Shown here: positions 1 through 64,000 of the stretch, piece by piece
Position numbering within the stretch: the first letter of the stretch is position 1
Layout of the letters: each line of letters starts with the position of its first letter
Assembly: GCF_963675165.1 (NCBI RefSeq)
Contig: NC_087390.1
Location: 1,755,501-1,819,500, forward strand
DNA: 64,000 nt
Direction: 5' to 3'
Origin: Halichondria panicea
Taxonomy: Eukaryota > Porifera > Demospongiae > Suberitida > Halichondriidae
Notes under the pieces: model-generated
Databases searched by the model: none
What the model was told of the DNA's origin: nothing
What the model saw: the letters and a program-made list of their open reading frames with translations, nothing else
Program-made: the position numbers and the translations under genes

Positions 1-88
1 GAAATGGGCGCATATTCTACAGGAAGTGGACACATATTCTACAGGAAATGGACGCATATTCTACAGGAAGTGACAAATAATTTGCAGG
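1..88. repeat. 22-bp short tandem repeats
   Basis: Three to four imperfect units ending in GCATATTCTACAG follow one another from the window edge. The same GCATATTCTAC word occurs again in the stem-loop at 652-755, so this may be the inner edge of a mobile element cut off by the window start. Confidence 0.7.
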
Positions 89-651
89 AAGTTCTCAAAA
101 GTTGGAATGAAATTTTTAGTGAAAGTGACAAGAAGATGACAAAAACATTATAAAAAACACAGAATGCAATAGTTTGTTCAGTCAATATCCATTTTTTCCA
201 TGTCCACTGTTGCTTTGTATTGCTTTTTCCAGTTGGGCATGGGCAAGGGGGGCCAGGAAGCATCAAAAACACTTTAGCAGTCGCTTGACACTTTCTATTG
301 AGTTTTTTAAGATTCCATGCCGGTCCAGTCTGCTCTATACCCCCCTCCACTCCACCACAGAGCTTCATTCTTCTTGTAGTGTTGCAGTCAGTTCTAGCAT
401 AGTTCTAGGTTCTTTTTACTTGTCTGTTCTTTCCAGTATCTTCAAGAATCGTTTCACAAGCTTTACTAAGTTTTACTGTAGTTTTCATTGTTTTGAAGCC
501 GTCTTCTTGTCTTTTTCTGTCAACTGGTGTCTCTCACAGCTCTCCAGCTCGCACAAATTCAATTTCTGTTGCTACGCACCAAACCTGGCTTTTTATAACC
601 ACGCCTCGCGCATGCGCAATGAAGTCCAAGTTAGATAGACCACACCCACTC
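89..651. other. No recognised gene
   Basis: Overlapping open frames exist on both strands here (a 154-codon frame on + and a 109-codon frame on -), but neither has a recognisable domain, and their mutual overlap in low-complexity sequence argues against coding. The stretch lies between two occurrences of the GCATATTCTAC word and may be element-internal. Confidence 0.4.
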
Positions 652-755
652 GTAGAATATGCGTCTTAGTAACCGCCTTGATTACGGTTAGATTCCCTCG
701 GCTTTGCGCCTCGGGCTAACCGCAACCGCGGAGGTTACATAGACGCATATTCTAC
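652..755. repeat. Stem-loop / miniature inverted repeat
   Basis: The sequence opens with GTAGAATATGCGTCT and closes with AGACGCATATTCTAC. A further inner stem (CGGTTAG... pairing with ...CTAACCG) lies around 690-725. The whole 104 bp can fold into one long hairpin. It looks like a small inverted-repeat element; no clear target duplication was found. Confidence 0.65.
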
Positions 756-771
756 TCTTAGGTGTAGTCTA

Positions 772-2692
772 CACAGCCAAAAATCCACAGGGCGTGTCAG
801 GTCCGTTACATGTCCGTTACAGGACGTTTACCACATCCTGATACGGGACCGTTGGGTAGACACTACTAAACCGGCCGTTCACATACAGCCTGTAAACAGC
901 CCGTACAAACGGCCTGTATTCAGCCTGTATCATACTGTTCTCATGCACAATTTAATAAGCTAGTATATCATGCTTCAAAAGGTCACAATTCAAAGACAAA
1001 GAAGACAAAAACAAGATATATTAATTTCTGTTCAGCTACATTATATAATTATGTCTCTCATTATCATGTCCGTGTCTTCACATCCCACGGTGGCACTGCA
1101 GATAAAAACAACCAGTTGAACCGTACGTTAACGCCACATAAGTATACTAACTTACTGTATTTATATTCGTCTTGTTTTTGTGCAGATACACAAAGATAGA
1201 CTCTGAGGAGAAGAGGCTGGGAATTGTACAAAAAATACACCACTGCTTACCGGCGTACTATGAAGTCAGCTTGAAGGGCCGTTCTTCATCTCCGAGATAG
1301 CTCGCCAGCTGTACACTAATAATACTTATTCACATAGATTAAACTAAGTTGCTTACCAGGCAATTGTTGCATTCTCTTTATCATTCGTCTAAAAACTTCA
1401 ATCTATGAGGCATATAATGCATCACCAAACACATACAAAATAATGGCACTTACCTAACACATCCAGACTCCAACTCGGCATGCCAATAAAGAAATCTATT
1501 AAATAACATGTGTAACGAGTGCTAAAGATGAAAACAATAAACAAACCTTGAGTTTTGCAACATCTGAATAAGAGTTAGGAGATTAAAAGAAGAACACACC
1601 ACTGTGAATAATCTTACCGGCGTACTATGAAGTCAGTCAACAGCTTACAGTGTGCTGTACACATTACAAGGGCTCTTTTTCATCTCGAAGATATCTCGCA
1701 ACTGTACACCAATACGCTATTCACACAGATTACATAGTTGCTGAATTTTCTTACCAGGAAACTGTTGCTTTATTTTTAGTTCATTCTTCTGACAACATCT
1801 AGTGTCTACAGAAGCAATAACGTATCACAAAACACAATAGAACAGTGGCACTTACGTAATTAGTCCAGACTTCAACTCGGCAGCATTATCTAAAGTCAAT
1901 TTGATCGCATGTTTAATATGTGAATGCTAGTGAAAGAGAATAACAAACCTGGGAGCATTCTTCAACACCTCTTTATCAAAAGTGAAAAAACTTCAGATGG
2001 GAGCCTACGATGAGGAGGATTATTTCAAAAAGAAAGCAAAACGAAACGTTTACCTTGTAAAATTGGCCGGTGTTCCAGCTTCAAAAGTCCATAACAACGT
2101 GCAAACCTGAATTTATAAACATACAGTAGAGGTGAAATTTACAGACCTTTGCTGCCAACTACACTAGAGGTCAAATTCACTACAGATTTGAAATAGCTGT
2201 GGAACTAGAGGAACACAAACTGCTATGAGAAAGTTCAATAAAAATAATATAACTGTTATAATAACATGCTGCTACAGCTTCACCTTTTTCTGTTCACAGG
2301 TAGACTAATAGTAATGGACTGTATAGTCCTCTTCAAGTTGTCTTTTTGGACCAGCAGCTCCTCTTGTGACAAGCAGCAGAATTTTTTCTTAGAGCTCTGT
2401 CTGTCTCATTCTCTTTTTGTAGTCAGGTGACGTCATCCTGCCCCAAGCTAGCGCATGCGCATAAGCTACAGCTGCAACAGCCTGTATACAGGACGTGGGT
2501 GCTACGCCCTGATACAGGCCTGTATCCACGGGCTGTAAACAGGACGTGGGCTAACGTCCTGTTTACAGCCCGTGAGAACGGCCTGTATACAGGACGTGGG
2601 TGGGCTACATCCTGTATACAGGCCGTTCACGGGCCCGTAACGGCCCGTTTTCAACTAACGGCCTGAAACGGACCCGTGGATTTTTGGCTGTG
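772..2692. mobile_element. 1.9-kb TA-flanked DNA transposon, non-autonomous
   Basis: Termini match as inverted repeats (CACAGCCAAAAATCCAC at both ends, then weaker similarity for about 20 bp) and each end is flanked by TA. Both ends are packed with subterminal words such as GCCTGTATACAGG and CTGTAAACAG in both orientations (800-950 and 2470-2665). The middle holds a diverged internal duplication: CTTACCGGCGTACTATGAAG-type sequence occurs at about 1248 and again at about 1615. No transposase was recognised. A TA duplication fits Tc1/mariner-type insertion, but the subterminal repeat structure is unusual for that group, so the superfamily is left open. Confidence 0.7.
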
Positions 2693-2772
2693 TATCCTAT
2701 ACATAGTACCTAGTTACAGTATAGTGTTAGCAATCATCCCTACATGTGTGTATATGTGTGTCTGTGTCTGTC

Positions 2773-4338
2773 ATGAGACAAACTATATAATCTACGAATG
2801 AAGGCAGCCCTCTGATATCAAGGAATGGCTGCAAGTGCAAGTACAGAGTGAGGTAGTTCTATTCCAAGGGAGCCTTTCTTATTCTGGTCTGGATTATGCT
2901 GTTGACTCTATAGCCTGTGTATCAGTCTCTCATGTATTTTATGAGTTCCATCAACAATATGATGTCAATTTTGTAATTTCGAAATGGCTACTTGCTATCC
3001 CAATTGTGTTTGGTTTGTTTGGAGCTGTTTTCTCAGAATGGCTAGCCGACGCTAAGCTGGGGAACTACAGAGTGATGAAATACAGTTTTGTGCTGTTGTT
3101 CCTCGTATACTTGCTTTCTAGTGCCTTCACTATAGTTCCTGACATTACTCATTACGTGTATGTTGTGAGTGTCTTGTATTGCATAGGTGGGAGTCTCTTT
3201 ATAGTAGCTGTGGTAGCATGCTCTGTTACCTCACTACAACTAGGCCTGGATCAGATGCCTGATGCTTCATCTTCCAATATCACTAGTTTTATTGCCTGGT
3301 TTGTATTCAGTATCTATGCTGGTGTTTGGATCCCTACTGTTGCCGATTTGCCCATTACTACATGTAGTAGTCGATTATCGTACTGGGTTACCCAACTTTA
3401 CAGTTTGCTGCCATCTTTGTGTATGAGTGTTGTTTTTATTCTTGACTTTTTCCTAGCTAAAAAATGGCTGATAATTGAGCCAAAGTCACCTCAGTCCCTC
3501 AAAAACATCTACCGTGTTCTCAAGTTTGCTGCCAAGCACAAAGCTCCCCTCAATCGCAGTGCTCTCACATACTGGGAGGAAGACATACCTTCAAGAATGG
3601 ACCTGGGAAAGTCGAGATATGGTGGACCATTCACTACAGAGCAAGTTGAAGATGTGAAGACCATCCTACGTTTGTTACCCCTCTGCTTAACGCTATGGCT
3701 TTTTGGGTGCTCACTTGCAATATTCCATCCACCATCTTATGCTGTTGTTAATCCTCTTGATTGGGATTGTTATGTTTCAAAGTTTTTGTCCTTGTTCATA
3801 TATCACCAATACTGGTGTGGTATGGTTTGGACTGTCTTTTATGAGTTTGTGCTATACCCAGTGATACGTAACAGGCTTCCCAGCATTCTTAGAAGAATTG
3901 GGATAATTTCTCTCTTCATCACGGCTCTCAGTATTGTGTTTCTAATTCTGAAACTATTACAAAATAATGAAGGTGATTTAGTTGCAATCAAGTATGTTAC
4001 AATCATTTTAAATTCAATTTCTCAGGGTTTGCTCACAATGTTGCTTGCTAGTACCATGATGGAGTTAGTTTGTGCTCAAGCTCCATACAACATGAGAGGA
4101 TTGTTTGGAGGGTGTATGGTGTTGGTGTTGTTATCAGCTCTTATATTATTGGCAAGTTTCCTCCATCGATCACATTAACAATATATGGGGTTAGAGTAGG
4201 CATCAGTCTGCTTGGATTCATCCTGTACTGCCTCCTGGCTCGCTGGTACAAGAGGAGAGTTAGAGACGAGGACTACAATGCACACAGAGTGGTGGAGGAG
4301 GTCTATGATATCGATACTTGTCGGTGAGCACTGACTAA
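2773..4338 (+). pseudogene. POT/PTR2 transporter copy P1, broken
   Basis: The sequence aligns with the intact transporter copies from the MRQT start to the YDRYLS tail, but it is disabled. There is a TAA five codons after the start, TGG->TAG in the N-terminal RVRWFYS motif, a 2-bp CT duplication near 2912 that shifts the frame, a 2-bp TA insertion near 4152 after the ALL(I) segment, and a 2-bp AT insertion near 4311 that garbles the YDRYLS tail. A 447-codon open stretch in the middle keeps most of the membrane segments, so most of the lesions are probably recent. Confidence 0.85.
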
Positions 4339-4434
4339 ATTTAGTTCTGATACGTTTTGTCGTTTTGTTGATCATGCATCTTCAGAACAAATTGGTTTTA
4401 TACGTGCGCATGTTAACTAATAATTATAACCAAC

Positions 4435-4593
4435 GGCGTATAAAAGAAGAGAGGGCATGCAACAGCAAAAGAGCCGAGAATTTCTATTTTTAGCACTTCA
4501 TGCAAATTCACACATTCCTCTGCCCACGTTTGAATCCTGCTAGCTACGTGTACTAGATAGTGAGTTGCATGCCCTCTCTTCATCTATACGCCC
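4435..4593. mobile_element. MITE family M1, copy 1
   Basis: A 159-bp element whose ends are inverted repeats of about 28 bp: GGCGTATAAAAGAAGAGAGG on the left, and the complement, including GCATGCCCTCTCTTC and TATACGCC, on the right. A related copy lies at 9987-10143. There is no coding capacity. Both copies contain a central TTTTTAGCAYTTCATGCA block. Confidence 0.75.
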
Positions 4594-5608
4594 TTGATAT
4601 ATATAATTTTGATGTATTATTTTTATTGCACACATAATTAGTTTATCAGTGGATACCAGTCTTTGAGCTTGTATAAATATTATTATAATTAAGTTGGCAT
4701 GTAGAAACTGAAACTACATGTAGTGCTGTTAATAGCGACAACCATTTGGAAATTATACCATGGGTGTGGTTTGTTACATTACTAGTAAGGGGGTAGGTGT
4801 ATAGTGGTCCCCCTTAAATAGAGGCATTTCTTTTAATTCCAGCGCCCAGCGCAATCAAAGCACATAACTTTAAGCCTTGAAATTCAATAAACAGGTTCAT
4901 AGGAAGCCCTAAAAGTACCTAAATAGTTCACTGTACACATATACTTTGTAAGAGTGCATTGTACCATCTATGAGGTATATTTGGCTAATCAGGTTAAGAT
5001 ATGTATAGCTTAGTGAAGAATTTTCCTGGTAATGTGTGATCAGAGTATCATGCAGCATGATCGTCAAATTACTTGCCAAATACACCTACTATATACAAAG
5101 TAACTGACTGTTTTAGTACATTTACATGTATATGCATTAGTCAATACATATACTTTCACGGTATATGGATGTGGTATCGGAAGGTATGGTTTGACAAGGG
5201 GATGTTTTGTACCGAATGTACCATTCGCTATTGCAGTATAATCATAATTTTGATAACAGTTTTGTCAATGAACACTTTTTTGAGCTTGGCATGTACGAAA
5301 CTCACTCACGTCTATACATGACTGTTTCCACTATAATTGTAGAAATACTGAAACTAAACTCTTAGCAGTTCATAACCATTAATTTTGGGAGAAAGTTAAA
5401 CTTTCACTATTGACAGATCATACCAACCATGCATGCGCATACACACAGCTAGATTGTGCAGGTGTGTTTATGTGGGCACTGCATGTATGTATAATTATGT
5501 ATAAGAATAGTTTCACTCAGAATTGAATTCCAATAGAATTTAGATATTGCTGCATTTACCAAGTTACAGCATTTAGCCACTGTCCCTACGTACATTTGTG
5601 TGACTGTT
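4594..5608. other. Flanking sequence between transporter copies
   Basis: No gene is seen. Around 4770-4830 there is a relic of a repeat recognisable by its GTGG(T/A)(C/A)CCCC-TTAAATAGAGGCA word, also present near 25035, 49215 and 57080. From about 5330 the sequence is the transporter 5' flank shared with 25800-26076, including CATAACCATTAATTTTGGGA. Confidence 0.55.
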
Positions 5609-7157
5609 ATGAGACAAACTAAGTCTACGAATGGAGGCAGTCCTCTGGTATCAAGGAATGGCTGCAAGTGCAAGTACAGAGTGAGGTGGTTCTATTCCAA
5701 GGGATCCTTTCTCGTTCTGGTCTGGGTTATGCTGTTAGCAATAGCAGGCACTTCAGTGTTTCAGGTTATCCATCAACGATCTTATGTAAATTTTGTAATT
5801 TCAAAATGGCTACTTGCTATCCCAGTTGTGTTTGGTTTGTTGGGAGCTGTTTTCTCAGGATGGTTAGCCGACGCTAAGCTGGGGAACTACAGAGTAATGA
5901 AATACAGTTTTGTGCTGTTATTCTTCCTTTGTTTGCTTTCTAGTGCCTTCACCCTAGTTCCTGGCATTGAACATTACGTGTATGTTGTGAGTGTCTTGTC
6001 TTATTGGTGTGAGTCTCTTTACAGTAGCTGTAATAGCATGCTTTGTTACCTCACTACAACTAGGCCTGGATCAGATGCCTGATGCTTCATCTTCCAATAT
6101 CACTAGTTTTATTGCCTGGTTTGTATTCAGTATCTATGCTGGTGTTTGGGTCCCTTTTGTTGTCGATTTGCCCATTATATCAGATCGATGTTTTGTGTAT
6201 CAATCGTTCATCATACTGGGTTGTCCAACTGTACAGTTTGCTGCCACCTTTGTGTATGAGTGTTGTTCTTATTCTTGACTTTCTCTTATCTAAAAAATGG
6301 CTGATAATTGAGCCAAAGTCACCTCAGTCCCTCAAAACCATCTACCGTGTTCTCAAGTTTGCAGTCAAGCACAAAGCTCCCCTCAATCGTAGTGCTCTCA
6401 CTTACTGGGAGGAAGACGTACCTTCAAGAATGGACCTGGGAAAGTCGAGATTTGGTGGACCATTCACTACAGAGCAAGTTGAAGATGTGAAGACTATCCT
6501 ACGTTTGTTACCCCTCTTTTTAACGCTATGGCTTCTTGGGTGCTCACTTGCACTCTTCCACCCAGTAACTTATTCTAGTGTTTATCCCTCTGATTGGAAG
6601 CGATACGTTTCAAGGCTTCTGGCTTTATTAGCATATCACCATTTGTGATGTGGAATGGTTTGGACTGTCTTTTATGAGTTTGTGCTATACCCAGTTATAC
6701 GTAACAAACTTCCCAGCATTATTAGAAGAATTGGGATAATTTCTCTTTTCATCACAACTCTCAGTATTGTGTTTCTAATTCTGGAATTACTAAAAACAAT
6801 TACAGTGACTTAGTTGAAATCAAATATGTTTTAAATTCAATTTCTACTGGTGTGCTCACAATGTTGCTTGCTACCAACATAACAGAGTTAGTTTGTGCTC
6901 AAGCTCCATATAACATGAGAGGATTGTTTGGAGGGTGTATGGTGTTGGTGTTGTTATCATCTCTTACTATTAGGGAGATTTTTCCACCGAACAACACATT
7001 GACACTATATGGGGTTAGAGTAGGCATCAGTCTGCTTGGATTCATCCTGTACTGCCTCCTGGCTCGCTGGTACAAGAGGAGAGTTAGAGACGAGGACTAC
7101 AATGCACACAGAGTGGTGGAGGAAGTCTATGATCGATACTTGTCAGCTCAGCATTGA
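5609..7157 (+). pseudogene. POT/PTR2 transporter copy P2, broken
   Basis: A full-length relative of the intact copies starting at the conserved MRQT methionine and ending YDRYLSAQH. Breaks: a 2-bp loss near 6001-6010 in transmembrane segment 4, a TCGA insertion at 6185-6188 (GA->GATCGA) after the DLPIIS segment, TGG->TGA at 6646-6648 in the YHHLWCGM motif, and a 1-bp loss in the ELLQNN run near 6790. The last third, from MLTMLLATN, is open to the normal stop. The central PTR2-type KSRFGGPFTTEQVEDVK motif is preserved. Confidence 0.85.
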
Positions 7158-8047
7158 CTACTGTTATTGATATGTGTTTATGTTTTTTTGTCGATAATGT
7201 ATGTTCAGAAAAATTGTATGCATGTTAGTTTATATGTACAACGTGTTAACTGTTATAATTTTGTATACATAATCAATATTATGATATTAATTATCATAAT
7301 TATATACAGTCATGCAATTTGTATGGACACCTTTGATAATCTTCGTGCTTGTATTACGGATTGATGCCATGTAAGAATATACTGAAAGTACGCGATTAAT
7401 AGCAGCAACATGATAATGATTCATAACTATTTGGGAGAAATCTAGTCTCCTTTTTATAATGACTGATTACACTATAACAACTATACTCAGCATTTAAAGG
7501 TGTATCTCCATGCATGAGGACTACATTGTAATCCAATAGAAAGTGTGAATGCATAGCAATATTATATATTGATACTTTTTTACAAATTAAATTGTGTCGA
7601 TCATGTATGTTCAGAGCCATGTTAGTTTATATATAATAATTATACAATTCATATATACACATACGTGTGTTTACTGTTAACTAAGCTATATGTAGAGGTG
7701 TCATTTTGTAAATGCAGTGTTTGTTTGCACACATAATTAGCTAATCAGTATCATAATATAATTATCATAATTAAATGTTGTCAGGCAATTTGTTAATGAC
7801 ACCTTTGATCATCTTTGTACTTGTATTATGGATTCATCATAATTATAAGAATTCTGAAATTACACCGTTAAAAGTAATTAACATAATAATGGATTTATAA
7901 CCATTAATTTTGGGAGATGTAGATGTTAAAATTCTTGACTGATTGCACTATAACTGCTCAGCCTTTACAAGTGTCTCTCCTGGGCACTGCAGGAGATTCA
8001 GTATGCATGCACAGTGGAGTACGTGTCTTAGCAACTGTGTGTCTGTT
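7158..8047. repeat. Two tandem copies of a transporter 3' flank
   Basis: The segment after P2 (about 7190-7500) and the segment at about 7595-7970 are diverged copies of one another: a TGTCGATNATGTATGTTCAGA word, an AT-rich stretch, then ATAACCATTAATTTTGGGAGA-like sequence. Two 3' flanks without an intervening transporter suggest that a copy was lost by unequal exchange. No gene is seen. Confidence 0.5.
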
Positions 8048-9251
8048 ATGATACAAACTAACTCTATGAGCGGAGGCAGCTCTCTGTATATAGTATCAAG
8101 GAATGGCTGCAAGTGCAAGTACAGAGTGAGGTGGTTCTATTCCAAGGGAGCCTTTCTCGTTTTGGTTTGAGTTATGCTGTTGACTATATCTTATATATCA
8201 GTGTTTCATGTGTTCCATCAACGATTGGTGTCCATTTTGTATTTTCAAAATGGCTACTTGCTATCCCACTTGTGTTTGGTTTATTGTTGGGAGCTGTTTT
8301 CTCAGGATGCATGGCTAGCCGACGTTATTAATCTGGGGAACTACAAAGTGATGAAATACACTGTTGTTCCTCCTTTGTTTGCTTTCTAGTGCCTTCACCC
8401 TAGTTCCTAACATTGCACATTACGTGTATGTTGTGAGTGTCTTGTATTGCATAGGTGGGAGTCTCTTTCTAATAGCTGTGGTAGCGTGCTTTGTTACCTT
8501 ACTACAACTTGGCCGCCTCATGCTTCATCTTTTATGTATGAGGCCTTTATGTATGAGTGTTGTACTTATTCTTGACTTCCTTCTAGCTAAAAAATGGCTG
8601 ATACTTGAGCCAAGCTTACCTCAGTCCCTCAAAACCATCTACTGTGTTCACAAGTTCGTTGCGAATATGAAACGTTGTTTTGAATTGTTACGTTTCAAGG
8701 CTTCTGGTCTTTTTCACATACAATTCTTTGTGGTGTGGTATGGTTTGGACTGTCTTGTATGAATTTGTGATCTATTCTGTGGCATGTATCCTTCTTCCCA
8801 GCATCCTTAGGAAAATTGTAATTGTTTCTTTCTTCATAACGGCTCTTAGTATTGTGTTTGTAATTCTGGAACTAGTACACTACTATCATAGTGATTTAGT
8901 GGCAGTCGATTATGTCATTGAAATTATACATTCAGTTTCTCAGGGTTTACTCGTAACGTTGCTTGTTACCAACATCCTAGAGTTAGTTTGTGCAAGCTCC
9001 ATACAACATGAGAGGATTGTTTGGAGGTTGGATGACATTTGTGACAATCTCTTCTTTTATTATCAGCGATTTTGCTCCGTCAAACAGCACATTATATATG
9101 GGGTTAGAGTAGGCACCATGCAGTCTGCTTGGATTCATCCTGTACTGCCTCCTGGCCACTGGTACAAGAAGAGAGTTAAATACGAGGACTATACAATGCA
9201 CACAGAGTGGTGGAGGAGGTCTATAATCGATACTTGTCAGCTCGGCATTGA
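8048..9251 (+). pseudogene. POT/PTR2 transporter copy P3, heavily degraded
   Basis: Homology runs from a mutated MIQTNS start to the SARH stop, but about 350 bp of the middle (the region encoding the SNITSFIAWF segment and the long cytosolic loop) is missing. There is a TGA at 8168-8170 just after FLVLV, a CATG insertion at 8310-8313, a rearranged ADAKLGNY motif, a TGCA insertion at 9119-9122 and a TA insertion near 9188. The 3' part resembles the fragment at 52289-52632 more closely than the intact copies, which marks an older sub-branch of the array. Confidence 0.8.
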
Positions 9252-9706
9252 CTATAATTAGTTCCGTGCATCTTCTATATGTGACTATGTACGTACTAGT
9301 GTGTGGTGTAGTGTATATTTTTTGTGTATCAGATTATAAGTAGAGTCTATGTGTTGAGTAACGATGTTGTCATACCGGTACTTAATTAATGAAAAAGCGC
9401 TTCTATATCTATAAGTATTAAGCTAAATAATAAACAGTCAAAGCCCTCTGCATTATAGTGGTAATTTTAACGGGGAAAAAAGCAAATCTCTAGCCTTTAG
9501 TATACATAATTATTATTATTATTATGTCTTTTCCCCGGCATTGATTTTATGGCTGCGACGTAACATAATGTGAGGACTACTTATTGATTTACACAATATA
9601 GATTTACCATTGAAAGCACTATCCTTTAGGGCTACATAATAATAATGAATGTGCTATAGACTCATGCAGGTGTTTGCATGGTCCTCAAAGTTACCTCCCT
9701 CCACAG
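9252..9706. other. No feature recognised
   Basis: AT-rich sequence following P3, with a short ATTATTATTATT run near 9510. No gene or clear repeat was recognised. Confidence 0.4.
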
Positions 9707-9798
9707 ATGGAGAATATGACGGTGCCGTTGCTGAGAGTGAGGAAAGTGGTGAATGGCAGACCAGCCAAGATAATCAAACTACACAACCACACTTTGAG
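9707..9798 (+). pseudogene. Orphan exon, probable USP40-like exon 15
   Basis: A 92-bp open block is bounded by a pyrimidine-rich acceptor (CCTCCCTCCACAG) and a GTACAG donor. Read from its first base it encodes MENMTVPLLRVRKVV followed by a basic stretch. Exon 14 of the USP40-like gene (16318-16389) ends in phase 0, which is the phase this block needs. The translation can be laid against the part of human USP40 just after the LGDLRQSI segment, but similarity is weak. No companion exon is nearby, so it is read as a relic carried along with the transporter array. A different protein is possible. Confidence 0.4.
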
Positions 9799-9986
9799 GT
9801 ACAGTACGAGGGTATACCGTGTTTATTGATGCCAGTAATTGTGCGTAGTGTTTGCATGGAATCTATTAGGGGAATACCGTGTGTTTAAAGTATTTATTAG
9901 ACACTAGTTCAATGTATTTACTAGCGATATAGTGTTCGTATTATTATTATATACACCATAATTGCTATATGTAATTAGGATTGGCA

Positions 9987-10143
9987 GAGCGTATGATAAT
10001 GAAGGAATGTATGCATTTGTATGAAGTGCTAAAAATAGAAATTTCAATTTTTAGCATTTCATGCACAATCATGCACATTCATCCGCCCACGTTTGAACTC
10101 TGCTCATATGGGAATTGCATGCCCTCTCTTCTTTTATACGCCC
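9987..10143. mobile_element. MITE family M1, copy 2
   Basis: A diverged copy of the element at 4435-4593. The right end (GCATGCCCTCTCTTC...TATACGCCC) and the central TTTTTAGCATTTCATGCA block are well kept; the left inverted repeat is eroded (GAGCGTATGATAATGAAGG). Confidence 0.65.
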
Positions 10144-10190
10144 TTGGTACAACTATGTCAAAATAAAATCATAGAATTATATTTTGTGTA

Positions 10191-10444
10191 CAGTACAACC
10201 TCAATTATCCGGACCGTGATCTTGGTTCCAGAAGCAGGCCGGATAACTGAATAGATAACCACGCTTTGATCCACCCACTTTATTGATAAATAGCAGTGCC
10301 ACATGGATAAGCAGGCCTGTCTCCATAGTAACAGCTGCAACGCGCATGTACATTTATGGGACACGCCCATTATCTGAAGAAAATTGCCAAGCCGGATAAT
10401 CGAGGTTCCGGATAATGGAGGGCCGGATAATCGAGGTTCTACTG
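10191..10444. mobile_element. Pogo/Tigger-like MITE
   Basis: A 254-bp element flanked by TA on both sides. The left end reads CAGTACAACCTCAATTATCC and the right end is its imperfect complement (GGATAATCGAGGTTCTACTG). The CAGT(A)-ACCTC-GATTATCCGG terminus is typical of pogo/Tigger-type Tc1/mariner elements. The inner end carries two further CCGGATAAT words. There is no coding capacity. Confidence 0.85.
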
Positions 10445-10759
10445 TACTGTTAATTATACAGGTTTTCTATTTACTGTGTGTAGTTGGAAAATGTGGTGAG
10501 CATGATTATGTATTTTATGAATGAGACAAGTGACGGGTGCCTGCACTGCGTCCACCAGAAATGTCATAGAGAGCACACAATTGAAATCGCTATCAAATTT
10601 CCTCGCTATATACAGTAACAGCTGAGCGCACTTTTAATCGAGACCAGTGACATTATTTCACATATAGGCTATGTATATAGAGGCCTCTATTCAAGACCAG
10701 ATGTTACTCTCTAATTGCTAAGATACAGTCACGGTATAGTAACTAACATTGTGTACTAT
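10445..10759. other. 3' flank of the TRAF-like gene
   Basis: No gene is seen. The sequence is shared with the stretch downstream of the deleted TRAF copy (about 36190-36590), including GGCGGGTGCC/GACGGGTGCC and CTGCGTCCACCAGAAATGTC, and in part with 44850-45020. It therefore travelled with the TRAF-like gene when that gene was duplicated. Confidence 0.55.
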
Positions 10760-12136
10760 TTAGAGAACCTTCACTTTCATAAACAGTCTGAACTTGAGAC
10801 AGTCGTTTTTGAGGCACTGAGTATTTGTGTCAGCACAATAACCTAGGCGATCTAGGGGGAAGAACGTGAATGAGTCGCCAAAATATGTTGTCTTCTCCAT
10901 CAAAATTCTTGTTTCCGTTCCTATGTAGTGTCCATGGTCACCTAGCTGGTTGAGTATCTGTAGGATAGCTACACCTTCTGTTTTGTCAACCTCGTGCTTT
11001 TTGATGATGTAAGGAGTCAAATGTGTTCCATTAGCAAATCCAGTACCATTTGTAAAAACACCGTATATAAACTTCCACCCTTGTGCAGTAAACTCTCCAC
11101 CACTCCAGAGTCCATGGCTGGGTTTTGTTTGTTGTTTTGTAAACTCAGTGAGAGTAAACTCGTGGCAAGAGAACCCATTCAGCAATAACAAATCATTCTG
11201 TATCTTCACTGTGTTGGCTTCCATCGTGACCTTTAGATCACTGACCTTTGTGTCAAGGTTTCTAGCTTGTTGCTCAACCTTTGCATCGAGATCATGAAAC
11301 TTGGTATCAACTTTTGCGTCTAATTGTTGAATCTTGAAATGAATGTTATTGCCTTGTTCTTTTACCTGTTTCATCTGTTTCTGCAAGTCGACTATTTGCT
11401 GGTCTTTCTCCTCCATTTTCTGGTGTAGCTCTCTCGTTAGTTGCAGGTTGACGAGGGTGGCTGTCAGGAGGTGGTGTTGGACACTCTCTGTCATGTGACC
11501 CATCATATCTCTTTGAGGAACCTTCACGTCACATCCAGCTCCAGCAAACTCACACTCCACAAGTTGTAGGGGGCACTCCAGCAGGTGGCTATCAGCTTGG
11601 TAGCGAGGGACGGTACCGATCTCACATTGGTTGGGACAAGGCAGTGGGTAGTTGTCACAGCAAAGGGTATGGTCATTTCCGATATCGTGAGTTGATTCAA
11701 AGTCGCAATATTGGCACTTCCAGGGACGTTTTGGACAGGAGGTGGTGTGATAATTCAGGTCCCCCAGTTCCCCCGTCCACTCACACCCACTCTTCTTGTG
11801 GGGACAGCGAACATTTAATTTGTTGATTGTGTTGCGTTTGAAGAACTTGTCTTTCAGCGTTTTAAAGGGAGTGTTGTTACACATAGGACAAGGCTTGCCA
11901 TCTCTGATGATCCTCTGAGCAGCTTTCTCTGAGATGTGCTGTCCGCAGCAGTCGGTTTGATGTGGCTCTACCAGAATCTCAAGGATAATAGGACAGTACA
12001 AGTCCTTGTCAGGTTGTTCAACAAGGTCATAGTCAGGTTCAGCTGGCTGGGTGATCTGTTCTGGGGGGTGGGTAGCAGCTGGTTCTTGGTTCCTCACAGA
12101 TTTAGAACCGGATTTAGAGCAATAACTGGTAGCCAT
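10760..12136 (-). CDS. TRAF-like RING / zinc-finger / MATH protein, copy T1
   Basis: A single open frame of 458 residues. Domains in order: a RING-like module at 47-87 (C48, C63-C64, H67, C83, C86); TRAF-type zinc fingers at 111-220 with repeated CPxxC/CxxC pairs and His; a coiled coil at about 230-315, rich in Q, K and D heptads; and a MATH/TRAF-C-like beta domain at about 324-456 ending LKFRLFMKV. The family acts as ubiquitin ligase adaptors in innate signalling through receptor tails; that role is inferred here. The usual second RING cysteine (CPxC) is replaced (CPII), giving a U-box-like or weakened RING. The ATG at 12136 is chosen because it has A at -3 and G at +4 and is conserved in the deleted copy at 37461; an ATG 27 codons upstream is not conserved. 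Confidence 0.8.
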   Translation of the reverse strand: MATSYCSKSGSKSVRNQEPAATHPPEQITQPAEPDYDLVEQPDKDLYCPIILEILVEPHQTDCCGQHISEKAAQRIIRDGKPCPMCNNTPFKTLKDKFFKRNTINKLNVRCPHKKSGCEWTGELGDLNYHTTSCPKRPWKCQYCDFESTHDIGNDHTLCCDNYPLPCPNQCEIGTVPRYQADSHLLECPLQLVECEFAGAGCDVKVPQRDMMGHMTESVQHHLLTATLVNLQLTRELHQKMEEKDQQIVDLQKQMKQVKEQGNNIHFKIQQLDAKVDTKFHDLDAKVEQQARNLDTKVSDLKVTMEANTVKIQNDLLLLNGFSCHEFTLTEFTKQQTKPSHGLWSGGEFTAQGWKFIYGVFTNGTGFANGTHLTPYIIKKHEVDKTEGVAILQILNQLGDHGHYIGTETRILMEKTTYFGDSFTFFPLDRLGYCADTNTQCLKNDCLKFRLFMKVKVL

Positions 12137-12246
12137 ATTTAGCTGGGTTAGTGTTAGCAAGCAGCCACTCCCTGAGTTATCTGTGGTGTGTTTGGTAAAA
12201 GTGTCGTTATAGTGCATAGTTGGTGGTTATTTAATGCCACAAGTCA

Positions 12247-13144
12247 CAGGGGCGATCCTAGGATTCAGTAAGTGGGGGTGCTCATTGCGCGAAGCGCGCC
12301 GCAAAATTTAGACCACGCCCACTTCTGGGGTCACGCCCCTTTTGTCGGCAACGCCCACTGTTTTCTAGATGGTGCACAGCCACAGTACTGACAGTATTTT
12401 ACAGTGCCATCAGCAAGTCAAGAATGTTTACGACCAGAAGCTCAATTCGCCTGGGATGGCAAACTCTAGCCAACTCTTCTTAAGGTATGTCAAATGTCAA
12501 TGCAATCATGTCTAGTCTCTGTGTAAATGTAGAAGTTAAGTGATGATAAACGTTTGTTCCTTTGCTTGATCTGACGACAGTCTTGATTCTTTTCTTTTCA
12601 GGCCACTAAAAGATTGATCAGCTTACCAGGAGGTGACAGGCAGCGTACAAAGTATGACCACCAGTACGTACCTTGATGTTGAGGAAAAGAGACTTTGTAG
12701 TTTACATTGCAAACATTGATTATTATTATAATTTATTGTACATACATGTAGGCTTAATTATATAATTATACTATACATTCATGTACCTGGATCCAAGAAC
12801 CTTGTTGTGCTTGTTGTGAGGCAAGCTCAAGTGTTTGATACAGCAAACCACTTCCTGCTGCCTAGCCTTATTATTGAGCCCCTCCCCACTCTTTATTAGT
12901 TCCCATGGATATCCCAGTAACGATCGAAGAAAAGTAAGTTTTTTAGGCTAGCTAGCTAGATTAAGTTATTGTAACTATCACTATTAAGCTGTAGATAGCT
13001 GCAGTAAGTGTAGCTTCCTTCTAGCCAGCCAGTGATGGTTGAACTATCTACTTGAGCTTCTCTGAGTCTGGATAGGGTGCTGGAGCACCAGAGCCTGGAT
13101 GGGGGTGCTGGAGCACCCTAAGCACCACCCTGTGTACGCCCCTG
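12247..13144. mobile_element. CAGGGGCG-terminal DNA element (hAT-like ends)
   Basis: The left end is CAGGGGCGATCCTAGGATT and the right end CGCCCCTG, with AGTCA directly flanking both. The interior carries a GGGTGCT-rich stretch at the right end and CGCGAAGCGCGCC near the left. The CAGGGGCGGATCCAGGATTT word at 63053 is a related terminus. These ends resemble hAT-type MITEs, although only 5 bp of flanking duplication is seen instead of the usual 8. No transposase was recognised. Confidence 0.6.
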
Positions 13145-13153
13145 AGTCAATAG

Positions 13154-14232
13154 TAGTCTTGCACAGCCATCCCCGGATGTTTTCTATTTGAACGCTAGGT
13201 CGATAACATGGGTCTGGGGAACTTCCTATGTAGAAGTTGTGTCGACACGCTGAAGATTTCTTGGCGTGTTAACTGCTGCAGTCAATTGGAGGTAAAAAGA
13301 AAGAAAAGATAGTTATGCAAAGCAGCCTCTTCTTGCCAATGCCAACTTGCTACAGTTTCCAGCTGACAATAATGGCTTATTTATGCTGTACTGACTATCC
13401 CATAAGATCACAGAAAGAGAGAGAAGTTCCATGGGTAGTTGTACAGAAGCAAGAGCTGAGTTGTAGATATTTAGCTTCAAGGACGTCTCCTACTAGACTA
13501 TAGTATCTATACCTGAAAATCAGCACTCCATATTCAAGTGGTAGTACTGCAAATAAGATTTGATTTGCATCTTTTGCTCTGAGAACTGAACCATGCCATT
13601 GAGAACCTTGAAACATAACATGCCTGGTTTAAGCTCAGTCTGGATCTTTCTAGTGACTCTGAGGAGTTGCTATAGCTTCTCTCCTTCTTGCAGGTGTAGA
13701 TGATGATCCATCATGATTTGAGCACTGAGCACGAGGACTCTCAACTAGGCCTTGCCCAATTATGCTAGCATAATTTTGAGACTAATAGGTGCAGTGGAGC
13801 ATTGAGCATTATGCCAGCCTAATAGGCACAAAATATTAGCCTAGTACTACTAGATCAGTTGACTTTTTTCTAAGATTTCCAGGCTTTCACCAATAATATA
13901 CTTCTAAGCGTCTGTGATGAGTTGCAGTATAATTCTCATTGATGATTTTGAGACTAATAGTAAAGACTAATAGGTACAATTGATGAGACTTGGAGACTAG
14001 ACACTAATAGGCAAAATTTTGAGCATAATTGGGCAAGGCCTACTCTCAACTACATAAATTATTTGCAGAACTGTGGTTTTCACATTAAGCTTATTGTAAC
14101 CACACTGTGGTCATCAACCATAAATAATATTATTTGTGACCACTATTTACTATCACCCACTTAAGGCCTTGCACAACTCGTTGATAGGAAGTTCTCCAGA
14201 CCCAATTTTTAATCGGGGCTGGTGTGAGACTA
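13154..14232. mobile_element. Composite inverted-repeat element hosting a nested MITE
   Basis: Left TAGTCTTGCACAGCCATCC and TGGGTCTGGGGAACTTCCTA are mirrored on the right by ATAGGAAGTTCTCCAGACCC and GGCTGGTGTGAGACTA. The pair encloses about 1.08 kb with no convincing gene and carries the separate MITE at 13747-14041. The boundaries are approximate because the two arms differ by an internal indel. Confidence 0.5.
13747..14041. mobile_element. Mutator-like MITE with 10-bp target duplication
   Basis: The ends AGGCCTTGCCCAATTATGCT and their complement bound 295 bp, and ACTCTCAACT is repeated directly at 13737-13746 and 14042-14051. A 9-11 bp duplication is the hallmark of Mutator-like elements. 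The interior consists of repeated GAGACTAATAGG / CCTAATAGGCA words. Confidence 0.8.
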
Positions 14233-14336
14233 GTCAAGAGTAACAAAACCAGCAAATAAAGGTACACGTTAAAGTCATTTTTAACCTATAAGGCGCTGCC
14301 ACAGCTTATAGTATATAGTCAGTTAGTGTGTTTGTT

Positions 14337-14411
14337 TGTTTGTGTGTTTGTAGGTGGCAGGAGTAAAGTGTATCAAATAGTAATTAAGGTGTGTGTGTGT
14401 GTGGGTGTGCG
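14337..14411. repeat. GT-rich low-complexity run
   Basis: Alternating TGTG and TTTG units. The stretch before it (14233-14336) shows no gene. Confidence 0.7.
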
Positions 14412-14685
14412 TGTATAATGGCTATAATTAGTGCATGTAGTGGGTGTGTATGTTAATTCCGTGCATGCGCAATTATGACTGTGTCCTCTGTGTCATTACC
14501 CGAGGCGCGCGTGGGCGGCCACGGGTATAGTAGTCATTTGGTTTGTCTTTTCAGTGTTTGCCTGTTTGTAATTTCAGGGTCTGCTCACCTGGCTGCCACA
14601 GCACTGCGTTTATAGCATGGATAGCCTTCACACAACAAGTTATTAGTTTTAACAATAGTAGATTTCGATGTTAGAGCTTTGTTGT

Positions 14686-15478
14686 CAACTACATTTATTT
14701 CGTTATACGATTTTTTGCGATATCATTGTTATTATCTTTGTTTTTGTTGATCTTGCATGTTCAGAACACTGTGTGTTGGTTATAGACGTAACAATAACTG
14801 TTATTTCAACAGTGCTTACACACCTATGTTTGTCAATGCACACCTGTACAGTTTGGGCATTTCTCATTACGTGTATGTTGTGAGAGTATTCGTACATCAT
14901 ATGGGTGTGGTTTTTTTACGTTACATGCAGTGGGGTAGTTGTATGTCTGTTTGTCCGCATATTCGATTCTGCATGAGTCTGCTCACCTGGATACAATATA
15001 GCGTGCGTTTACAGAATGTTAACACATTAGTTTTATTAAAGTTCATAAAAGCGACAAAAGCTAAGAAATTTACTTTTTAATTGGCTACTATTATAAAGCA
15101 GTATAGCTAGATAGTGTGCATGCAGCTTTGATTCGAGGCACTTTACTACACATACGCTATTACCCCACATGGATACCTATTTTGTTATCATGGGAAGAGA
15201 CTAGCTCCAGGCTTATATGCTGGCTCTAGATAAGATCCTCACCAACTCTATGGCCAAGACAACGACGGCCTTGGAGCATCCTGGTCTCCTCTGAAGCGCG
15301 TGGCCCACAAGTTTCACATGTGTGATGTCTGGATTACTATTCAAACCATCTTTGAGCCCAAAGTGCACCCTATAACCCTCCTAAAGATGATACTGTGAGC
15401 CTCACTCCAGTTCCACTTCATGTTACCTTGGTGTCTTAATGTAACAATCCAGGCCTTCTTCAATTGCTTGCTCTTCTG
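14686..15478. repeat. Segmental duplication of 32331-33238 (transporter 3' flank without its gene)
   Basis: The stretch begins with the same ACGATTTTTTGCGATATC flank that follows the intact transporter P9 and runs through the same block to GATCTAtaGTCCGGGGC. No transporter precedes it, so the gene appears to have been lost while its flank stayed. The copies differ by many palindromic micro-insertions (15119-15124, 15201-15206, and 32955-32963 in the partner). A TCACATGTGTGATGTCTGG block could be an old coding fragment on the - strand, but it was not identified. Confidence 0.7.
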
Positions 15479-15504
15479 TGATCTATAGTCCGGGGCCACT
15501 TTTT

Positions 15505-16317
15505 GGATGGATACGTTTTTTCATTATAATTTGTTTCTTTTTGTTGAACAGAACAATTGTATTGTATTTGATTGTGTTAACTACTAACTATATATTGTGG
15601 TATAGAAGTAACAATAATATTGTATTGATTCATTTATTTGCACACATAATGAGTGCATGTGCGTGCAGCAGGGGTAGAGTTATCGGTGTGTGTTTGTGTA
15701 CATGTTTGTCGGTTTGTGTGTATGTGTGCATGTATGTGTGGACATAGAATGAGCTGTTTTTGACCGAACTAGACACTTCGTGGACTATTTTAACTGCTTA
15801 ATGAGACATTAGTTGAAAAGGCTAAAACTTATAGGCAATCTTCGAAGGCAACAAAAAAGTTAAATTAACAAAAATACTGTTTTCTAATCAACTAATAAAT
15901 TCACAATCGTGCATTCTTCCCCATAATGATAATGGTTGTTACGGTAAAAAGTTATTATATCCGTTTTGCCGCTGTGCGCATGCAATGAAGCTTAACGCAA
16001 GGGGTGAATGCATGAGCATCTTGTTATAATTATTCAGTCATGCAATTTGTCAAAAAAATTTATCTTTCAAGTTTGAGCTTGCATATATTATATGCAAGCT
16101 ATAGTATATTTATATCTGTTCTATGGCCAGACTGTTTTCTAAATGCATGTTCTAAATTCTCCTTTGCTTAGATTCATGCTTAATTGTATATCCATTTATC
16201 ATTTTAATATTGCATGCATAATTATACAGTATAGACGTGTCATGTTTACTCCTATTTGCATGTATACAATAAGGCCAATCTGATACGCTATATATATATC
16301 CAACCTCTCTACTGCAG
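15505..16317. repeat. Segmental duplication of 27645-28413
   Basis: Shared with the region after intact copy P7, starting in the transporter 3' flank (GTTGAACAGAACAATTGT) and ending at the splice acceptor of USP40-like exon 14. It again lacks the transporter itself. No gene is seen. Confidence 0.65.
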
Positions 16318-16389
16318 GGCTCTGATCCTTGTGTGCTGAGTGTAGACTGGAGGAAGAGCATTGGTGAGCTCAAGGAAGCCATTGCTGAG
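16318..16389 (+). pseudogene. Orphan USP40-like exon 14, intact copy
   Basis: An exact 72-bp exon: acceptor CTCTCTACTGCAG, 24 in-frame codons (GSDPCVLSVDWRKSIGELKE then AIAE) and a consensus GTAAGT donor. It enters in phase 0, as the exon at 48333-48429 would require, and resembles the human USP40 segment around FDKRKTLGDLRQSI. It is the only one of four copies with both splice sites and frame intact. It stands alone on the same strand but about 42 kb upstream of exons 1-10, so it is classed as an orphan and not as part of a working transcript. Confidence 0.6.
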
Positions 16390-17180
16390 GTAAGTACACC
16401 AGAGCTCTATAGTGTGTGTTCTTTACATGGCTACATAAATAATCAATACAATTATAGCTTACTAAAATTAAATTATCATAGGACCAGAGGTTTCTCTGCT
16501 TTGTGACATACATTGTACTGTATAGTGGGTATATATTTGGCAAATCAGGTAAAGGATGACCAAGTTGTAATTGGTAATGCATGATCATCAAATTAATACT
16601 TCAGTTGCCCCATGTAGACGTAATACTTGCCAAATACACCCTTTATATACAGTTTGATTTATTCTCGATATGCGGCTATTAATTTGATTGTGTATGTACT
16701 AGACTGTACATTTACTGTTAGTACCGTATATCTTCTAATTTATCGGACAGCAAAAAACTGAGTGTAGACCGGAGGAAGAGCATTGGTGAGCCCAAGGAAG
16801 CCATTGCTGAGGTAAGTACACCAGAGCTATAGTGTGTGTTCTTTGCATGGCTGCATGAATAATCAGCTTGCTATAATTACCATAGGACCAGAGGTTTCTC
16901 TGTACTCATACTTTGTGACTGACATACATTTATTGTACCGTATATATATATATATAGTGCATGAGTATAATATAATTATTAGGTGAAGTTGAAATTGGTA
17001 TAATGCGTGATTAAATAATGTCATCAGCATGATCGTCAAATTAGTACTTCAATTGCTCCATATAGAAATAATACTTGCCAAATACTTTATACGGTGTTTG
17101 ATTTATTCTCGATTTGCGGCTATTACATGATTGTATAATATTTATTATGTACTAGACTGTACATTCACTGTTAGTATATG
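16390..17180. repeat. Tandem duplication of the exon-14 downstream intron
   Basis: 16390-16740 and 16812-17170 are diverged direct copies (GTGTGTTCTTTRCATGGCT, GACCAGAGGTTTCTCTG, TTGATTTATTCTCGAT), also matched by 28486-28880. The second copy begins with the truncated exon at 16758. Confidence 0.65.
16758..16811 (+). pseudogene. Truncated USP40-like exon 14
   Basis: It contains only the last 54 bp of the 72-bp exon, with no acceptor; a CTC->CCC change puts proline in the GELKE motif. The GTAAGT donor is kept. It arose with the local tandem duplication. Confidence 0.6.
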
Positions 17181-17308
17181 GATGTGGTATAAGTTATAAC
17201 TAGTTTATATCCCAAGGGCATAGCAACATAACACTGTCTTAGTATAAAACTGCACAAAAAGATGACAAAGACAACTCCAGACACAGCTCCATCTCTTCTT
17301 TCTTCTAG

Positions 17309-17575
17309 ACGCCAGTATCTGCAGCGTATAAGATTGGCATGACCGATGAATTGCTTGACACAAAATTGTTGGAGTTCCAACGCTGACAGTCTACTGCAAA
17401 ACAGCCCCACCCCACTACTGCTGCAAAGAAACAGCCCCACCCCCCTACTCAGTGTAACTGCTGCTTGAACAGCCCTCCACGGTGGTCTATCCTTGGCCTC
17501 ACAACCAAGCCAAAGAAGCTCGCCTCTACACTGCTGCAAAACAACTCAAGCCCCCATCAAAAGAGCCGCTTCTAG
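17309..17575 (+). pseudogene. Candidate C-terminal exon relic, unidentified
   Basis: After a pyrimidine-rich CTTCTTTCTTCTAG acceptor, one frame reads TPVSAAYKIGMTDELLDTKL, hits a TGA, then continues open for 62 codons of a Pro/Gln/Lys-rich tail to a TAG. The tail frame (RWSILGLTTKPKKLASTLLQ, ending KSRF) is also open in the duplicate at 19315-19480 with few replacements, which favours a once-coding exon. The family is unknown. A proline-rich stretch at about 57917-58036 might be something similar. Confidence 0.3.
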
Positions 17576-17994
17576 TGCTATGGTGAAACAGAATTGACAT
17601 GCATCGAGGACTAGGTCTAGGAACATCCACAAAATGAACCTTGCATGGACAATTTTAAAACCTGCATGGTTCTTACTTCGCTACTTGTTATTTCTCATGA
17701 TAATTATTATAATTATTTGTCTAATGCCAGAGGGGCGTTTTGCGGTTAGTGCATTATGACTTTCAGCAGTGCGTTATGCTGCATATTGCACTTAGCAACA
17801 ACGTAGCAACGGGATATAAAGAGAGTTTATATCATGTTGTCAGGTAACAACGGTGTAATAAAAGTCATACATTCCCTTTAGCTAGTGTTATATTATTTTT
17901 GTTACACAGTCGCGTAGCCTTGAGGCATGATTTGATAAGAGGTTGTCGTGATATAAATTATAAAACACATAATTATAGCATGAGAATCCCCGTA

Positions 17995-18035
17995 AATATA
18001 CAGGCAACTTGCCCTCGTACTTGTGCCTGTATATT
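17995..18035. repeat. 41-nt hairpin H, copy 1
   Basis: Perfect 12-bp arms AATATACAGGCA / TGCCTGTATATT surround a 17-nt loop. Identical hairpins occur at 19077-19117 and 19946-19986. Confidence 0.8.
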
Positions 18036-18240
18036 GTGTAAAACACTCGGTCTCACTATATCTATTGTATTATATATCACTATTAATTGTTTCTAAACAG
18101 TTTGTCAACAATTATTGACACTTATAGTTCAATGCTTTTTGGGCTTGTATTAACAATCGATGGCAGATACGAAAACTGAAACCCACTCTCACTTTTAATA
18201 GCAACGTGACTATTATTATAATGAGCATTTAGGGAAAGTG

Positions 18241-18983
18241 TTGCATTTTGATCTCTGAGATCAAAAGAAACACTGTGCCAATATCTGCCATATGGCACAG
18301 TTCAGATGGTTAACTGCTGAAGTTACCTAAAGCCCACCCTCCACCCAGTAACCTGATCGAAACGATCCCCTTCTATTAATAATTATAGTTTTATAGTATA
18401 ACACTGTTGCAGTACTCAGTGGTAGGCAGGAAACGTTTTTCATGCGTCTGGTGCATTCCACAGCCGCCACAAGTAGTTGCAAACTAGTTGTCTTATAAAA
18501 GGAGTGATGTGTACACGGAAAGGAATGCAACAAATCAGTTGTTACACAGCTCACTCATGCGCACATTGGATATATTGGCCTTGGCCTAACTCGTGCATGT
18601 GTCACAACTATTACATGAATCACTCAATGCAATAATTATTTAGATATAGTAGATTGTACAAGTGTGCATCTGTGCATAGGCCCATGCACTGCTAGAATTT
18701 ATAGTTTTGCAATAATTATTGTTTGTAACATGCTCAAGATTGACTAGGTCACATAGGATTCATCAATCATCACTCTTAAAGTCCAGAACTCATGTTATTA
18801 CATAACCAAACACAGCTATTATGTAACATTGTAAGCTATTACAATAACCATTATACTATACACTGTTGCAGTAGATATTACTTGCTCTCTGCTACTATAG
18901 TTATAGTATAAGTAGCAACATAATTATATACATGCATGTGTGTATAAGTAGCAACATACATGTGTATAATGTGTGTGTATGTT
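18241..18983. other. Spacer with small palindromes, no gene
   Basis: TTTTGATCTCTGAGATCAAAA near 18248-18268 and CTGTGCCA...TGGCACAG near 18272-18301 are adjacent small hairpins. From about 18560 the sequence parallels 20180-20530, the 5' flank of transporter P5. No coding sequence was recognised. Confidence 0.45.
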
Positions 18984-19073
18984 ATGAGACAAACTAACTC
19001 TACGAACAGAGGCAGCCCTTTGGTATCAAGGAATGGCTGCAAGTGCAAGTACAGAGTGAGATGGTTCTATTCC
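18984..19073 (+). pseudogene. POT transporter N-terminal fragment P4
   Basis: Thirty codons of the conserved transporter start (MRQTNSTN...CKCKYRVRWFYS) end abruptly at TTCTATTCC, where the sequence switches to the hairpin unit shared with 17990 and 19941. The break is at the point where P5 has its TTGCAA insertion. Confidence 0.8.
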
Positions 19074-19076
19074 GTA

Positions 19077-19117
19077 AATATACAGGCAACTTGCCCTCGT
19101 ACTTGTGCCTGTATATT
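19077..19117. repeat. 41-nt hairpin H, copy 2
   Basis: Same arms and loop as at 17995-18035, here joined directly to the truncated transporter start P4. Confidence 0.8.
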
Positions 19118-19299
19118 GTGTAAAACACTCGGTCTCGCTATATCTATTGTTTCGAAAAACAGTTTGTCAATAATTATTGACACTTATAGTTTGAGCTTGT
19201 AATAACAATTGATGGCATGTACGAAAACTGAAACCCACTCTCACTCTTAATAGCAACGTGACTATTATTATAATGATCATTATTTTAGTTGAAGTTTCT

Positions 19300-20170
19300 A
19301 ACCCTAACCCACCCCACTACTGCTGCAAAGAAACAGCAGCCCCACCCTCCTACTCAGTGTAAATGCTGCTCAAACAGCCCTCCACGGTGGTCTATCCTCG
19401 GCCTCACAACCAAGCCAAAGAAGCTCGCCTCTACACTGCTGCAAAACAACTCAAGCCCCCAGCAAAAGAGCCGCTTCTAGTACTATGGTGAAACAGAATT
19501 GACATGCATCACGAGGACTAGGTCTAGGAACATCCACAAAATGAACCTTGCATGGACAATTTTAAAACCTGCATGGTTGCAAAGAAGAAACTCCAGCAGT
19601 ACTGAACATTCCTGCATGCATGGCTGGACTTACTTCGCTACTTGTTATTTCTCATAATAATTTTATTTGTCTAATGCCAGAGGGGCATTTTGCGGTTAGT
19701 GCATTATGACTTTCAGCAGTGTGTTATGCTGCATATTGCACTTAGCAACAACGTAGCAACGGAATATAAAGAGAGTTTATATCACGTTGTCAAGGTAACA
19801 ACGGTGTAATAAAAGTCATACATTCCCTTTATCTAGTGTTATATTATTTTTGTTACGCGGTCGCGTAGCCTTGAGGCATGATTTGGTAAGGGGTTGTTGT
19901 GATATAAATTATAAAACACATAATTATAGCATGAGAATCCCCGTAAATATACAGGCAACTTGCCCTCGTACTTGTGCCTGTATATTGTGTAAAACACTCA
20001 GTCTCACTATATCTATTACTTAATTGTTTCGATAAACAGTTTGTCAATAAGAATTATTATTATTGACACTTATAGTTTGAGCTTGTAATAACAATTGATG
20101 GCATGTACAAAAACTGAAACCCACTCTCACTCTTAATAGCAACGTGACTATTATTTTAGGGAAAGTGTTG
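19300..20170. repeat. Segmental duplication, copy 2 (partner 17400-18240)
   Basis: Contains the 3' part of the candidate exon (open from about 19315 to the TAG ending at 19480) but not its 5' part. It is preceded by CTAACCCTAACCC at about 19299. The rest parallels copy 1 closely. Confidence 0.65.
19946..19986. repeat. 41-nt hairpin H, copy 3
   Basis: Third copy of the hairpin with AATATACAGGCA arms, in the second segmental duplicate. Confidence 0.8.
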
Positions 20171-20531
20171 AAGTTTCTGAATCACTCATGCAATAATTAT
20201 TTTTATGTTAGATTGTACAAGTGTGCATCTGTGCATATAATATTATAGGCCCATGCACTGCTAGAATTTATAGTTTTGCAAAAATTATTGTTTGTAACAT
20301 GCTCTAGATTGACTAGGTCACATAGGATTCATCAATCACTCTTAAAGTCCAGAACTCATGTTATTACATAACCAAACACAGCTATTATGTAACATTTTAA
20401 GCTATTCCTATTGCCAATCGATAATTATTGCCAATCGATATTGCTTGCTCTGCTACGTATATAATTACAGTATAATTATAGTGCATGTTTTAACAACGGC
20501 CCCTACGTTTGTGTATATGTGTGTGTCTGTT

Positions 20532-22102
20532 ATGAGACAAACTAACTCTACGAATAGAGGCAGTCCTCTGGTATCAAGGAATGGCTGCAAGTGCAAGTAC
20601 AGAGTGAGGTGGTTCTATTCCAATTGCAAGGGAGCTTTTCTCGTTCTGGTCTGGAATATGCTGTTGACTATGGCCTGTACATCAGCATACCAAATGTTTA
20701 ATGAACAACCTTATGTTGACTTTGTAATTCCGAAATCGCTCTTTGCTATCCCAGTTGTGTTTGGTTTGTTGGGAGCTGTTTTCTCAAGATGGCTAGCTGA
20801 CGCTAAGCTGGGGAACTACAGAGTGATGAAATACAGTTTTGTGCTATCGTTCCTCATAAGTTTACTTTATAGTGCCTTCACCCTAGTTCCTGACATTGCA
20901 CATTATACGTGTATATTGTGAGTGTCTTTTATTGCATAGGTGGGAGTCTCTTTGTAGTAGCTGTGGTAGCATACTCTGTTACCTCACTACAACTAGGCCT
21001 GGATCAGATGCCTCATGCTTCATCTTCCAATATTAGTAGTTTTATTGCCTGGTTTGTATTCAGTATCTATGCTGGTGCTTGGATTCCAAATGTTTCCAAT
21101 TTGCCCATTATAATGGGTTCTTTGTATAGTAGTGAATTATCGCACTGGGTTGTCCAACTTTACAGTTTGCTGCCACCTTTGTGTATGAGTGTTGTTCTTA
21201 TTCTTGACTTTCTCCTAGCTAAAAAATGGCTGATAATTGAGCCAAAGTCACCTCAGTCCCTCAAAACCATATACTGTATTCTCAAGTTTGCTGTCAAGCA
21301 CAAGGCTCCCCTCAATCGCAGTACTCTCACATACTGGGAGGAAGACATACCTTCAAGAATGGACTTGAGAAAGTCGAGATATGGTGGACCATTCACTACA
21401 GAGCAAGTTGAAGATGTGAAGACCATCCTACGTTTGTTACCCCTCTGCCTAGCACTATGGCTTCTTGGGTGCTCACTTGCAATCTACCATCCAGTAACTT
21501 CTGCTATTGTTTATCTCCCAGATTGGAAGCGTTATGTTTCAATGCTTTTGGCCCTATTCACATATAACCGTTACTGGTGTGGAATGGTTTGGACTGTCTT
21601 TTATGAGTTTGTGCTATACCCATGGCCAGTGATACGTAACAGGCTTCCCAGCATCCTTAGAAGAATTGGGATAATTTCTCTCTTTATCACGGCTCTCAGT
21701 ATTGTTTTTCTAATTCTGGAAATATCAAAAAATAATTACGGTGATTTAGCTGCAATCAAGTATGTTACAATCATTATAAATTCAATTTCTTTGGGTTTGC
21801 TCGCAATACTGCTCGCTAGTACCATGCTAGAGTTAGTTTGTGCTCAAGCCCCATACAACATGAGAGGATTGTTTGGAGGATGTATGGTGTTGGTGTTGTT
21901 CTCATGTATTATTATTGGCAAATGCATTCCTTCACACAGTGCATTAACAATATATGGGGTTAGAATAGCTATCAGTCTGCTTGCATTCATCCTGTACTGC
22001 CTCCTCGCTCGCTGTTACAAGAGAAGAGTTAGAGACGAGGACTACGATGCACACAGAGTGGTGGAAGAGGTCTATGATCGATATTTGACAGCTCAGTATT
22101 GA
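20532..22102 (+). pseudogene. POT/PTR2 transporter copy P5, one 2-bp frameshift
   Basis: Nearly complete: from the MRQT start to YDRYLTAQY and a normal stop, the only disabling change is a TA insertion near 20906 (CATTACGTG->CATTATACGTG) between transmembrane segments 3 and 4. Two in-frame 6-bp palindromic insertions add residues elsewhere: TTGCAA at 20624-20629 (N-C after FYS) and TGGCCA at 21623-21628 (P-W in the VLYPVIRN motif). It could be an allele of a working gene or a very young pseudogene. Confidence 0.8.
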
Positions 22103-22308
22103 CTTAAATTCCGTACAGTTTACGTATAATTAATTTTCATCATAATTATAGTTTATGTTTTTGTCGATCATTTTCATAAGTTAGTTAATTGCCTCATATG
22201 ATGCTTGTCAAACACAGCTATATGTACGGTATAATTACACTATCGTAGCCGTTTCAAATGTCCATTGAAAATCTGTTTGCAATAGCAAATGAAAGCACCG
22301 CAGGTGCT
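22103..22308. other. Transporter 3' flank
   Basis: AT-rich 3' flank of P5, shared with the sequence after P14 (about 55000-55170). No gene. Confidence 0.5.
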
Positions 22309-22790
22309 GATGCCTCGGTGGAGATGCCAAAGCTACATAACAAAGCTACTAATAGTTAATTTTATACACATGATGAACATGCAAACTCATGCAAAAGAGT
22401 GGGTAATGATCGACCATGATTATTGTTAATGATGCCAAAAGTTTAGGTCTAAAATTAACGGGTGCCATCAACAGAGCCTTGCAGCTCTCTTCTCACTCTT
22501 GCAGCTACCAATAGCTAGTGTTCTAGTGCAGAGCTAACTACTAAGTAGAGTAGCAGCATTCGGTAAACAAGTTTGGCTAGACTACGTGCTCTTCTGAAAA
22601 GGCTGCAATGGCATTTCAAGTTAGATATGAGCTCGAGAACGAAGCAGCATTATTTTGCAAATCCAAGAAAACATGACTAAAAGCCTATAATATTATAGAA
22701 ACTCTTACTTGCACTTCATTGATCCTTGAGCAGTCTACACACACAAACACACTACTGTATACCTCGCTTGCGCATGCGCACCGAGGCATA
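22309..22790. mobile_element. MITE family M2 (ATGCCTCGGTG ends), copy 1
   Basis: A 482-bp element with inverted ends GATGCCTCGGTG and CACCGAGGCATA. It includes TCTTGCAGCTACCAATAGCTAG and a CTCGAGAACGAAGC motif. It is shared with 37801-38395 and, more distantly, with the elements at 48467-49525 and 57152-57549. Confidence 0.75.
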
Positions 22791-23183
22791 TATAATAATG
22801 ATGATTAGGTGTATGAAACAAAAGTTGTTGGTACATGCATGAAAGCTCTCCACATCCATACAGTGAATGTACAGTCTAGTACAAACATGCAAATGGCAAA
22901 ATGAAATTGATTGTTTGATGATTTTTATAGATGGAATGTACGAAAACTGAAACCCACTCTCACTCTATTATAGCAACGTGACTCGTGACCATTTAGAGAA
23001 GTTGCTGATGTTCCAATATGAACCACTCATGCAGCATTTAGATACATGTATAATTGTACAAGTGTGTATGTTGACTACAAGAATAATAGTTTCACTCAGA
23101 AATGATAACTGTTGCCAATAGATTTTTCTCTGCTATGTACTGCTTAGACGGTATAATAGAATTCAGCCTAGTGTGTGTCTGTT
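22791..23183. other. 5' flank of transporter P6 with conserved block
   Basis: No gene. At about 22978 it carries TGACTCGTGACCATTTAGAG, a version of the upstream block found ahead of most transporter copies. Confidence 0.5.
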
Positions 23184-24727
23184 ATGAGACAAACTAACTC
23201 TACGAATGGAGGCAGCCCTCTGGTATCAATTAAGGAATAGCTGCAAGTGCAAGTACAGAGTGAGGTGGTTCTATTCCAAGGGAGCCTTTCTTGTTCTGGT
23301 CTGGATTATGCAGTCGACTATATGGCCTGTATTTCGGTGTTTCATGTTTTCCATCATCAATCTGATGTCAATTTTGTAATTCCAAAATGGTTTATTGCTA
23401 TCCCACTTGTGTCTGGTCTGTTGGGAGCTGTTTTCTCAGGATGGCTTGTCGACGCTAATTAAGCTGGGAAACTACAGAGTGATGAAATACAGTTTTGTAC
23501 TGTTATTATCCTTTGTTTGCTTTGTAGTAGTTCCTGGCATCACTCATTACGTGTATGTTGTGAGTGTCTTGTATATATTGCATTGGCGGGAGTCTGTTTC
23601 TAGTAGCTGTACATGTGATAGCATGCTTTGTTACTTCACTACAACTAGACCTGGATCAAATGCCTCATGCTTCATCTTCCAATATCACTAGTTTTATTGC
23701 CTGGTTTGTATTCAGTATCTATGCTGGTGTTTGGATCCCTTTTGTTGTCGATTTGCCCATTTGCCCATTATATCAGATGTTTTTTTAAAACACTCTCCCC
23801 TCCCTCCCTCTCCAAGATGAATAAAGAGTATGTAGCTGTGTTGGAATCCCTGGCCACAGTTAACCACGTCACTACTGGGCCGTATACATCATATATATAG
23901 TTGGGCAACCCAGTATGATGAACGACTGATACACAAAACATCTATGCTGGTGCTTGGTTTCCTTATGTTGTTGATTTACCCATTATATCTGATGCTTTGT
24001 ATATCAGTCATTCGTCATATTGGGTTGTCCAACTTTACTGCTTGCTGCCACCCGACTTAATTAATGTATGAGTATTATTCTTATTCTTGACTTCCTCCTT
24101 GCTAAAAAATGGCTGATAATTGAGCCAAAGTCACCTCAGTCTCTCAAGATACGGTGGACCATTCACAACAGAGCAAGTTGAAAATGTGAAGAATATCCTA
24201 CGTTTGTTACCCCCCCCCCCCTGCTTATCGCTATGGCTTCTTGGGTACTCACTTGCATCCAGTAACTTATGCTAATGTTTATCCTCCAGATTGGAATCGA
24301 AGTTTTTGTCCTTGTTCACATAATTATCACTATTACTGGTGTGGTATGGTTTAGACTGTCTTCTATTGTGCTTTACGTATACCCAGTGATACGTAACAAG
24401 CTAATTCGTTACAATCGTCAGTTTCAAGAGGTATACTCACAATCAATGTACGTTGTTTGCTAGTACCATAATAGAGTTAGTTTGTGCTCAAGCTCCATAC
24501 AACATGAGATGATTGTTTGGAGGGTGTATGGTGTTGGTATTAGCTCCTATTATTGGCCAGTTTTCTCCATCAATCACATTAGCGATTAGAGTAGGCATTA
24601 GTCAGTTTGGATTCATCCTGTACTGCCTCCTGGCTCGCTGTTACAAAAGGAGAGTTAGAGACGAGGACTACAATGCACACAGAGTGGTGGATGAGATCTA
24701 TGATCGATTTGTCAGAGCACCAACTAA
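23184..24727 (+). pseudogene. POT transporter copy P6, rearranged
   Basis: It starts at MRQT and ends near YDRFVRAPT, with many lesions: TTAA insertions at 23230-23233 and 23459-23462, TATA near 23572, ACATGT at 23611-23616, an 8-bp tandem duplication of ATTTGCCC near 23760, an unrelated CT-rich insert at about 23795-23899, a short inverted transporter segment at 23900-23941, a repeated exon portion after it, loss of most of the cytosolic loop, and a long C homopolymer near 24211-24222. It is clearly nonfunctional. Confidence 0.8.
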
Positions 24728-26076
24728 TTTTAGTTATATGTTATACATACGTTTATCGTTTTGTTGATCATGCGTATTCAGAACATCCTGCATGCATGTG
24801 AATTATAATTTTGATACATTATTTGTAAACAGTATTTGCACTCATAATATTTGTCAATGGACCTGCAATGAGCTTGTAAACATTGTTGGCATGTACAAAT
24901 ACTGAAGTACACATACTCTAATAGCGACAACCATTTGGAAATAATCTGTTTCACTAATTAGATCTATTATAGATTTATGTTGAATGATTATACCGTGGGT
25001 GTGGTTTGTTACGTTACGAGTAGGGGGGTAGTTGTATTGTGGAACCCCTTAAATAGAGGCACCTCTTTTAATCGGCACTCAACCAATTAAGTCCCAACGC
25101 AATTAAAACTTTAACCCCTCAAATTAGGACATCCTCGATAGACAGGTTCATGATAAAAAGTGTCCAAATTTAGAGATTTTACTGTACACATACTTTGTGA
25201 GAGTACAATGTATACCATCTAGCAGGGTAACCAGGTGAAGATAGCCTAGTAAAGAATTTTCCTGATCAGTAGTATCATGCAGCATGATCGTCAAGTTATT
25301 TCAATTGTAATGTTTGCCAAATATAAACCTGTTATACATCAGGTATATAATTATACTTATGATTTTTCTCTGGCCATTTACATTGTACCGTAGAGCAGGT
25401 AATTTTCGTGGGGAAAAATATTCGTTGTTTCGTGGTTTATCACTGGACCACAAATCTTTTAACCACGAATGAAGTGACCTTACCTACCTTTACCTGCAGT
25501 GCAAGCAGCAACCCGAAAATATAAACCATGAATGGCTAATTATTGCTGAACCACGAATATTTTGACCCCGAAAATTACCCGCTATATGGTATATGCACTA
25601 GTCAATACAGAAGGTATGTTTTGGCAAGGGAATTGTTTGTATACCATTTATTACCAAATTAATGAATAACCTTTTTCCATTAGTTACGCACACATTTTCA
25701 TTACATTCGCTTTGCTTGGCATGTACGAAACTCACTCCCTTCCTTACAGTTACACCTGTAGGAACACATGACTGTTTAAGTTCAGTTCCACTATACATTG
25801 ATTTTGTAGAAACAATGAAACTAAATTCTCACCCTGAGTTCATAATCATTATTTTGGGAGAAAGTTCAACTTTCACTATAATCATGTTGACAGATTATAC
25901 CAACCATGCACTCACAGTCTTTATAGATTTGTGCAGGTGTGTCTATGTGGGCACTGCATGTATAATTATATAATTTATGTTGGAATTGAACTTCAAGAAA
26001 CTTTTGCCAATAGATATCAGCATTTACCAAGTTACAGTGTTTAGCCACTGTCCCTACATACATGTGTGTGACTGTT
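24728..26076. other. Transporter flanks, no gene
   Basis: From about 24760 to 25320 the sequence parallels the stretch after P1 (4370-5070), including the TTAAATAGAGGCACCTC repeat relic near 25040. It then includes the MITE at 25391-25585. From about 25800 it is the 5' flank of intact copy P7, matching 5330-5608. Small open frames here are not conserved. Confidence 0.5.
25391..25585. mobile_element. MITE with GGTAATTTTCG ends
   Basis: About 195 bp bounded by TAGAGCAGGTAATTTTCGTG and its imperfect complement CGAAAATTACCCGCTATA. Inside are further inverted words (CGTGGTTTATCACTGGACCA, GAACCACGAATATTTTGACC). Noncoding. Confidence 0.7.
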
Positions 26077-27633
26077 ATGAGACAAACTAACTCTACGAAC
26101 GGAGGCAGTCCTCCGGTATCAAGGAATGGCTGCAAGTGCAAGTACAGAGTGAGGTGGTTCTATTCCAAGGGAGCCTTTCTTGTTCTGGTCTGGGTTATGC
26201 TGTTGAATATAGCCTGTGTATCAGTGTTTCATGTATTTCATCAACGGCCTGATGTCCATTTTGTAATTTCTAAATGGCTACCTGCTATCCCAATTGTGTT
26301 TGGTTTGATGGGATGTATTTTCTCAGGATGGCTAGCCGACGCTAAGCTGGGGAACTACAGAGTGATGAAATACAGTTTTGTATTGTTGTTTCTCTTTTGT
26401 TTGCTTTCTAGTGTCGTCACCCTAGTTCCTGGCATTGCACATTACGTGTATGTTGTGAGTGTCTTGTATTGCATTGGTGGGAGTCTCTTTATAGTAGCTG
26501 TGGTAGCATGCTTTGTTACCTCACTACAACTAGGCCTGGATCAGATGCCTCATGCTTCATCTTCCAATATCAGTAGTTTTATTGCCTGGTTTGCATTCAG
26601 TATCTATGCTGGTGCTTGGATTCCAAATGTTTCCAATTTGCCCATTATAATGGGTTCTTTGTATAGTAGTGAATTATCGCACTGGGTTGTCCAACTTTAC
26701 AGTTTGCTGCCATATTTGTGTATGAGTGTTGTTCTTATTCTTGACTTTCTCCTAGCTAAAAAATGGCTGATAATTGAGCCAAAGTCACCTCAGTCCTTCG
26801 AAACCATCTACCGTGTTCTCAAGTTTGCTGCCAAGCACAAAGCTCCCCTCAATCGCAGTGCTCTCACGTACTGGGAGGAAGACATACCTTCAAGAATGGA
26901 CCTGGGAAAGTCGAGATATGGTGGACCATTCACTACAGAGCAAGTTGAAGATGTGAAGACTATCCTACGTTTGTTACCCCTTTGTTTAACACTATGGCTT
27001 CTTGGGTGCTCACTTGCAATTTTCCATCCACTAAATTATGGTAGTGTTTATCCTCCTGATTGGAAGCATTATGTTTCAAGGCTTTTGGCCTTGTTCACAT
27101 ATCAACATTTGTGGTGTGGTATGTTTTGGACTGTCTTTTTTGAGTTTGTGCTATACCCAGTGATAAGTAACAGGATTCCCAGCATCTTGAGAAGAATTGG
27201 TGTAATTTCTCTTTTCATCACGGTTGTAAGTATTATGTTTCTAATTCTAGAACTATTACAAAATAATTACGGTGATTTAGTTGCAATCCAGTATGTTACA
27301 ATCGTTATAAATTCAATTTCTCGGGGTTTGCTCGCAATACTACTCGCTACCACCATGCTAGAGTTAGTTTGTGCTCAAGCCCCATACAACATGAGAGGAT
27401 TGTTTGGAGGGTGTATGGTGTTGGTGTTGTTCTCATCTCTTATTTTTGGCTTCTATATTCCTTCAAACAACACATTAACAATGTATGGGATTAGAGTAGG
27501 CATCAGTCTGCTTGGATTCATCCTGTACTGCCTCCTGGCTCGCTGTTACAAGAGGAGAGTTAGAGACGAGGACTACAATGCACACAGAGTGGTGGAGGAG
27601 GTCTATGATCGATACTTGTCAGCTCAGCATTGA
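26077..27633 (+). CDS. POT/PTR2 (SLC15-like) transporter P7, intact
   Basis: Uninterrupted 518-residue membrane protein. The start is the ATG of MRQTNS; an upstream in-frame ATG at 26062 exists, but MRQT is the start conserved in all copies and forced in P12. About twelve hydrophobic segments are split 6+6 by a long charged cytosolic loop. Family marks: GWLADAKLGNYRVM after TM2 (PTR2 signature), FSIYAG in TM5, KSRYGGPFTTEQVEDVK before TM7, and ELVCAQAPYNMRGL in TM10. The family moves di/tripeptides or related solutes with protons at the plasma or lysosomal membrane; substrate and site are unknown here. The usual ExxER motif of TM1 is absent. A basic tail (YKRRVRDEDYN...YDRYLS) ends the protein. 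It is intronless. Confidence 0.8.
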   Translation: MRQTNSTNGGSPPVSRNGCKCKYRVRWFYSKGAFLVLVWVMLLNIACVSVFHVFHQRPDVHFVISKWLPAIPIVFGLMGCIFSGWLADAKLGNYRVMKYSFVLLFLFCLLSSVVTLVPGIAHYVYVVSVLYCIGGSLFIVAVVACFVTSLQLGLDQMPHASSSNISSFIAWFAFSIYAGAWIPNVSNLPIIMGSLYSSELSHWVVQLYSLLPYLCMSVVLILDFLLAKKWLIIEPKSPQSFETIYRVLKFAAKHKAPLNRSALTYWEEDIPSRMDLGKSRYGGPFTTEQVEDVKTILRLLPLCLTLWLLGCSLAIFHPLNYGSVYPPDWKHYVSRLLALFTYQHLWCGMFWTVFFEFVLYPVISNRIPSILRRIGVISLFITVVSIMFLILELLQNNYGDLVAIQYVTIVINSISRGLLAILLATTMLELVCAQAPYNMRGLFGGCMVLVLFSSLIFGFYIPSNNTLTMYGIRVGISLLGFILYCLLARCYKRRVRDEDYNAHRVVEEVYDRYLSAQH

Positions 27634-28413
27634 GTTATGTACAGTATGGATACATTTTTTCATCATGTTTCTTTTTTTGTCGAACAGAACAATTGTTAGT
27701 AAGTTTGTATTTGTTTTGTGTTAACTATACTAACTATACTGTGTATGTATGTTGATTAATTTATTTGCACACAATCATAATGAGTTATATAATCATCATA
27801 ATTAGGTAGAGTGATTGGTGTGTGTCGGTTTGTGTGTGCGTATATGTGCATGTGTGTGTGGACACAGAATGAGCTGTTTGAGCGAACTAGACACTTTCGT
27901 GGACTATTTTAACTGCTAACGAGACAGTAGTTGAAAAGAAGGCTAGTTATAGTTGAACCTTATAGGTAATCTTTGAAGGCGACAAAAAAGTTAATTAAAA
28001 TTTCTAATCGACTAAACGTTGCTTTATACACAATCATATAATAAATTATTTTAATAAGGTTGTTACGGTAAAAAGTTATTGTATCTGTTTTTGCTGTGCG
28101 CATGCAATGAAGCTTAACGCAAAGGGTGAATGCATGCTCTATAAATTATTAGCATCTTGTTATTCAGTCATCTAATTAGTCAATAGAAATCTATCTTTCA
28201 AGTTTGAGCTTGCGTATGCAAGCTCTATATCTGTTCTATGACCAGACTGTTTTCTAAATGAATTCTGCTTTGCTTAGATTCATGCTTGTAAAATTATTTA
28301 TCCTTAATATTGCATGCATAATTATACAGTATAGACGTGTCATGTTCACTCCTATTTGCATGTATACAATAAGGCCAATCTGATACGCTATATATACCAC
28401 TTCTCTACTGCAG
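27634..28413. other. Transporter P7 3' flank leading into USP40-like exon 14
   Basis: No gene. Duplicate of 15505-16317, ending in the CTTCTCTACTGCAG acceptor of the exon at 28414. It shows that a transporter copy and a USP40-like exon belong to one duplicated unit. Confidence 0.6.
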
Positions 28414-28485
28414 GGCTCTGATCCTTGTATGCTGAGTGTAGACCAGAGGAAGAGCATTGGTGAGCTCAAGGAAGCCATTGCTAAG
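28414..28485 (+). pseudogene. USP40-like exon 14, donor-dead copy
   Basis: Full 72-bp exon with its acceptor, but GAG|GTAAGT has become AAG|ATAAGT, so the donor GT is lost and the final residue changes. Other replacements include V->M and W->Q. Confidence 0.65.
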
Positions 28486-29000
28486 ATAAGTACACCAGAA
28501 CTATCGTGTGTGTGTTCTTTGCATGGCTACATGAATAATAATAGTTATATTTAGCAAGCTATATTATAGCTTGCTAAAATTACCATAGGACATCGATGTT
28601 TCTCTGTACTCATACTTTGTGACATACATTGTACCGTATACTGGGTATGACATATTGTATTTGGCAAATCAGGCAAAGGATGGCCAAGTTGAACTAGTAA
28701 TGCGTGATTAGTAATGTCGTCATGCAGCATGATCATCAAATTAATACTTCAATTGCCCCATAATTATATAAACGTAATACTTGCCAAATACACCCCTGAT
28801 ACGGTTGATTTATTCTCGATCTGCGGCTCGTTTACATGATGTTGTGTATGTACTAGACTGTACATTCACTGTTAGTATTATGGATTTGGTATAAGGATAA
28901 TTTATATCACGTTGTCAAGGTAACAACGGTGTAATATATTATTTTTATTACACGGTCGCGTAACCTTGAGGCATGATTTGGTAAGGGGTCGTCCTGCATT
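28486..29000. repeat. Exon-14 intron copy fused to hairpin-unit fragment
   Basis: 28486-28890 matches 16390-16740; 28891-29000 matches the TCACGTTGTCAAGGTAACAA ... GGCATGATTTGGTAAGG part of 19780-19890. The junction then enters the 3' half of a transporter. Confidence 0.6.
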
Positions 29001-29562
29001 TTCAAAGTTTCAAAGCTTCTGCCCTTGTTTACATATCATCATTACTGGTGTGGAATGGTTTGGACTGTCTTTTATGAGTTCGTACTATACCCAGTGATAC
29101 GTAACAAACTTCCCAGCATTATTAGAAGAATTGGAATAATTTTTCTCCTTATCACGGTTTTCAGTATTGTGTTTCTAATTCTGGAACTACTAAAAAGCAA
29201 ATACGGTGATTTAGTCAAAATCTTACAATCGTCTTTAATTCAACTTTTAGAGGATTGCTACAATCTTGCTTTTTAGCGCCATGATAGAATTAGTTTGTGC
29301 TCAAGCTCTATACAACATGAGAGGATTGTTTGGAGGGTGTATGGTGTTGGTGTTGTTATCATCTTTTACTATTGTCACAATTTCTCCATTGAACATTACC
29401 CTAACAATGTGTGCATGGGGTTGTAGTAGGCATCAGTCTGCTTGGATTCATCCTGTACTGCCCCTGGCTCGCTGGTACAAGAGGAGAGTTAGAGACGAGG
29501 ACTACAATGCACACAGAGTGGTGGAGGAGGTCTATGATCGATACTTGTCAGCTCAGCATTAA
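29001..29562 (+). pseudogene. POT transporter 3' half P8
   Basis: It covers TM8 to the C-terminus (from the YHHYWCGM motif to DRYLSAQH). It lacks the first two thirds of the gene, has a short deletion near 29215 that shifts the frame before the IELVCAQA motif, a CATG insertion at 29414-29417 and a 2-bp loss in the ILYCLLAR motif near 29461. It is joined at its 5' end to unrelated duplicate sequence. Confidence 0.8.
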
Positions 29563-30768
29563 TTATTCCATTATACGATTTTTTTTAGATTTATTATCTG
29601 TGTTTTTGTCGATCTTGCATGTTCAGAACATTAATATTTTCTGTGTTGGTTCAATAGCTGTTATGTCAACAGTGCTTGCACACCTAGTGTTTATACACGA
29701 GTTTGTCAATGCACATCTTATAAAGTTTGATTCCCTTTGGGCAACTACTCTACTAAGCTCAGTATTGACTTCCGATAACGTATATGTAGTTTTAGACGTA
29801 ACTATAATAACATTTAATCAACGTAACAATAATTGTTAATTCAATGTTTGCAAATTACCCTATATGCCATCATCACTCTTTTGTTTGACAAGGGGATGTT
29901 TTGTACCAGATGTACCAAATCAATGAATTTTTTCATTCACTATTGCAGTATAATTATAATTATGAAAGCAGTTTGTCAATGAACACTATTGTTTGAGCTT
30001 GGCATGTACGAAACTCACTCACAGTTATACATATGCATGACTGTTTAGTTAATCACTATAAATTGATTTAAAAATACTGAAACTAAACTCTTAACAGTTC
30101 ATAACCATTTGGGAGACAGTTAAACTTTCGTATACAATTGTCAATTAATATTGCATTTTCTTTTATGGCTATTATTAACCCTACAAACGTTAAATGAATA
30201 CAGTTTTCTTATATCTTCTTTGGACTGTGTTCTTGTCATAGCATTGTCGTCTGTATAGTTTCGTTTCATTGCTCTCTGTTAGTTGCTGTGGCTAGGTTTC
30301 CATTCATAATTATTATAGTCAGGCTTTCATTTTCGCAACACTCTGGTTGTGAGACATAAAAACTCCGAGGGATATATGCATGATGTAACTATTATTGACG
30401 GTACATTCATTGTTTTAACAACGGGAACTTTTACAATATGTACATACTGTATTATTTGCATATGCATATATTCCTCATCTTTGCTATGCAAACAGTTTGG
30501 ATTGTTTGATGCTTTTTGAGCTTGTATACATGGAATTTACGAAAACTGAAACTCCACTCTCATTTGTATGACTCATGACTATTATTTTAGGGAAAGTAGT
30601 TGTTGCTGATTATGTGAACCAGCATATTTTAGTACCAGCTTGTATCTGTGCAAGAATTAATAAGAAATACTGTAGGCAATAATATTGCTCTTAGGTATAG
30701 TACCTATAGTTACAGTATAGTGTTAGCAATCATCCCTACATGTGTGTCTATGTGTGTCTGTGTCCGTT
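29563..30768. other. Transporter flanks, no gene
   Basis: 29563-29850 is a transporter 3' flank; from about 30160 to 30768 the sequence is duplicated at 33565-34145 ahead of P10 (TTTTATGGCTATTATTAACC, GACATAAAAACTCCGAGGGA). The upstream block TGACTCATGA is at 30569-30578. Confidence 0.55.
30569..30596 (+). promoter_or_regulatory. Candidate conserved upstream block of transporter P9
   Basis: TGACTCATGA (an AP-1-type TGACTCA core) is followed closely by ATTTTAGGGAAAG, about 190 bp before the ATG. Equivalent blocks lie before P10 (33966), P12 (49856), P6 (22978), P15 (55370) and fragment P13 (52163). Conservation may simply reflect recent duplication, so function is inference. Confidence 0.35.
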
Positions 30769-32328
30769 ATGAGACAAACTAACTCTGCAAACGGAGACAG
30801 TCCTCTGGTATCAAGGAATGGCTGCAAGTGCAAATACAGACTGAGATGGTTCTATTCCAAGGGAGCCTTTCTTGTTCTGGTCTGGGTTATGCTGATGACT
30901 ATATCCTGTGTATCAATGTCTCATGTGTTTAATGAGTTCCATCAACATGTAAATTTTGTAATTTTGAAATGGCTACTTGCTATCCCAATTGTATTTGGTT
31001 TGTTTGGAGCTGTTTTCTCAGGATGGCTAGCCGACGCTAAGCTGGGGAACTACAGAGTGATGAAATACAGTTTTGTGCTATTATTCTTCCTTTGTTTGTT
31101 GTCTAGTACCTTCACCTTAGTTCCTGACATTGCACAGTACGTGTATGTTGTGAGTTTTTTGGTGTGCATAGGTGGGAGTCTCTTTATAATAGCTGTGGTA
31201 GCATGCGTTGTTACCTCACTACAATTAGGCCTGGATCAGATGCCTGATGCTTCATCTTCCAATATCACTAGTTTTATTGCCTGGTTTTTATTCAGTATCT
31301 ATGCTGGTGTTTGGATCCCTGATGCTTTCGATTGGCCCATTACCATGTTTAGTAGTCGATTACCACACTGGGTTACCCAACTTTACAGTTTGCTGCCACC
31401 TTTGTGTATGAGTGTTGTTCTTATTCTTGACTTTCTTCTAGCTAAGAAATGGCTGATAATTGAGCCAAAGTCACCTCAGTCCCTCAAAACCATATACCGT
31501 GTTCTCAAGTTTGCAGCTAAGCACACAGCTCCCCTCAATCGCAGTGCTCTCACATACTGGGAGGAAGATGTCCCTTCAAGAATGGACCTGGGAAAGTCGA
31601 GATACGGTGGACCATTCACTACAGAGCAAGTTGAAGATGTGAAGACCATCCTACGTTTGTTACCCCTCTGCCTAGCGCTATGGCTTCTTGGGTGCTCACA
31701 TGAAATATTCCATCCACGATCTTATGGTAATGTTTATCCTCCTGATTGGAATTGTTATGTTTCAAAGTTTTTGTCCTTGTTCACATATCACCATTACTGG
31801 TGTGGAATGGTTTGGACTGTCTTTTATGAGTTTTTGCTATACTCAGTGATACGTAACAGGCTTCCCAGCATCCTTAGAAGAATTGGGATAATTTCTCTCT
31901 TTATCACGGCTCTCAGTATTGTGTTTCTAATTCTGGAACTATTACAAAATAATGAGGGTGATTTAGTTGCAATCAAGTATGTTACAATCGTTTTAAATTC
32001 AATTTCTCAGGGTTTGCTCACAATGTTGCTTGCTAGTACCATGATGGAGTTAGTTTGTGCTCAAGCTCCATACAACATGAGAGGATTGTTTGGAGGGTGT
32101 ATGGTGTTGGTGGTGTTATCAGCTCTTCTTATTGGCAGTTATATTCCTTCACATAACGCTAACACATTAACAATATTATATGGGGTTAGAGTAGGCATCA
32201 GTCTGCTTGGATTCATCTTGTACTGCCTCCTGGCTCGCTGGTACAAGAGGAGAGTTAGAGACGAGTACTACAATGTACACGGAGTGGTGGAGGAAGTCTA
32301 TGATCGATACTTGTCAGCTCAGCATTGA
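30769..32328 (+). CDS. POT/PTR2 (SLC15-like) transporter P9, intact
   Basis: 519 residues without interruption, from MRQTNS to YDRYLSAQH. It has the same architecture as P7: basic cytosolic N-terminus (CKCKYRLRWFYS), about twelve membrane segments, GWLADAKLGNYRVM, a loop with KSRYGGPFTTEQVEDVK, and AQAPYNMRGLFGG. Differences cluster in the extracellular loops (for instance PDAFDWPITMFSSR after TM5 and PRSYGNVYPPDWN after TM7), which could mark substrate or surface variation between copies. The last extracellular loop is longer by a few residues (SHNANTLTILYG). It is intronless and the third-largest open copy in the array by sequence completeness; no direct evidence of expression is visible. 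Confidence 0.8.
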   Translation: MRQTNSANGDSPLVSRNGCKCKYRLRWFYSKGAFLVLVWVMLMTISCVSMSHVFNEFHQHVNFVILKWLLAIPIVFGLFGAVFSGWLADAKLGNYRVMKYSFVLLFFLCLLSSTFTLVPDIAQYVYVVSFLVCIGGSLFIIAVVACVVTSLQLGLDQMPDASSSNITSFIAWFLFSIYAGVWIPDAFDWPITMFSSRLPHWVTQLYSLLPPLCMSVVLILDFLLAKKWLIIEPKSPQSLKTIYRVLKFAAKHTAPLNRSALTYWEEDVPSRMDLGKSRYGGPFTTEQVEDVKTILRLLPLCLALWLLGCSHEIFHPRSYGNVYPPDWNCYVSKFLSLFTYHHYWCGMVWTVFYEFLLYSVIRNRLPSILRRIGIISLFITALSIVFLILELLQNNEGDLVAIKYVTIVLNSISQGLLTMLLASTMMELVCAQAPYNMRGLFGGCMVLVVLSALLIGSYIPSHNANTLTILYGVRVGISLLGFILYCLLARWYKRRVRDEYYNVHGVVEEVYDRYLSAQH

Positions 32329-32330
32329 TT

Positions 32331-33238
32331 GACTACATTTATTCCGTTATACGATTTTTTGCGATATCATTGTTATTATCTTTATTTTTGTTGATCTTGC
32401 ATGTTCAGAACACTGTGTATTGGTTATAGACGTAACAATAACTGTTATTTCAACAGTCCTTACACACCTATAGTATTTATACATTCAGTTTGTCTATGCA
32501 CACCTGTACAGTTTGGGCTTGTATTAATGTGGCATGTATTTAAATCAATAATAGCAACAAAATTACATGACCATTAAAGATTTAGTGGAAAGTCGTTGGA
32601 GATCCTGCAGGCATTGCTCATTACGTGTATGTTGTGAGAGTATTCGTACATCATATGGGTGTGGTTTTTTTACGTTACATGCAGTGGGGTAGTTGTGTAT
32701 CTGTTTGTCCGCATATTCAATTCTGCATGAGTCTGCTCACCTGGATACCATATAGCGTGCGTTTACAGAATGTTAACACATTAGTTTTTAAAGTTCATAA
32801 AAGTGACAAAAGCTAAGAAATTTACTTTTTAATTGGCTACTATTATAAAGCGGTAGCTAGATAGTGTGCAGCTTTGATTCGAGGCACTTTACTACACATA
32901 CGCTATTACCCCACATGGATACCTATTTTGTTATCATGGGAAGAGACTCCAGGCTTATAATTATGCTGGCTCTATATTAATTGGATAAGATCCTCACCAA
33001 CTCTATGGCCAAGACAACGACAGCCTTGGAGCATCCTGGTCTCCTCTGGAGCGCGTGGCCCACAAGTTTCACATGTGTGATGTCTGGATTACTATTCAAA
33101 CCATCTTTGAGCCCAAAGTGCACCCTATAACCCTCCTAAAGATGATACTGTGAACCTCACTCCAGTTCCACTTCATGTTACCTTGGTGTCTTAATGTAAC
33201 AATCCAGGCCTCTTCAATTGCTGGCTCTTCTGTGATCT
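32331..33238. repeat. Segmental duplication partner of 14686-15478
   Basis: 3' flank of P9 plus about 0.6 kb of further shared sequence. The comparison with 14686-15478 is the cleanest place to read the palindromic micro-insertions, because most small indels between these two copies have that form. Confidence 0.7.
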
Positions 33239-33564
33239 AGTCCGGGGCTCCCAGTGCATGTTAACATTCTAATGGGACACATGTCTGACCATGCATCACT
33301 GCCATTTCTTAAAGCCTTGAACACAGTCCAGAGAAGATAAGATCAAGCTGTGTTAATAATAAGTCCCAAGTGTAGAAAAAAAAATTTGTAGAAATTGGAT
33401 GCACTTTTGGATGGAAGAAAAATGCCGGAAACTTTCCACACATGTGCATGCACATTCTTAGTTTTTCACACACTGATACAAATTAATAGTGTAGGAAACT
33501 TTTCTGCATTTCTTAGAATCATCACAACAAAAGTGTAGTTCCTACAATTGTCAAAAAGTGCACT
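33239..33564. other. No gene recognised
   Basis: Unique-looking sequence with an A-run near 33378 and no convincing open frame. It lies between two duplicated blocks. Confidence 0.4.
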
Positions 33565-34145
33565 TTGACTTTTATGGCTATTATTAACCCTACAAACGTC
33601 AACAGCTTACTTTTATCTTCTTTGCACTGTGTTCTTGTCACAGCATTGTCATCTGTATAGTTTCGTTTCATTGCTCTCTGTTAGTTGCTGTGGCTAGGTT
33701 TCCATTCATAATTAATATAGTCATACTATTCATTTTCGCAACACTTTTGGTTGTGAGACATAAAAACTCCGAGGGATATCATGCATGATGTAACTATTAT
33801 TGACGGTACATTCATTGTTTTGACAAAGGGAGCTTTTATAGGATAATGTACATACTGTATTATTTGCACATGCACATATTCATCATCTTTGCTATGCAAA
33901 CAGTTTGATGCTTTTTGACTTGTATTTATGAAAACTGAAACCCACTCTCACTTTTAATAAGAGCATGACTCATGACCATTTAGGGTACTAAGTAGTTGTT
34001 GCTGATTATATGAACCAGCATTTAGTTGTATCTGTGCAAGAATTAATAAGAAATACTGATATTGCTCTTAGCTATAGTACCTAGTTACAGTATAGTGTTA
34101 GCAATCATCCCTATACATGTGTGTCTATGTATGTCTGTGTCTCTT
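33565..34145. repeat. Duplicated 5' flank of transporter P10 (partner 30165-30768)
   Basis: About 580 bp shared with the region upstream of P9. It includes TGACTCATGACCATTTAGGG at 33966-33985 and the CAATCATCCCTATACATGTG segment just before the start codon. Confidence 0.65.
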
Positions 34146-35698
34146 ATGAGACAAACGAACTCTACAAACGGAGGCAGCTCTCTGGTATCAAGGAATGGCT
34201 GCAAGTGCAAGTACAGAGTGAGGTGGTTCTATTCCAAGGGAGCCTTTCTCGTTCTGGTCTGGATTATGCTGTTGACTATATCCTGTGTATCAATGTCTCA
34301 TGTGTTTTATGAGTTCCATCAACATGTCAATTTTGTAATTTCGAAATGGCTCTTTGCTATCCCAATTGTATTTGGTCTGTTCGGAGCTGTTTTCTCAGGA
34401 TGGCTAGCCGACGCTAAGCTAGGGAACTACAGAGTGATGAAAAACAGTTTTGTGCTGTTGTTCCTTTTATGTTCGCTTTCTAGTGCCTTCACCCTAGTTC
34501 CTGGAATTACTCATTACGTGTATGTTGTGAGTATCTTGTATTGCATAGGTGTGAGTCTCTTTCTAGTAGCTGTGGCAGCATGCTTCGTTACCTCACTACA
34601 ACTAGGCCTGGATCAGATGCCTGATGCTTCATCTTCCAATATAACTAGTTTTATTGCCTGGTTTGTATTCAGTATCTATGCTGGCTTTTGGATCCCTAAT
34701 GTTTCCAATTTACCCATTACTACATGTAGTAGTCGATTATCATACTGGGTTACCCAATTTTACAGTTTGCTGCCACCTTTGTGTACGAGTGTTGTTCTTA
34801 TTCTTGACTTCCTCCTAGCTAAGAAATGGCTGATAATTGAGCCAAAGTCACCTCAGTCCCTCAAAACCATCTACCGTGTTCTCAAGTTTGCTGCCAAGCA
34901 CAAAGCTCCCCTCAATCGCAGTACTCTCACATACTGGGAGGAAGACGTACCTTCAAGAATGGACCTGGGAAAGTCGAGATACGGTGGACCATTCACTACA
35001 GAGCAAGTTGAAGATGTGAAGACCATGTTTGTTACCCCTCTGCTTAACACTATGGCTTCTTGGGTGCTCACTTGCAATATTCCATCCACTAAATAATGCT
35101 AGTGTTTATCCCCAAGATTGGAAGCGTTATATTTCAAGGCTTCTGCCTTTATTCACATATCACCATTAATTTTGTGGTGTGGTATGGTTTGGACTGTCTT
35201 TTATGAGTTTGTGCTATACCCAGTGATACGTAACAAATTTCCCAGCATTCTTAGAAGAATTGGGATAATTTTTCTCTTCATCACAGCTCTCAGTATTGTG
35301 TTTCTAATTCTGGAACTACTACAAAACAATTACAGTGATTTATAGTTGCAATCAAGTATGTTACAATCATTATAAATTCAATTTCTCGGGGTTTGCTCAC
35401 AATGTTGCTTGCTAGCGCCATGCTGGAGTTAGTTTGTGCTCAAGCTCCATACAACATGAGAGGATTGTTTGGAGGGTGTATGATGTTGGTGCTATTATCA
35501 TCTCTTATTATTGGCTTCTATATTCCTTCAAACAGTACGTTAACAATATATGGGGTTAGAGTTGGCATCAGTCTGCTTGGATTAATCCTGTACTGCCTCC
35601 TGGCTCGCTGGTACAAGAGGAGAGTTAGAGACGAGGACTACAATGCACACAGAGTGGTGGAGGAGGTCTACGATCGATACTTGTCAGCTAAGCATTAA
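34146..35698 (+). pseudogene. POT/PTR2 transporter copy P10, broken late
   Basis: Open from MRQTNS through the whole first half, TM1-TM6 and the cytosolic loop to QVEDVKT, then a 5-bp deletion (CATCCTACGTTT->CATGTTT near 35026) shifts the frame. Further lesions are a 5-bp insertion in the CACCATTTGTGG motif near 35165 and a TA insertion near 35342 (GATTTAGTTG->GATTTATAGTTG). The last 100 codons are open to SAKH. An early-stop product with the first six membrane segments could still be made. Confidence 0.8.
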
Positions 35699-36593
35699 TT
35701 GACTCCCGTTACACGATTTTTTTTCGATATCATTGTTATTATCTGTGTTTTTGTTGATATTGCATGTTCACAACATTATACTGTGTATAGGTTCTAGTGC
35801 TTATATACACACCTAGTATTTATACACAGAGGTTAATTGTCAATGCACACCTTATAATTATGATCGATGGCCTATAATTATATACCTCTAATAACAAAAT
35901 GATTCGTTGACCATCATGTTTAAGAAAGATGAATGTTGGACTGTACAACTTTTTTTTTGTCTTTGCATGTGTGTGGGTGCGGCATTCAAGAATGTATGTG
36001 TATGACTGTGTTTGTAATTCTGGAACTACTCTACTAAGCATTGAGTTCCGATAACGTATATGTATTAGTTTTATATGTTTGTGTTATCTAGAGACGTAAC
36101 ACATTTAATCAACATGACAGACATGTGTAATTAGTATTAGTGGAGCGTATATACAAAATCATAATTATTTGTGTACCGTTATAATTATTACCAGGTTTTC
36201 CACTTACTGTATAGTTGGAAATTATAACTGAGCATTGGCAACAGACGTGCTCAGCACCTAAACTAAAAATGTATGTACATAAATGTAGTCATAGGTTTAC
36301 TCATAAGCAATGTGGTGAGCATTATACATAAATTATTTGGCGAATGAGACAAGTGGCGGGTGCCCTGTACTGCGTCCACCAGAAATGTCACAGAGAGCAG
36401 ACAGTTGCTAAAATCCCTGCCAATTAATGTTCCCATACGTTCATTTATTCATAATTATATAGGCTACGTCTATTTACTAACCAGGCATCTATTCGAGACC
36501 AGACGTTAATTACACTCACAAATTATTTCTGATAATTAACAAAATCTGCTAAGATACAGTCAGGTATAGTGACCATGCAACATTGTGTACTAT
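35699..36593. other. Flanks of P10 and of the deleted TRAF copy, no gene
   Basis: The left part is a transporter 3' flank; from about 36190 it is the TRAF 3' flank shared with 10445-10759 (GACAAGTGGCGGGTGCC, CTGCGTCCACCAGAAATGTC). There is a homopolymer T run near 35950. Confidence 0.5.
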
Positions 36594-37461
36594 TTAGAGA
36601 GCCTTCACTTTCATAAACAGTCTGAACTTGAGACGGTCGTCTTTGAGGTACTGGGTGTTTGTGTCAACACAGTAACCTAGGCGATCCAGGGGATAGAATT
36701 TGTGTGAGTCGCCAAAAATAGGTTGTTTTCTCTTTCAAAATGTTTGTTTCCGTTCCTGTGTAGTGTCCATGCATGGTCACCAAGCATCATTCTGTAGGAT
36801 AGCTATATACACAGTCTGTTTTGCTATCATCATGGTGTTCATACAAATGTTCCAGCAGCAGATCCTTGTAAAAATTTTGAATGAGAACCCCCACCCTTGT
36901 GCAGTAAACCCTCCACCACTCCAGTGTCAATTGATGGGCTTTGTTTGTTGTTTCGTAATTCGGTGAGAGGAAACTCTTGGCAAGAAAACCCATTTAGCAA
37001 TAACAAATCATTCTGTATCTTCACTGTGTTGGCTTCCATCGTGACCTTTAGATCATTGACCTTCAGTGTGTCAAGGTGGTTTCTAGGTTGTTGCTCTAGA
37101 TCTTGGAACTTAAGTATGGTATCGACTTTAGCATCAAGATTTTCCAATTTGGTAGCAAAATGTGCGTCCAATTGTTGAATTTTAGTATCGATGGTAATGC
37201 CTTGTCTCTGCAAGTCGACTATATTTGCTGGTCTTTCTCCTCCATTTCTCTGAAATGTGCTGTCCACAGCAGTCGGTTTGATGTGGCTCCACCAGAATCT
37301 CAATTAAGAGTAATATATAACTGGACAGTACAAGTCCTTGTCAGGTTGTTCAACAAGGTCGTAGTCAGGTTTAGTTGGCTGGGTGATCTGTTCTGGGGGT
37401 GGGTAGCAACTGGTTCTTGGTTCCTCACAGAGTTAGAACAGTCACTGTTACTGGTAGCCAT
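36594..37461 (-). pseudogene. TRAF-like copy T3, internally deleted
   Basis: It retains the ATGGCTACCAGT start, the first part of the RING (to the TDCCGQHIS region) and the coiled-coil and MATH parts, but the second half of the RING and all TRAF zinc fingers are missing. The junction is near 37243-37250. It also carries a CATG insertion at 36772-36775, a TATA insertion near 36808, a 2-bp insertion near 37222 and TTAA at 37304-37307, so no long frame survives. Confidence 0.8.
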
Positions 37462-37800
37462 AGGCTAGGCTAGTTTGTAAGCAGCCAATCTGTGGTATGT
37501 GTGTGGTTATTGTAGTGTATAGTTGGTAAACAGCACAATGATGTAGAAGTTAGGGTTATATATAGATGTGTTTGTGGATTATCTATCAAGAAAGTAGATT
37601 ACATCACTTGGATTGGTCAGTGTGCAACTTCCAAGCCCATGACAGATCATATAGGAAGTCACGTTACACTCCGCATACATCTGATGTACAGTATGCCTAC
37701 GTTTGATACTCTCTCCTCTATTATATACTTTTGGTGACGGTTGCTGTGTCCACCAGAAATGTCATAGAGAGCATAGTATAATGAAAGCACCGCGGGTGCT
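37462..37800. other. No gene recognised
   Basis: Upstream side of T3 followed by unremarkable sequence. A GTCCACCAGAAATGTCATAGAG scrap near 37749, also found in the TRAF 3' flank, shows another small duplication. Confidence 0.4.
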
Positions 37801-37875
37801 GATGCCTCGGTGGAGGTGCCAAAGCTACATAACATAAAGCTACTATAGCTAGCTTTTATACACACATTGATTAAT

Positions 37876-37920
37876 ATTCATCATGATAATTATATAAATT
37901 ATATAATTATCATGATGAAT
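37876..37920. repeat. Perfect 45-bp palindrome
   Basis: 22-bp arms around a single central A at 37898: the left arm begins ATTCATCATGATAATTAT and the right arm is its exact complement. At the corresponding place the sister element (about 22370) has a single CATGATGAA word, so the palindrome arose after the copies separated. Confidence 0.9.
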
Positions 37921-38303
37921 TTTGCTGCATGCAGAATCCAGAATCACAGGGAAACTCAAAGAGTGGGTAATGATCGACGATGGATCGACGCCAAAAGTTC
38001 AAGTCTAATGGCTGCAATCAAGTCAGCAGAGCCTTGCAGCTCTCTTCTCACTCTTGCAGCTATCAGTAGCTAGCGTTCTAGTTCAGAGCTAACTACTAAG
38101 TAGAGTAACAACACTCGGTGAACAAGTTTTGCTACGGACTTTTCTGAAAAGGCTGCAATGGCATTCCAAGTAAGCAAAACTAGGCATAACTCGAGAACGA
38201 AGCTTTATTTTGCAAATCCACAAATACCAAGCCAAGAAAACATGACTAGAAGCCTATAGAAACTCTTACTTGCACTTCATTGATCCTTGAGCAGCTGAAA
38301 CAG

Positions 38304-38306
<3 letters not shown>

Positions 38307-38352
<46 letters not shown>
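38307..38352. repeat. (AC)n microsatellite
   Basis: About 23 uninterrupted AC units inside MITE M2 copy 2; the sister copy has only a few. Confidence 0.9.
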
Positions 38353-38361
<9 letters not shown>

Positions 38362-38530
38362 ACCGTATACCTCGCTTGCGCATGCGCACCGAGGCATAAT
38401 TACTGTTGCATTCCTACCAAAATTCCCGCTATACGGTACAGCACGCTTTTAACAATTAAATTACATTTCAAGAATAGTCAAACTTCACACTAATTGCTAA
38501 GATACAGTCACGGTATAGTAACCAACATTG

Positions 38531-39853
38531 TTAAAGAGCCTTCACTTTCATAAACAGTCTGAACTTGAGACAGTCGTCTTTGAGGTACTGAGTGTTTACG
38601 TCAGCACAGTAACCTAGGCGATCCAGGGGGAAGAATTTGCCTGAGTCGCCAAAATATGTTAATTGCTTCTTCGAAATGTTTTCCGTTTCTATGTAGTGTC
38701 CATGGTCACCTCGCTGGTTGAGCATCTGTAGGATAGCTACAACTTCTGTTTTGCCAGCATCATGCTCTTTACTGACGTAGACTGACAAACGTGTTCCGGT
38801 AAACACACCGAATGAGAACCTCCACTTCTGTGCTGCAAACTCTCCACCACGCCAGTGTCCACTGGTTTGTTGTTTCGTAAACTCGGTGAGAGTGAACTCG
38901 TGGCAAGAAAACTCATTTAACAATAACAAATCATTCTGTATCTTCACTGTGTTGGCTTCCATCGTGACCTTTAGATCACTGACCTTTGTGTCAAGGTTTT
39001 TAGTTTGTCGCTCAACCTTCATATCGAGATCCTGGAACATGGTATTGACTATTGCTTGTAGATCATAAAACTTGGTATTCATTTTTTGGTCTTGTTGTTG
39101 GAATTTGGTATCAACTTTTGCATCTAATTGTTGAATCTTGGTGTCAATAATATCGCCTTGTTCCTTCACTTGTTTCTGCAAGTCAACTATTTGTTGGTCT
39201 TTCTCCTTCATTTTCTGGTGTAGCTCTCTCGTTAGTTGCAGGTTGAGGAGGGTGGCGGGCAGGAGGTGGTGTTGAACACTCTTAGTCATGTGACCACCCA
39301 GATCTCTTCGAGGAACCTTCACGTCACATCCAGCTCCAGCAAACTCGCACTCCACAAGTTGTAGGGGGCACTCCAGCAGGTGGCTATCAGCTTGGCAGCG
39401 AGGGACGGTACCGATCTCACATTGATTGGGACAAGGCAGGGGATAGTTGTCACAGCAAGCGATGTGGTCATTTGTTCCGATATCGTGGGTGGACTCAAAG
39501 TCACAATATTGGCATTTCCAGAGACGTTTTGGACAGGAGGTGGTATGGTGGTTCAGATCTCCCAGTTCCCCCGTCCACTCACACCCACTCTTCTTGTGGG
39601 GGCAGCGAACATTCAATTTGTTGATGGTGTTACGTTTGAAAAACTTGTCTTTCAGTGTTTTAAAGGGAGCGTTGTTACACATAGGACAAGGCTTGCCATC
39701 TCTGATGATCCTTTGAGCAGCTTTCTCTGAGATGTGCTGTCCACAGCAGTCGGTTTGATGTGGCTCCACCAGAATCTCAAAGGTAACTGGACAGTACAAA
39801 TCCTTGTCAAGTTGTTCAACAAAGTTGTAGTCTGTTTCAACTGGCTGGGTCAT
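38531..39853 (-). CDS. TRAF-like RING / zinc-finger / MATH protein, copy T2
   Basis: 440 residues closely related to T1. RING-like module at about 20-60 (CPVT in place of CPxC, then DCCGQHIS and CPMC), TRAF-type zinc fingers at about 83-190, a longer coiled coil at about 200-300 than in T1 (extra Q/K/D heptads around DTKFQQQDQKMNTKF), and a MATH-like domain at about 308-438 ending LKFRLFMKVKAL. The expected role is ubiquitin ligase or signalling adaptor, by family. The start used is MTQPVETDY: the leader present in T1 (MATS...EQI) is out of frame here because of an extra C in a C run plus nearby changes, and the T1-type ATG is followed by a stop. A slightly shorter N-terminus is therefore likely, with the RING preserved. 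Confidence 0.75.
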   Translation of the reverse strand: MTQPVETDYNFVEQLDKDLYCPVTFEILVEPHQTDCCGQHISEKAAQRIIRDGKPCPMCNNAPFKTLKDKFFKRNTINKLNVRCPHKKSGCEWTGELGDLNHHTTSCPKRLWKCQYCDFESTHDIGTNDHIACCDNYPLPCPNQCEIGTVPRCQADSHLLECPLQLVECEFAGAGCDVKVPRRDLGGHMTKSVQHHLLPATLLNLQLTRELHQKMKEKDQQIVDLQKQVKEQGDIIDTKIQQLDAKVDTKFQQQDQKMNTKFYDLQAIVNTMFQDLDMKVERQTKNLDTKVSDLKVTMEANTVKIQNDLLLLNEFSCHEFTLTEFTKQQTSGHWRGGEFAAQKWRFSFGVFTGTRLSVYVSKEHDAGKTEVVAILQMLNQRGDHGHYIETENISKKQLTYFGDSGKFFPLDRLGYCADVNTQYLKDDCLKFRLFMKVKAL

Positions 39854-40220
39854 GATTTGTTCTGGGGGGGTGGGTAGCAGCTGGTTCTTGGTTCCTCACT
39901 CACAGAGTTAGTAGAGTCACTGTTACTGGACAGTGATAGATCTAGCCATATTTAGGCTGGATTAGTGTTAGCAGGAAGCCACTTCCTCTATTATCTGTAG
40001 ATCTAGTGTATATGGTAAAGATAATCATTAACAATACAGTACTACTGTCCTTGTGTGTATAGAACATCTGTCCCACTGTGGCAACAAGTTAATTGTATAT
40101 CATTAGAAAGTTAAGGTGATGCTAATTAAGGTGATTTTAAATCGGTGACTTTCAAAATCACCTTAATATGCATGTATACATGCATGCAACTCTAGTTTAC
40201 ACTTTTTGCTAACAATTTCC
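39854..40220. other. Upstream side of T2, no gene
   Basis: Contains the out-of-frame remnant of the T1-type leader. A GGTGATTTTAAATCGGTGACTTTCAAAATCACC hairpin lies near 40130-40164. Nothing else is recognised. Confidence 0.45.
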
Positions 40221-40961
40221 TAGCCTCGATTCCCGGCCGCTTGAACAAGGCGGCCTGGTATACCTTGTATGCGCATGCGTGTACATTACCCCAAAAAGGG
40301 GGTAATCCGTGTATTTGTGGATACTGTCAGTAAAATAAACCGTATACTATTTGTATTCTGATTTTACAGTCCGTTACATAGAAGTATTGTGTAAAGATGA
40401 CTGAGTTCTTACGCCCTTTATTGTATCAAGCCAAGTCTCTACTTAACGACACCCTACACTGTAAGGCTACAGATGTTATAGGAAAGGCATGATGTGTTCC
40501 TGTGGGTCCCCTGATGAGGCTGTGGTAATATAGATCAGGCAAGTGTTCTGCTACTAAATCTTGCCTTTATGTTCGACAAGAAGTCATTGCTGAAGATAAA
40601 GAAGCTAATGATTACTCCTAAAAGCTTTTAATAAGCTTTAACTCGACACTCAGGAAGTTATTCACTCAAGATCTACTGATGTATTAAAGAGTCCACCACT
40701 CTTCCTAGCTGGCAGCTCTAGCTGTCTGGGAGGCTTTCTTGAACTGTCTCTTTGATAAACAGAGCTAGAAGAAGCAACACTGCTGCAGCATAATTATTCT
40801 ACTTTGATTAGTGTCTCTGAAAGCTGCATACGTATTATTCCCTTTTGTAACTTTGTCCGTTTTTTTACAATTTGTATGATGAAATTGTTGTCAATTATTT
40901 TGCGCATGCGCATACAAGGTATACCAGGCCGCCTTGTTCAAGCGGCCGGGAATCGAGGCTA
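40221..40961. mobile_element. Mutator-like MITE, 59-bp TIRs, 9-bp target duplication
   Basis: The first 59 bp (TAGCCTCGATTCCCGGCCGC ... GTATGCGCATGCG) are repeated exactly as the complement at the right end, and ACAATTTCC is duplicated directly at 40212-40220 and 40962-40970. The perfect TIRs and 9-bp duplication are typical of Mutator-like elements and indicate recent insertion. The 741-bp interior shows no transposase. Confidence 0.9.
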
Positions 40962-40970
40962 ACAATTTCC

Positions 40971-41650
40971 CCACCATCTCTGTTCTAAATGCCCTCATGC
41001 ATACTACAATAAACTATTGGATGGTACCATAACAATTAAGGCTTGCACATGCATGCAGAAACAATGTACTATTAACACTAGTTAGAGTCTATTTTATTTG
41101 TTGTTGTGTACATGTACGTGTCTGTAGTTACATAGTATATTTGTGTTGAGTTCGACTTTCATAAAGTGAGGAATACAAAAGAAAGAGGGATTGGAAACTA
41201 CTGCCCACACCTGTGTAAAAGGACTGACATCTGGTAAAGCACTCCGTGTAATTAATCGCGCTCGCAAATAATTACATGGAGAACTGCGCTATATGGTTTT
41301 GTATCCCTGGTTTCTAGCTCTCCTATCCACTAGTGATCATTCAGGGGCTGGTATAGGTATACTCAAGTCTGAGAGAAGTAAGCTTATACCGGTACCTGCA
41401 CTGACAAGCTCTAAGTTCGTTTTCTTTACTCTTGTTTCAGAGTTTAGCTTGAATTACTCTATGTCAACTTTTCTCTTTCCCTGCTGTGAAGTCAAAACAG
41501 CAAAAGACATTGCTTGACTTGGTTATTATGTATCTAAGTGCTACATAGAATGGCTTCATGCTATATGGATAAGCTGTACTGTACTATACAAGTATGTTCA
41601 TAAACGTTTGCAGTATACATGTATATATAGTCCTTTAAACTGCTTTTTGT
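40971..41650. other. No gene recognised
   Basis: AT-rich sequence with short unconserved frames; nothing repeated elsewhere in the window was noticed. Confidence 0.4.
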
Positions 41651-41654
41651 GGGG

Positions 41655-43563
41655 GGTAGTACTAATGCCATTGTTTGTTACCTCACTACAACTAGGCCTG
41701 GATCAGATGCCTGATGCTTTATCTTCCAATATCACTTTGAAAATGTGAAGACCATCCTACGTTTGTTACCCCTAGCTTTGCTTAACGCTATGGCTTCTTG
41801 GGTGCTTACTTGCAATCTTCCATCCACTAAATTATATATATAATAAAATAATAATAATCGATGCTTTACAGTATGACTTTACATTTACACAAGGTGAATA
41901 GATTGTTGTGCGTCAGAAATTAAACATACTGACAGGAAGTTCCTAGAAGGAACACCTGACTAAATCTACATAAAATGTATACATAATTATACAGTTATAC
42001 AGAGCAACAGGGACAGACTAGGTGATAAGTGCAAATTCTTGATTGATCAAAGCGTTCTAGAAAACTGTCCCAGAAATGTTTGTAGAGTTGATTCTTGATA
42101 GTTGACATCGAGTGAGAGAGATCTATAAAAGGGAGGGTGTTCCAGAGTCTGACCAATCTTTTGAAGTAAAAGTGTCTTGTTGTGTTTGAGCGATGATGAC
42201 CTTTATGAACTAGCTTGTGATTAGACGATAGTCTTGTGTTGCTGGTAGAGAATGATATGAACTCAGTAATGTTGAAGTTGTCTACTGGTTTTTGGAGACA
42301 CCTGACGGCGAATATGACATCTTGCAACTCTAGCCAGTTCATTAGTGGTAAAAGGTCCAGTTTAATGAGGCGACTTTTGTAGTCGAGACTATCAGATCTA
42401 CATGTAAGGTTCATAATAAACTTTGAAGATCTTCTCTGGATTTGTTCCACTTTTGTGATGGCCTTGTGTGTCTGTGGTCTCCACAGTTGCGAACAAAATG
42501 TTAAATTAGATCTAACAAGCGTAGTATAAAGTGTTCTTTTTGTGTGGAGATCATGAGAGCATTGAGTGTTTCTTTTAATAAGGTACAAACAGCTGTAGGC
42601 CTTCGAACATATAGGTTGTTGATATGTTGGTCCCAGGAGAGACTATTCTGGATGGTCACTCCCAGGTCTTTGTGAGAGTCTCTTGTTAAGATTAGCTTTG
42701 AGTCCAAATTGTATAGCGAGTCATGAATGGTTTTACCAAAGTGGAGGTAGACACATTTGTCTAAATTGAGTGATAAGTTCCAGTCCTTGCACCATGTGAC
42801 AAGATGGTCTAGATCAGATTGCAGGTCTGCTTGGTCTTCTGCATTGGCTATTCGCTTCACTAGTTTAGTGTCATCTGCATAGATATATATGGACGAATTA
42901 ACGATTGGAGTGGTGATATCATTGACATATACTAAAAACAACAGAGGACCGAGAATGCTGCCTTGAGGTATATGCTAGTGTTTATCCCCCTGATTTGAAT
43001 TGATATGTTTCAAGGCTTGTGCCCTTGTTCACATATCACCATTTGTGGTGTGGAATGGTTTGGACTGTCTTTTATGAGTTTGTGATCTACCCAGTGATAC
43101 GTAACAAACTTCCCAGCATTATTAGAAGAGTTGGAATAATTTCTCTCTTCATCACGGTTCTCAGTATTGTGTTTCTAATTCTGGAACTACTACAAAACAA
43201 TTACGGTGATAAATTGGATGCAATCAAATATGTTACAATCGTCAATTTCTACTGGTGTGCTCACAATGTTGCTTGCTACCAACATGATAGAGTTAGTTTG
43301 TGCTCAAGCTCCATACAACATGAGAGGATTGTTTGGAGGGTGTATGGTGTTGGTATTGTTATCATCTCTTATTATTGACGAGATTTTTCCATGGAACATC
43401 ACATTAACAATATATGGGGTTAGAGTATAGGCATCAGTCTGCTTGGATTCATCCTGTACTGCCTCCTGGCTCGCTGGTACAAGAGGAGAGTTAGAGACGA
43501 GGACTACAATGCACACAGAGTGGTGGAAGAGGTCTATGATCGATACTTGTCAGCTCAGCAGTG
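41655..43563 (+). pseudogene. POT transporter copy P11, split by a LINE
   Basis: Left piece at about 41655-41835: part of TM4 (FVTSLQLGLDQMPDA), then a deletion joining to the VEDVKTILRLL segment, with an AGCT insertion at 41774-41777. The LINE follows, and the right piece resumes at about 42971 with the SVYPPD segment and runs to DRYLSAQQ. The right piece has a deletion near 43240 and a TA insertion near 43426. The N-terminal third is absent. Confidence 0.8.
41836..42970 (-). mobile_element. 5'-truncated non-LTR retrotransposon (LINE)
   Basis: Reverse-transcriptase remnant read on the - strand: PQGSILGPLLFLVYVNDI at the right edge, the catalytic YADD box, then a C-terminal region ending in the RLVRLWNTLPFID motif typical of CR1/Jockey-type LINEs. 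A frameshift separates two frames (42501-42941 and 41995-42588) and the element is cut off at its 5' end just before PQGS. The 3' end is an ATT-type simple repeat. It is an ordinary host transposon and dead. Confidence 0.85.
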
Positions 43564-44027
43564 ACTATAGTTTCAGTTTATAGTTTTTACATCTTCTATC
43601 TGACTATTTAAATGCCTATAATTGTGTTGTACGCTTTAGTGTATAGTTTTTGTGACATTTATATACGTATCGATCTATAGTAGACCTGTTTATATTGAAT
43701 GAACTGTGGTGTTTGGTAGTGTGCCAAGCTCAATGCAGTTCAGTGCATGCAAGCTACATAGTACATAGTCATATAGTGTATAGTTTCGTATCGGTCTGTA
43801 TTATTTACTGTATGCACCCGTACTTTTTTTTTTTAATACAGTTTTTATATAGCTGAGACCCTTGTTTTCTGAGGGCTCAGATCCTTGCTTTTATGATGCA
43901 TGTGACACGTACTGTGTCTATAGAGTGCTTTATGTATATACTGCAGTGGATACACCTTGCTTTTATACTATAATTATGTATATTCATTCCATTATAATAA
44001 GGTATACCAACCTCTCTTATACTGCAG
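43564..44027. other. Transporter P11 3' flank leading into exon 14
   Basis: Shares a GTGTTGTACGCTTTAGTGTA-type stretch with the flank of P16 (about 56590-56860), then diverges: here the next feature is exon 14, after P16 it is exon 13. No gene. Confidence 0.55.
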
Positions 44028-44089
44028 GGCTCTGCTCCTTGTGTGCTGAGTGTAGACCGGAGGAAGAGCTCAAGGAAGCCATTGCTGAG
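44028..44089 (+). pseudogene. USP40-like exon 14, deleted and donor-dead
   Basis: The acceptor ATACTGCAG is kept. A 10-bp deletion removes the SIGE codons and shifts the frame, and the donor reads ATAAGT instead of GTAAGT, as in the 28414 copy. Confidence 0.65.
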
Positions 44090-44105
44090 ATAAGTATACC
44101 AGAAC

Positions 44106-44302
44106 TATAGTGTGTGTTCTTTACATGGCTATACAGTGCATCCAGCTAGCTTAGAGAGTAGATTACCACACATTTGTGAGTAGCTGTACTTAAATGTAAA
44201 TATCTTTCGACCCGAACATTTCTAAGAAATGATGTTGATACCAATGTGTAGGTGAATGACCAAGCTACAACATACTCAAACATTTTATAAGGTGGTGGGT
44301 TT
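44106..44302 (+). repeat. Left arm of 197-bp inverted repeat
   Basis: Pairs with 45099-45295 with one visible mismatch in 197 bp. The arm is the intron sequence immediately downstream of exon 14. Confidence 0.9.
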
Positions 44303-44663
44303 ATGGTGATTAATAGAACAACAGCAAATTGTTATAGTGGGTAATCGGTTAGAGTGATAAAACAGTAATCTTGTACAGCTAAGGTCCTGACTTTCATCAC
44401 ATAATTGTTCAATGGTTTAGGTAACTATCCTGACCATCCCTTTATGGGTACCGGTCTTACATAATTATGTTCACAGTGTCTATAATTCATGATTTACTGG
44501 TTTTTAGGTACACTTTTGGTTAGAGCAATATCTTCTGAAAATTTTATAACTTAGCTTTAAAAGTTCTCTGGTAAGTTTAAAAATAAATGGGCTACATTTT
44601 GATACCAAGAACATCCTATATGCTTATTCCATTGCTGAGATAACACTGTGAAAAACTACATAT

Positions 44664-44849
44664 TCTACTATTTTCTACTGTTTTGATGACATCACAGCTG
44701 CAAACCACAAATCAATGCCACTTTAATCAACCACAAACTTAATTAAGAGTGGGCGTACAGTTATTGTACGCCCACTTACGTGGTTAATAAAAGTGTCATC
44801 GATTTGTTGTTAAGCAGCTTGTGATGTCATCAAAACGGTAGAGAATATT
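44664..44849. repeat. Foldback palindrome in the loop of the larger inverted repeat
   Basis: Imperfect arms (CTACTGTTTTGATGACATCAC ... GTGATGTCATCAAAACGGTAG) meet at a tight AGTGGGCGTAC / GTACGCCCACT hairpin near 44750-44780. Probably a small foldback MITE. Confidence 0.7.
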
Positions 44850-45021
44850 TACAGCGCTTTTAATCAAGACCATATCCAGTAATATTATTTCATAAGTATA
44901 TTGGCCTCTATTCGAGACCAGACGTTAATTTACACTCACAATCATGAATCATTAACTTTAAAGAATAGTCAAAATTCACACTAATTGCTTAGATACAGTC
45001 ACGGTATAGTAACCAACATTG

Positions 45022-45090
45022 TTAAAGAGCCTTCACTTTCATAAAAAGTCTGAACTTGAGACAGTCGTCTTTGAGGTACTGAGTGTTTGT
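45022..45090 (-). pseudogene. TRAF-like 3' scrap T4
   Basis: The last 23 codons or so of the MATH domain (LKDDCLKFRLFMKVKAL region, with a change to LFMKVKA) plus about 170 bp of TRAF 3' flank (44850-45021). It ends at an A run that touches the right arm of the inverted repeat. Confidence 0.7.
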
Positions 45091-45098
45091 CAAAAAAA

Positions 45099-45295
45099 AA
45101 ACCCACCACCTTATAAAATGTTTGAGTATGTTGTAGCTTGGTCATTCACCTACACATTGGTATCAACATCATTTCTTAGAAATGTTCGGGTCGAAAGATA
45201 TTTACATTTAAGTACAGCTACTCACAAATTTGTGGTAATCTACTCTCTAAGCTAGCTGGATGCACTGTATAGCCATGTAAAGAACACACACTATA
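45099..45295 (-). repeat. Right arm of 197-bp inverted repeat
   Basis: Reverse complement of 44106-44302, about 99 percent identical by eye. Confidence 0.9.
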
Positions 45296-45484
45296 CATAG
45301 GCGTAGGAACCAGGGGGGCAAGGGGGGAAGTTGCCCCCCTCAGCCAAATATTTTGCTTTTTCGCCCCCCTTAGCCAGCACTGCTCTCTAATTGAAAAAAT
45401 ATTGTGAGCATGTGGCAAAAATAACAATGTATCAGGCAATGTATGTTTGCCCCCCTTAGGTAAAACATCTTCCTACCCCTATGC
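45296..45484. mobile_element. MITE with CATAGGSGTAGGAA ends
   Basis: About 190 bp bounded by CATAGGCGTAGGAACC and its imperfect complement CTTCCTACCCCTATG, with GCCCCCCTNAGCC words inside. Noncoding. Confidence 0.6.
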
Positions 45485-45928
45485 TATATATAGACTGTGT
45501 TCCAGATCCATCTACCAGCTTTCATCCACCACATCGTTCCATGCAGGTCACCAGTATGGTCCGTGCATGTTACTACGCATGGATGGACTGTGTGTACCTG
45601 TGCTCAACACTGCATGTATTAGGAACATCAATTCAGTATACAAATCATCATGATTAGCTATATACCCGCACATTCCAAAATGGATGTATAATAAATATAT
45701 AGGGATTGCATGGTCATCACTCCACCAGTAAAAATTGCGTGGTATATTGGCCGGGAAAACATGGAAAACTACCAGTACATATGATTGACGTTGTAACGGA
45801 TTGGAGTTATGCTCTCGTCTGATTTCTTGTTTCCACGCTTTTTTGTGGTTCCCCTAGCCAATCCTAGCAATTTTTCACATTGCAAATATTTTTCTAGTTG
45901 GATATACATTGTCTTTGAGTGAGAAAGA
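45485..45928. other. No gene recognised
   Basis: A frame at 45447-45653 overlaps the MITE and is not conserved; nothing else is seen. Confidence 0.4.
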
Positions 45929-46346
45929 TGGTTAGCTGTTTGTTTCAAAATTGTTGATCATTAATCCAACTGCAGAGGCGGTATTTTATCGAGCGATGTA
46001 GATCATTAATTGAGTGATGTATTACAATAATTAATATTATCAAGGTGATGTATTAAAATGAACGAGCAATGTATTACAGTCATTGAGTGGTGTAACTCTG
46101 ATCTATATTTATAAATCAATGTACATATATATTTATTCAGGGATGTAACTCTATATCCAGCAATGATAGTTCATTATCGAGCGATGAATACGAGTTTAGG
46201 GTTCATAGGGTTTAAAGATTACTTTATCCCGCAGCCTTTAATCGGAGTACATATGCATAGACAATTGTAATACATTGCTCAATCATTTTAATATTATCGC
46301 TTGCAGTTGGAAATGATCAACAATTTTAAAACAAACGGCTAACCAT
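45929..46346. mobile_element. Foldback element with internal GATGTATTA repeats
   Basis: Inverted arms of about 47 bp (TGGTTAGCTGTTTGTTTC.., AAAATTGTTGATCAT..) enclose a core built of loosely repeated GAGYRATGTA(TTA) words at about 20-45 bp spacing. No target duplication was identified. Confidence 0.65.
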
Positions 46347-46379
46347 ACCCAATCACCCTAAATTGGTATATTCATCCAT

Positions 46380-47293
46380 TAGCACTGAAGGACATGCAGA
46401 GACCACCTCAAGGTGGGGACTGCTGTGGTTTGCATATCATTATAATTTATTCCCTAGGTGCATACAGTGTTTCTGGCTTATAAATGTGTTATATAGTAGT
46501 TGTCCTACATGTAGCTATAGTTATGTTGTTGAGCACTATACCTTACTTTTGATTGTATAGAAAAGGTGATTTTCCCGTGTAGTTGTTGTTGTAATAGAGC
46601 TTGATGAGGTGCTTTCCTATCAATATGTAATAGTGGTTACATTTGACTATACATGTACAGGATAGGTGTATTATTGTATTTTTGGCTCAGTTAATTGACT
46701 TCTTGTGTTTGTAAATAAATTGCATGTACATAATTATGGCTCCATTTTCTCTTTCACACTTCACAGCATTAGGCAACAAATTGTTTCGTGTTCCTGAGAG
46801 ATTTCAAGTGGAGGTGGCCCGGGCTAACACAATACTGGACCAGGAGAGGTGAGGGCAGTGAGGGTGTGACCAACCACACCTCTTCACGAGTTGTCTCAGT
46901 GGATATACACTACATACATGTGCCTTTACGAGTGTCACGTATTATATCATAGTTCATGTGTAATTGGCTGTAACCAGTCTACTTGCTGTTCAGGTCATAA
47001 TTTATAATAGAGATAGAGACATGAGACAGAGACATTTATCTGTATGGTTGCAGTTGTATGTGTATTACTAGCTGGGTCATCTAAAGGCATGCTCCTTGGA
47101 TTCATTTAAGTGCATGGTCGAACGGGTTTTGTTCTTGTGCTTCCACGTATGTATATATGCTCTCTACTATATTTATTCAGTGATTAGTCTAAGAAATTTT
47201 TACTTGTGGCCATGCATAAATTTTGGTATTAAATATAATATATGTATTGAACTGTACAGATATGAGTATGACAACACCATCAACACACTTTAA
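46380..47293 (+). pseudogene. USP40-like exons 11-13, degenerate duplicate
   Basis: The end of exon 11 (KDMQRPPQ) survives at about 46389-46413, exon 12 is intact with both splice sites at 46767-46848 (LGNKLFRVPERFQVEV...), and exon 13 at 47260 reads YEYDNTINTL then TAA. The block is a direct repeat of 47560-48430. CT->CTAGCT and A->ATA insertions distinguish the copies. Confidence 0.7.
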
Positions 47294-47646
47294 CTTATCA
47301 ATGCATGTTGTATAATTGTATCACAAACGTGGACTTTTTATACAAGATGTACATGTATGTACTAGCTAGCAGCTAACTTTTGTCAATACACTTATATTGT
47401 TTGATATTTTTGAGTTTGTGTCAACAATAGATAGAATGTATACGCAAGCTAAAAATACACTCTTAATAGTACCGGGATTCACGACCGTTTAGGGAAAGTA
47501 CGTATAGTATATGTTTCACAATGTTTCTGGTTATATACATAACCATATATGAAGAACCAGATAATTGCACAAATGTGTGTCCGTGCAAGATAATAGTTTC
47601 ACTCATGAATGCATGTACTTAATGGCCCGCCCCCTCCCCCTCACAG

Positions 47647-48429
47647 GTCCCCTCCAGCCCAAGGGCAGTGCTGGTTTGAGTTCAACGACACCCACGTATC
47701 TCCCATCATGGCCAAACAGATGGAGAAAATGTACCAGGGCAAGCAGAGCGCTTACATGCTCTTCTACAGGAAGAAGGACATGCAGAGACCACCTCAAGGT
47801 GGGGACTGCTGTGGTTTGAATATCATTATATTCCCTTTCATACTACTTCACAGCGTTAGGCAACAAATTGTTTGGTGTTCCTGAGAGATTTCAAGTGGAG
47901 GTGACCCGGGCTAACACAATACTGGACCAGGAGAGGTGAGGGCAGTGAGGGTGTGACCAACCACACCTCTTCACGAGTTGGCTCAGTGATTATACACTGC
48001 ATGCATATGTGCCTTTACGAGTGTCACGTATTATACATGTACATGTGTAATGGGCTGTAACCAGTCTACTTGCTGTTCGGGCCATAGAGATAGAGACAGA
48101 GACAGAGACATTTATCTAGCTGTATATGGTTGCAGTTGTATGTGTATTACTGGGTCATCTAAAGGCATGCTCCTTGGAATCATTTAAGTGTATAGTCAAA
48201 CTAATTAGTGGGTTTTATAATTGTACGTGCTTCCACGTATGTATAATTATGCTCTCTATCGTATAGAATAAAATAATTATTCAGTGATTACTTGTGGCCA
48301 TTGATTTTTGTATTATGTATTGAACTTTGCAGATATGAGTATGACATTGCTATCAACACACTTCAACTTATCATTCATTTCTCACTGGAGTTTGTGCTGG
48401 CCAACGGAGCGCTGCAGAGAATTGAAGAG
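47647..48429 (+). CDS. USP40-like exons 11-13, open but detached from exons 1-10
   Basis: Three exons with canonical splice sites and matching phases: 47647-47798 (SPPAQGQCWFEFND..., AYMLFYRKKDMQRPPQ), 47854-47935 after a 55-bp intron (LGNKLFGVPERFQVEV..., ANTILDQER) and 48333-48429 (YEYDIAINTLQLIIHF..., NGALQRIEE). They align with the human USP40 region just after the catalytic domain (QGKESAYMLFYRKSQLQRPP). The first begins with the single base that completes the phase-2 end of exon 10 at 62001, yet it lies 14 kb upstream of it. Either the exons are relics of another gene copy, or the assembly order is wrong. No promoter or first exon was found nearby. Confidence 0.65.
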
Positions 48430-48466
48430 GTGGGTGTAGTTTGTTATGTTACGGGAATACATAATT

Positions 48467-49525
48467 ATGCCTCGAGGCGTAGCCGCACGAGGGATACGGT
48501 AAAGCTGTCTGTGTGTCTGTTCCAACTGTAACTGCTCAACGGTTGCAATGCAACGAAAACTAACAGCTTTTATAGGCTTCTAGCCACCTGGATTTTGATT
48601 CGTGGATTAGCAAACTAAAGCTTCTTTCTCGAGTTATGGCTAGTTTGACTCACATTGAAGGCTATTGCAGTCTCTTTAGAATCTTTCATAGCATCATCTG
48701 TTCACATAAACTTTCTTCAACTTATAAGTTAGCCTTGCACTAAAGCGCTAGCTTTTTGTTGGCTACAAGAGTCAGAAAGAGCTGCTAAAGAAGCTAGGGA
48801 ACTTGCAGACACACCCCTTATTCCTGGATGTAATGCGCATGCGCCGCGCTCAATATCACGTGTAAGAGAATCCATTTTGAACTCCAGATTCTGGCAGAAT
48901 CAATTTTCTTCTTTGTTGAGGTCCTGGTAAGCCACAAACCAATCTTTTCTGTTTTTAGCTCCTTGTTATAGATACTACTTTCTGTGATTGAATTCTGTGA
49001 TTAAACTCTTTTTAGACTGCTTGTTGCTCCCACTGTTTGGCTACAGGCCATTTAAGACGATCAGTATGCACCTATTAACTGTGGACACCCCTTTCTTGTG
49101 AAACAATCAAAGCATATTGCATGCCTCTTCTATAACACTCTAATACCTTTGAGCGAAAGCAAAAACATGGCGAGAGGCAAGCGCACACTTGCAACACTTG
49201 TTAGTAGCTGTACAGTGGAACCCCTAAATAAATCTTTAAATAGGGGCACCTCCAGTGCTTAATGCTTCGAGGCAAGTTTACTTCAGTCAAAAAGTAGAGA
49301 AGAAGTCTGATAGCTATATAGATGATCTTCAAGTTAGAAGTATAGAGCTATATGATCATAGAAGTTTATATAAATTATATGACATTGTGCTTCAGTTCAC
49401 ATTTGCAGCTTTTTTCTAACTCTTGTAGCTAACCAATAGGTAGCGGTTTAGTGCAAGACTAACACATTACTTGTGCGAACAGATGGTGCTATAATTATAC
49501 TGGAGACTGCAACAGCCTCGAGGTA
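48467..49525. mobile_element. TGCCTCGAGG-terminal MITE cluster
   Basis: It begins TATGCCTCGAGGCG and ends CCTCGAGGTATA. 49258-49525 parallels the element at 57152-57549; the left portion contains a piece in the opposite orientation (GCCTTGCACTAAAGCGCTAG), so this is probably one element inserted next to or into another. Related to family M2. Confidence 0.6.
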
Positions 49526-50097
49526 TAATTATCTGTACCCTGGATATACTGTCCAGGATACAGGACAGAATTTACTATTCCTCTGACATTCACTGTATGC
49601 ATGTGTTATACATAGGGCTGGGTGTGTTTTAACAAGGAGAGCTTTTTATTTTGAGCATTTTATCCACAGCAAATGTTATATAGATCGATACAATGCTTGT
49701 TGTATAATCGTATCACGAACGTGAGGTGGACATGTACTGCTAACGTTTGTTTTCATTATTTGCATCCATGTACACAGTTATCAAAGGACACTTATTGTTT
49801 GATGAGTTTTTTGAGGTTATATAACGAAACCCCCACTCACTCTTTAATAGCAACGTGATTCATGACCATTTAGGGAAAGTAGTTAAGTTTCACTATTATA
49901 TTATACATGTATGAACCAACATTTTAGATAATTGCGTAAGTGTGTGTCCGTGCAAGAGACTAGTTCCACTCAGAAATGCAATAGAAACTGTTGGCACTAG
50001 ATATTTTCTCTTATAGCTAGCACCTACATGTAGCTACAGTATAGTGTGTAGCAACCATTTCTGTACATCCAATGTGTGTATGTGTGCATGCGTTTAA
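49526..50097 (+). promoter_or_regulatory. 5' flank of transporter P12 with conserved block
   Basis: TGATTCATGACCATTTAGGG at 49856-49875 is followed by AAAGT, about 240 bp before the ATG. The rest is the shared transporter 5' flank (CACTCAGAAATGCAATAG, CTGTTGGCACTAGATATT). A regulatory role is inference; the segment is simply shared by the duplicates. Confidence 0.35.
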
Positions 50098-51666
50098 ATG
50101 AGACAAACTAGCTCTACGAACGGAGGCAGCTCTTTGGTATCAAGGAATGGCTGCAAGTGCAAGTACAGAGTGAGGTGGTTCTATTCCAAGGGAGCCTTTC
50201 TCGTTTTGATTTGGATTATGCTGTTGACTATAGCCTGTCTATCAGTGTCTCATGTGTTTCATGTGTTTCGTCAACGACTTGATGTCAATTTTGTAATTCC
50301 GAAATGGGTATTTGCTATCCCAGTTGTGTTTGGTTTGTTTGCAGCTGTTTTCTCAGGATGGCTAGCCGACGCTAAGCTAGGGAACTACAGAGTGATGAAA
50401 TACAGTTTTGTACTGTTGTTCCTCATAAGTTTGCTTTCTAGTGCAATCACCCTAGTTCCTGGTATTGCACATTACGTGTATGTTGTTAGTGTCTTGTCTT
50501 GCATAGGTGAGAGTCTCTCTATAGTAGCTTTGGTAGCATGCTTTGTTACCTCACTACAACTAGGCCTAGATCAGATGCCCGATGCTTCATCTTCCAATAT
50601 CACTAGTTTTATTGCCTGGTTTGTATTCAGTATCTATGTTGGTATTTGGATCCCTACTGTTGCCGATTTGCCCATTACCACAGATACTTTGTGTAGCAGT
50701 CAATTACCAAACTGGGTTGTCCAACTTTATAGTTTGCTGCCACCTTTGTGTATGAGTATTGTTCTTATTCTTGACTTCCTCCTTGCTAAAAAATGGCTGA
50801 TAATTGAGCCAAAGTCACCTCAGTCCCTCAAAACCATCTACCGTGTTCTCAAGTTTACTTTTAAGCACAAAGCTCCCCTCAATTGCAGTGCTCTCACATA
50901 CTGGGAGGAAGACGTACCTTCAAGAATGGACCTGGGAAAGTCGAGATACGGTGGACCATTCACTACTGAGCAAGTTGAAAATGCAAAGACTATCCTACGT
51001 TTGTTGCCCCTCTGCTTAACGCTGTGGCTTCTTGGGTGCTCACATGCAATTTTCCATCCACCATCTTATGCTGTTGTTTATCCTCCTGATTGGAATTGTT
51101 ATGTTTCAAGGCTTCTGCCCCTGTTCACATATCACTCTTACTGGTGTGGTATGGTTTGGACTGTCTTTTATGAGTTTGTGCTATACCCAGTGATACGCAA
51201 CAAACTTCCCAGCATTATTAGAAGAATTGGGATAATTTCTCTCCTTATCACGGTTGTTAGTATTGTGTTTCTAATTCTGGAACTACTAAAAAGCAAATAT
51301 GGTGATTTAGATGAAATCAATTATGTTACAATCGTCTTTAATTCAATTTCTAGAGGTATGATCACAATCTTGCTTTTTAGCGCCATGACAGAATTAGTTT
51401 GTGCTCAAGCTCCATACAACATGAGAGGATTGTTTGGTGGATGTATGGTTTTGGTGTTGTTATCATCTCTTAGTATTGCCGAGATTTCTCCATTAAACGT
51501 CACATTAACAATGTGTGGGGTTGGAGTAGGCATCAGTCTTCTTGGATTCATCCTGTACTGTCTCCTGGCTCGATGGTACAAGAGGAGAGTTAGAGACGAG
51601 GACTACAATGTACACAGAGTGGTGGAGGAGGTCTATGATCGATACTTGTCAGTGAGCACTGACTAA
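50098..51666 (+). CDS. POT/PTR2 (SLC15-like) transporter P12, intact
   Basis: 522 residues, uninterrupted. A TAA directly precedes the ATG in frame, which fixes MRQT as the start for the whole family. Membrane segments by hydrophobicity: 34-54, 71-90, 103-121, 125-151, 170-186, 207-234, then after the cytosolic loop 298-318, 341-364, 376-396, 409-433, 445-461, 474-491. Family motifs: GWLADAKLGNYR at 87-98, FSIYVG at 177-182, SRYGGPFTTEQV at 282-293, AQAPYNMRGL at 436-445. No ExxER proton-coupling motif is seen in TM1. The tail ends YLSVSTD instead of YLSAQH because the last codons changed frame. The transported solute is unknown; peptide or histidine-like substrates would fit the family. Confidence 0.8.
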   Translation: MRQTSSTNGGSSLVSRNGCKCKYRVRWFYSKGAFLVLIWIMLLTIACLSVSHVFHVFRQRLDVNFVIPKWVFAIPVVFGLFAAVFSGWLADAKLGNYRVMKYSFVLLFLISLLSSAITLVPGIAHYVYVVSVLSCIGESLSIVALVACFVTSLQLGLDQMPDASSSNITSFIAWFVFSIYVGIWIPTVADLPITTDTLCSSQLPNWVVQLYSLLPPLCMSIVLILDFLLAKKWLIIEPKSPQSLKTIYRVLKFTFKHKAPLNCSALTYWEEDVPSRMDLGKSRYGGPFTTEQVENAKTILRLLPLCLTLWLLGCSHAIFHPPSYAVVYPPDWNCYVSRLLPLFTYHSYWCGMVWTVFYEFVLYPVIRNKLPSIIRRIGIISLLITVVSIVFLILELLKSKYGDLDEINYVTIVFNSISRGMITILLFSAMTELVCAQAPYNMRGLFGGCMVLVLLSSLSIAEISPLNVTLTMCGVGVGISLLGFILYCLLARWYKRRVRDEDYNVHRVVEEVYDRYLSVSTD

Positions 51667-52288
51667 ATTTAGTTTAATTATAGATTTTTCTGTATCTGTC
51701 ATTTTTTGTTGATCATGAATGTTCAGAACAATTATGTGTTGGTTTTATACATGTTTTAGCTATACGTTGATGTAACCATGCATTAATTTGTATTCTAGAA
51801 ATATAGTCATTTATGCCTAATAATTATAATACTTGCCAAAGTGAAATACACGGTAAATTGTACTTTTTTTCTGTGTGGCCGTTTCAGTTTCATTTTTCCA
51901 TACTGTATGGATGTGGGTTTGTTTTGACAAGGGGATATTTTCTACCATGCTGATGTACCAGTAACTTTTTTCCCCTTATTCACACACACACACACATAAT
52001 TTTTGATTCCATTATTCTTCGGTATGCAGTATAATTATGCAAACAGTTTGTCAATAGACACTCATTGTTTAAGTTTGTATAGTTTGTATAAGTTTGTTTG
52101 CACCAATATAATTGTATCTGTAACTAATATTATTATTGATAGCACAAATAATTTTATACTGAGACTGACTCATGATCATTTAGGGGAAGGTCCACTATAT
52201 GTTGCTGGTTAAATATACGAACCGCTCATGCAGCTATCATTCCAGTCTTATTTTTCGCGTTAACTGCTCTGCGCTTGAAAAATGCGCA
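51667..52288. other. Transporter 3' and 5' flanks, no gene
   Basis: The first part is P12 3' flank. Around 52163 another TGACTCATGATCATTTAGGG block appears, as expected upstream of a transporter, but only fragment P13 follows. Confidence 0.5.
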
Positions 52289-52632
52289 ATTTGTGCTATA
52301 CCCAGTGATACGTAACAAGCTTCCCAGCATCCTTAGAAAAACCGGAATCATTTCTACTCATCATGGCTCTCAGTATATTGTGTTTCTGATTCTGAACTAG
52401 TATACTACTATCACAGTGATTTAGTGGCAATCGATTATGTCAGGACATTATACATTCAGTTTCTCAGGGTTTGCTCGCAATGTTGCTTATATAATACTAG
52501 CAACATGTTGCAGTTAGTTTGTGCTCAAGCTCCATACAACATGAGGAGGTTGGATGACACTCGTGGTTATCTCTTCTTTTATTATCAGCGATTTTGCTCT
52601 GTCAAACATCACATTAACAATATATGGGGTTA
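52289..52632 (+). pseudogene. POT transporter fragment P13
   Basis: TM8-TM11 region only (VLYPVIRNKLPSI to the IYGV motif), closest to P3. Frameshifts include a TA insertion at about 52377. Everything before and after is missing. Confidence 0.75.
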
Positions 52633-52734
52633 GTTGTGGTATGTCTGACTTATACCACGTGACCGAAGAACTATAAAAGGACCTCCCCTATAGCAAATTC
52701 AATCCACGATGCAGACTGCATAAAGAGCAAGATT

Positions 52735-52869
52735 ATGCCGGATTTTTCAACAGTCAAAGAGCTAGTTGAGCAACACGTCGACTCCTACAGATGCTTAAGA
52801 GCCTCCTTGGTACAAGCATTGACCATTAGACGTCCCCTTTACTGGAGTTGCCAGCTCTTCTTGGCATAA
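52735..52869 (+). other. Small open frame, 44 codons, unidentified
   Basis: MPDFSTVKELVEQHVDSYRC continues to a TAA. A TATA-like CTATAAAAGG lies about 65 bp upstream. There is no recognisable family and no second copy in the window; it may be a chance frame or an exon fragment. Confidence 0.2.
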
Positions 52870-53430
52870 AATGTATCTAAACTACGCCCATGGACCCATC
52901 GAGGCTTAGACATCTTGTTAGAGAGCAGCTTCCATGTTTCTGCCATCGCTTTGGAGTCTTAGTACCGTCAATCATGACTTCTTTCTCTTTGCTTTCAAAT
53001 AAAAAACACCTTGAAAAATTATGCATACCTGGGACTGTATGTTATTTTTCTATGTATCATATACAGCTGTTGACCAATGAGATTAATTAGTGGTGATGTA
53101 AGTGTGGTATACAGTCAATTATTCTTTCTCATGCAGTATTATTGTATACATGCAATTTCTCAATGGACACCAGTCCTTTCATTATCTTTGAGCTTGTATT
53201 AACAATTGATGGTATGTACAATAATTATACAGTAATACATGCACCCAGTTCTTTATATAGGTACATGTAGATTGTACAGGTGTGCATGTGTCTGCATGTG
53301 CAAGAATAGTCTCACACTGACAAGATTTCAATCACTGTTGCCAATACATATTGCTCTCTGCTAGTATACCTATGTATAATATCAGTGTATAGTGTTAGCA
53401 ATCATCCCTATATACATGTGTGTGCATGTT
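52870..53430. other. 5' flank of transporter P14
   Basis: No gene. From about 53130 it is the shared transporter flank, ending in CAATCATCCCTATATACATG. Confidence 0.45.
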
Positions 53431-54987
53431 ATGAGACAAACTAGCTCTACGAACGGAGGCAGCCCTCTGGTATCAAAGAATGGCTGCAAGTGCAAGTACA
53501 GAGTGAGGTGGTTCTATTCCAAGGGAGCCGTTCTCGTTCTGGTTTGGATTATGTTGTCAACTATAGCTTGTTCATCAGTGTTTCATGTATTCAATCAACA
53601 ACTTGTCAATTTTGTAATTTCCAGATGGCTACTCGCTATCCCAGTTGTATTTGGTTTGTTGGGAGCTGTTTTCTCAGGATGGCTAGCCGACGCTAAGCTG
53701 GGGAACTACAGAGTGATGACATACAATTTTGTACTGTTGTTCTTCATAAGTTTGCTTTCTAGTGTTTTCACCCTAGTTCCTGACATTGGACATTACGTGT
53801 ATGTTGTGAGTGTCTTGTATTGCATATAGGTGGGATTCTCTTTATAGTAGTTGTGGTAGCATGCTTTGTTACCTCACTACAACTAGGCCTGGATCAGATG
53901 CCTGATGCTTCATCTTCCAATATCACTAGTTTTATTGCCTGGTTTGTATTCAGTATCTATGCTGGTTTTTGGATCCCTTATGTTTCTGATTTGCCCATTA
54001 GATTTGATTGTAGTAGTCAATTATCGTACTGGGTTGTCCAACTGTACAGTTTGCTGCCACCTTTGTGTATGAGTGTTGTTCTTATTCTTGACTTACTCTT
54101 AGCTAAAAAATGGCTGATAATTGAACCAAAGTCACCTCAGGCTCTCAAAACCATCTACTGTGTTCTCAAGTTTGCTGCCAAGCACAAAGCTCCCCTCAAT
54201 CGCAGTGCTCTCACATACTGGGAGGAAGACGTACCTTCAAGAATGGACCTGGGAAAGTCGAGATATGGTGGTCCATTCACTACAGAGCAAGTTGAAGATG
54301 TGAAGACCATCCTACCTACGTTTGTTACCCCTCTGCCTAGCGCTATGGCTTCTTGGGTGCTCACTTGCAATATCCCATCCACTGATTTATGCTAATGTAT
54401 ATCCCCAAGATTTGAATTGTTATGTTTCAAAGCTTCTAGCCTTATTCACGTACAACTCTTGGTGGTGTGGTATGGTTTGGAGTATCTTTTATGAGTTTGT
54501 GCTATTCCCAGTGATACGTAACAGGTTTCCCAGTATCCTTAGAAGAATTGGGATAATTTCTCTCTTTATCACAACTCTCAGTATTGTGTTTCTAATTCTG
54601 AAAGTACTACAAAACAATTACGGTGATTTAGTGGCTATCATGCATGTTGTTTCAATCGTCATAAATTCGGTTTCTAGAGGTGTGCTCACAATGTTGCTTG
54701 CTAGTACCATGATGGAGTTACTTTGTGCTCAAGCTCTATACAACACGAGAGGATTGTTTGGAGGGTGTATGGTGTTGGTGTTGGTGTCATGTTATAATAT
54801 TAGCAAGGTTTTCCCATCAAACATCACATTAAAAACATATGGGGTTAGAGTAGGCATCAGTCTGCTTGGATTCATCCTGTACTGCCTCCTGGCTCGCTAG
54901 TACAAAAGGAGAGTTAGAGATGAGGAATACAATGTACACAGAGTGGTGGAGGAGGTTTATGATCGATACTTGTCAGCTCTGCATTAA
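53431..54987 (+). pseudogene. POT/PTR2 transporter copy P14, three lesions
   Basis: Full length from MRQTSS to DRYLSALH. Frame breaks: a TA insertion near 53825 (TGCATAGG->TGCATATAGG) in TM4, a tandem CTAC duplication near 54314 at the TILRLL motif, and TGG->TAG at about 54898 in the LLARWYKRR motif. Otherwise well preserved. Confidence 0.85.
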
Positions 54988-55647
54988 TTGATCTGTACAG
55001 TTATAGATACGTATTTTTCATCATAGTTTGTATGTTTTTGTCTATCATGTTTTCAGAACAATTGTGTACGTTAGTTAATTGCCTCATAATTATGATGCTT
55101 GTCAAGCACACTCGCTATATATATACGGTATAATTATTCTTTCTGCGGCTGTTTTAAGTGTCCATTGAAATCTGTTTGCAATAGCGAATAATGATAATTA
55201 CATGTTCAAATAATGGAAACAAAATTTGTTAGTACATTAAACCTCTGTTTAATTGTCAAAAAAAACCCTCCTATATACCACATCCATACAGTGAACATGC
55301 AAATTGATTTTTGAGCTTGTATTAACAATAGACGGAATAAAAATTGAAACCCACTCTCACTCTAATAGCAACGTGACTCGTGACCATTTAGGAAAAGTGT
55401 TGACGCTCCACTAATTTATATTCCTGATTATATGCACCACTTAATTGTACGAGTGTGTATGTGTCTGCGCCCACTTCAAAGATTAATATAGTTTCACTCA
55501 GGAATGCAATACCGGCAATATTATTATAATTATGGAACTGTTGTCAATAGATATTGCTCTCTGCTTTGTACTGCCTATAAATAGTTACAGTATATATAGT
55601 GTTTAACAACCATCCCTATAATTGTATGTATAATATATCTGTTAATT
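54988..55647. other. Flanks between P14 and P15
   Basis: P14 3' flank shared with the sequence after P5, then the 5' flank block (TGACTCGTGACCATTTAGGA at about 55370). No gene. Confidence 0.45.
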
Positions 55648-56041
55648 ATGAGACAATAAATCTACGCAGCCCTCTGGTATTAAGGAATGGCTGCAAGTCC
55701 AAGGGAGCCTTTCTCATTCTTGTCTGGATTAGGCTGTTGACTATACTTATTACCTGTATATCAGTTTCTCGTGTGTTCACGCCTGATGCCACTTGTTCAG
55801 TTTTTCGGCGTTTGCTCGCAATATTGGTTGATGAGACAATTGTTTGGATGGTGTATGACACTTGTGTTGATTTCTTACTTTATTAACATCACATTAACAG
55901 AGTTAGAGTAGGCATCAGTCTGCTTGGATTCATCCTGTACTGCCTCCTGGCTCGCTGGTACAAGAGGAGAGTTAAAATGAGGACTACAATGCACACAGAG
56001 TGGTAGGAGATCTATGATCGATACTTGTCAGTTTATTACTG
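55648..56041 (+). pseudogene. POT transporter mini-copy P15
   Basis: A 394-bp internally deleted copy: a damaged start (MRQ then stop), TM1, then a jump to the last membrane segment and tail (ISLLGFILYCLLARWYKRRV). A deletion also removes the KCKYRVRWFYS codons. Confidence 0.75.
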
Positions 56042-56099
56042 ACTGTCTCTTTTGGTTTATAATTATGTACCCATGCATGTAACTATAATTATTTGTAGC

Positions 56100-56590
56100 C
56101 ATGAGTTTGTGCTATACCCAGTGATACGTAACAAACTTCCCAGCATCCTTAGAAGAATTGGGATAATTTCTTTCTTCATCACGGCTCTTAGTATTGTGTT
56201 TCTGATTCTGGAACTACTAGCAAATACGGTGATTTAGTTGCAATCAAGTATGTTACAATTGTCTTTATTTCAATTTCTAAAGGTTTGCTCACAATGTTGC
56301 TTTTTAGCGCCATGTTAGAGTTAGTTTGTGCTCAAGCCCCATACAACATGAGAGGATGGTTTGGAGGGTGTATGGTGTTGGTGTTGTTATCATCTGCTAT
56401 TATTGGCTTCTATATTCCTTCAAACATCATATCAACAATATATGGAGTTAGAGTAGGCATCAGTCTGCTTGGATTCATCCTGTACTGCCTCCTGGCTCGC
56501 GGATACAAGAGGAGAGTTAGAAACGAGGACTACAATGCACACAGAGTGGTGGAGGAGGTCTATGATCGATACTTGTCAGCTCAGCATTGA
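56100..56590 (+). pseudogene. POT transporter 3' half P16
   Basis: Starts abruptly at FVLYPVIRNKLPSI and runs to DRYLSAQH. A small deletion near 56218 breaks the frame; the last 101 codons are open. Confidence 0.8.
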
Positions 56591-56935
56591 TTTCAGTTTT
56601 TAATTGCATACATGCATCTGGCTGTTTAAATATCAATGTATAATTATATGTGTAGTGCGCTTTAGTGTATTGTTTTTGTGACATTTATGTATATACGTAT
56701 TGATTTACAGTATCTATATATAGTAGACCTATTTGTAACTGTGATTAATTGGTGTTTTGTAGTGCCAAGCTCAATGCAGTTAAGTGCATGCAAGCTAGTT
56801 TGTGCTCAGTCTATATTTACCGTATGTACCCTGTATTTGAAGGGGATATGTAAAAAAAAAGTAAACGAATTATTCAGTGATTAGTCTATAGAGTTTGTGA
56901 TCATAAATTTTTGTAATATGTATTGAACTTTGCAG
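56591..56935. other. P16 3' flank leading into exon 13
   Basis: The first 270 bp match the flank after P11; then it switches to the intron ahead of USP40-like exon 13, as at 48240-48332. No gene. Confidence 0.5.
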
Positions 56936-57032
56936 ATATGAGTATGATATCGCCATCAACACACTTCAACTTATCATTCATTTCTCACTGGAGTTTGTGC
57001 TGGCCAACGGAGCACTGCAGAGAATTGACGAG
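56936..57032 (+). pseudogene. Orphan USP40-like exon 13
   Basis: An open 97-bp exon with TTTGCAG acceptor and GTAGGT donor, nearly identical to 48333-48429 (YEYDIAINTLQLIIHFSLEF...RIDE). It stands about 1.6 kb upstream of exon 1 of the USP40-like gene. Confidence 0.65.
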
Positions 57033-57151
57033 GTAGGTGTGGTTTGTTATGTTACGGAAATATATAATTATGTAGTTGTACAGTGGAAACCCTAAGTGAA
57101 TCTTTAAATAGAGGCACCTCTAGTAAAAATCTTACGAGCACCCCAGTGCAT

Positions 57152-57549
57152 AATGCCTCGAGGCAAGTTTGCTTTGGTCAAAAAGTAGATAAGAGAAGAA
57201 GTAAAGATGATCTTCAAGGTAAAAGTATAGAGCTATAGCTATGATCATAGAACTTTAGTGTTATGCATGTACATGTACTGTACATGTACATGTATATATA
57301 TATATGTCATTGTGATAACATAGTGCTTTTCCTGTCAATGAATAATAATAAAAAGGAACGGATCTGCATAGAGGTCAGAATTTACAATGACTGCTACATT
57401 TACAGCTCTTTTCACTCTAATGGTAGCTAAACCAATAGGTAGCGCTTTAGTGCAAGGCAAACTCATTACATACATTTTGTGCGAACAGATGGTACTTGCT
57501 ATAATTATACGAACGATTCTGAAGAGACTGCAACAGCCTCGAGGCATAA
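57152..57549. mobile_element. TGCCTCGAGG-terminal MITE
   Basis: ATAATGCCTCGAGGCA at the left and GCCTCGAGGCATAAT at the right bound 398 bp. It shares its body with 49258-49525 (AATAGGTAGCG(C/G)TTTAGTGCAA). Confidence 0.7.
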
Positions 57550-58584
57550 TCAGGACACTCAACCAAGTCCCAACTCAATAGAAGCATATAGAAATTAAAC
57601 TTTTAAATTATGTAGGAGACCACTGTCAACAAACATGTCCATATCGACATTCACTGCGTGCGTACACATACTTTGTGAGACCTACATTTTACCATTTATT
57701 ATTATAGTGGTGCATTATTATATTTGCCGAAAAATGCGAATCAGGTGAGGATCACCAAATAGAAAAGTTGCAAAGACTTCTGGTATTGCGTGATCACTTA
57801 TGATTGATATTTGACAGCTCAGCATTGGCTTTAATTTAGATAGATTATGTATATTTTTCATCATAATTTATTTAAGCAAATGTGGATCAAATTATCTACC
57901 CAATAATTATACTGCCATGCTGCAGCAAGCCCAGCCCTTCCCCTACTCCCAAGGCAACTCCAGTCCCTCCCCACAAGGCTCCATCACCACCACTATCACT
58001 CAAGGTTGCTTCTGCCCCTCTCAATCTGGATCTATAGCAGTCTGAAGGATCTCTACTCTATAATTATAAGAACAGATTTTATAATAGTCTAAGGAACAAT
58101 TTATTTTGTGCAAACAGTTGTATAGTTTAGCAGGCTAGCAGGTAGAGTCAGCAATAATTTTTAGTGAAAAGACTTGAAGTTTATCTAGCAACGTTTCTCG
58201 GACCTTTGTACGTGGGTGTAATGGCTTGTTGTCATAGTTACTTATCTGAGATGAGGGGGCGACTGACTATAAACAGTAGCCACAAAGATGAATTTTGTTA
58301 ACCTCTGCACCATTATTATGCATGAGAGAGACTCTAAATTAGCTACCGCTAGCTAGCTAGCTATAGCCATGCTGCCGTACTATTAAACTGACCAGCTATT
58401 CATTGGCTCCAGCTATATTAAAGAAACTATAAAGACATAAGACAAGTATAATATAATATAAGCAGAGGGCAGCTCAGTAAGTCTGATGTGGATCATTGAT
58501 CTACTATTGTACAATTCCTACAGGGTTGTGTCCATTGCCGACCGATAGTCGACTACCCACCTGATCTCACCCCACACACACACA
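57550..58584. other. Upstream region of the USP40-like gene
   Basis: At about 57798-57835 a transporter 3' tip survives (ATTGATATTTGACAGCTCAGCATTGG). At 57917-58036 a Pro/Ser/Lys-rich open stretch follows a possible CAG acceptor and ends in TAG; it is unidentified. The last 80 bp before the start codon contain CACACACACACA. No promoter element is clear. Confidence 0.4.
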
Positions 58585-61500
58585 ATGCTTGAGGGTCTGT
58601 TTGACGAGGAGACTGTCGAGTATGATGCAAAGTCTGCCACGGCAGGGGGTAACGAGAGCTCACGAGTGCCCCGCCCACCCACCCCCCGGAACAACACGAG
58701 GCTGCATGTGTGGTCTCAGTAACCTTGGTGCCACCTGCTACCTCAACTCATTGTTACAGACTCTGCATTTCACTCCAGAGTTGAGAGGTGAGCCAGTTTT
58801 TATCCTGTTCATAAAAGTTGAGTTTTATAAGTACTGAAGCAATGGGAATTAGCTAGGTGACTTGTGTACATAACTCTATGGATGGTAGTATCCAGTTTAC
58901 TGTTGAGAGTGAATGAACACGACTGAATGCAAGTGAAGGTCATGATGTGACTGAGTGGGCGAGTGGTTGAAGAGCCACGGCTAGGGGAATGGAAGTTGAT
59001 GCTTGTTTTGTGATTCCTAAAAGTTAACTGTGTTTAGTCATACAGCAGCTCTATAAAATTGTGTCAAGGTGGTGTGTGTTGGTTGGCAAGTGGGCAGATT
59101 TCAGTGTTATTGGTTCTCACCTCATGTGTCAGTATCTGTTAGCTCAACAAGTAATGTGCTCTCAATGAACACCACCATTAATGAATCTACCCACTGTACT
59201 GCAGAGGAACTATTCAAACTGACTGAGACAGAGTTGGGCATCTTCTCCACTCAGGAGGGAGCAGACAACTCCACGGTAACCAGGAGCACTATAATTATTA
59301 ACTATTTGCAGTTGTCTAGGAAAAATTAACGCCCTATATAGTGGAACACACACTTTATACAGTGTTTTACGGATGTGGCCTTTGTTGAGAAGTTCTACAC
59401 GAACTATTCATTTGGGACCTGTGGGCTTTTGTTCAGAGGGTGGTCGTTAAGAGAGGTTCCATTGTAGTTTGATTATTGTCATGGCTGCCCTCTGGCTGTT
59501 TAGCACATCTCTGTCTGTCTGTGCTCAGGTGCGAGTGATTCCTGTCCAGCTGCAGAAGTTGTTTGCCAATCTCCTTCTGCTCAACCAGCAGAGTTGCAGT
59601 GTGGACGCTCTCACAAACAGCTTTGGTTGGAGCAACAGTGAGGTATGTGGTTAATGCAATAACAGCATGAATATTGAATATGAAGTAGGGAGCATTGTTT
59701 GTAGAGCAGTGCTGATCCACTGTACAACTATACATCACCGAGGGTTACAAGTGGTACAGCCTTATAACACTCTAAATCTTGCTTTCACAATAATATTATT
59801 AGTGCATTATAATTATTAGTTGTTAACGTACGTATTATAAACAGAAGGTGTATGCCCTAGCTTTGGTAATGTATAGTAATTTCTCCCACTCTCAATCGAG
59901 CCACTCACCACTCGCTTCCCCACTGTCTCTCCCTCCATTCTCAGGAGTTCCAGCAGCACGATGTGCAGGAGTTGAATCGGATACTGTTCAGTGCCATCGA
60001 GTCCTCTTTACTGGGCACCTCAGGAGAGCAGCTCATCTCTAAGCTCTATCATGGTGTCTTTGTGCAACAGGTAAGTAAGTGAGTGTTATAGATATTGCAA
60101 TGTACACAATTAGAACTGGCTAAGTAACAGAATCCTCTATCCTCCACACTTTCCCTTTCTTCCCCACTACCCCCTACTCCCTTTCTGAAGGTACAGCAAT
60201 CTATTTTCCTAACTTCAATTACCCTCTCCTTCCGTCAGATAATCTGTCAGGTGTGTGGCCGTGTGAGTGAAAGGGAACAAGAATACCTAGACCTGGCCGT
60301 AGCCCTCTCCACTAGCCCCACTTTGGAGGGGGTGCTCCAGGAGTCGTACATCGAACAGGAGTTGCTGGAGGGAGCCAACCAATATCGTTGTGAGAAGTGT
60401 GGCAAGCTCGTCGACGCTAAGAGGGTGAGAGTTGCACTCTTAAATGACAAACTACTCGTTCACTGTTGCCATAGTGATGTGCCCAGAATTTTGAAGTGGT
60501 GGCTATTATCATTTTTTGCCTAACCTGTGGTAAACTATATACTATAGGCCTAGAAGGTGGTTAGTACCAACCACCACCGACCAGTGTAGGCACATCACTG
60601 TAGTCTGTTAGAAGAAATTGTGAAGAATATTACAACATTGCTATATATGCCTCAGGGCTGCAAGATTCGGCAGCTGCCACAGATCCTCACGATAGCCCTC
60701 CTAAGGTTTCTCTATGACTACGAGAAGGGTGAGAGATACAAGGTAAGAAACTGGTAGTAGTACAATGTTTGAGCTACTTACTTAAGACCGCAAATTGCGT
60801 AGTTGCTATGTATGGGAAAAGAAACGTTTTACGTGTGCTTATAACTTGGCTGACCGTACAATAGACACATTTCAAGTATTCCAAACTATAACCTCCAGGA
60901 CACTAGCAAATTCAAGTTCCCACTTGAGTTGGAAATGGCCCTCTACTGTGAGGATGGCTCTGTGGGGGGTAGCAGTGTGTACGAGCTGTTCTCGGTGGTC
61001 ATTCACAGTGGCAGCACTCACTCCGGACACTACACTGCCTACATTCGGGACATTGATGGACTTGGAACTTGGGCTTCCCCCGTGAGTCAACCTTATCTCT
61101 GTAGACTGTCCATACATGTACTTTATTATATTATGCCTTTAGTACTTCTACATTCTCATTCGGTGGTTTCATATTCTTGACAATGTTAGGGAGTACCTGT
61201 TGGTACAGTAAGAGTATAATTGTACAGGGAATGCCTATATAAAGGGGCACAACGTTTTGGCCATTATTATACTGAGTTGAAGAGTTGTTTTGTACTTACT
61301 CATTTGAGACCTGGATACCTGGCTTTTATATCACAGCTAGTTGACCCCTCTTCAGTGGTGGAAGAGTTACATTAATTGTAGCTACACATATTACTCCACC
61401 CCCTCCCCTCCCAGGACGAGGAAGTGGTCCAGTTGCCACGGGACCCGGCCTCTGGTAGTGTGGACCTCATTGACTTTGATAACCCTGCCGACCTCATGTT

Positions 61501-62001
61501 GGAGCTACTCAAACATTGTGGAGGGTCTGCCACCATCTCCAAGCTCACTAAGGTGTGTGGGGGGTCACAACGGTGTGTGGTGGGTTAATTTACTGAACAA
61601 TCGTAGTGTGTAATGTATATAATTGTTAGGGAGCTTTATAGCACATGCACTGTTTTGATGGAAATTATCTGTTTGCAGGCTCTACAGGACAAGACTGGAG
61701 TGACGTGGAACAAGAGGTTCAAGAAGCAGTTTGGCCCCATTACAAAGGTGAGGTCACTTCTCCAGGGTAGCTACAGTATGACTGTAAACTTAACTTACTT
61801 CGATACCTAAGCTGATCAAAGTATTATTGTGCATTTGGTTGCCAAATATGTGTGATTTAAAATGTGTTATCAAATTGCCATTTTGTGATATAGAACTATT
61901 AACTACTCCCCCACACACGCACAGTTCCTGGGTAGCTGTCCCGACTTGTTCTCAGTCAATGAATCTAACCTAGTGTCACTGGGTGGAGCCAACAAGACAA
62001 G
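58585..62001 (+). CDS. USP40: USP40-like ubiquitin hydrolase, exons 1-10
   Basis: Exons: 58585-58787, 59205-59275, 59529-59642, 59945-60070, 60239-60424, 60656-60742, 60899-61081, 61415-61552, 61679-61747, 61925-62001, all GT-AG with phases that agree. The product is a cysteine protease removing ubiquitin from proteins. The Cys box GATCYLNSLLQTLHF is in exon 1, the HDVQELNRILFSA box in exon 4, zinc-finger pairs CQVC and CEKC in exon 5, and the His box HSGHYTAYIRD in exon 7. Residue order and the LQTLHFTPE and HDVQELNRILFSA stretches single out USP40 among USPs. Exon 1 does not read through: MLEGLFDEE... is shifted by one relative to CGLSNLGATCY, as a CATG insertion at 58705-58708 would explain. 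Exons beyond 10 are not seen downstream. Confidence 0.8.
59338..59466. mobile_element. Intronic MITE in the USP40-like gene
   Basis: About 130 bp in intron 2 bounded by TATAGTGGAAC and GAGGTTCCATTGTA, an imperfect inverted pair. Similar GTGGAACCCC words mark repeat relics near 25045 and 49215. Confidence 0.45.
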
Positions 62002-62049
62002 GTGTGGGGTGGGGTATGAATCAAGTGATTGGTAAAGATCATTAATGCA

Positions 62050-62190
62050 ACAAAATACATTACGGTGATTACATGCATTACGGTGATTACATGCATTACG
62101 ATGATTACACCCATTACTGTAATTACATACATTATGGTGATTACACCCATTACAGTGATTACACCCATTACACACTTATTACAGTGATTA
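62050..62190. repeat. 18-bp tandem repeat after exon 10
   Basis: About eight units of CATTACGGTGATTACATG with drift to CATTACAGTGATTACACC, starting about 50 bp after the exon 10 donor. Confidence 0.85.
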
Positions 62191-63052
62191 GTTATTAGTA
62201 AAACCAGTAGGTTTTACATAGGATTGGCAGTGGGTTTACCCGTGTTTAGCAATATTTCAATTATTTTGACTCATGTTCAAACTGTTCTATCTCTGCAGGG
62301 AAAGGCCACATCAAGAAACTTGCTAGACAGATAGTTTATTTAGCCTTTTCTCTCTTTGTATCTCTCATTTCATAATCCATGAACATTTTAATGAATGAAT
62401 ATTGTCATTTTAAAAATTGTACTATTTCTACGTTTCACCGCTCTTTGTCTGACTGACTAAGCAAGTAAGTAAGTGAGTAAGTAAGTTTCTTGCCCAGCAT
62501 TTGCTCCAAGTACAGCCATCTCCAGGACATTCTACACAGGATTTCCAAACGACTACAACCTGGATTAAAAAGCGCTTCTTTAGATTTGCGATTGCTTCCA
62601 CAAGGCAGATGACCTCTCAGTCTCTATTTCTCTTACCTAGACAATTCCGCCATCTTTAATGACTCAGCAATTGCGTTGTGGCCAATAATTAATAATAGAT
62701 AGGCGTGGCTAATAAACCGTGCCTAAAATCAGTGCAGTGCTTTTCCAGAGCCTGAGGTGTTGCTTTTCTTCACACTGTTCAGCTCTAGCTCCCTTTCTCT
62801 GACAGGCATGCTATATGCACTGGCTAGATATCATGCTCTTAATGGCTGTCATTTAATACTGATTCACAAATTCAACATATCAAGCAATATTACTCATTAC
62901 TATAATTAGTATAGCTAATTATTAGTCCAGAGATATTCGAGAAGATATCTGATTAGTCCTGTCTTCTCTTCTTGAACTTCTGTACTGCCTCTTGACTTTC
63001 CACTTTTATGCATGTCATGATACGTAAACTGTACTGAAAAAGAAAGGGAATC
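62191..63052. other. No gene recognised
   Basis: A CTGCAG acceptor near 62300 is followed by ten codons to a TAG in the frame exon 10 would need; this could be an alternative terminal exon, but nothing supports it beyond the splice-like word. An AAGTAAGTAAG run lies near 62463. The rest is unremarkable. Confidence 0.35.
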
Positions 63053-63185
63053 CAGGGGCGGATCCAGGATTTAAGGAAGGGGGGTTCTTATAGTAATTCT
63101 TGTCCGCGCAAAAAGTTCACTCGGTGCGCAGCGCCGAAATTTTTGTGACCACGCCCCTTTTAAAGTACCACGCCCACTAATTAAC
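63053..63185. mobile_element. hAT-like MITE end relic
   Basis: CAGGGGCGGATCCAGGATTT followed by GTGCGCAGCGCCGAAATTTT and CACGCCCCTTTT, related to the element at 12247-13144. No matching right end was found. Confidence 0.5.
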
Positions 63186-64000
63186 CCTCATGTTCTCCCT
63201 CATGATTTATAAACACAGGAGAGATGGTTGTGACTGGAGGAGAGATAGTAGTGGTCCCCAGTGGAAAGACAGCCGGTGGTGGCTGGTGAAGAGGAGACTT
63301 GGCTATATATAGACTTGTAGAACTTGACCATCAATATATTATTGATTTTATAGCAATTATACATGTAAGTATGCAGTGTCATGCACTCTCCCTTACCTGA
63401 AACTTTCCTCTTCTTACACCAGGAGTCAAGGATTCATGGCTAGATATAATAATCGCTTGACCACAGTGCAAATCAATGTGGCTGCAGTAGCCAGCCCCAC
63501 CCTCTTGTTATGTAGACTCGCAAGCCACTCCCTTTTCTCTGATTGGACGGGGGCGGGAGAAAAGGGACTGGTGACTCTGGGACACATTTTGTGTCTCTAC
63601 CAGAATTTGGGTAGAGATTATTCATTGATTTTTCCACGTGATCCAAAAATTGCGTGAGGTTAAGTAGAATTGCGTAGCCTGCAAAAGTGATCGCGGGCTT
63701 CTTAGCTACAGTTTAAGAATGGATGCTAGTGCTAGAAAAGAGAAGATGATGGAGTAATAACATCATCAGGCATTCAGCTAGGATATAGTCATCTAAGACA
63801 CCAGCAGAGATTAGCTTGTTTTAGTTTTACGTGATGAGAACTGGCAGCCGAAAGTCATTGGTTGCCTAAAGCTTTTAATAACCTGTACAATACAAGACAG
63901 ATAATGGCAGACGGCAGCAGTTGAATTGAGAGTAGTCAGACTTGTACAAGCTGTCTTAAATCGCTGCCACTCCTCGGTTTAAAGAAGGACTGCCAAGATT
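63186..64000. other. No gene recognised
   Basis: A 93-codon frame (63376-63657) has no recognisable domain and contains GC-rich noncoding-looking sequence; it is not called. The window ends without a clear feature. Confidence 0.35.

Follow-up and report, generated by a model that had tools for sequence, protein, structure and literature searches.

The window, a 64,000-nucleotide stretch of the Halichondria panicea genome, carries duplicated segments and two copies of a dispersed repeat. Alignment of related copies reveals small insertions in which n bases (X) are replaced by X, its reverse complement and X again, written here X.rc(X).X (Table 1). An earlier note on this DNA had reported 18 such sites with n of at least 2, and its observation stands for this size class: 13 of the 18 are confirmed by alignment and seven sites are added here. 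Two are weak, 48116 (Table 1) and 6183 (GA to GATCGA), which rests on a single comparison. Three fail, since the alignments at 16024 and 37302 do not yield the claimed insertions, and the gain at 32955 relative to its sister copy, although palindromic and 4 bp long, does not have the X.rc(X).X form. The ten sites proposed for n = 1 did not survive: eight are duplications of an existing TA (near 4142, 9190, 15102, 20904, 34113, 35341, 43426 and 53826), 15459 is a 1-bp difference, and 48125 is probably a TA duplication.

Table 1. Insertions in the window. "Outside" marks 4-bp sites left out of the 30 events of the main count, either because the flank filter dropped them ("by eye") or because they come from window pairs outside the four repeat families.
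Positions	Change	Evidence	Main count	Earlier note
8308..8313	TG>TGCATG, n=2	confirmed by alignment		named
9117..9122	CA>CATGCA, n=2, adjoining T>C substitution	confirmed by alignment		named
15117..15124	TGCA>TGCATGCA; also tandem 4-mer duplication	confirmed by alignment; missing in 94% identical copy at 32610	outside, window pair	named (15119)
15201..15206	CT>CTAGCT, n=2	confirmed by alignment	outside, window pair	named
17639..17648	TG>TGCATG within CCTTGCATGG, dispersed-repeat copy (TG at 17642)	common to copy at 19546		added
19546..19555	TG>TGCATG within CCTTGCATGG, second window copy of dispersed repeat (TG at 19549)	alignment		added
20621..20629	CAA>CAATTGCAA, n=3	confirmed by alignment		named
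21620..21628	CCA>CCATGGCCA, n=3	confirmed by alignment		named
23228..23233	AA>AATTAA, n=2	confirmed by alignment		named
23457..23462	AA>AATTAA, n=2	confirmed by alignment		named
23572..23578	TAT>TATATAT, n=2, X (TA) self-complementary	alignment		added
23608..23616	TGT>TGTACATGT, n=3	confirmed by alignment		named
24448..24453	GT>GTACGT, n=2, adjoining CAAT tandem duplication	one 8-bp alignment gap, read by eye	outside, by eye	added
29412..29417	TG>TGCATG, n=2	confirmed by alignment	outside, by eye	named
36574..36579	CA>CATGCA, n=2, within duplicated stretch	missing in three related copies	outside, window pair	added
36768..36775	CATG>CATGCATG; also tandem 4-mer duplication	confirmed by alignment	outside, window pair	named (36770)
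36804..36809	TA>TATATA	alignment	outside, window pair	added
41772..41777	CT>CTAGCT, n=2	confirmed by alignment		named
47068..47073	CT>CTAGCT, n=2	confirmed by alignment, one sister copy only	outside, window pair	named
47211..47216	CA>CATGCA, n=2	alignment	outside, window pair	added
48116..48121	CT>CTAGCT, probable	6-bp gap; requires second 2-bp event (TA duplication) alongside at 48125	outside, window pair	named
9190..9193	TA>TATA, example of separate 2-bp class	others near 4142, 20904, 35341, 43426, 52374, 53826		named (n=1)

Insertions were counted by aligning copies to their own consensus in four unrelated repeat families: 40 full copies of the array (contigs C14 and C6), 74 of the dispersed repeat (contigs C1–C17), 35 of a MITE-like family and nine of a reverse-transcriptase element. 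Main counts took gaps of up to 12 bp, provided that the 12 bp on either side held no further gap and at most two mismatches each; some alignments used a looser filter (8-bp flanks, at most one mismatch). The fetched stretches span about 1.7 kb (array) and 0.6 kb (dispersed repeat) and several copies align partly; larger inserts would be missed. L071 and L107–L112 enter no count.

Exact X.rc(X).X with n = 2 makes up 30 of the 45 distinct 4-bp insertions. By fit, 21 of the 45 match this form only, nine match both it and tandem duplication, six tandem duplication only, and nine neither; at 6 bp, 3/15 have the form with n = 3. The rate expected by chance, from a simulation restricted to the two larger families, is 1.2% at 4 bp and 0.12–0.13% at 6 bp for random inserts of matched composition, and 8–11% at 4 bp when real inserts are relocated at random. 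The comparison with chance and tandem duplication that the earlier note called for bears it out at n of at least 2, as does the spread beyond the locus: the class occurs in the dispersed repeat on C1–C17, the MITE-like family and the reverse-transcriptase element. The note's reading as a mutation process is supported, and genes and non-coding repeats are hit alike. The array and dispersed repeat together supply 26 exact 4-bp events; grouped by place, which can merge neighbouring events, the counts are 8/12 and 18/20, respectively. In each of two families with about 96% identity to consensus, two of four 4-bp insertions have the form, so the process is also recent. Besides the sites marked in Table 1, the 30 exclude 20484 (X.rc(X).X by eye) and L024:196, which fits only with one mismatch of slack; a cluster at consensus position 398 of the dispersed repeat comprises two different events merged and was counted as what its representative is, a tandem duplication (reducing 31 to 30).

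Could ordinary variation account for this, be it tandem slippage in AT-rich sequence, faulty alignment or misassembly? Nine of the 30 events do also fit tandem duplication, and the 2-bp class consists of nothing else. Slippage would copy adjacent bases, however, which does not describe the 21 insertions that fit X.rc(X).X alone, and the six explained by tandem duplication alone uphold the earlier view that ordinary slippage is insufficient. The same code found the form in 0/136 deletions in the four families (at 4 bp, 30/45 insertions versus 0/8 deletions, Fisher p=0.0006); the looser code with 8-bp flanks gave 1/98 deletions, 2 bp long, and one mismatch of slack gave two deletions of the dispersed repeat. 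For the 4-bp class these counts refute ordinary variation, a verdict that does not extend to the TA duplications, and overall we regard it as very improbable. Raw k-mer counts in the window are in the same direction for 6-mers of the form (260 versus 157, sd 15, under a third-order Markov sequence) and 9-mers (46 versus 14), but are not leaned on because a complement-only control pattern is also high (51 for 9-mers) and paralogues inflate the counts.

The 2-bp insertions are a separate matter. The form fits 20/32 of them in the four families, but all 20 also duplicate TA, AT or (once) GC, and T to TAT or A to ATA outside a TA, AT or GC dinucleotide was not seen among them. As all 20 can be read as dinucleotide duplications, an n = 1 member of the class is not demonstrated.

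The events prefer certain sequences. CA or TG serves as X in 16 of the 30 against a background of 16.3% (p=3.5e-6), and X consists of A/T only in 10/30, figures that also speak against slippage in AT-rich DNA; CA/TG, AA/TT, AG/CT, GA/TC, AC/GT and TA/AT all occur as X, and the middle copy matches X each time. Repair of deaminated methyl-CpG by long-patch base excision, if it initiated the events, would explain the CA/TG, and CG is indeed scarce in the consensus sequences (0.015), as in methylated genomes. CG appears, however, in 1.4% of 839 aligned instances at CA/TG event sites versus 2.1% of 20103 when every CA/TG site of the consensus is taken. With no CpG history at event sites, this initiator is not supported, and we give it hardly any credence.

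The events are inherited. In the dispersed repeat GGTCGATCTA is shared by 21 copies and GATATATACTT by five, over several contigs, and two array copies have two events in common; since copies on different contigs share them, they are not assembly errors.

They are also exact. Substitutions within 2 bp of X (6/201 sites) are not in excess over those further out (21/591), which speaks against error-prone synthesis around the event. The 49 insertions of 3–12 bp that belong to neither the exact nor the tandem class are no richer in inverted repeats than random inserts (mean stem 2.90 versus 2.59, p=0.20), so the event is exact and not generic fold-back. Insertions for which an inverted copy without duplication is the sole strict fit number 1/11 at 3 bp and 0/12 at 4 bp in the array, and 0/11 and 1/20 in the dispersed repeat. 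Three partial forms were found in the dispersed repeat (AGT.AC.AGT, GGTT.AA.GGTT and CCCA.TGG.CCCA), in each of which the inverse copy covers only the end of X; no partial insertion of the opposite polarity was labelled, in small numbers and with code that tests one polarity first.

That the 4-bp insertions examined are mostly exact X.rc(X).X points to an unusual error of DNA copying or repair. The form of the insertions, their excess, their spread over unrelated families and contigs, their inheritance, their exactness and their CA/TG preference are shown by the data above. As the source we tentatively favor, at somewhat less than even confidence, a germline process in which template switching onto a flap produces exact inverted triplications of very small size; its biochemical steps are inferred. 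Starting from a nick or gap, the polymerase would copy n bases anew and peel away the old strand that carries them as a 5' flap of equal length. At the junction it would then switch template onto the flap and copy to the flap's 5' end, adding rc(X); the new 3' end might be sealed to the flap, or form an X.rc(X) hairpin by folding back and then re-copy X. On a far smaller scale, this would repeat the plus/minus/plus template switch that has been put forward for small inverted triplications. One flap length would set all three copies, which would explain their equal lengths, the flanks without base loss and the small n, and partial forms with the last bases only are as expected if copying begins at the flap junction and ends early. 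For one polymerase acting in vitro, a switch of template onto the strand being displaced has been proposed (PMC4176320). At Okazaki nicks in vitro, polymerase delta works with flaps of one or two bases; the review adds that this does not account for everything in vivo (PMC6409922).

Several points go against the flap switch. It leads one to expect n = 1 events (T to TAT anywhere), which were not seen, and a strand-symmetric process should give partial insertions of both polarities. The CA/TG preference has no place in it, and the zero-loop hairpin or blunt-arm ligation would be sterically awkward. Moreover, the genome has FEN1, the enzyme linked to inverted triplications of larger size: a whole FEN1 protein query identified a predicted gene on contig C12 in many small exons, with its catalytic motifs and a PCNA-binding-like tail. 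A search with Pfam XPG_N gave five matches from 18 candidates, which we read as XPG-, GEN1-, EXO1- (two pieces) and asteroid-like genes, with no FEN1 among them; the exon splitting is the likely reason that it was missed. Loss of FEN1 as the cause is not supported, judging by the gene as read.

The sources suggested by the earlier note fare variously. Hairpin opening with P-nucleotides and priming by fold-back remain candidates, but either should yield many inexact forms, and these are not in excess. A specific version is palindromic end joining, in which breaks with 5' staggers of 2–3 nt are filled in (X at both ends), hairpins are opened leaving rc(X) as P-nucleotides on one or both ends, and the rc(X) overhangs anneal to give X.rc(X).X. 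The classic inverse copies of such length are P-nucleotides, which repeat 1–3 bases of germline DNA in the opposite orientation (PMC3528771). An inverse copy of 1–4 bases that abuts its template, as this kind of joining requires, agrees with our events, n = 2 is the main size here, and the plain tandem duplications (15/25 of the 3-bp and 4/12 of the 5-bp insertions) fit fill-in of staggered ends. The hairpin offset would nevertheless always have to equal the stagger, and one-sided or unequal additions should outnumber the exact form, whereas inverted insertions without duplication are rare and the 49 other insertions lack an inverted-repeat excess; flank loss is absent from the counted events, though the flank filter would drop badly trimmed ones. 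Such joining would also depend on a nuclease that opens hairpins; the genome has four matches to SNM1-family (DRMBL) sequences, a presence that says nothing of their use. We judge this route rather unlikely.

Footprints of DNA-transposon excision, with hairpins on the flanks and a target duplication of 2–3 bp, look more unlikely still. A MITE is inserted at a TA of the dispersed repeat (L070), a first look gave 1603 candidates in the genome, and one repeat site (consensus ~425–428) has both MITE insertions and TA duplications. Against this, the dinucleotide at X varies and the middle matches it every time, leaving no fixed element-end residue, and occupied sites are few: inserts of at least 200 bp in the array and repeat number four, three of them independent, in these short stretches, versus the 26 exact 4-bp events, and their flanks are of TA/ATA/TAT type only.

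Small-insertion spectra are normally governed by slippage and tandem duplication. Here, we think it nearly an even proposition that exact, spacerless inverted triplications of 2–3 bases at CA/TG-rich sites are the work of a germline pathway of replication or repair not yet described, or of an ordinary pathway that uses an unusual enzyme, and that this pathway is the main source of 4-bp insertions genome-wide and breaks frames in tandem gene arrays. An inverted-triplication stamp that dominates one insertion length would offer a handle on a template-switch or end-joining step usually too rare to follow at base resolution, and X.rc(X).X with n of 2–3 is a signature that could be counted in further genomes, in mutation-accumulation lines and in cancers. 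TGCA, CATG and similar palindromic tetranucleotides can thus be products of mutation and not binding sites.

The nearest named class is that of small inverted triplications (PMC13334657), which have DUP/INV/DUP order, are linked to FEN1/rad27 and rise in rad27 mutants; their median sizes are 148/160/148 bp, their spacers measure ~30 bp and their junctions 6 bp, no flanking duplication shorter than 7 bp is given, and a template switch from an Okazaki flap followed by return to the original template is proposed. Our insertions share the direct-inverted-direct order (30/45 at 4 bp, 3/15 at 6 bp), but differ in having n of 2–3 and no spacer, far from ~150 bp, and in occurring in a genome where FEN1 is present. 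Offsets and lengths vary among the short-range template switches of great apes, whereas here the offset is zero, the return exact, and the insertion single with no added substitutions. Those switches involve reverse-oriented copying, often yield perfect inverted repeats mistaken for ordinary small changes, and appear as mutation clusters in pairwise alignments (PMC7954356). Our literature searches, which covered few subscription journals, returned no report of an X.rc(X).X class at 2–3 bp. Staggered breaks yield tandem duplications of 2–4 bp without an inverted middle copy; a short X is duplicated here too, but with the inverted middle, and plain duplications are a minority at 4 bp. In V(D)J joining, breaks are programmed and somatic and X is not duplicated on the far side of the P-nucleotides. 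Our events are germline and dispersed, and X is always duplicated, unlike the variable, often one-sided additions of P-nucleotide joining. They do resemble V(D)J P-nucleotides (PMC3528771) in being inverse copies of 1–3 bases that abut their template.

The earlier note held that short insertions in the window repeatedly turn a word X of n bases into X, its reverse complement and X again (X.rc(X).X), and the pattern is visible when the window is aligned with itself, in 14 of 46 distinct 4-bp indel states and in none of 36 8-bp states. The window lies on contig C14 (1755501-1819500) of a 131-Mb, 39-contig genome, possibly that of a sponge, judging by gene content. It encodes multi-pass membrane proteins in a tandem array, and also carries a TRAF-type zinc-finger gene and its duplicated copies as well as a reverse-transcriptase element. 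The closest solved relative of the array protein by sequence is SLC15A4 (E 2.4e-11, one copy tested); three copies tested hit no Pfam family at E 0.001, and reading frames are broken in several of the window copies.

The direction of each change was set by the consensus of 40 array copies (eight window copies plus 32 retrieved from C14 and C6), and gaps were called against it in every copy and also in window fragments. These copies were chosen for similarity to one copy, so the sample is biased toward intact genes. The same calling was run on three further unrelated families: a dispersed repeat (74 copies from contigs C1-C17, two of them in the window), a MITE-like element (35 copies) and a reverse-transcriptase (RT) element (9 copies). 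The unit of counting was a distinct state relative to the consensus, with event polarity inferred from rarity among copies. Two MITE-like families occupy one TA site of the dispersed repeat; that in copy L070 has 1603 first-look candidates genome-wide.

Distinct insertions in the four families numbered 14 (1 bp), 32 (2 bp), 25 (3 bp), 45 (4 bp), 12 (5 bp), 15 (6 bp) and 13 (7-12 bp). X.rc(X).X makes up 30 of the 45 4-bp insertions (array 9/13, repeat 17/24, MITE-like 2/4, RT 2/4) and none of 136 deletions, and at 4 bp insertions differ from deletions (Fisher p=0.0006). On recounting representatives, 21 of the 4-bp events fit X.rc(X).X only, nine fit tandem duplication as well (e.g. TGCA>TGCATGCA), six are tandem only and nine are neither. 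Chance levels, computed for the array and repeat, are 1.2% (4 bp) and 0.12-0.13% (6 bp) for composition-matched random inserts at random places, and 8-11% and 0.5-2.8% when real inserts are relocated at random. The excess of 4-bp events over random expectation (binomial tail ~1e-46 at 1.23%) bears out the claim that the class recurs. In the human and other genomes, tandem duplications are expected to dominate insertions of 4 bp.

Support differs for other values of n. Three of the 15 6-bp insertions are n=3 events, all from the window array (X = CAA, CCA or TGT; CA or TG is present in all three), numbers being low here as they are for partial forms and the two smaller families. The n=1 class proposed earlier (A->ATA, T->TAT) is not supported: all 20 matching 2-bp insertions read equally as duplications of TA, AT or, once, GC. 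A genuine n=1 process would be expected to produce T>TAT or A>ATA in other contexts as well; we therefore set TA duplications apart as a separate, plainer class, possibly due to slippage.

Flanks are preserved at X.rc(X).X events, with no excess of substitutions beside X (6/201 adjoining sites vs 21/591 further out, 33 events). Among the 30 n=2 events X is CA or TG in 16, vs 16.3% of dinucleotides (p=3.5e-6), the rest being AA/TT (6), TA/AT (4), AG/CT (2), GA/TC (1) and AC/GT (1). CpG deamination, tested as a source of this preference, fails to account for it. The 49 other insertions of 3-12 bp, outside the exact and tandem classes, carry no excess of inverted repeats over random inserts. The repeat has a few partial forms Y.p.Y, where p is a partial reverse complement of Y; by our reading p copies only the final bases of Y in AGT.AC.AGT, GGTT.AA.GGTT and CCCA.TGG.CCCA, and is compatible with either end in ACTA.T.ACTA and CAGC.G.CAGC.

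The events are inherited and are not errors. One, GGTCGATCTA, is common to 21 repeat copies of one subfamily on several contigs, and another, GATATATACTT, to five repeat copies, also on several contigs. L026 and L027, array copies lying 45 kb from each other, have one CATGCA and one TGCATG event in common.

Akin to X.rc(X).X yet distinct is a recurrent 4-bp palindromic gain centred in ATAT, ATAT>ATAATTAT. Five cases are clear: 24321, 55087 and 32955 in the window (the latter two each resting on one sequence pair), one in the repeat and one in the RT element; a sixth, in the MITE-like element, requires an extra substitution. Between two 640-bp window copies that are 94% identical, the differences include four small insertions, either palindromic or of TA (near 15102, 15117, 15201 and 32955), which is an unusually high load.

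Locations of features in the window, in fetched family copies (L-numbers) and elsewhere in the genome (C-numbers, contigs)
Feature	Location	Remarks
SLC15A4-like transporter tandem arrays, large	C14 ~1.27-1.89 Mb and 3.24 Mb; C6 ~5.33-5.53 Mb	
RT reading frames, ~1.1 kb	window ~41840-42970	interrupt one array copy; TAT-type flanks
Dispersed ~590-bp repeat, two copies	window 17406-18249; 19308-20176	
MITE-like families in the repeat	L070:405-640; L061:394-600	one TA site
640-bp copies	window 14856-15496; 32610-33248	
ATAT>ATAATTAT	window 24317-24330	
ATAT>ATAATTAT	window 32952-32966	
ATAT>ATAATTAT	window 55081-55097	
ATAT>ATAATTAT, fetched copies	L046 near 517; L147 near 629; L137 near 76	
FEN1	C12:642570-644698	many small exons

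The main constraint on mechanism is that the three copies are exactly equal, with no spacer and no loss. Palindromic end joining at staggered breaks, via hairpin opening (P-nucleotides), accounts well for n=2 but predicts many unequal forms, of which the data hold no excess, and it leaves the CA/TG preference without explanation. We prefer a displaced flap of n bases, which would give equal X, rc(X) and X naturally: X would be copied again while the flap itself is X, copying of the flap up to its end would add rc(X), and joining onto the flap would restore X. The flap model likewise leaves the CA/TG preference without explanation. Flaps of one or two bases are described for polymerase delta in vitro (PMC6409922).

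An identical copy order at the 150-bp scale is reported in rad27 yeast and in tumours, with enrichment of FEN1 mutations (PMC13334657). A FEN1 gene is present in this genome, which rules out FEN1 loss as the cause here; a Pfam domain search overlooked this multi-exon gene, a caution for absence claims in this genome. The events described here are like the small inverted triplications linked to FEN1/rad27 (PMC13334657) in copy order, but those triplications are on a scale of 150 bp and the events here involve 2-3 bp.
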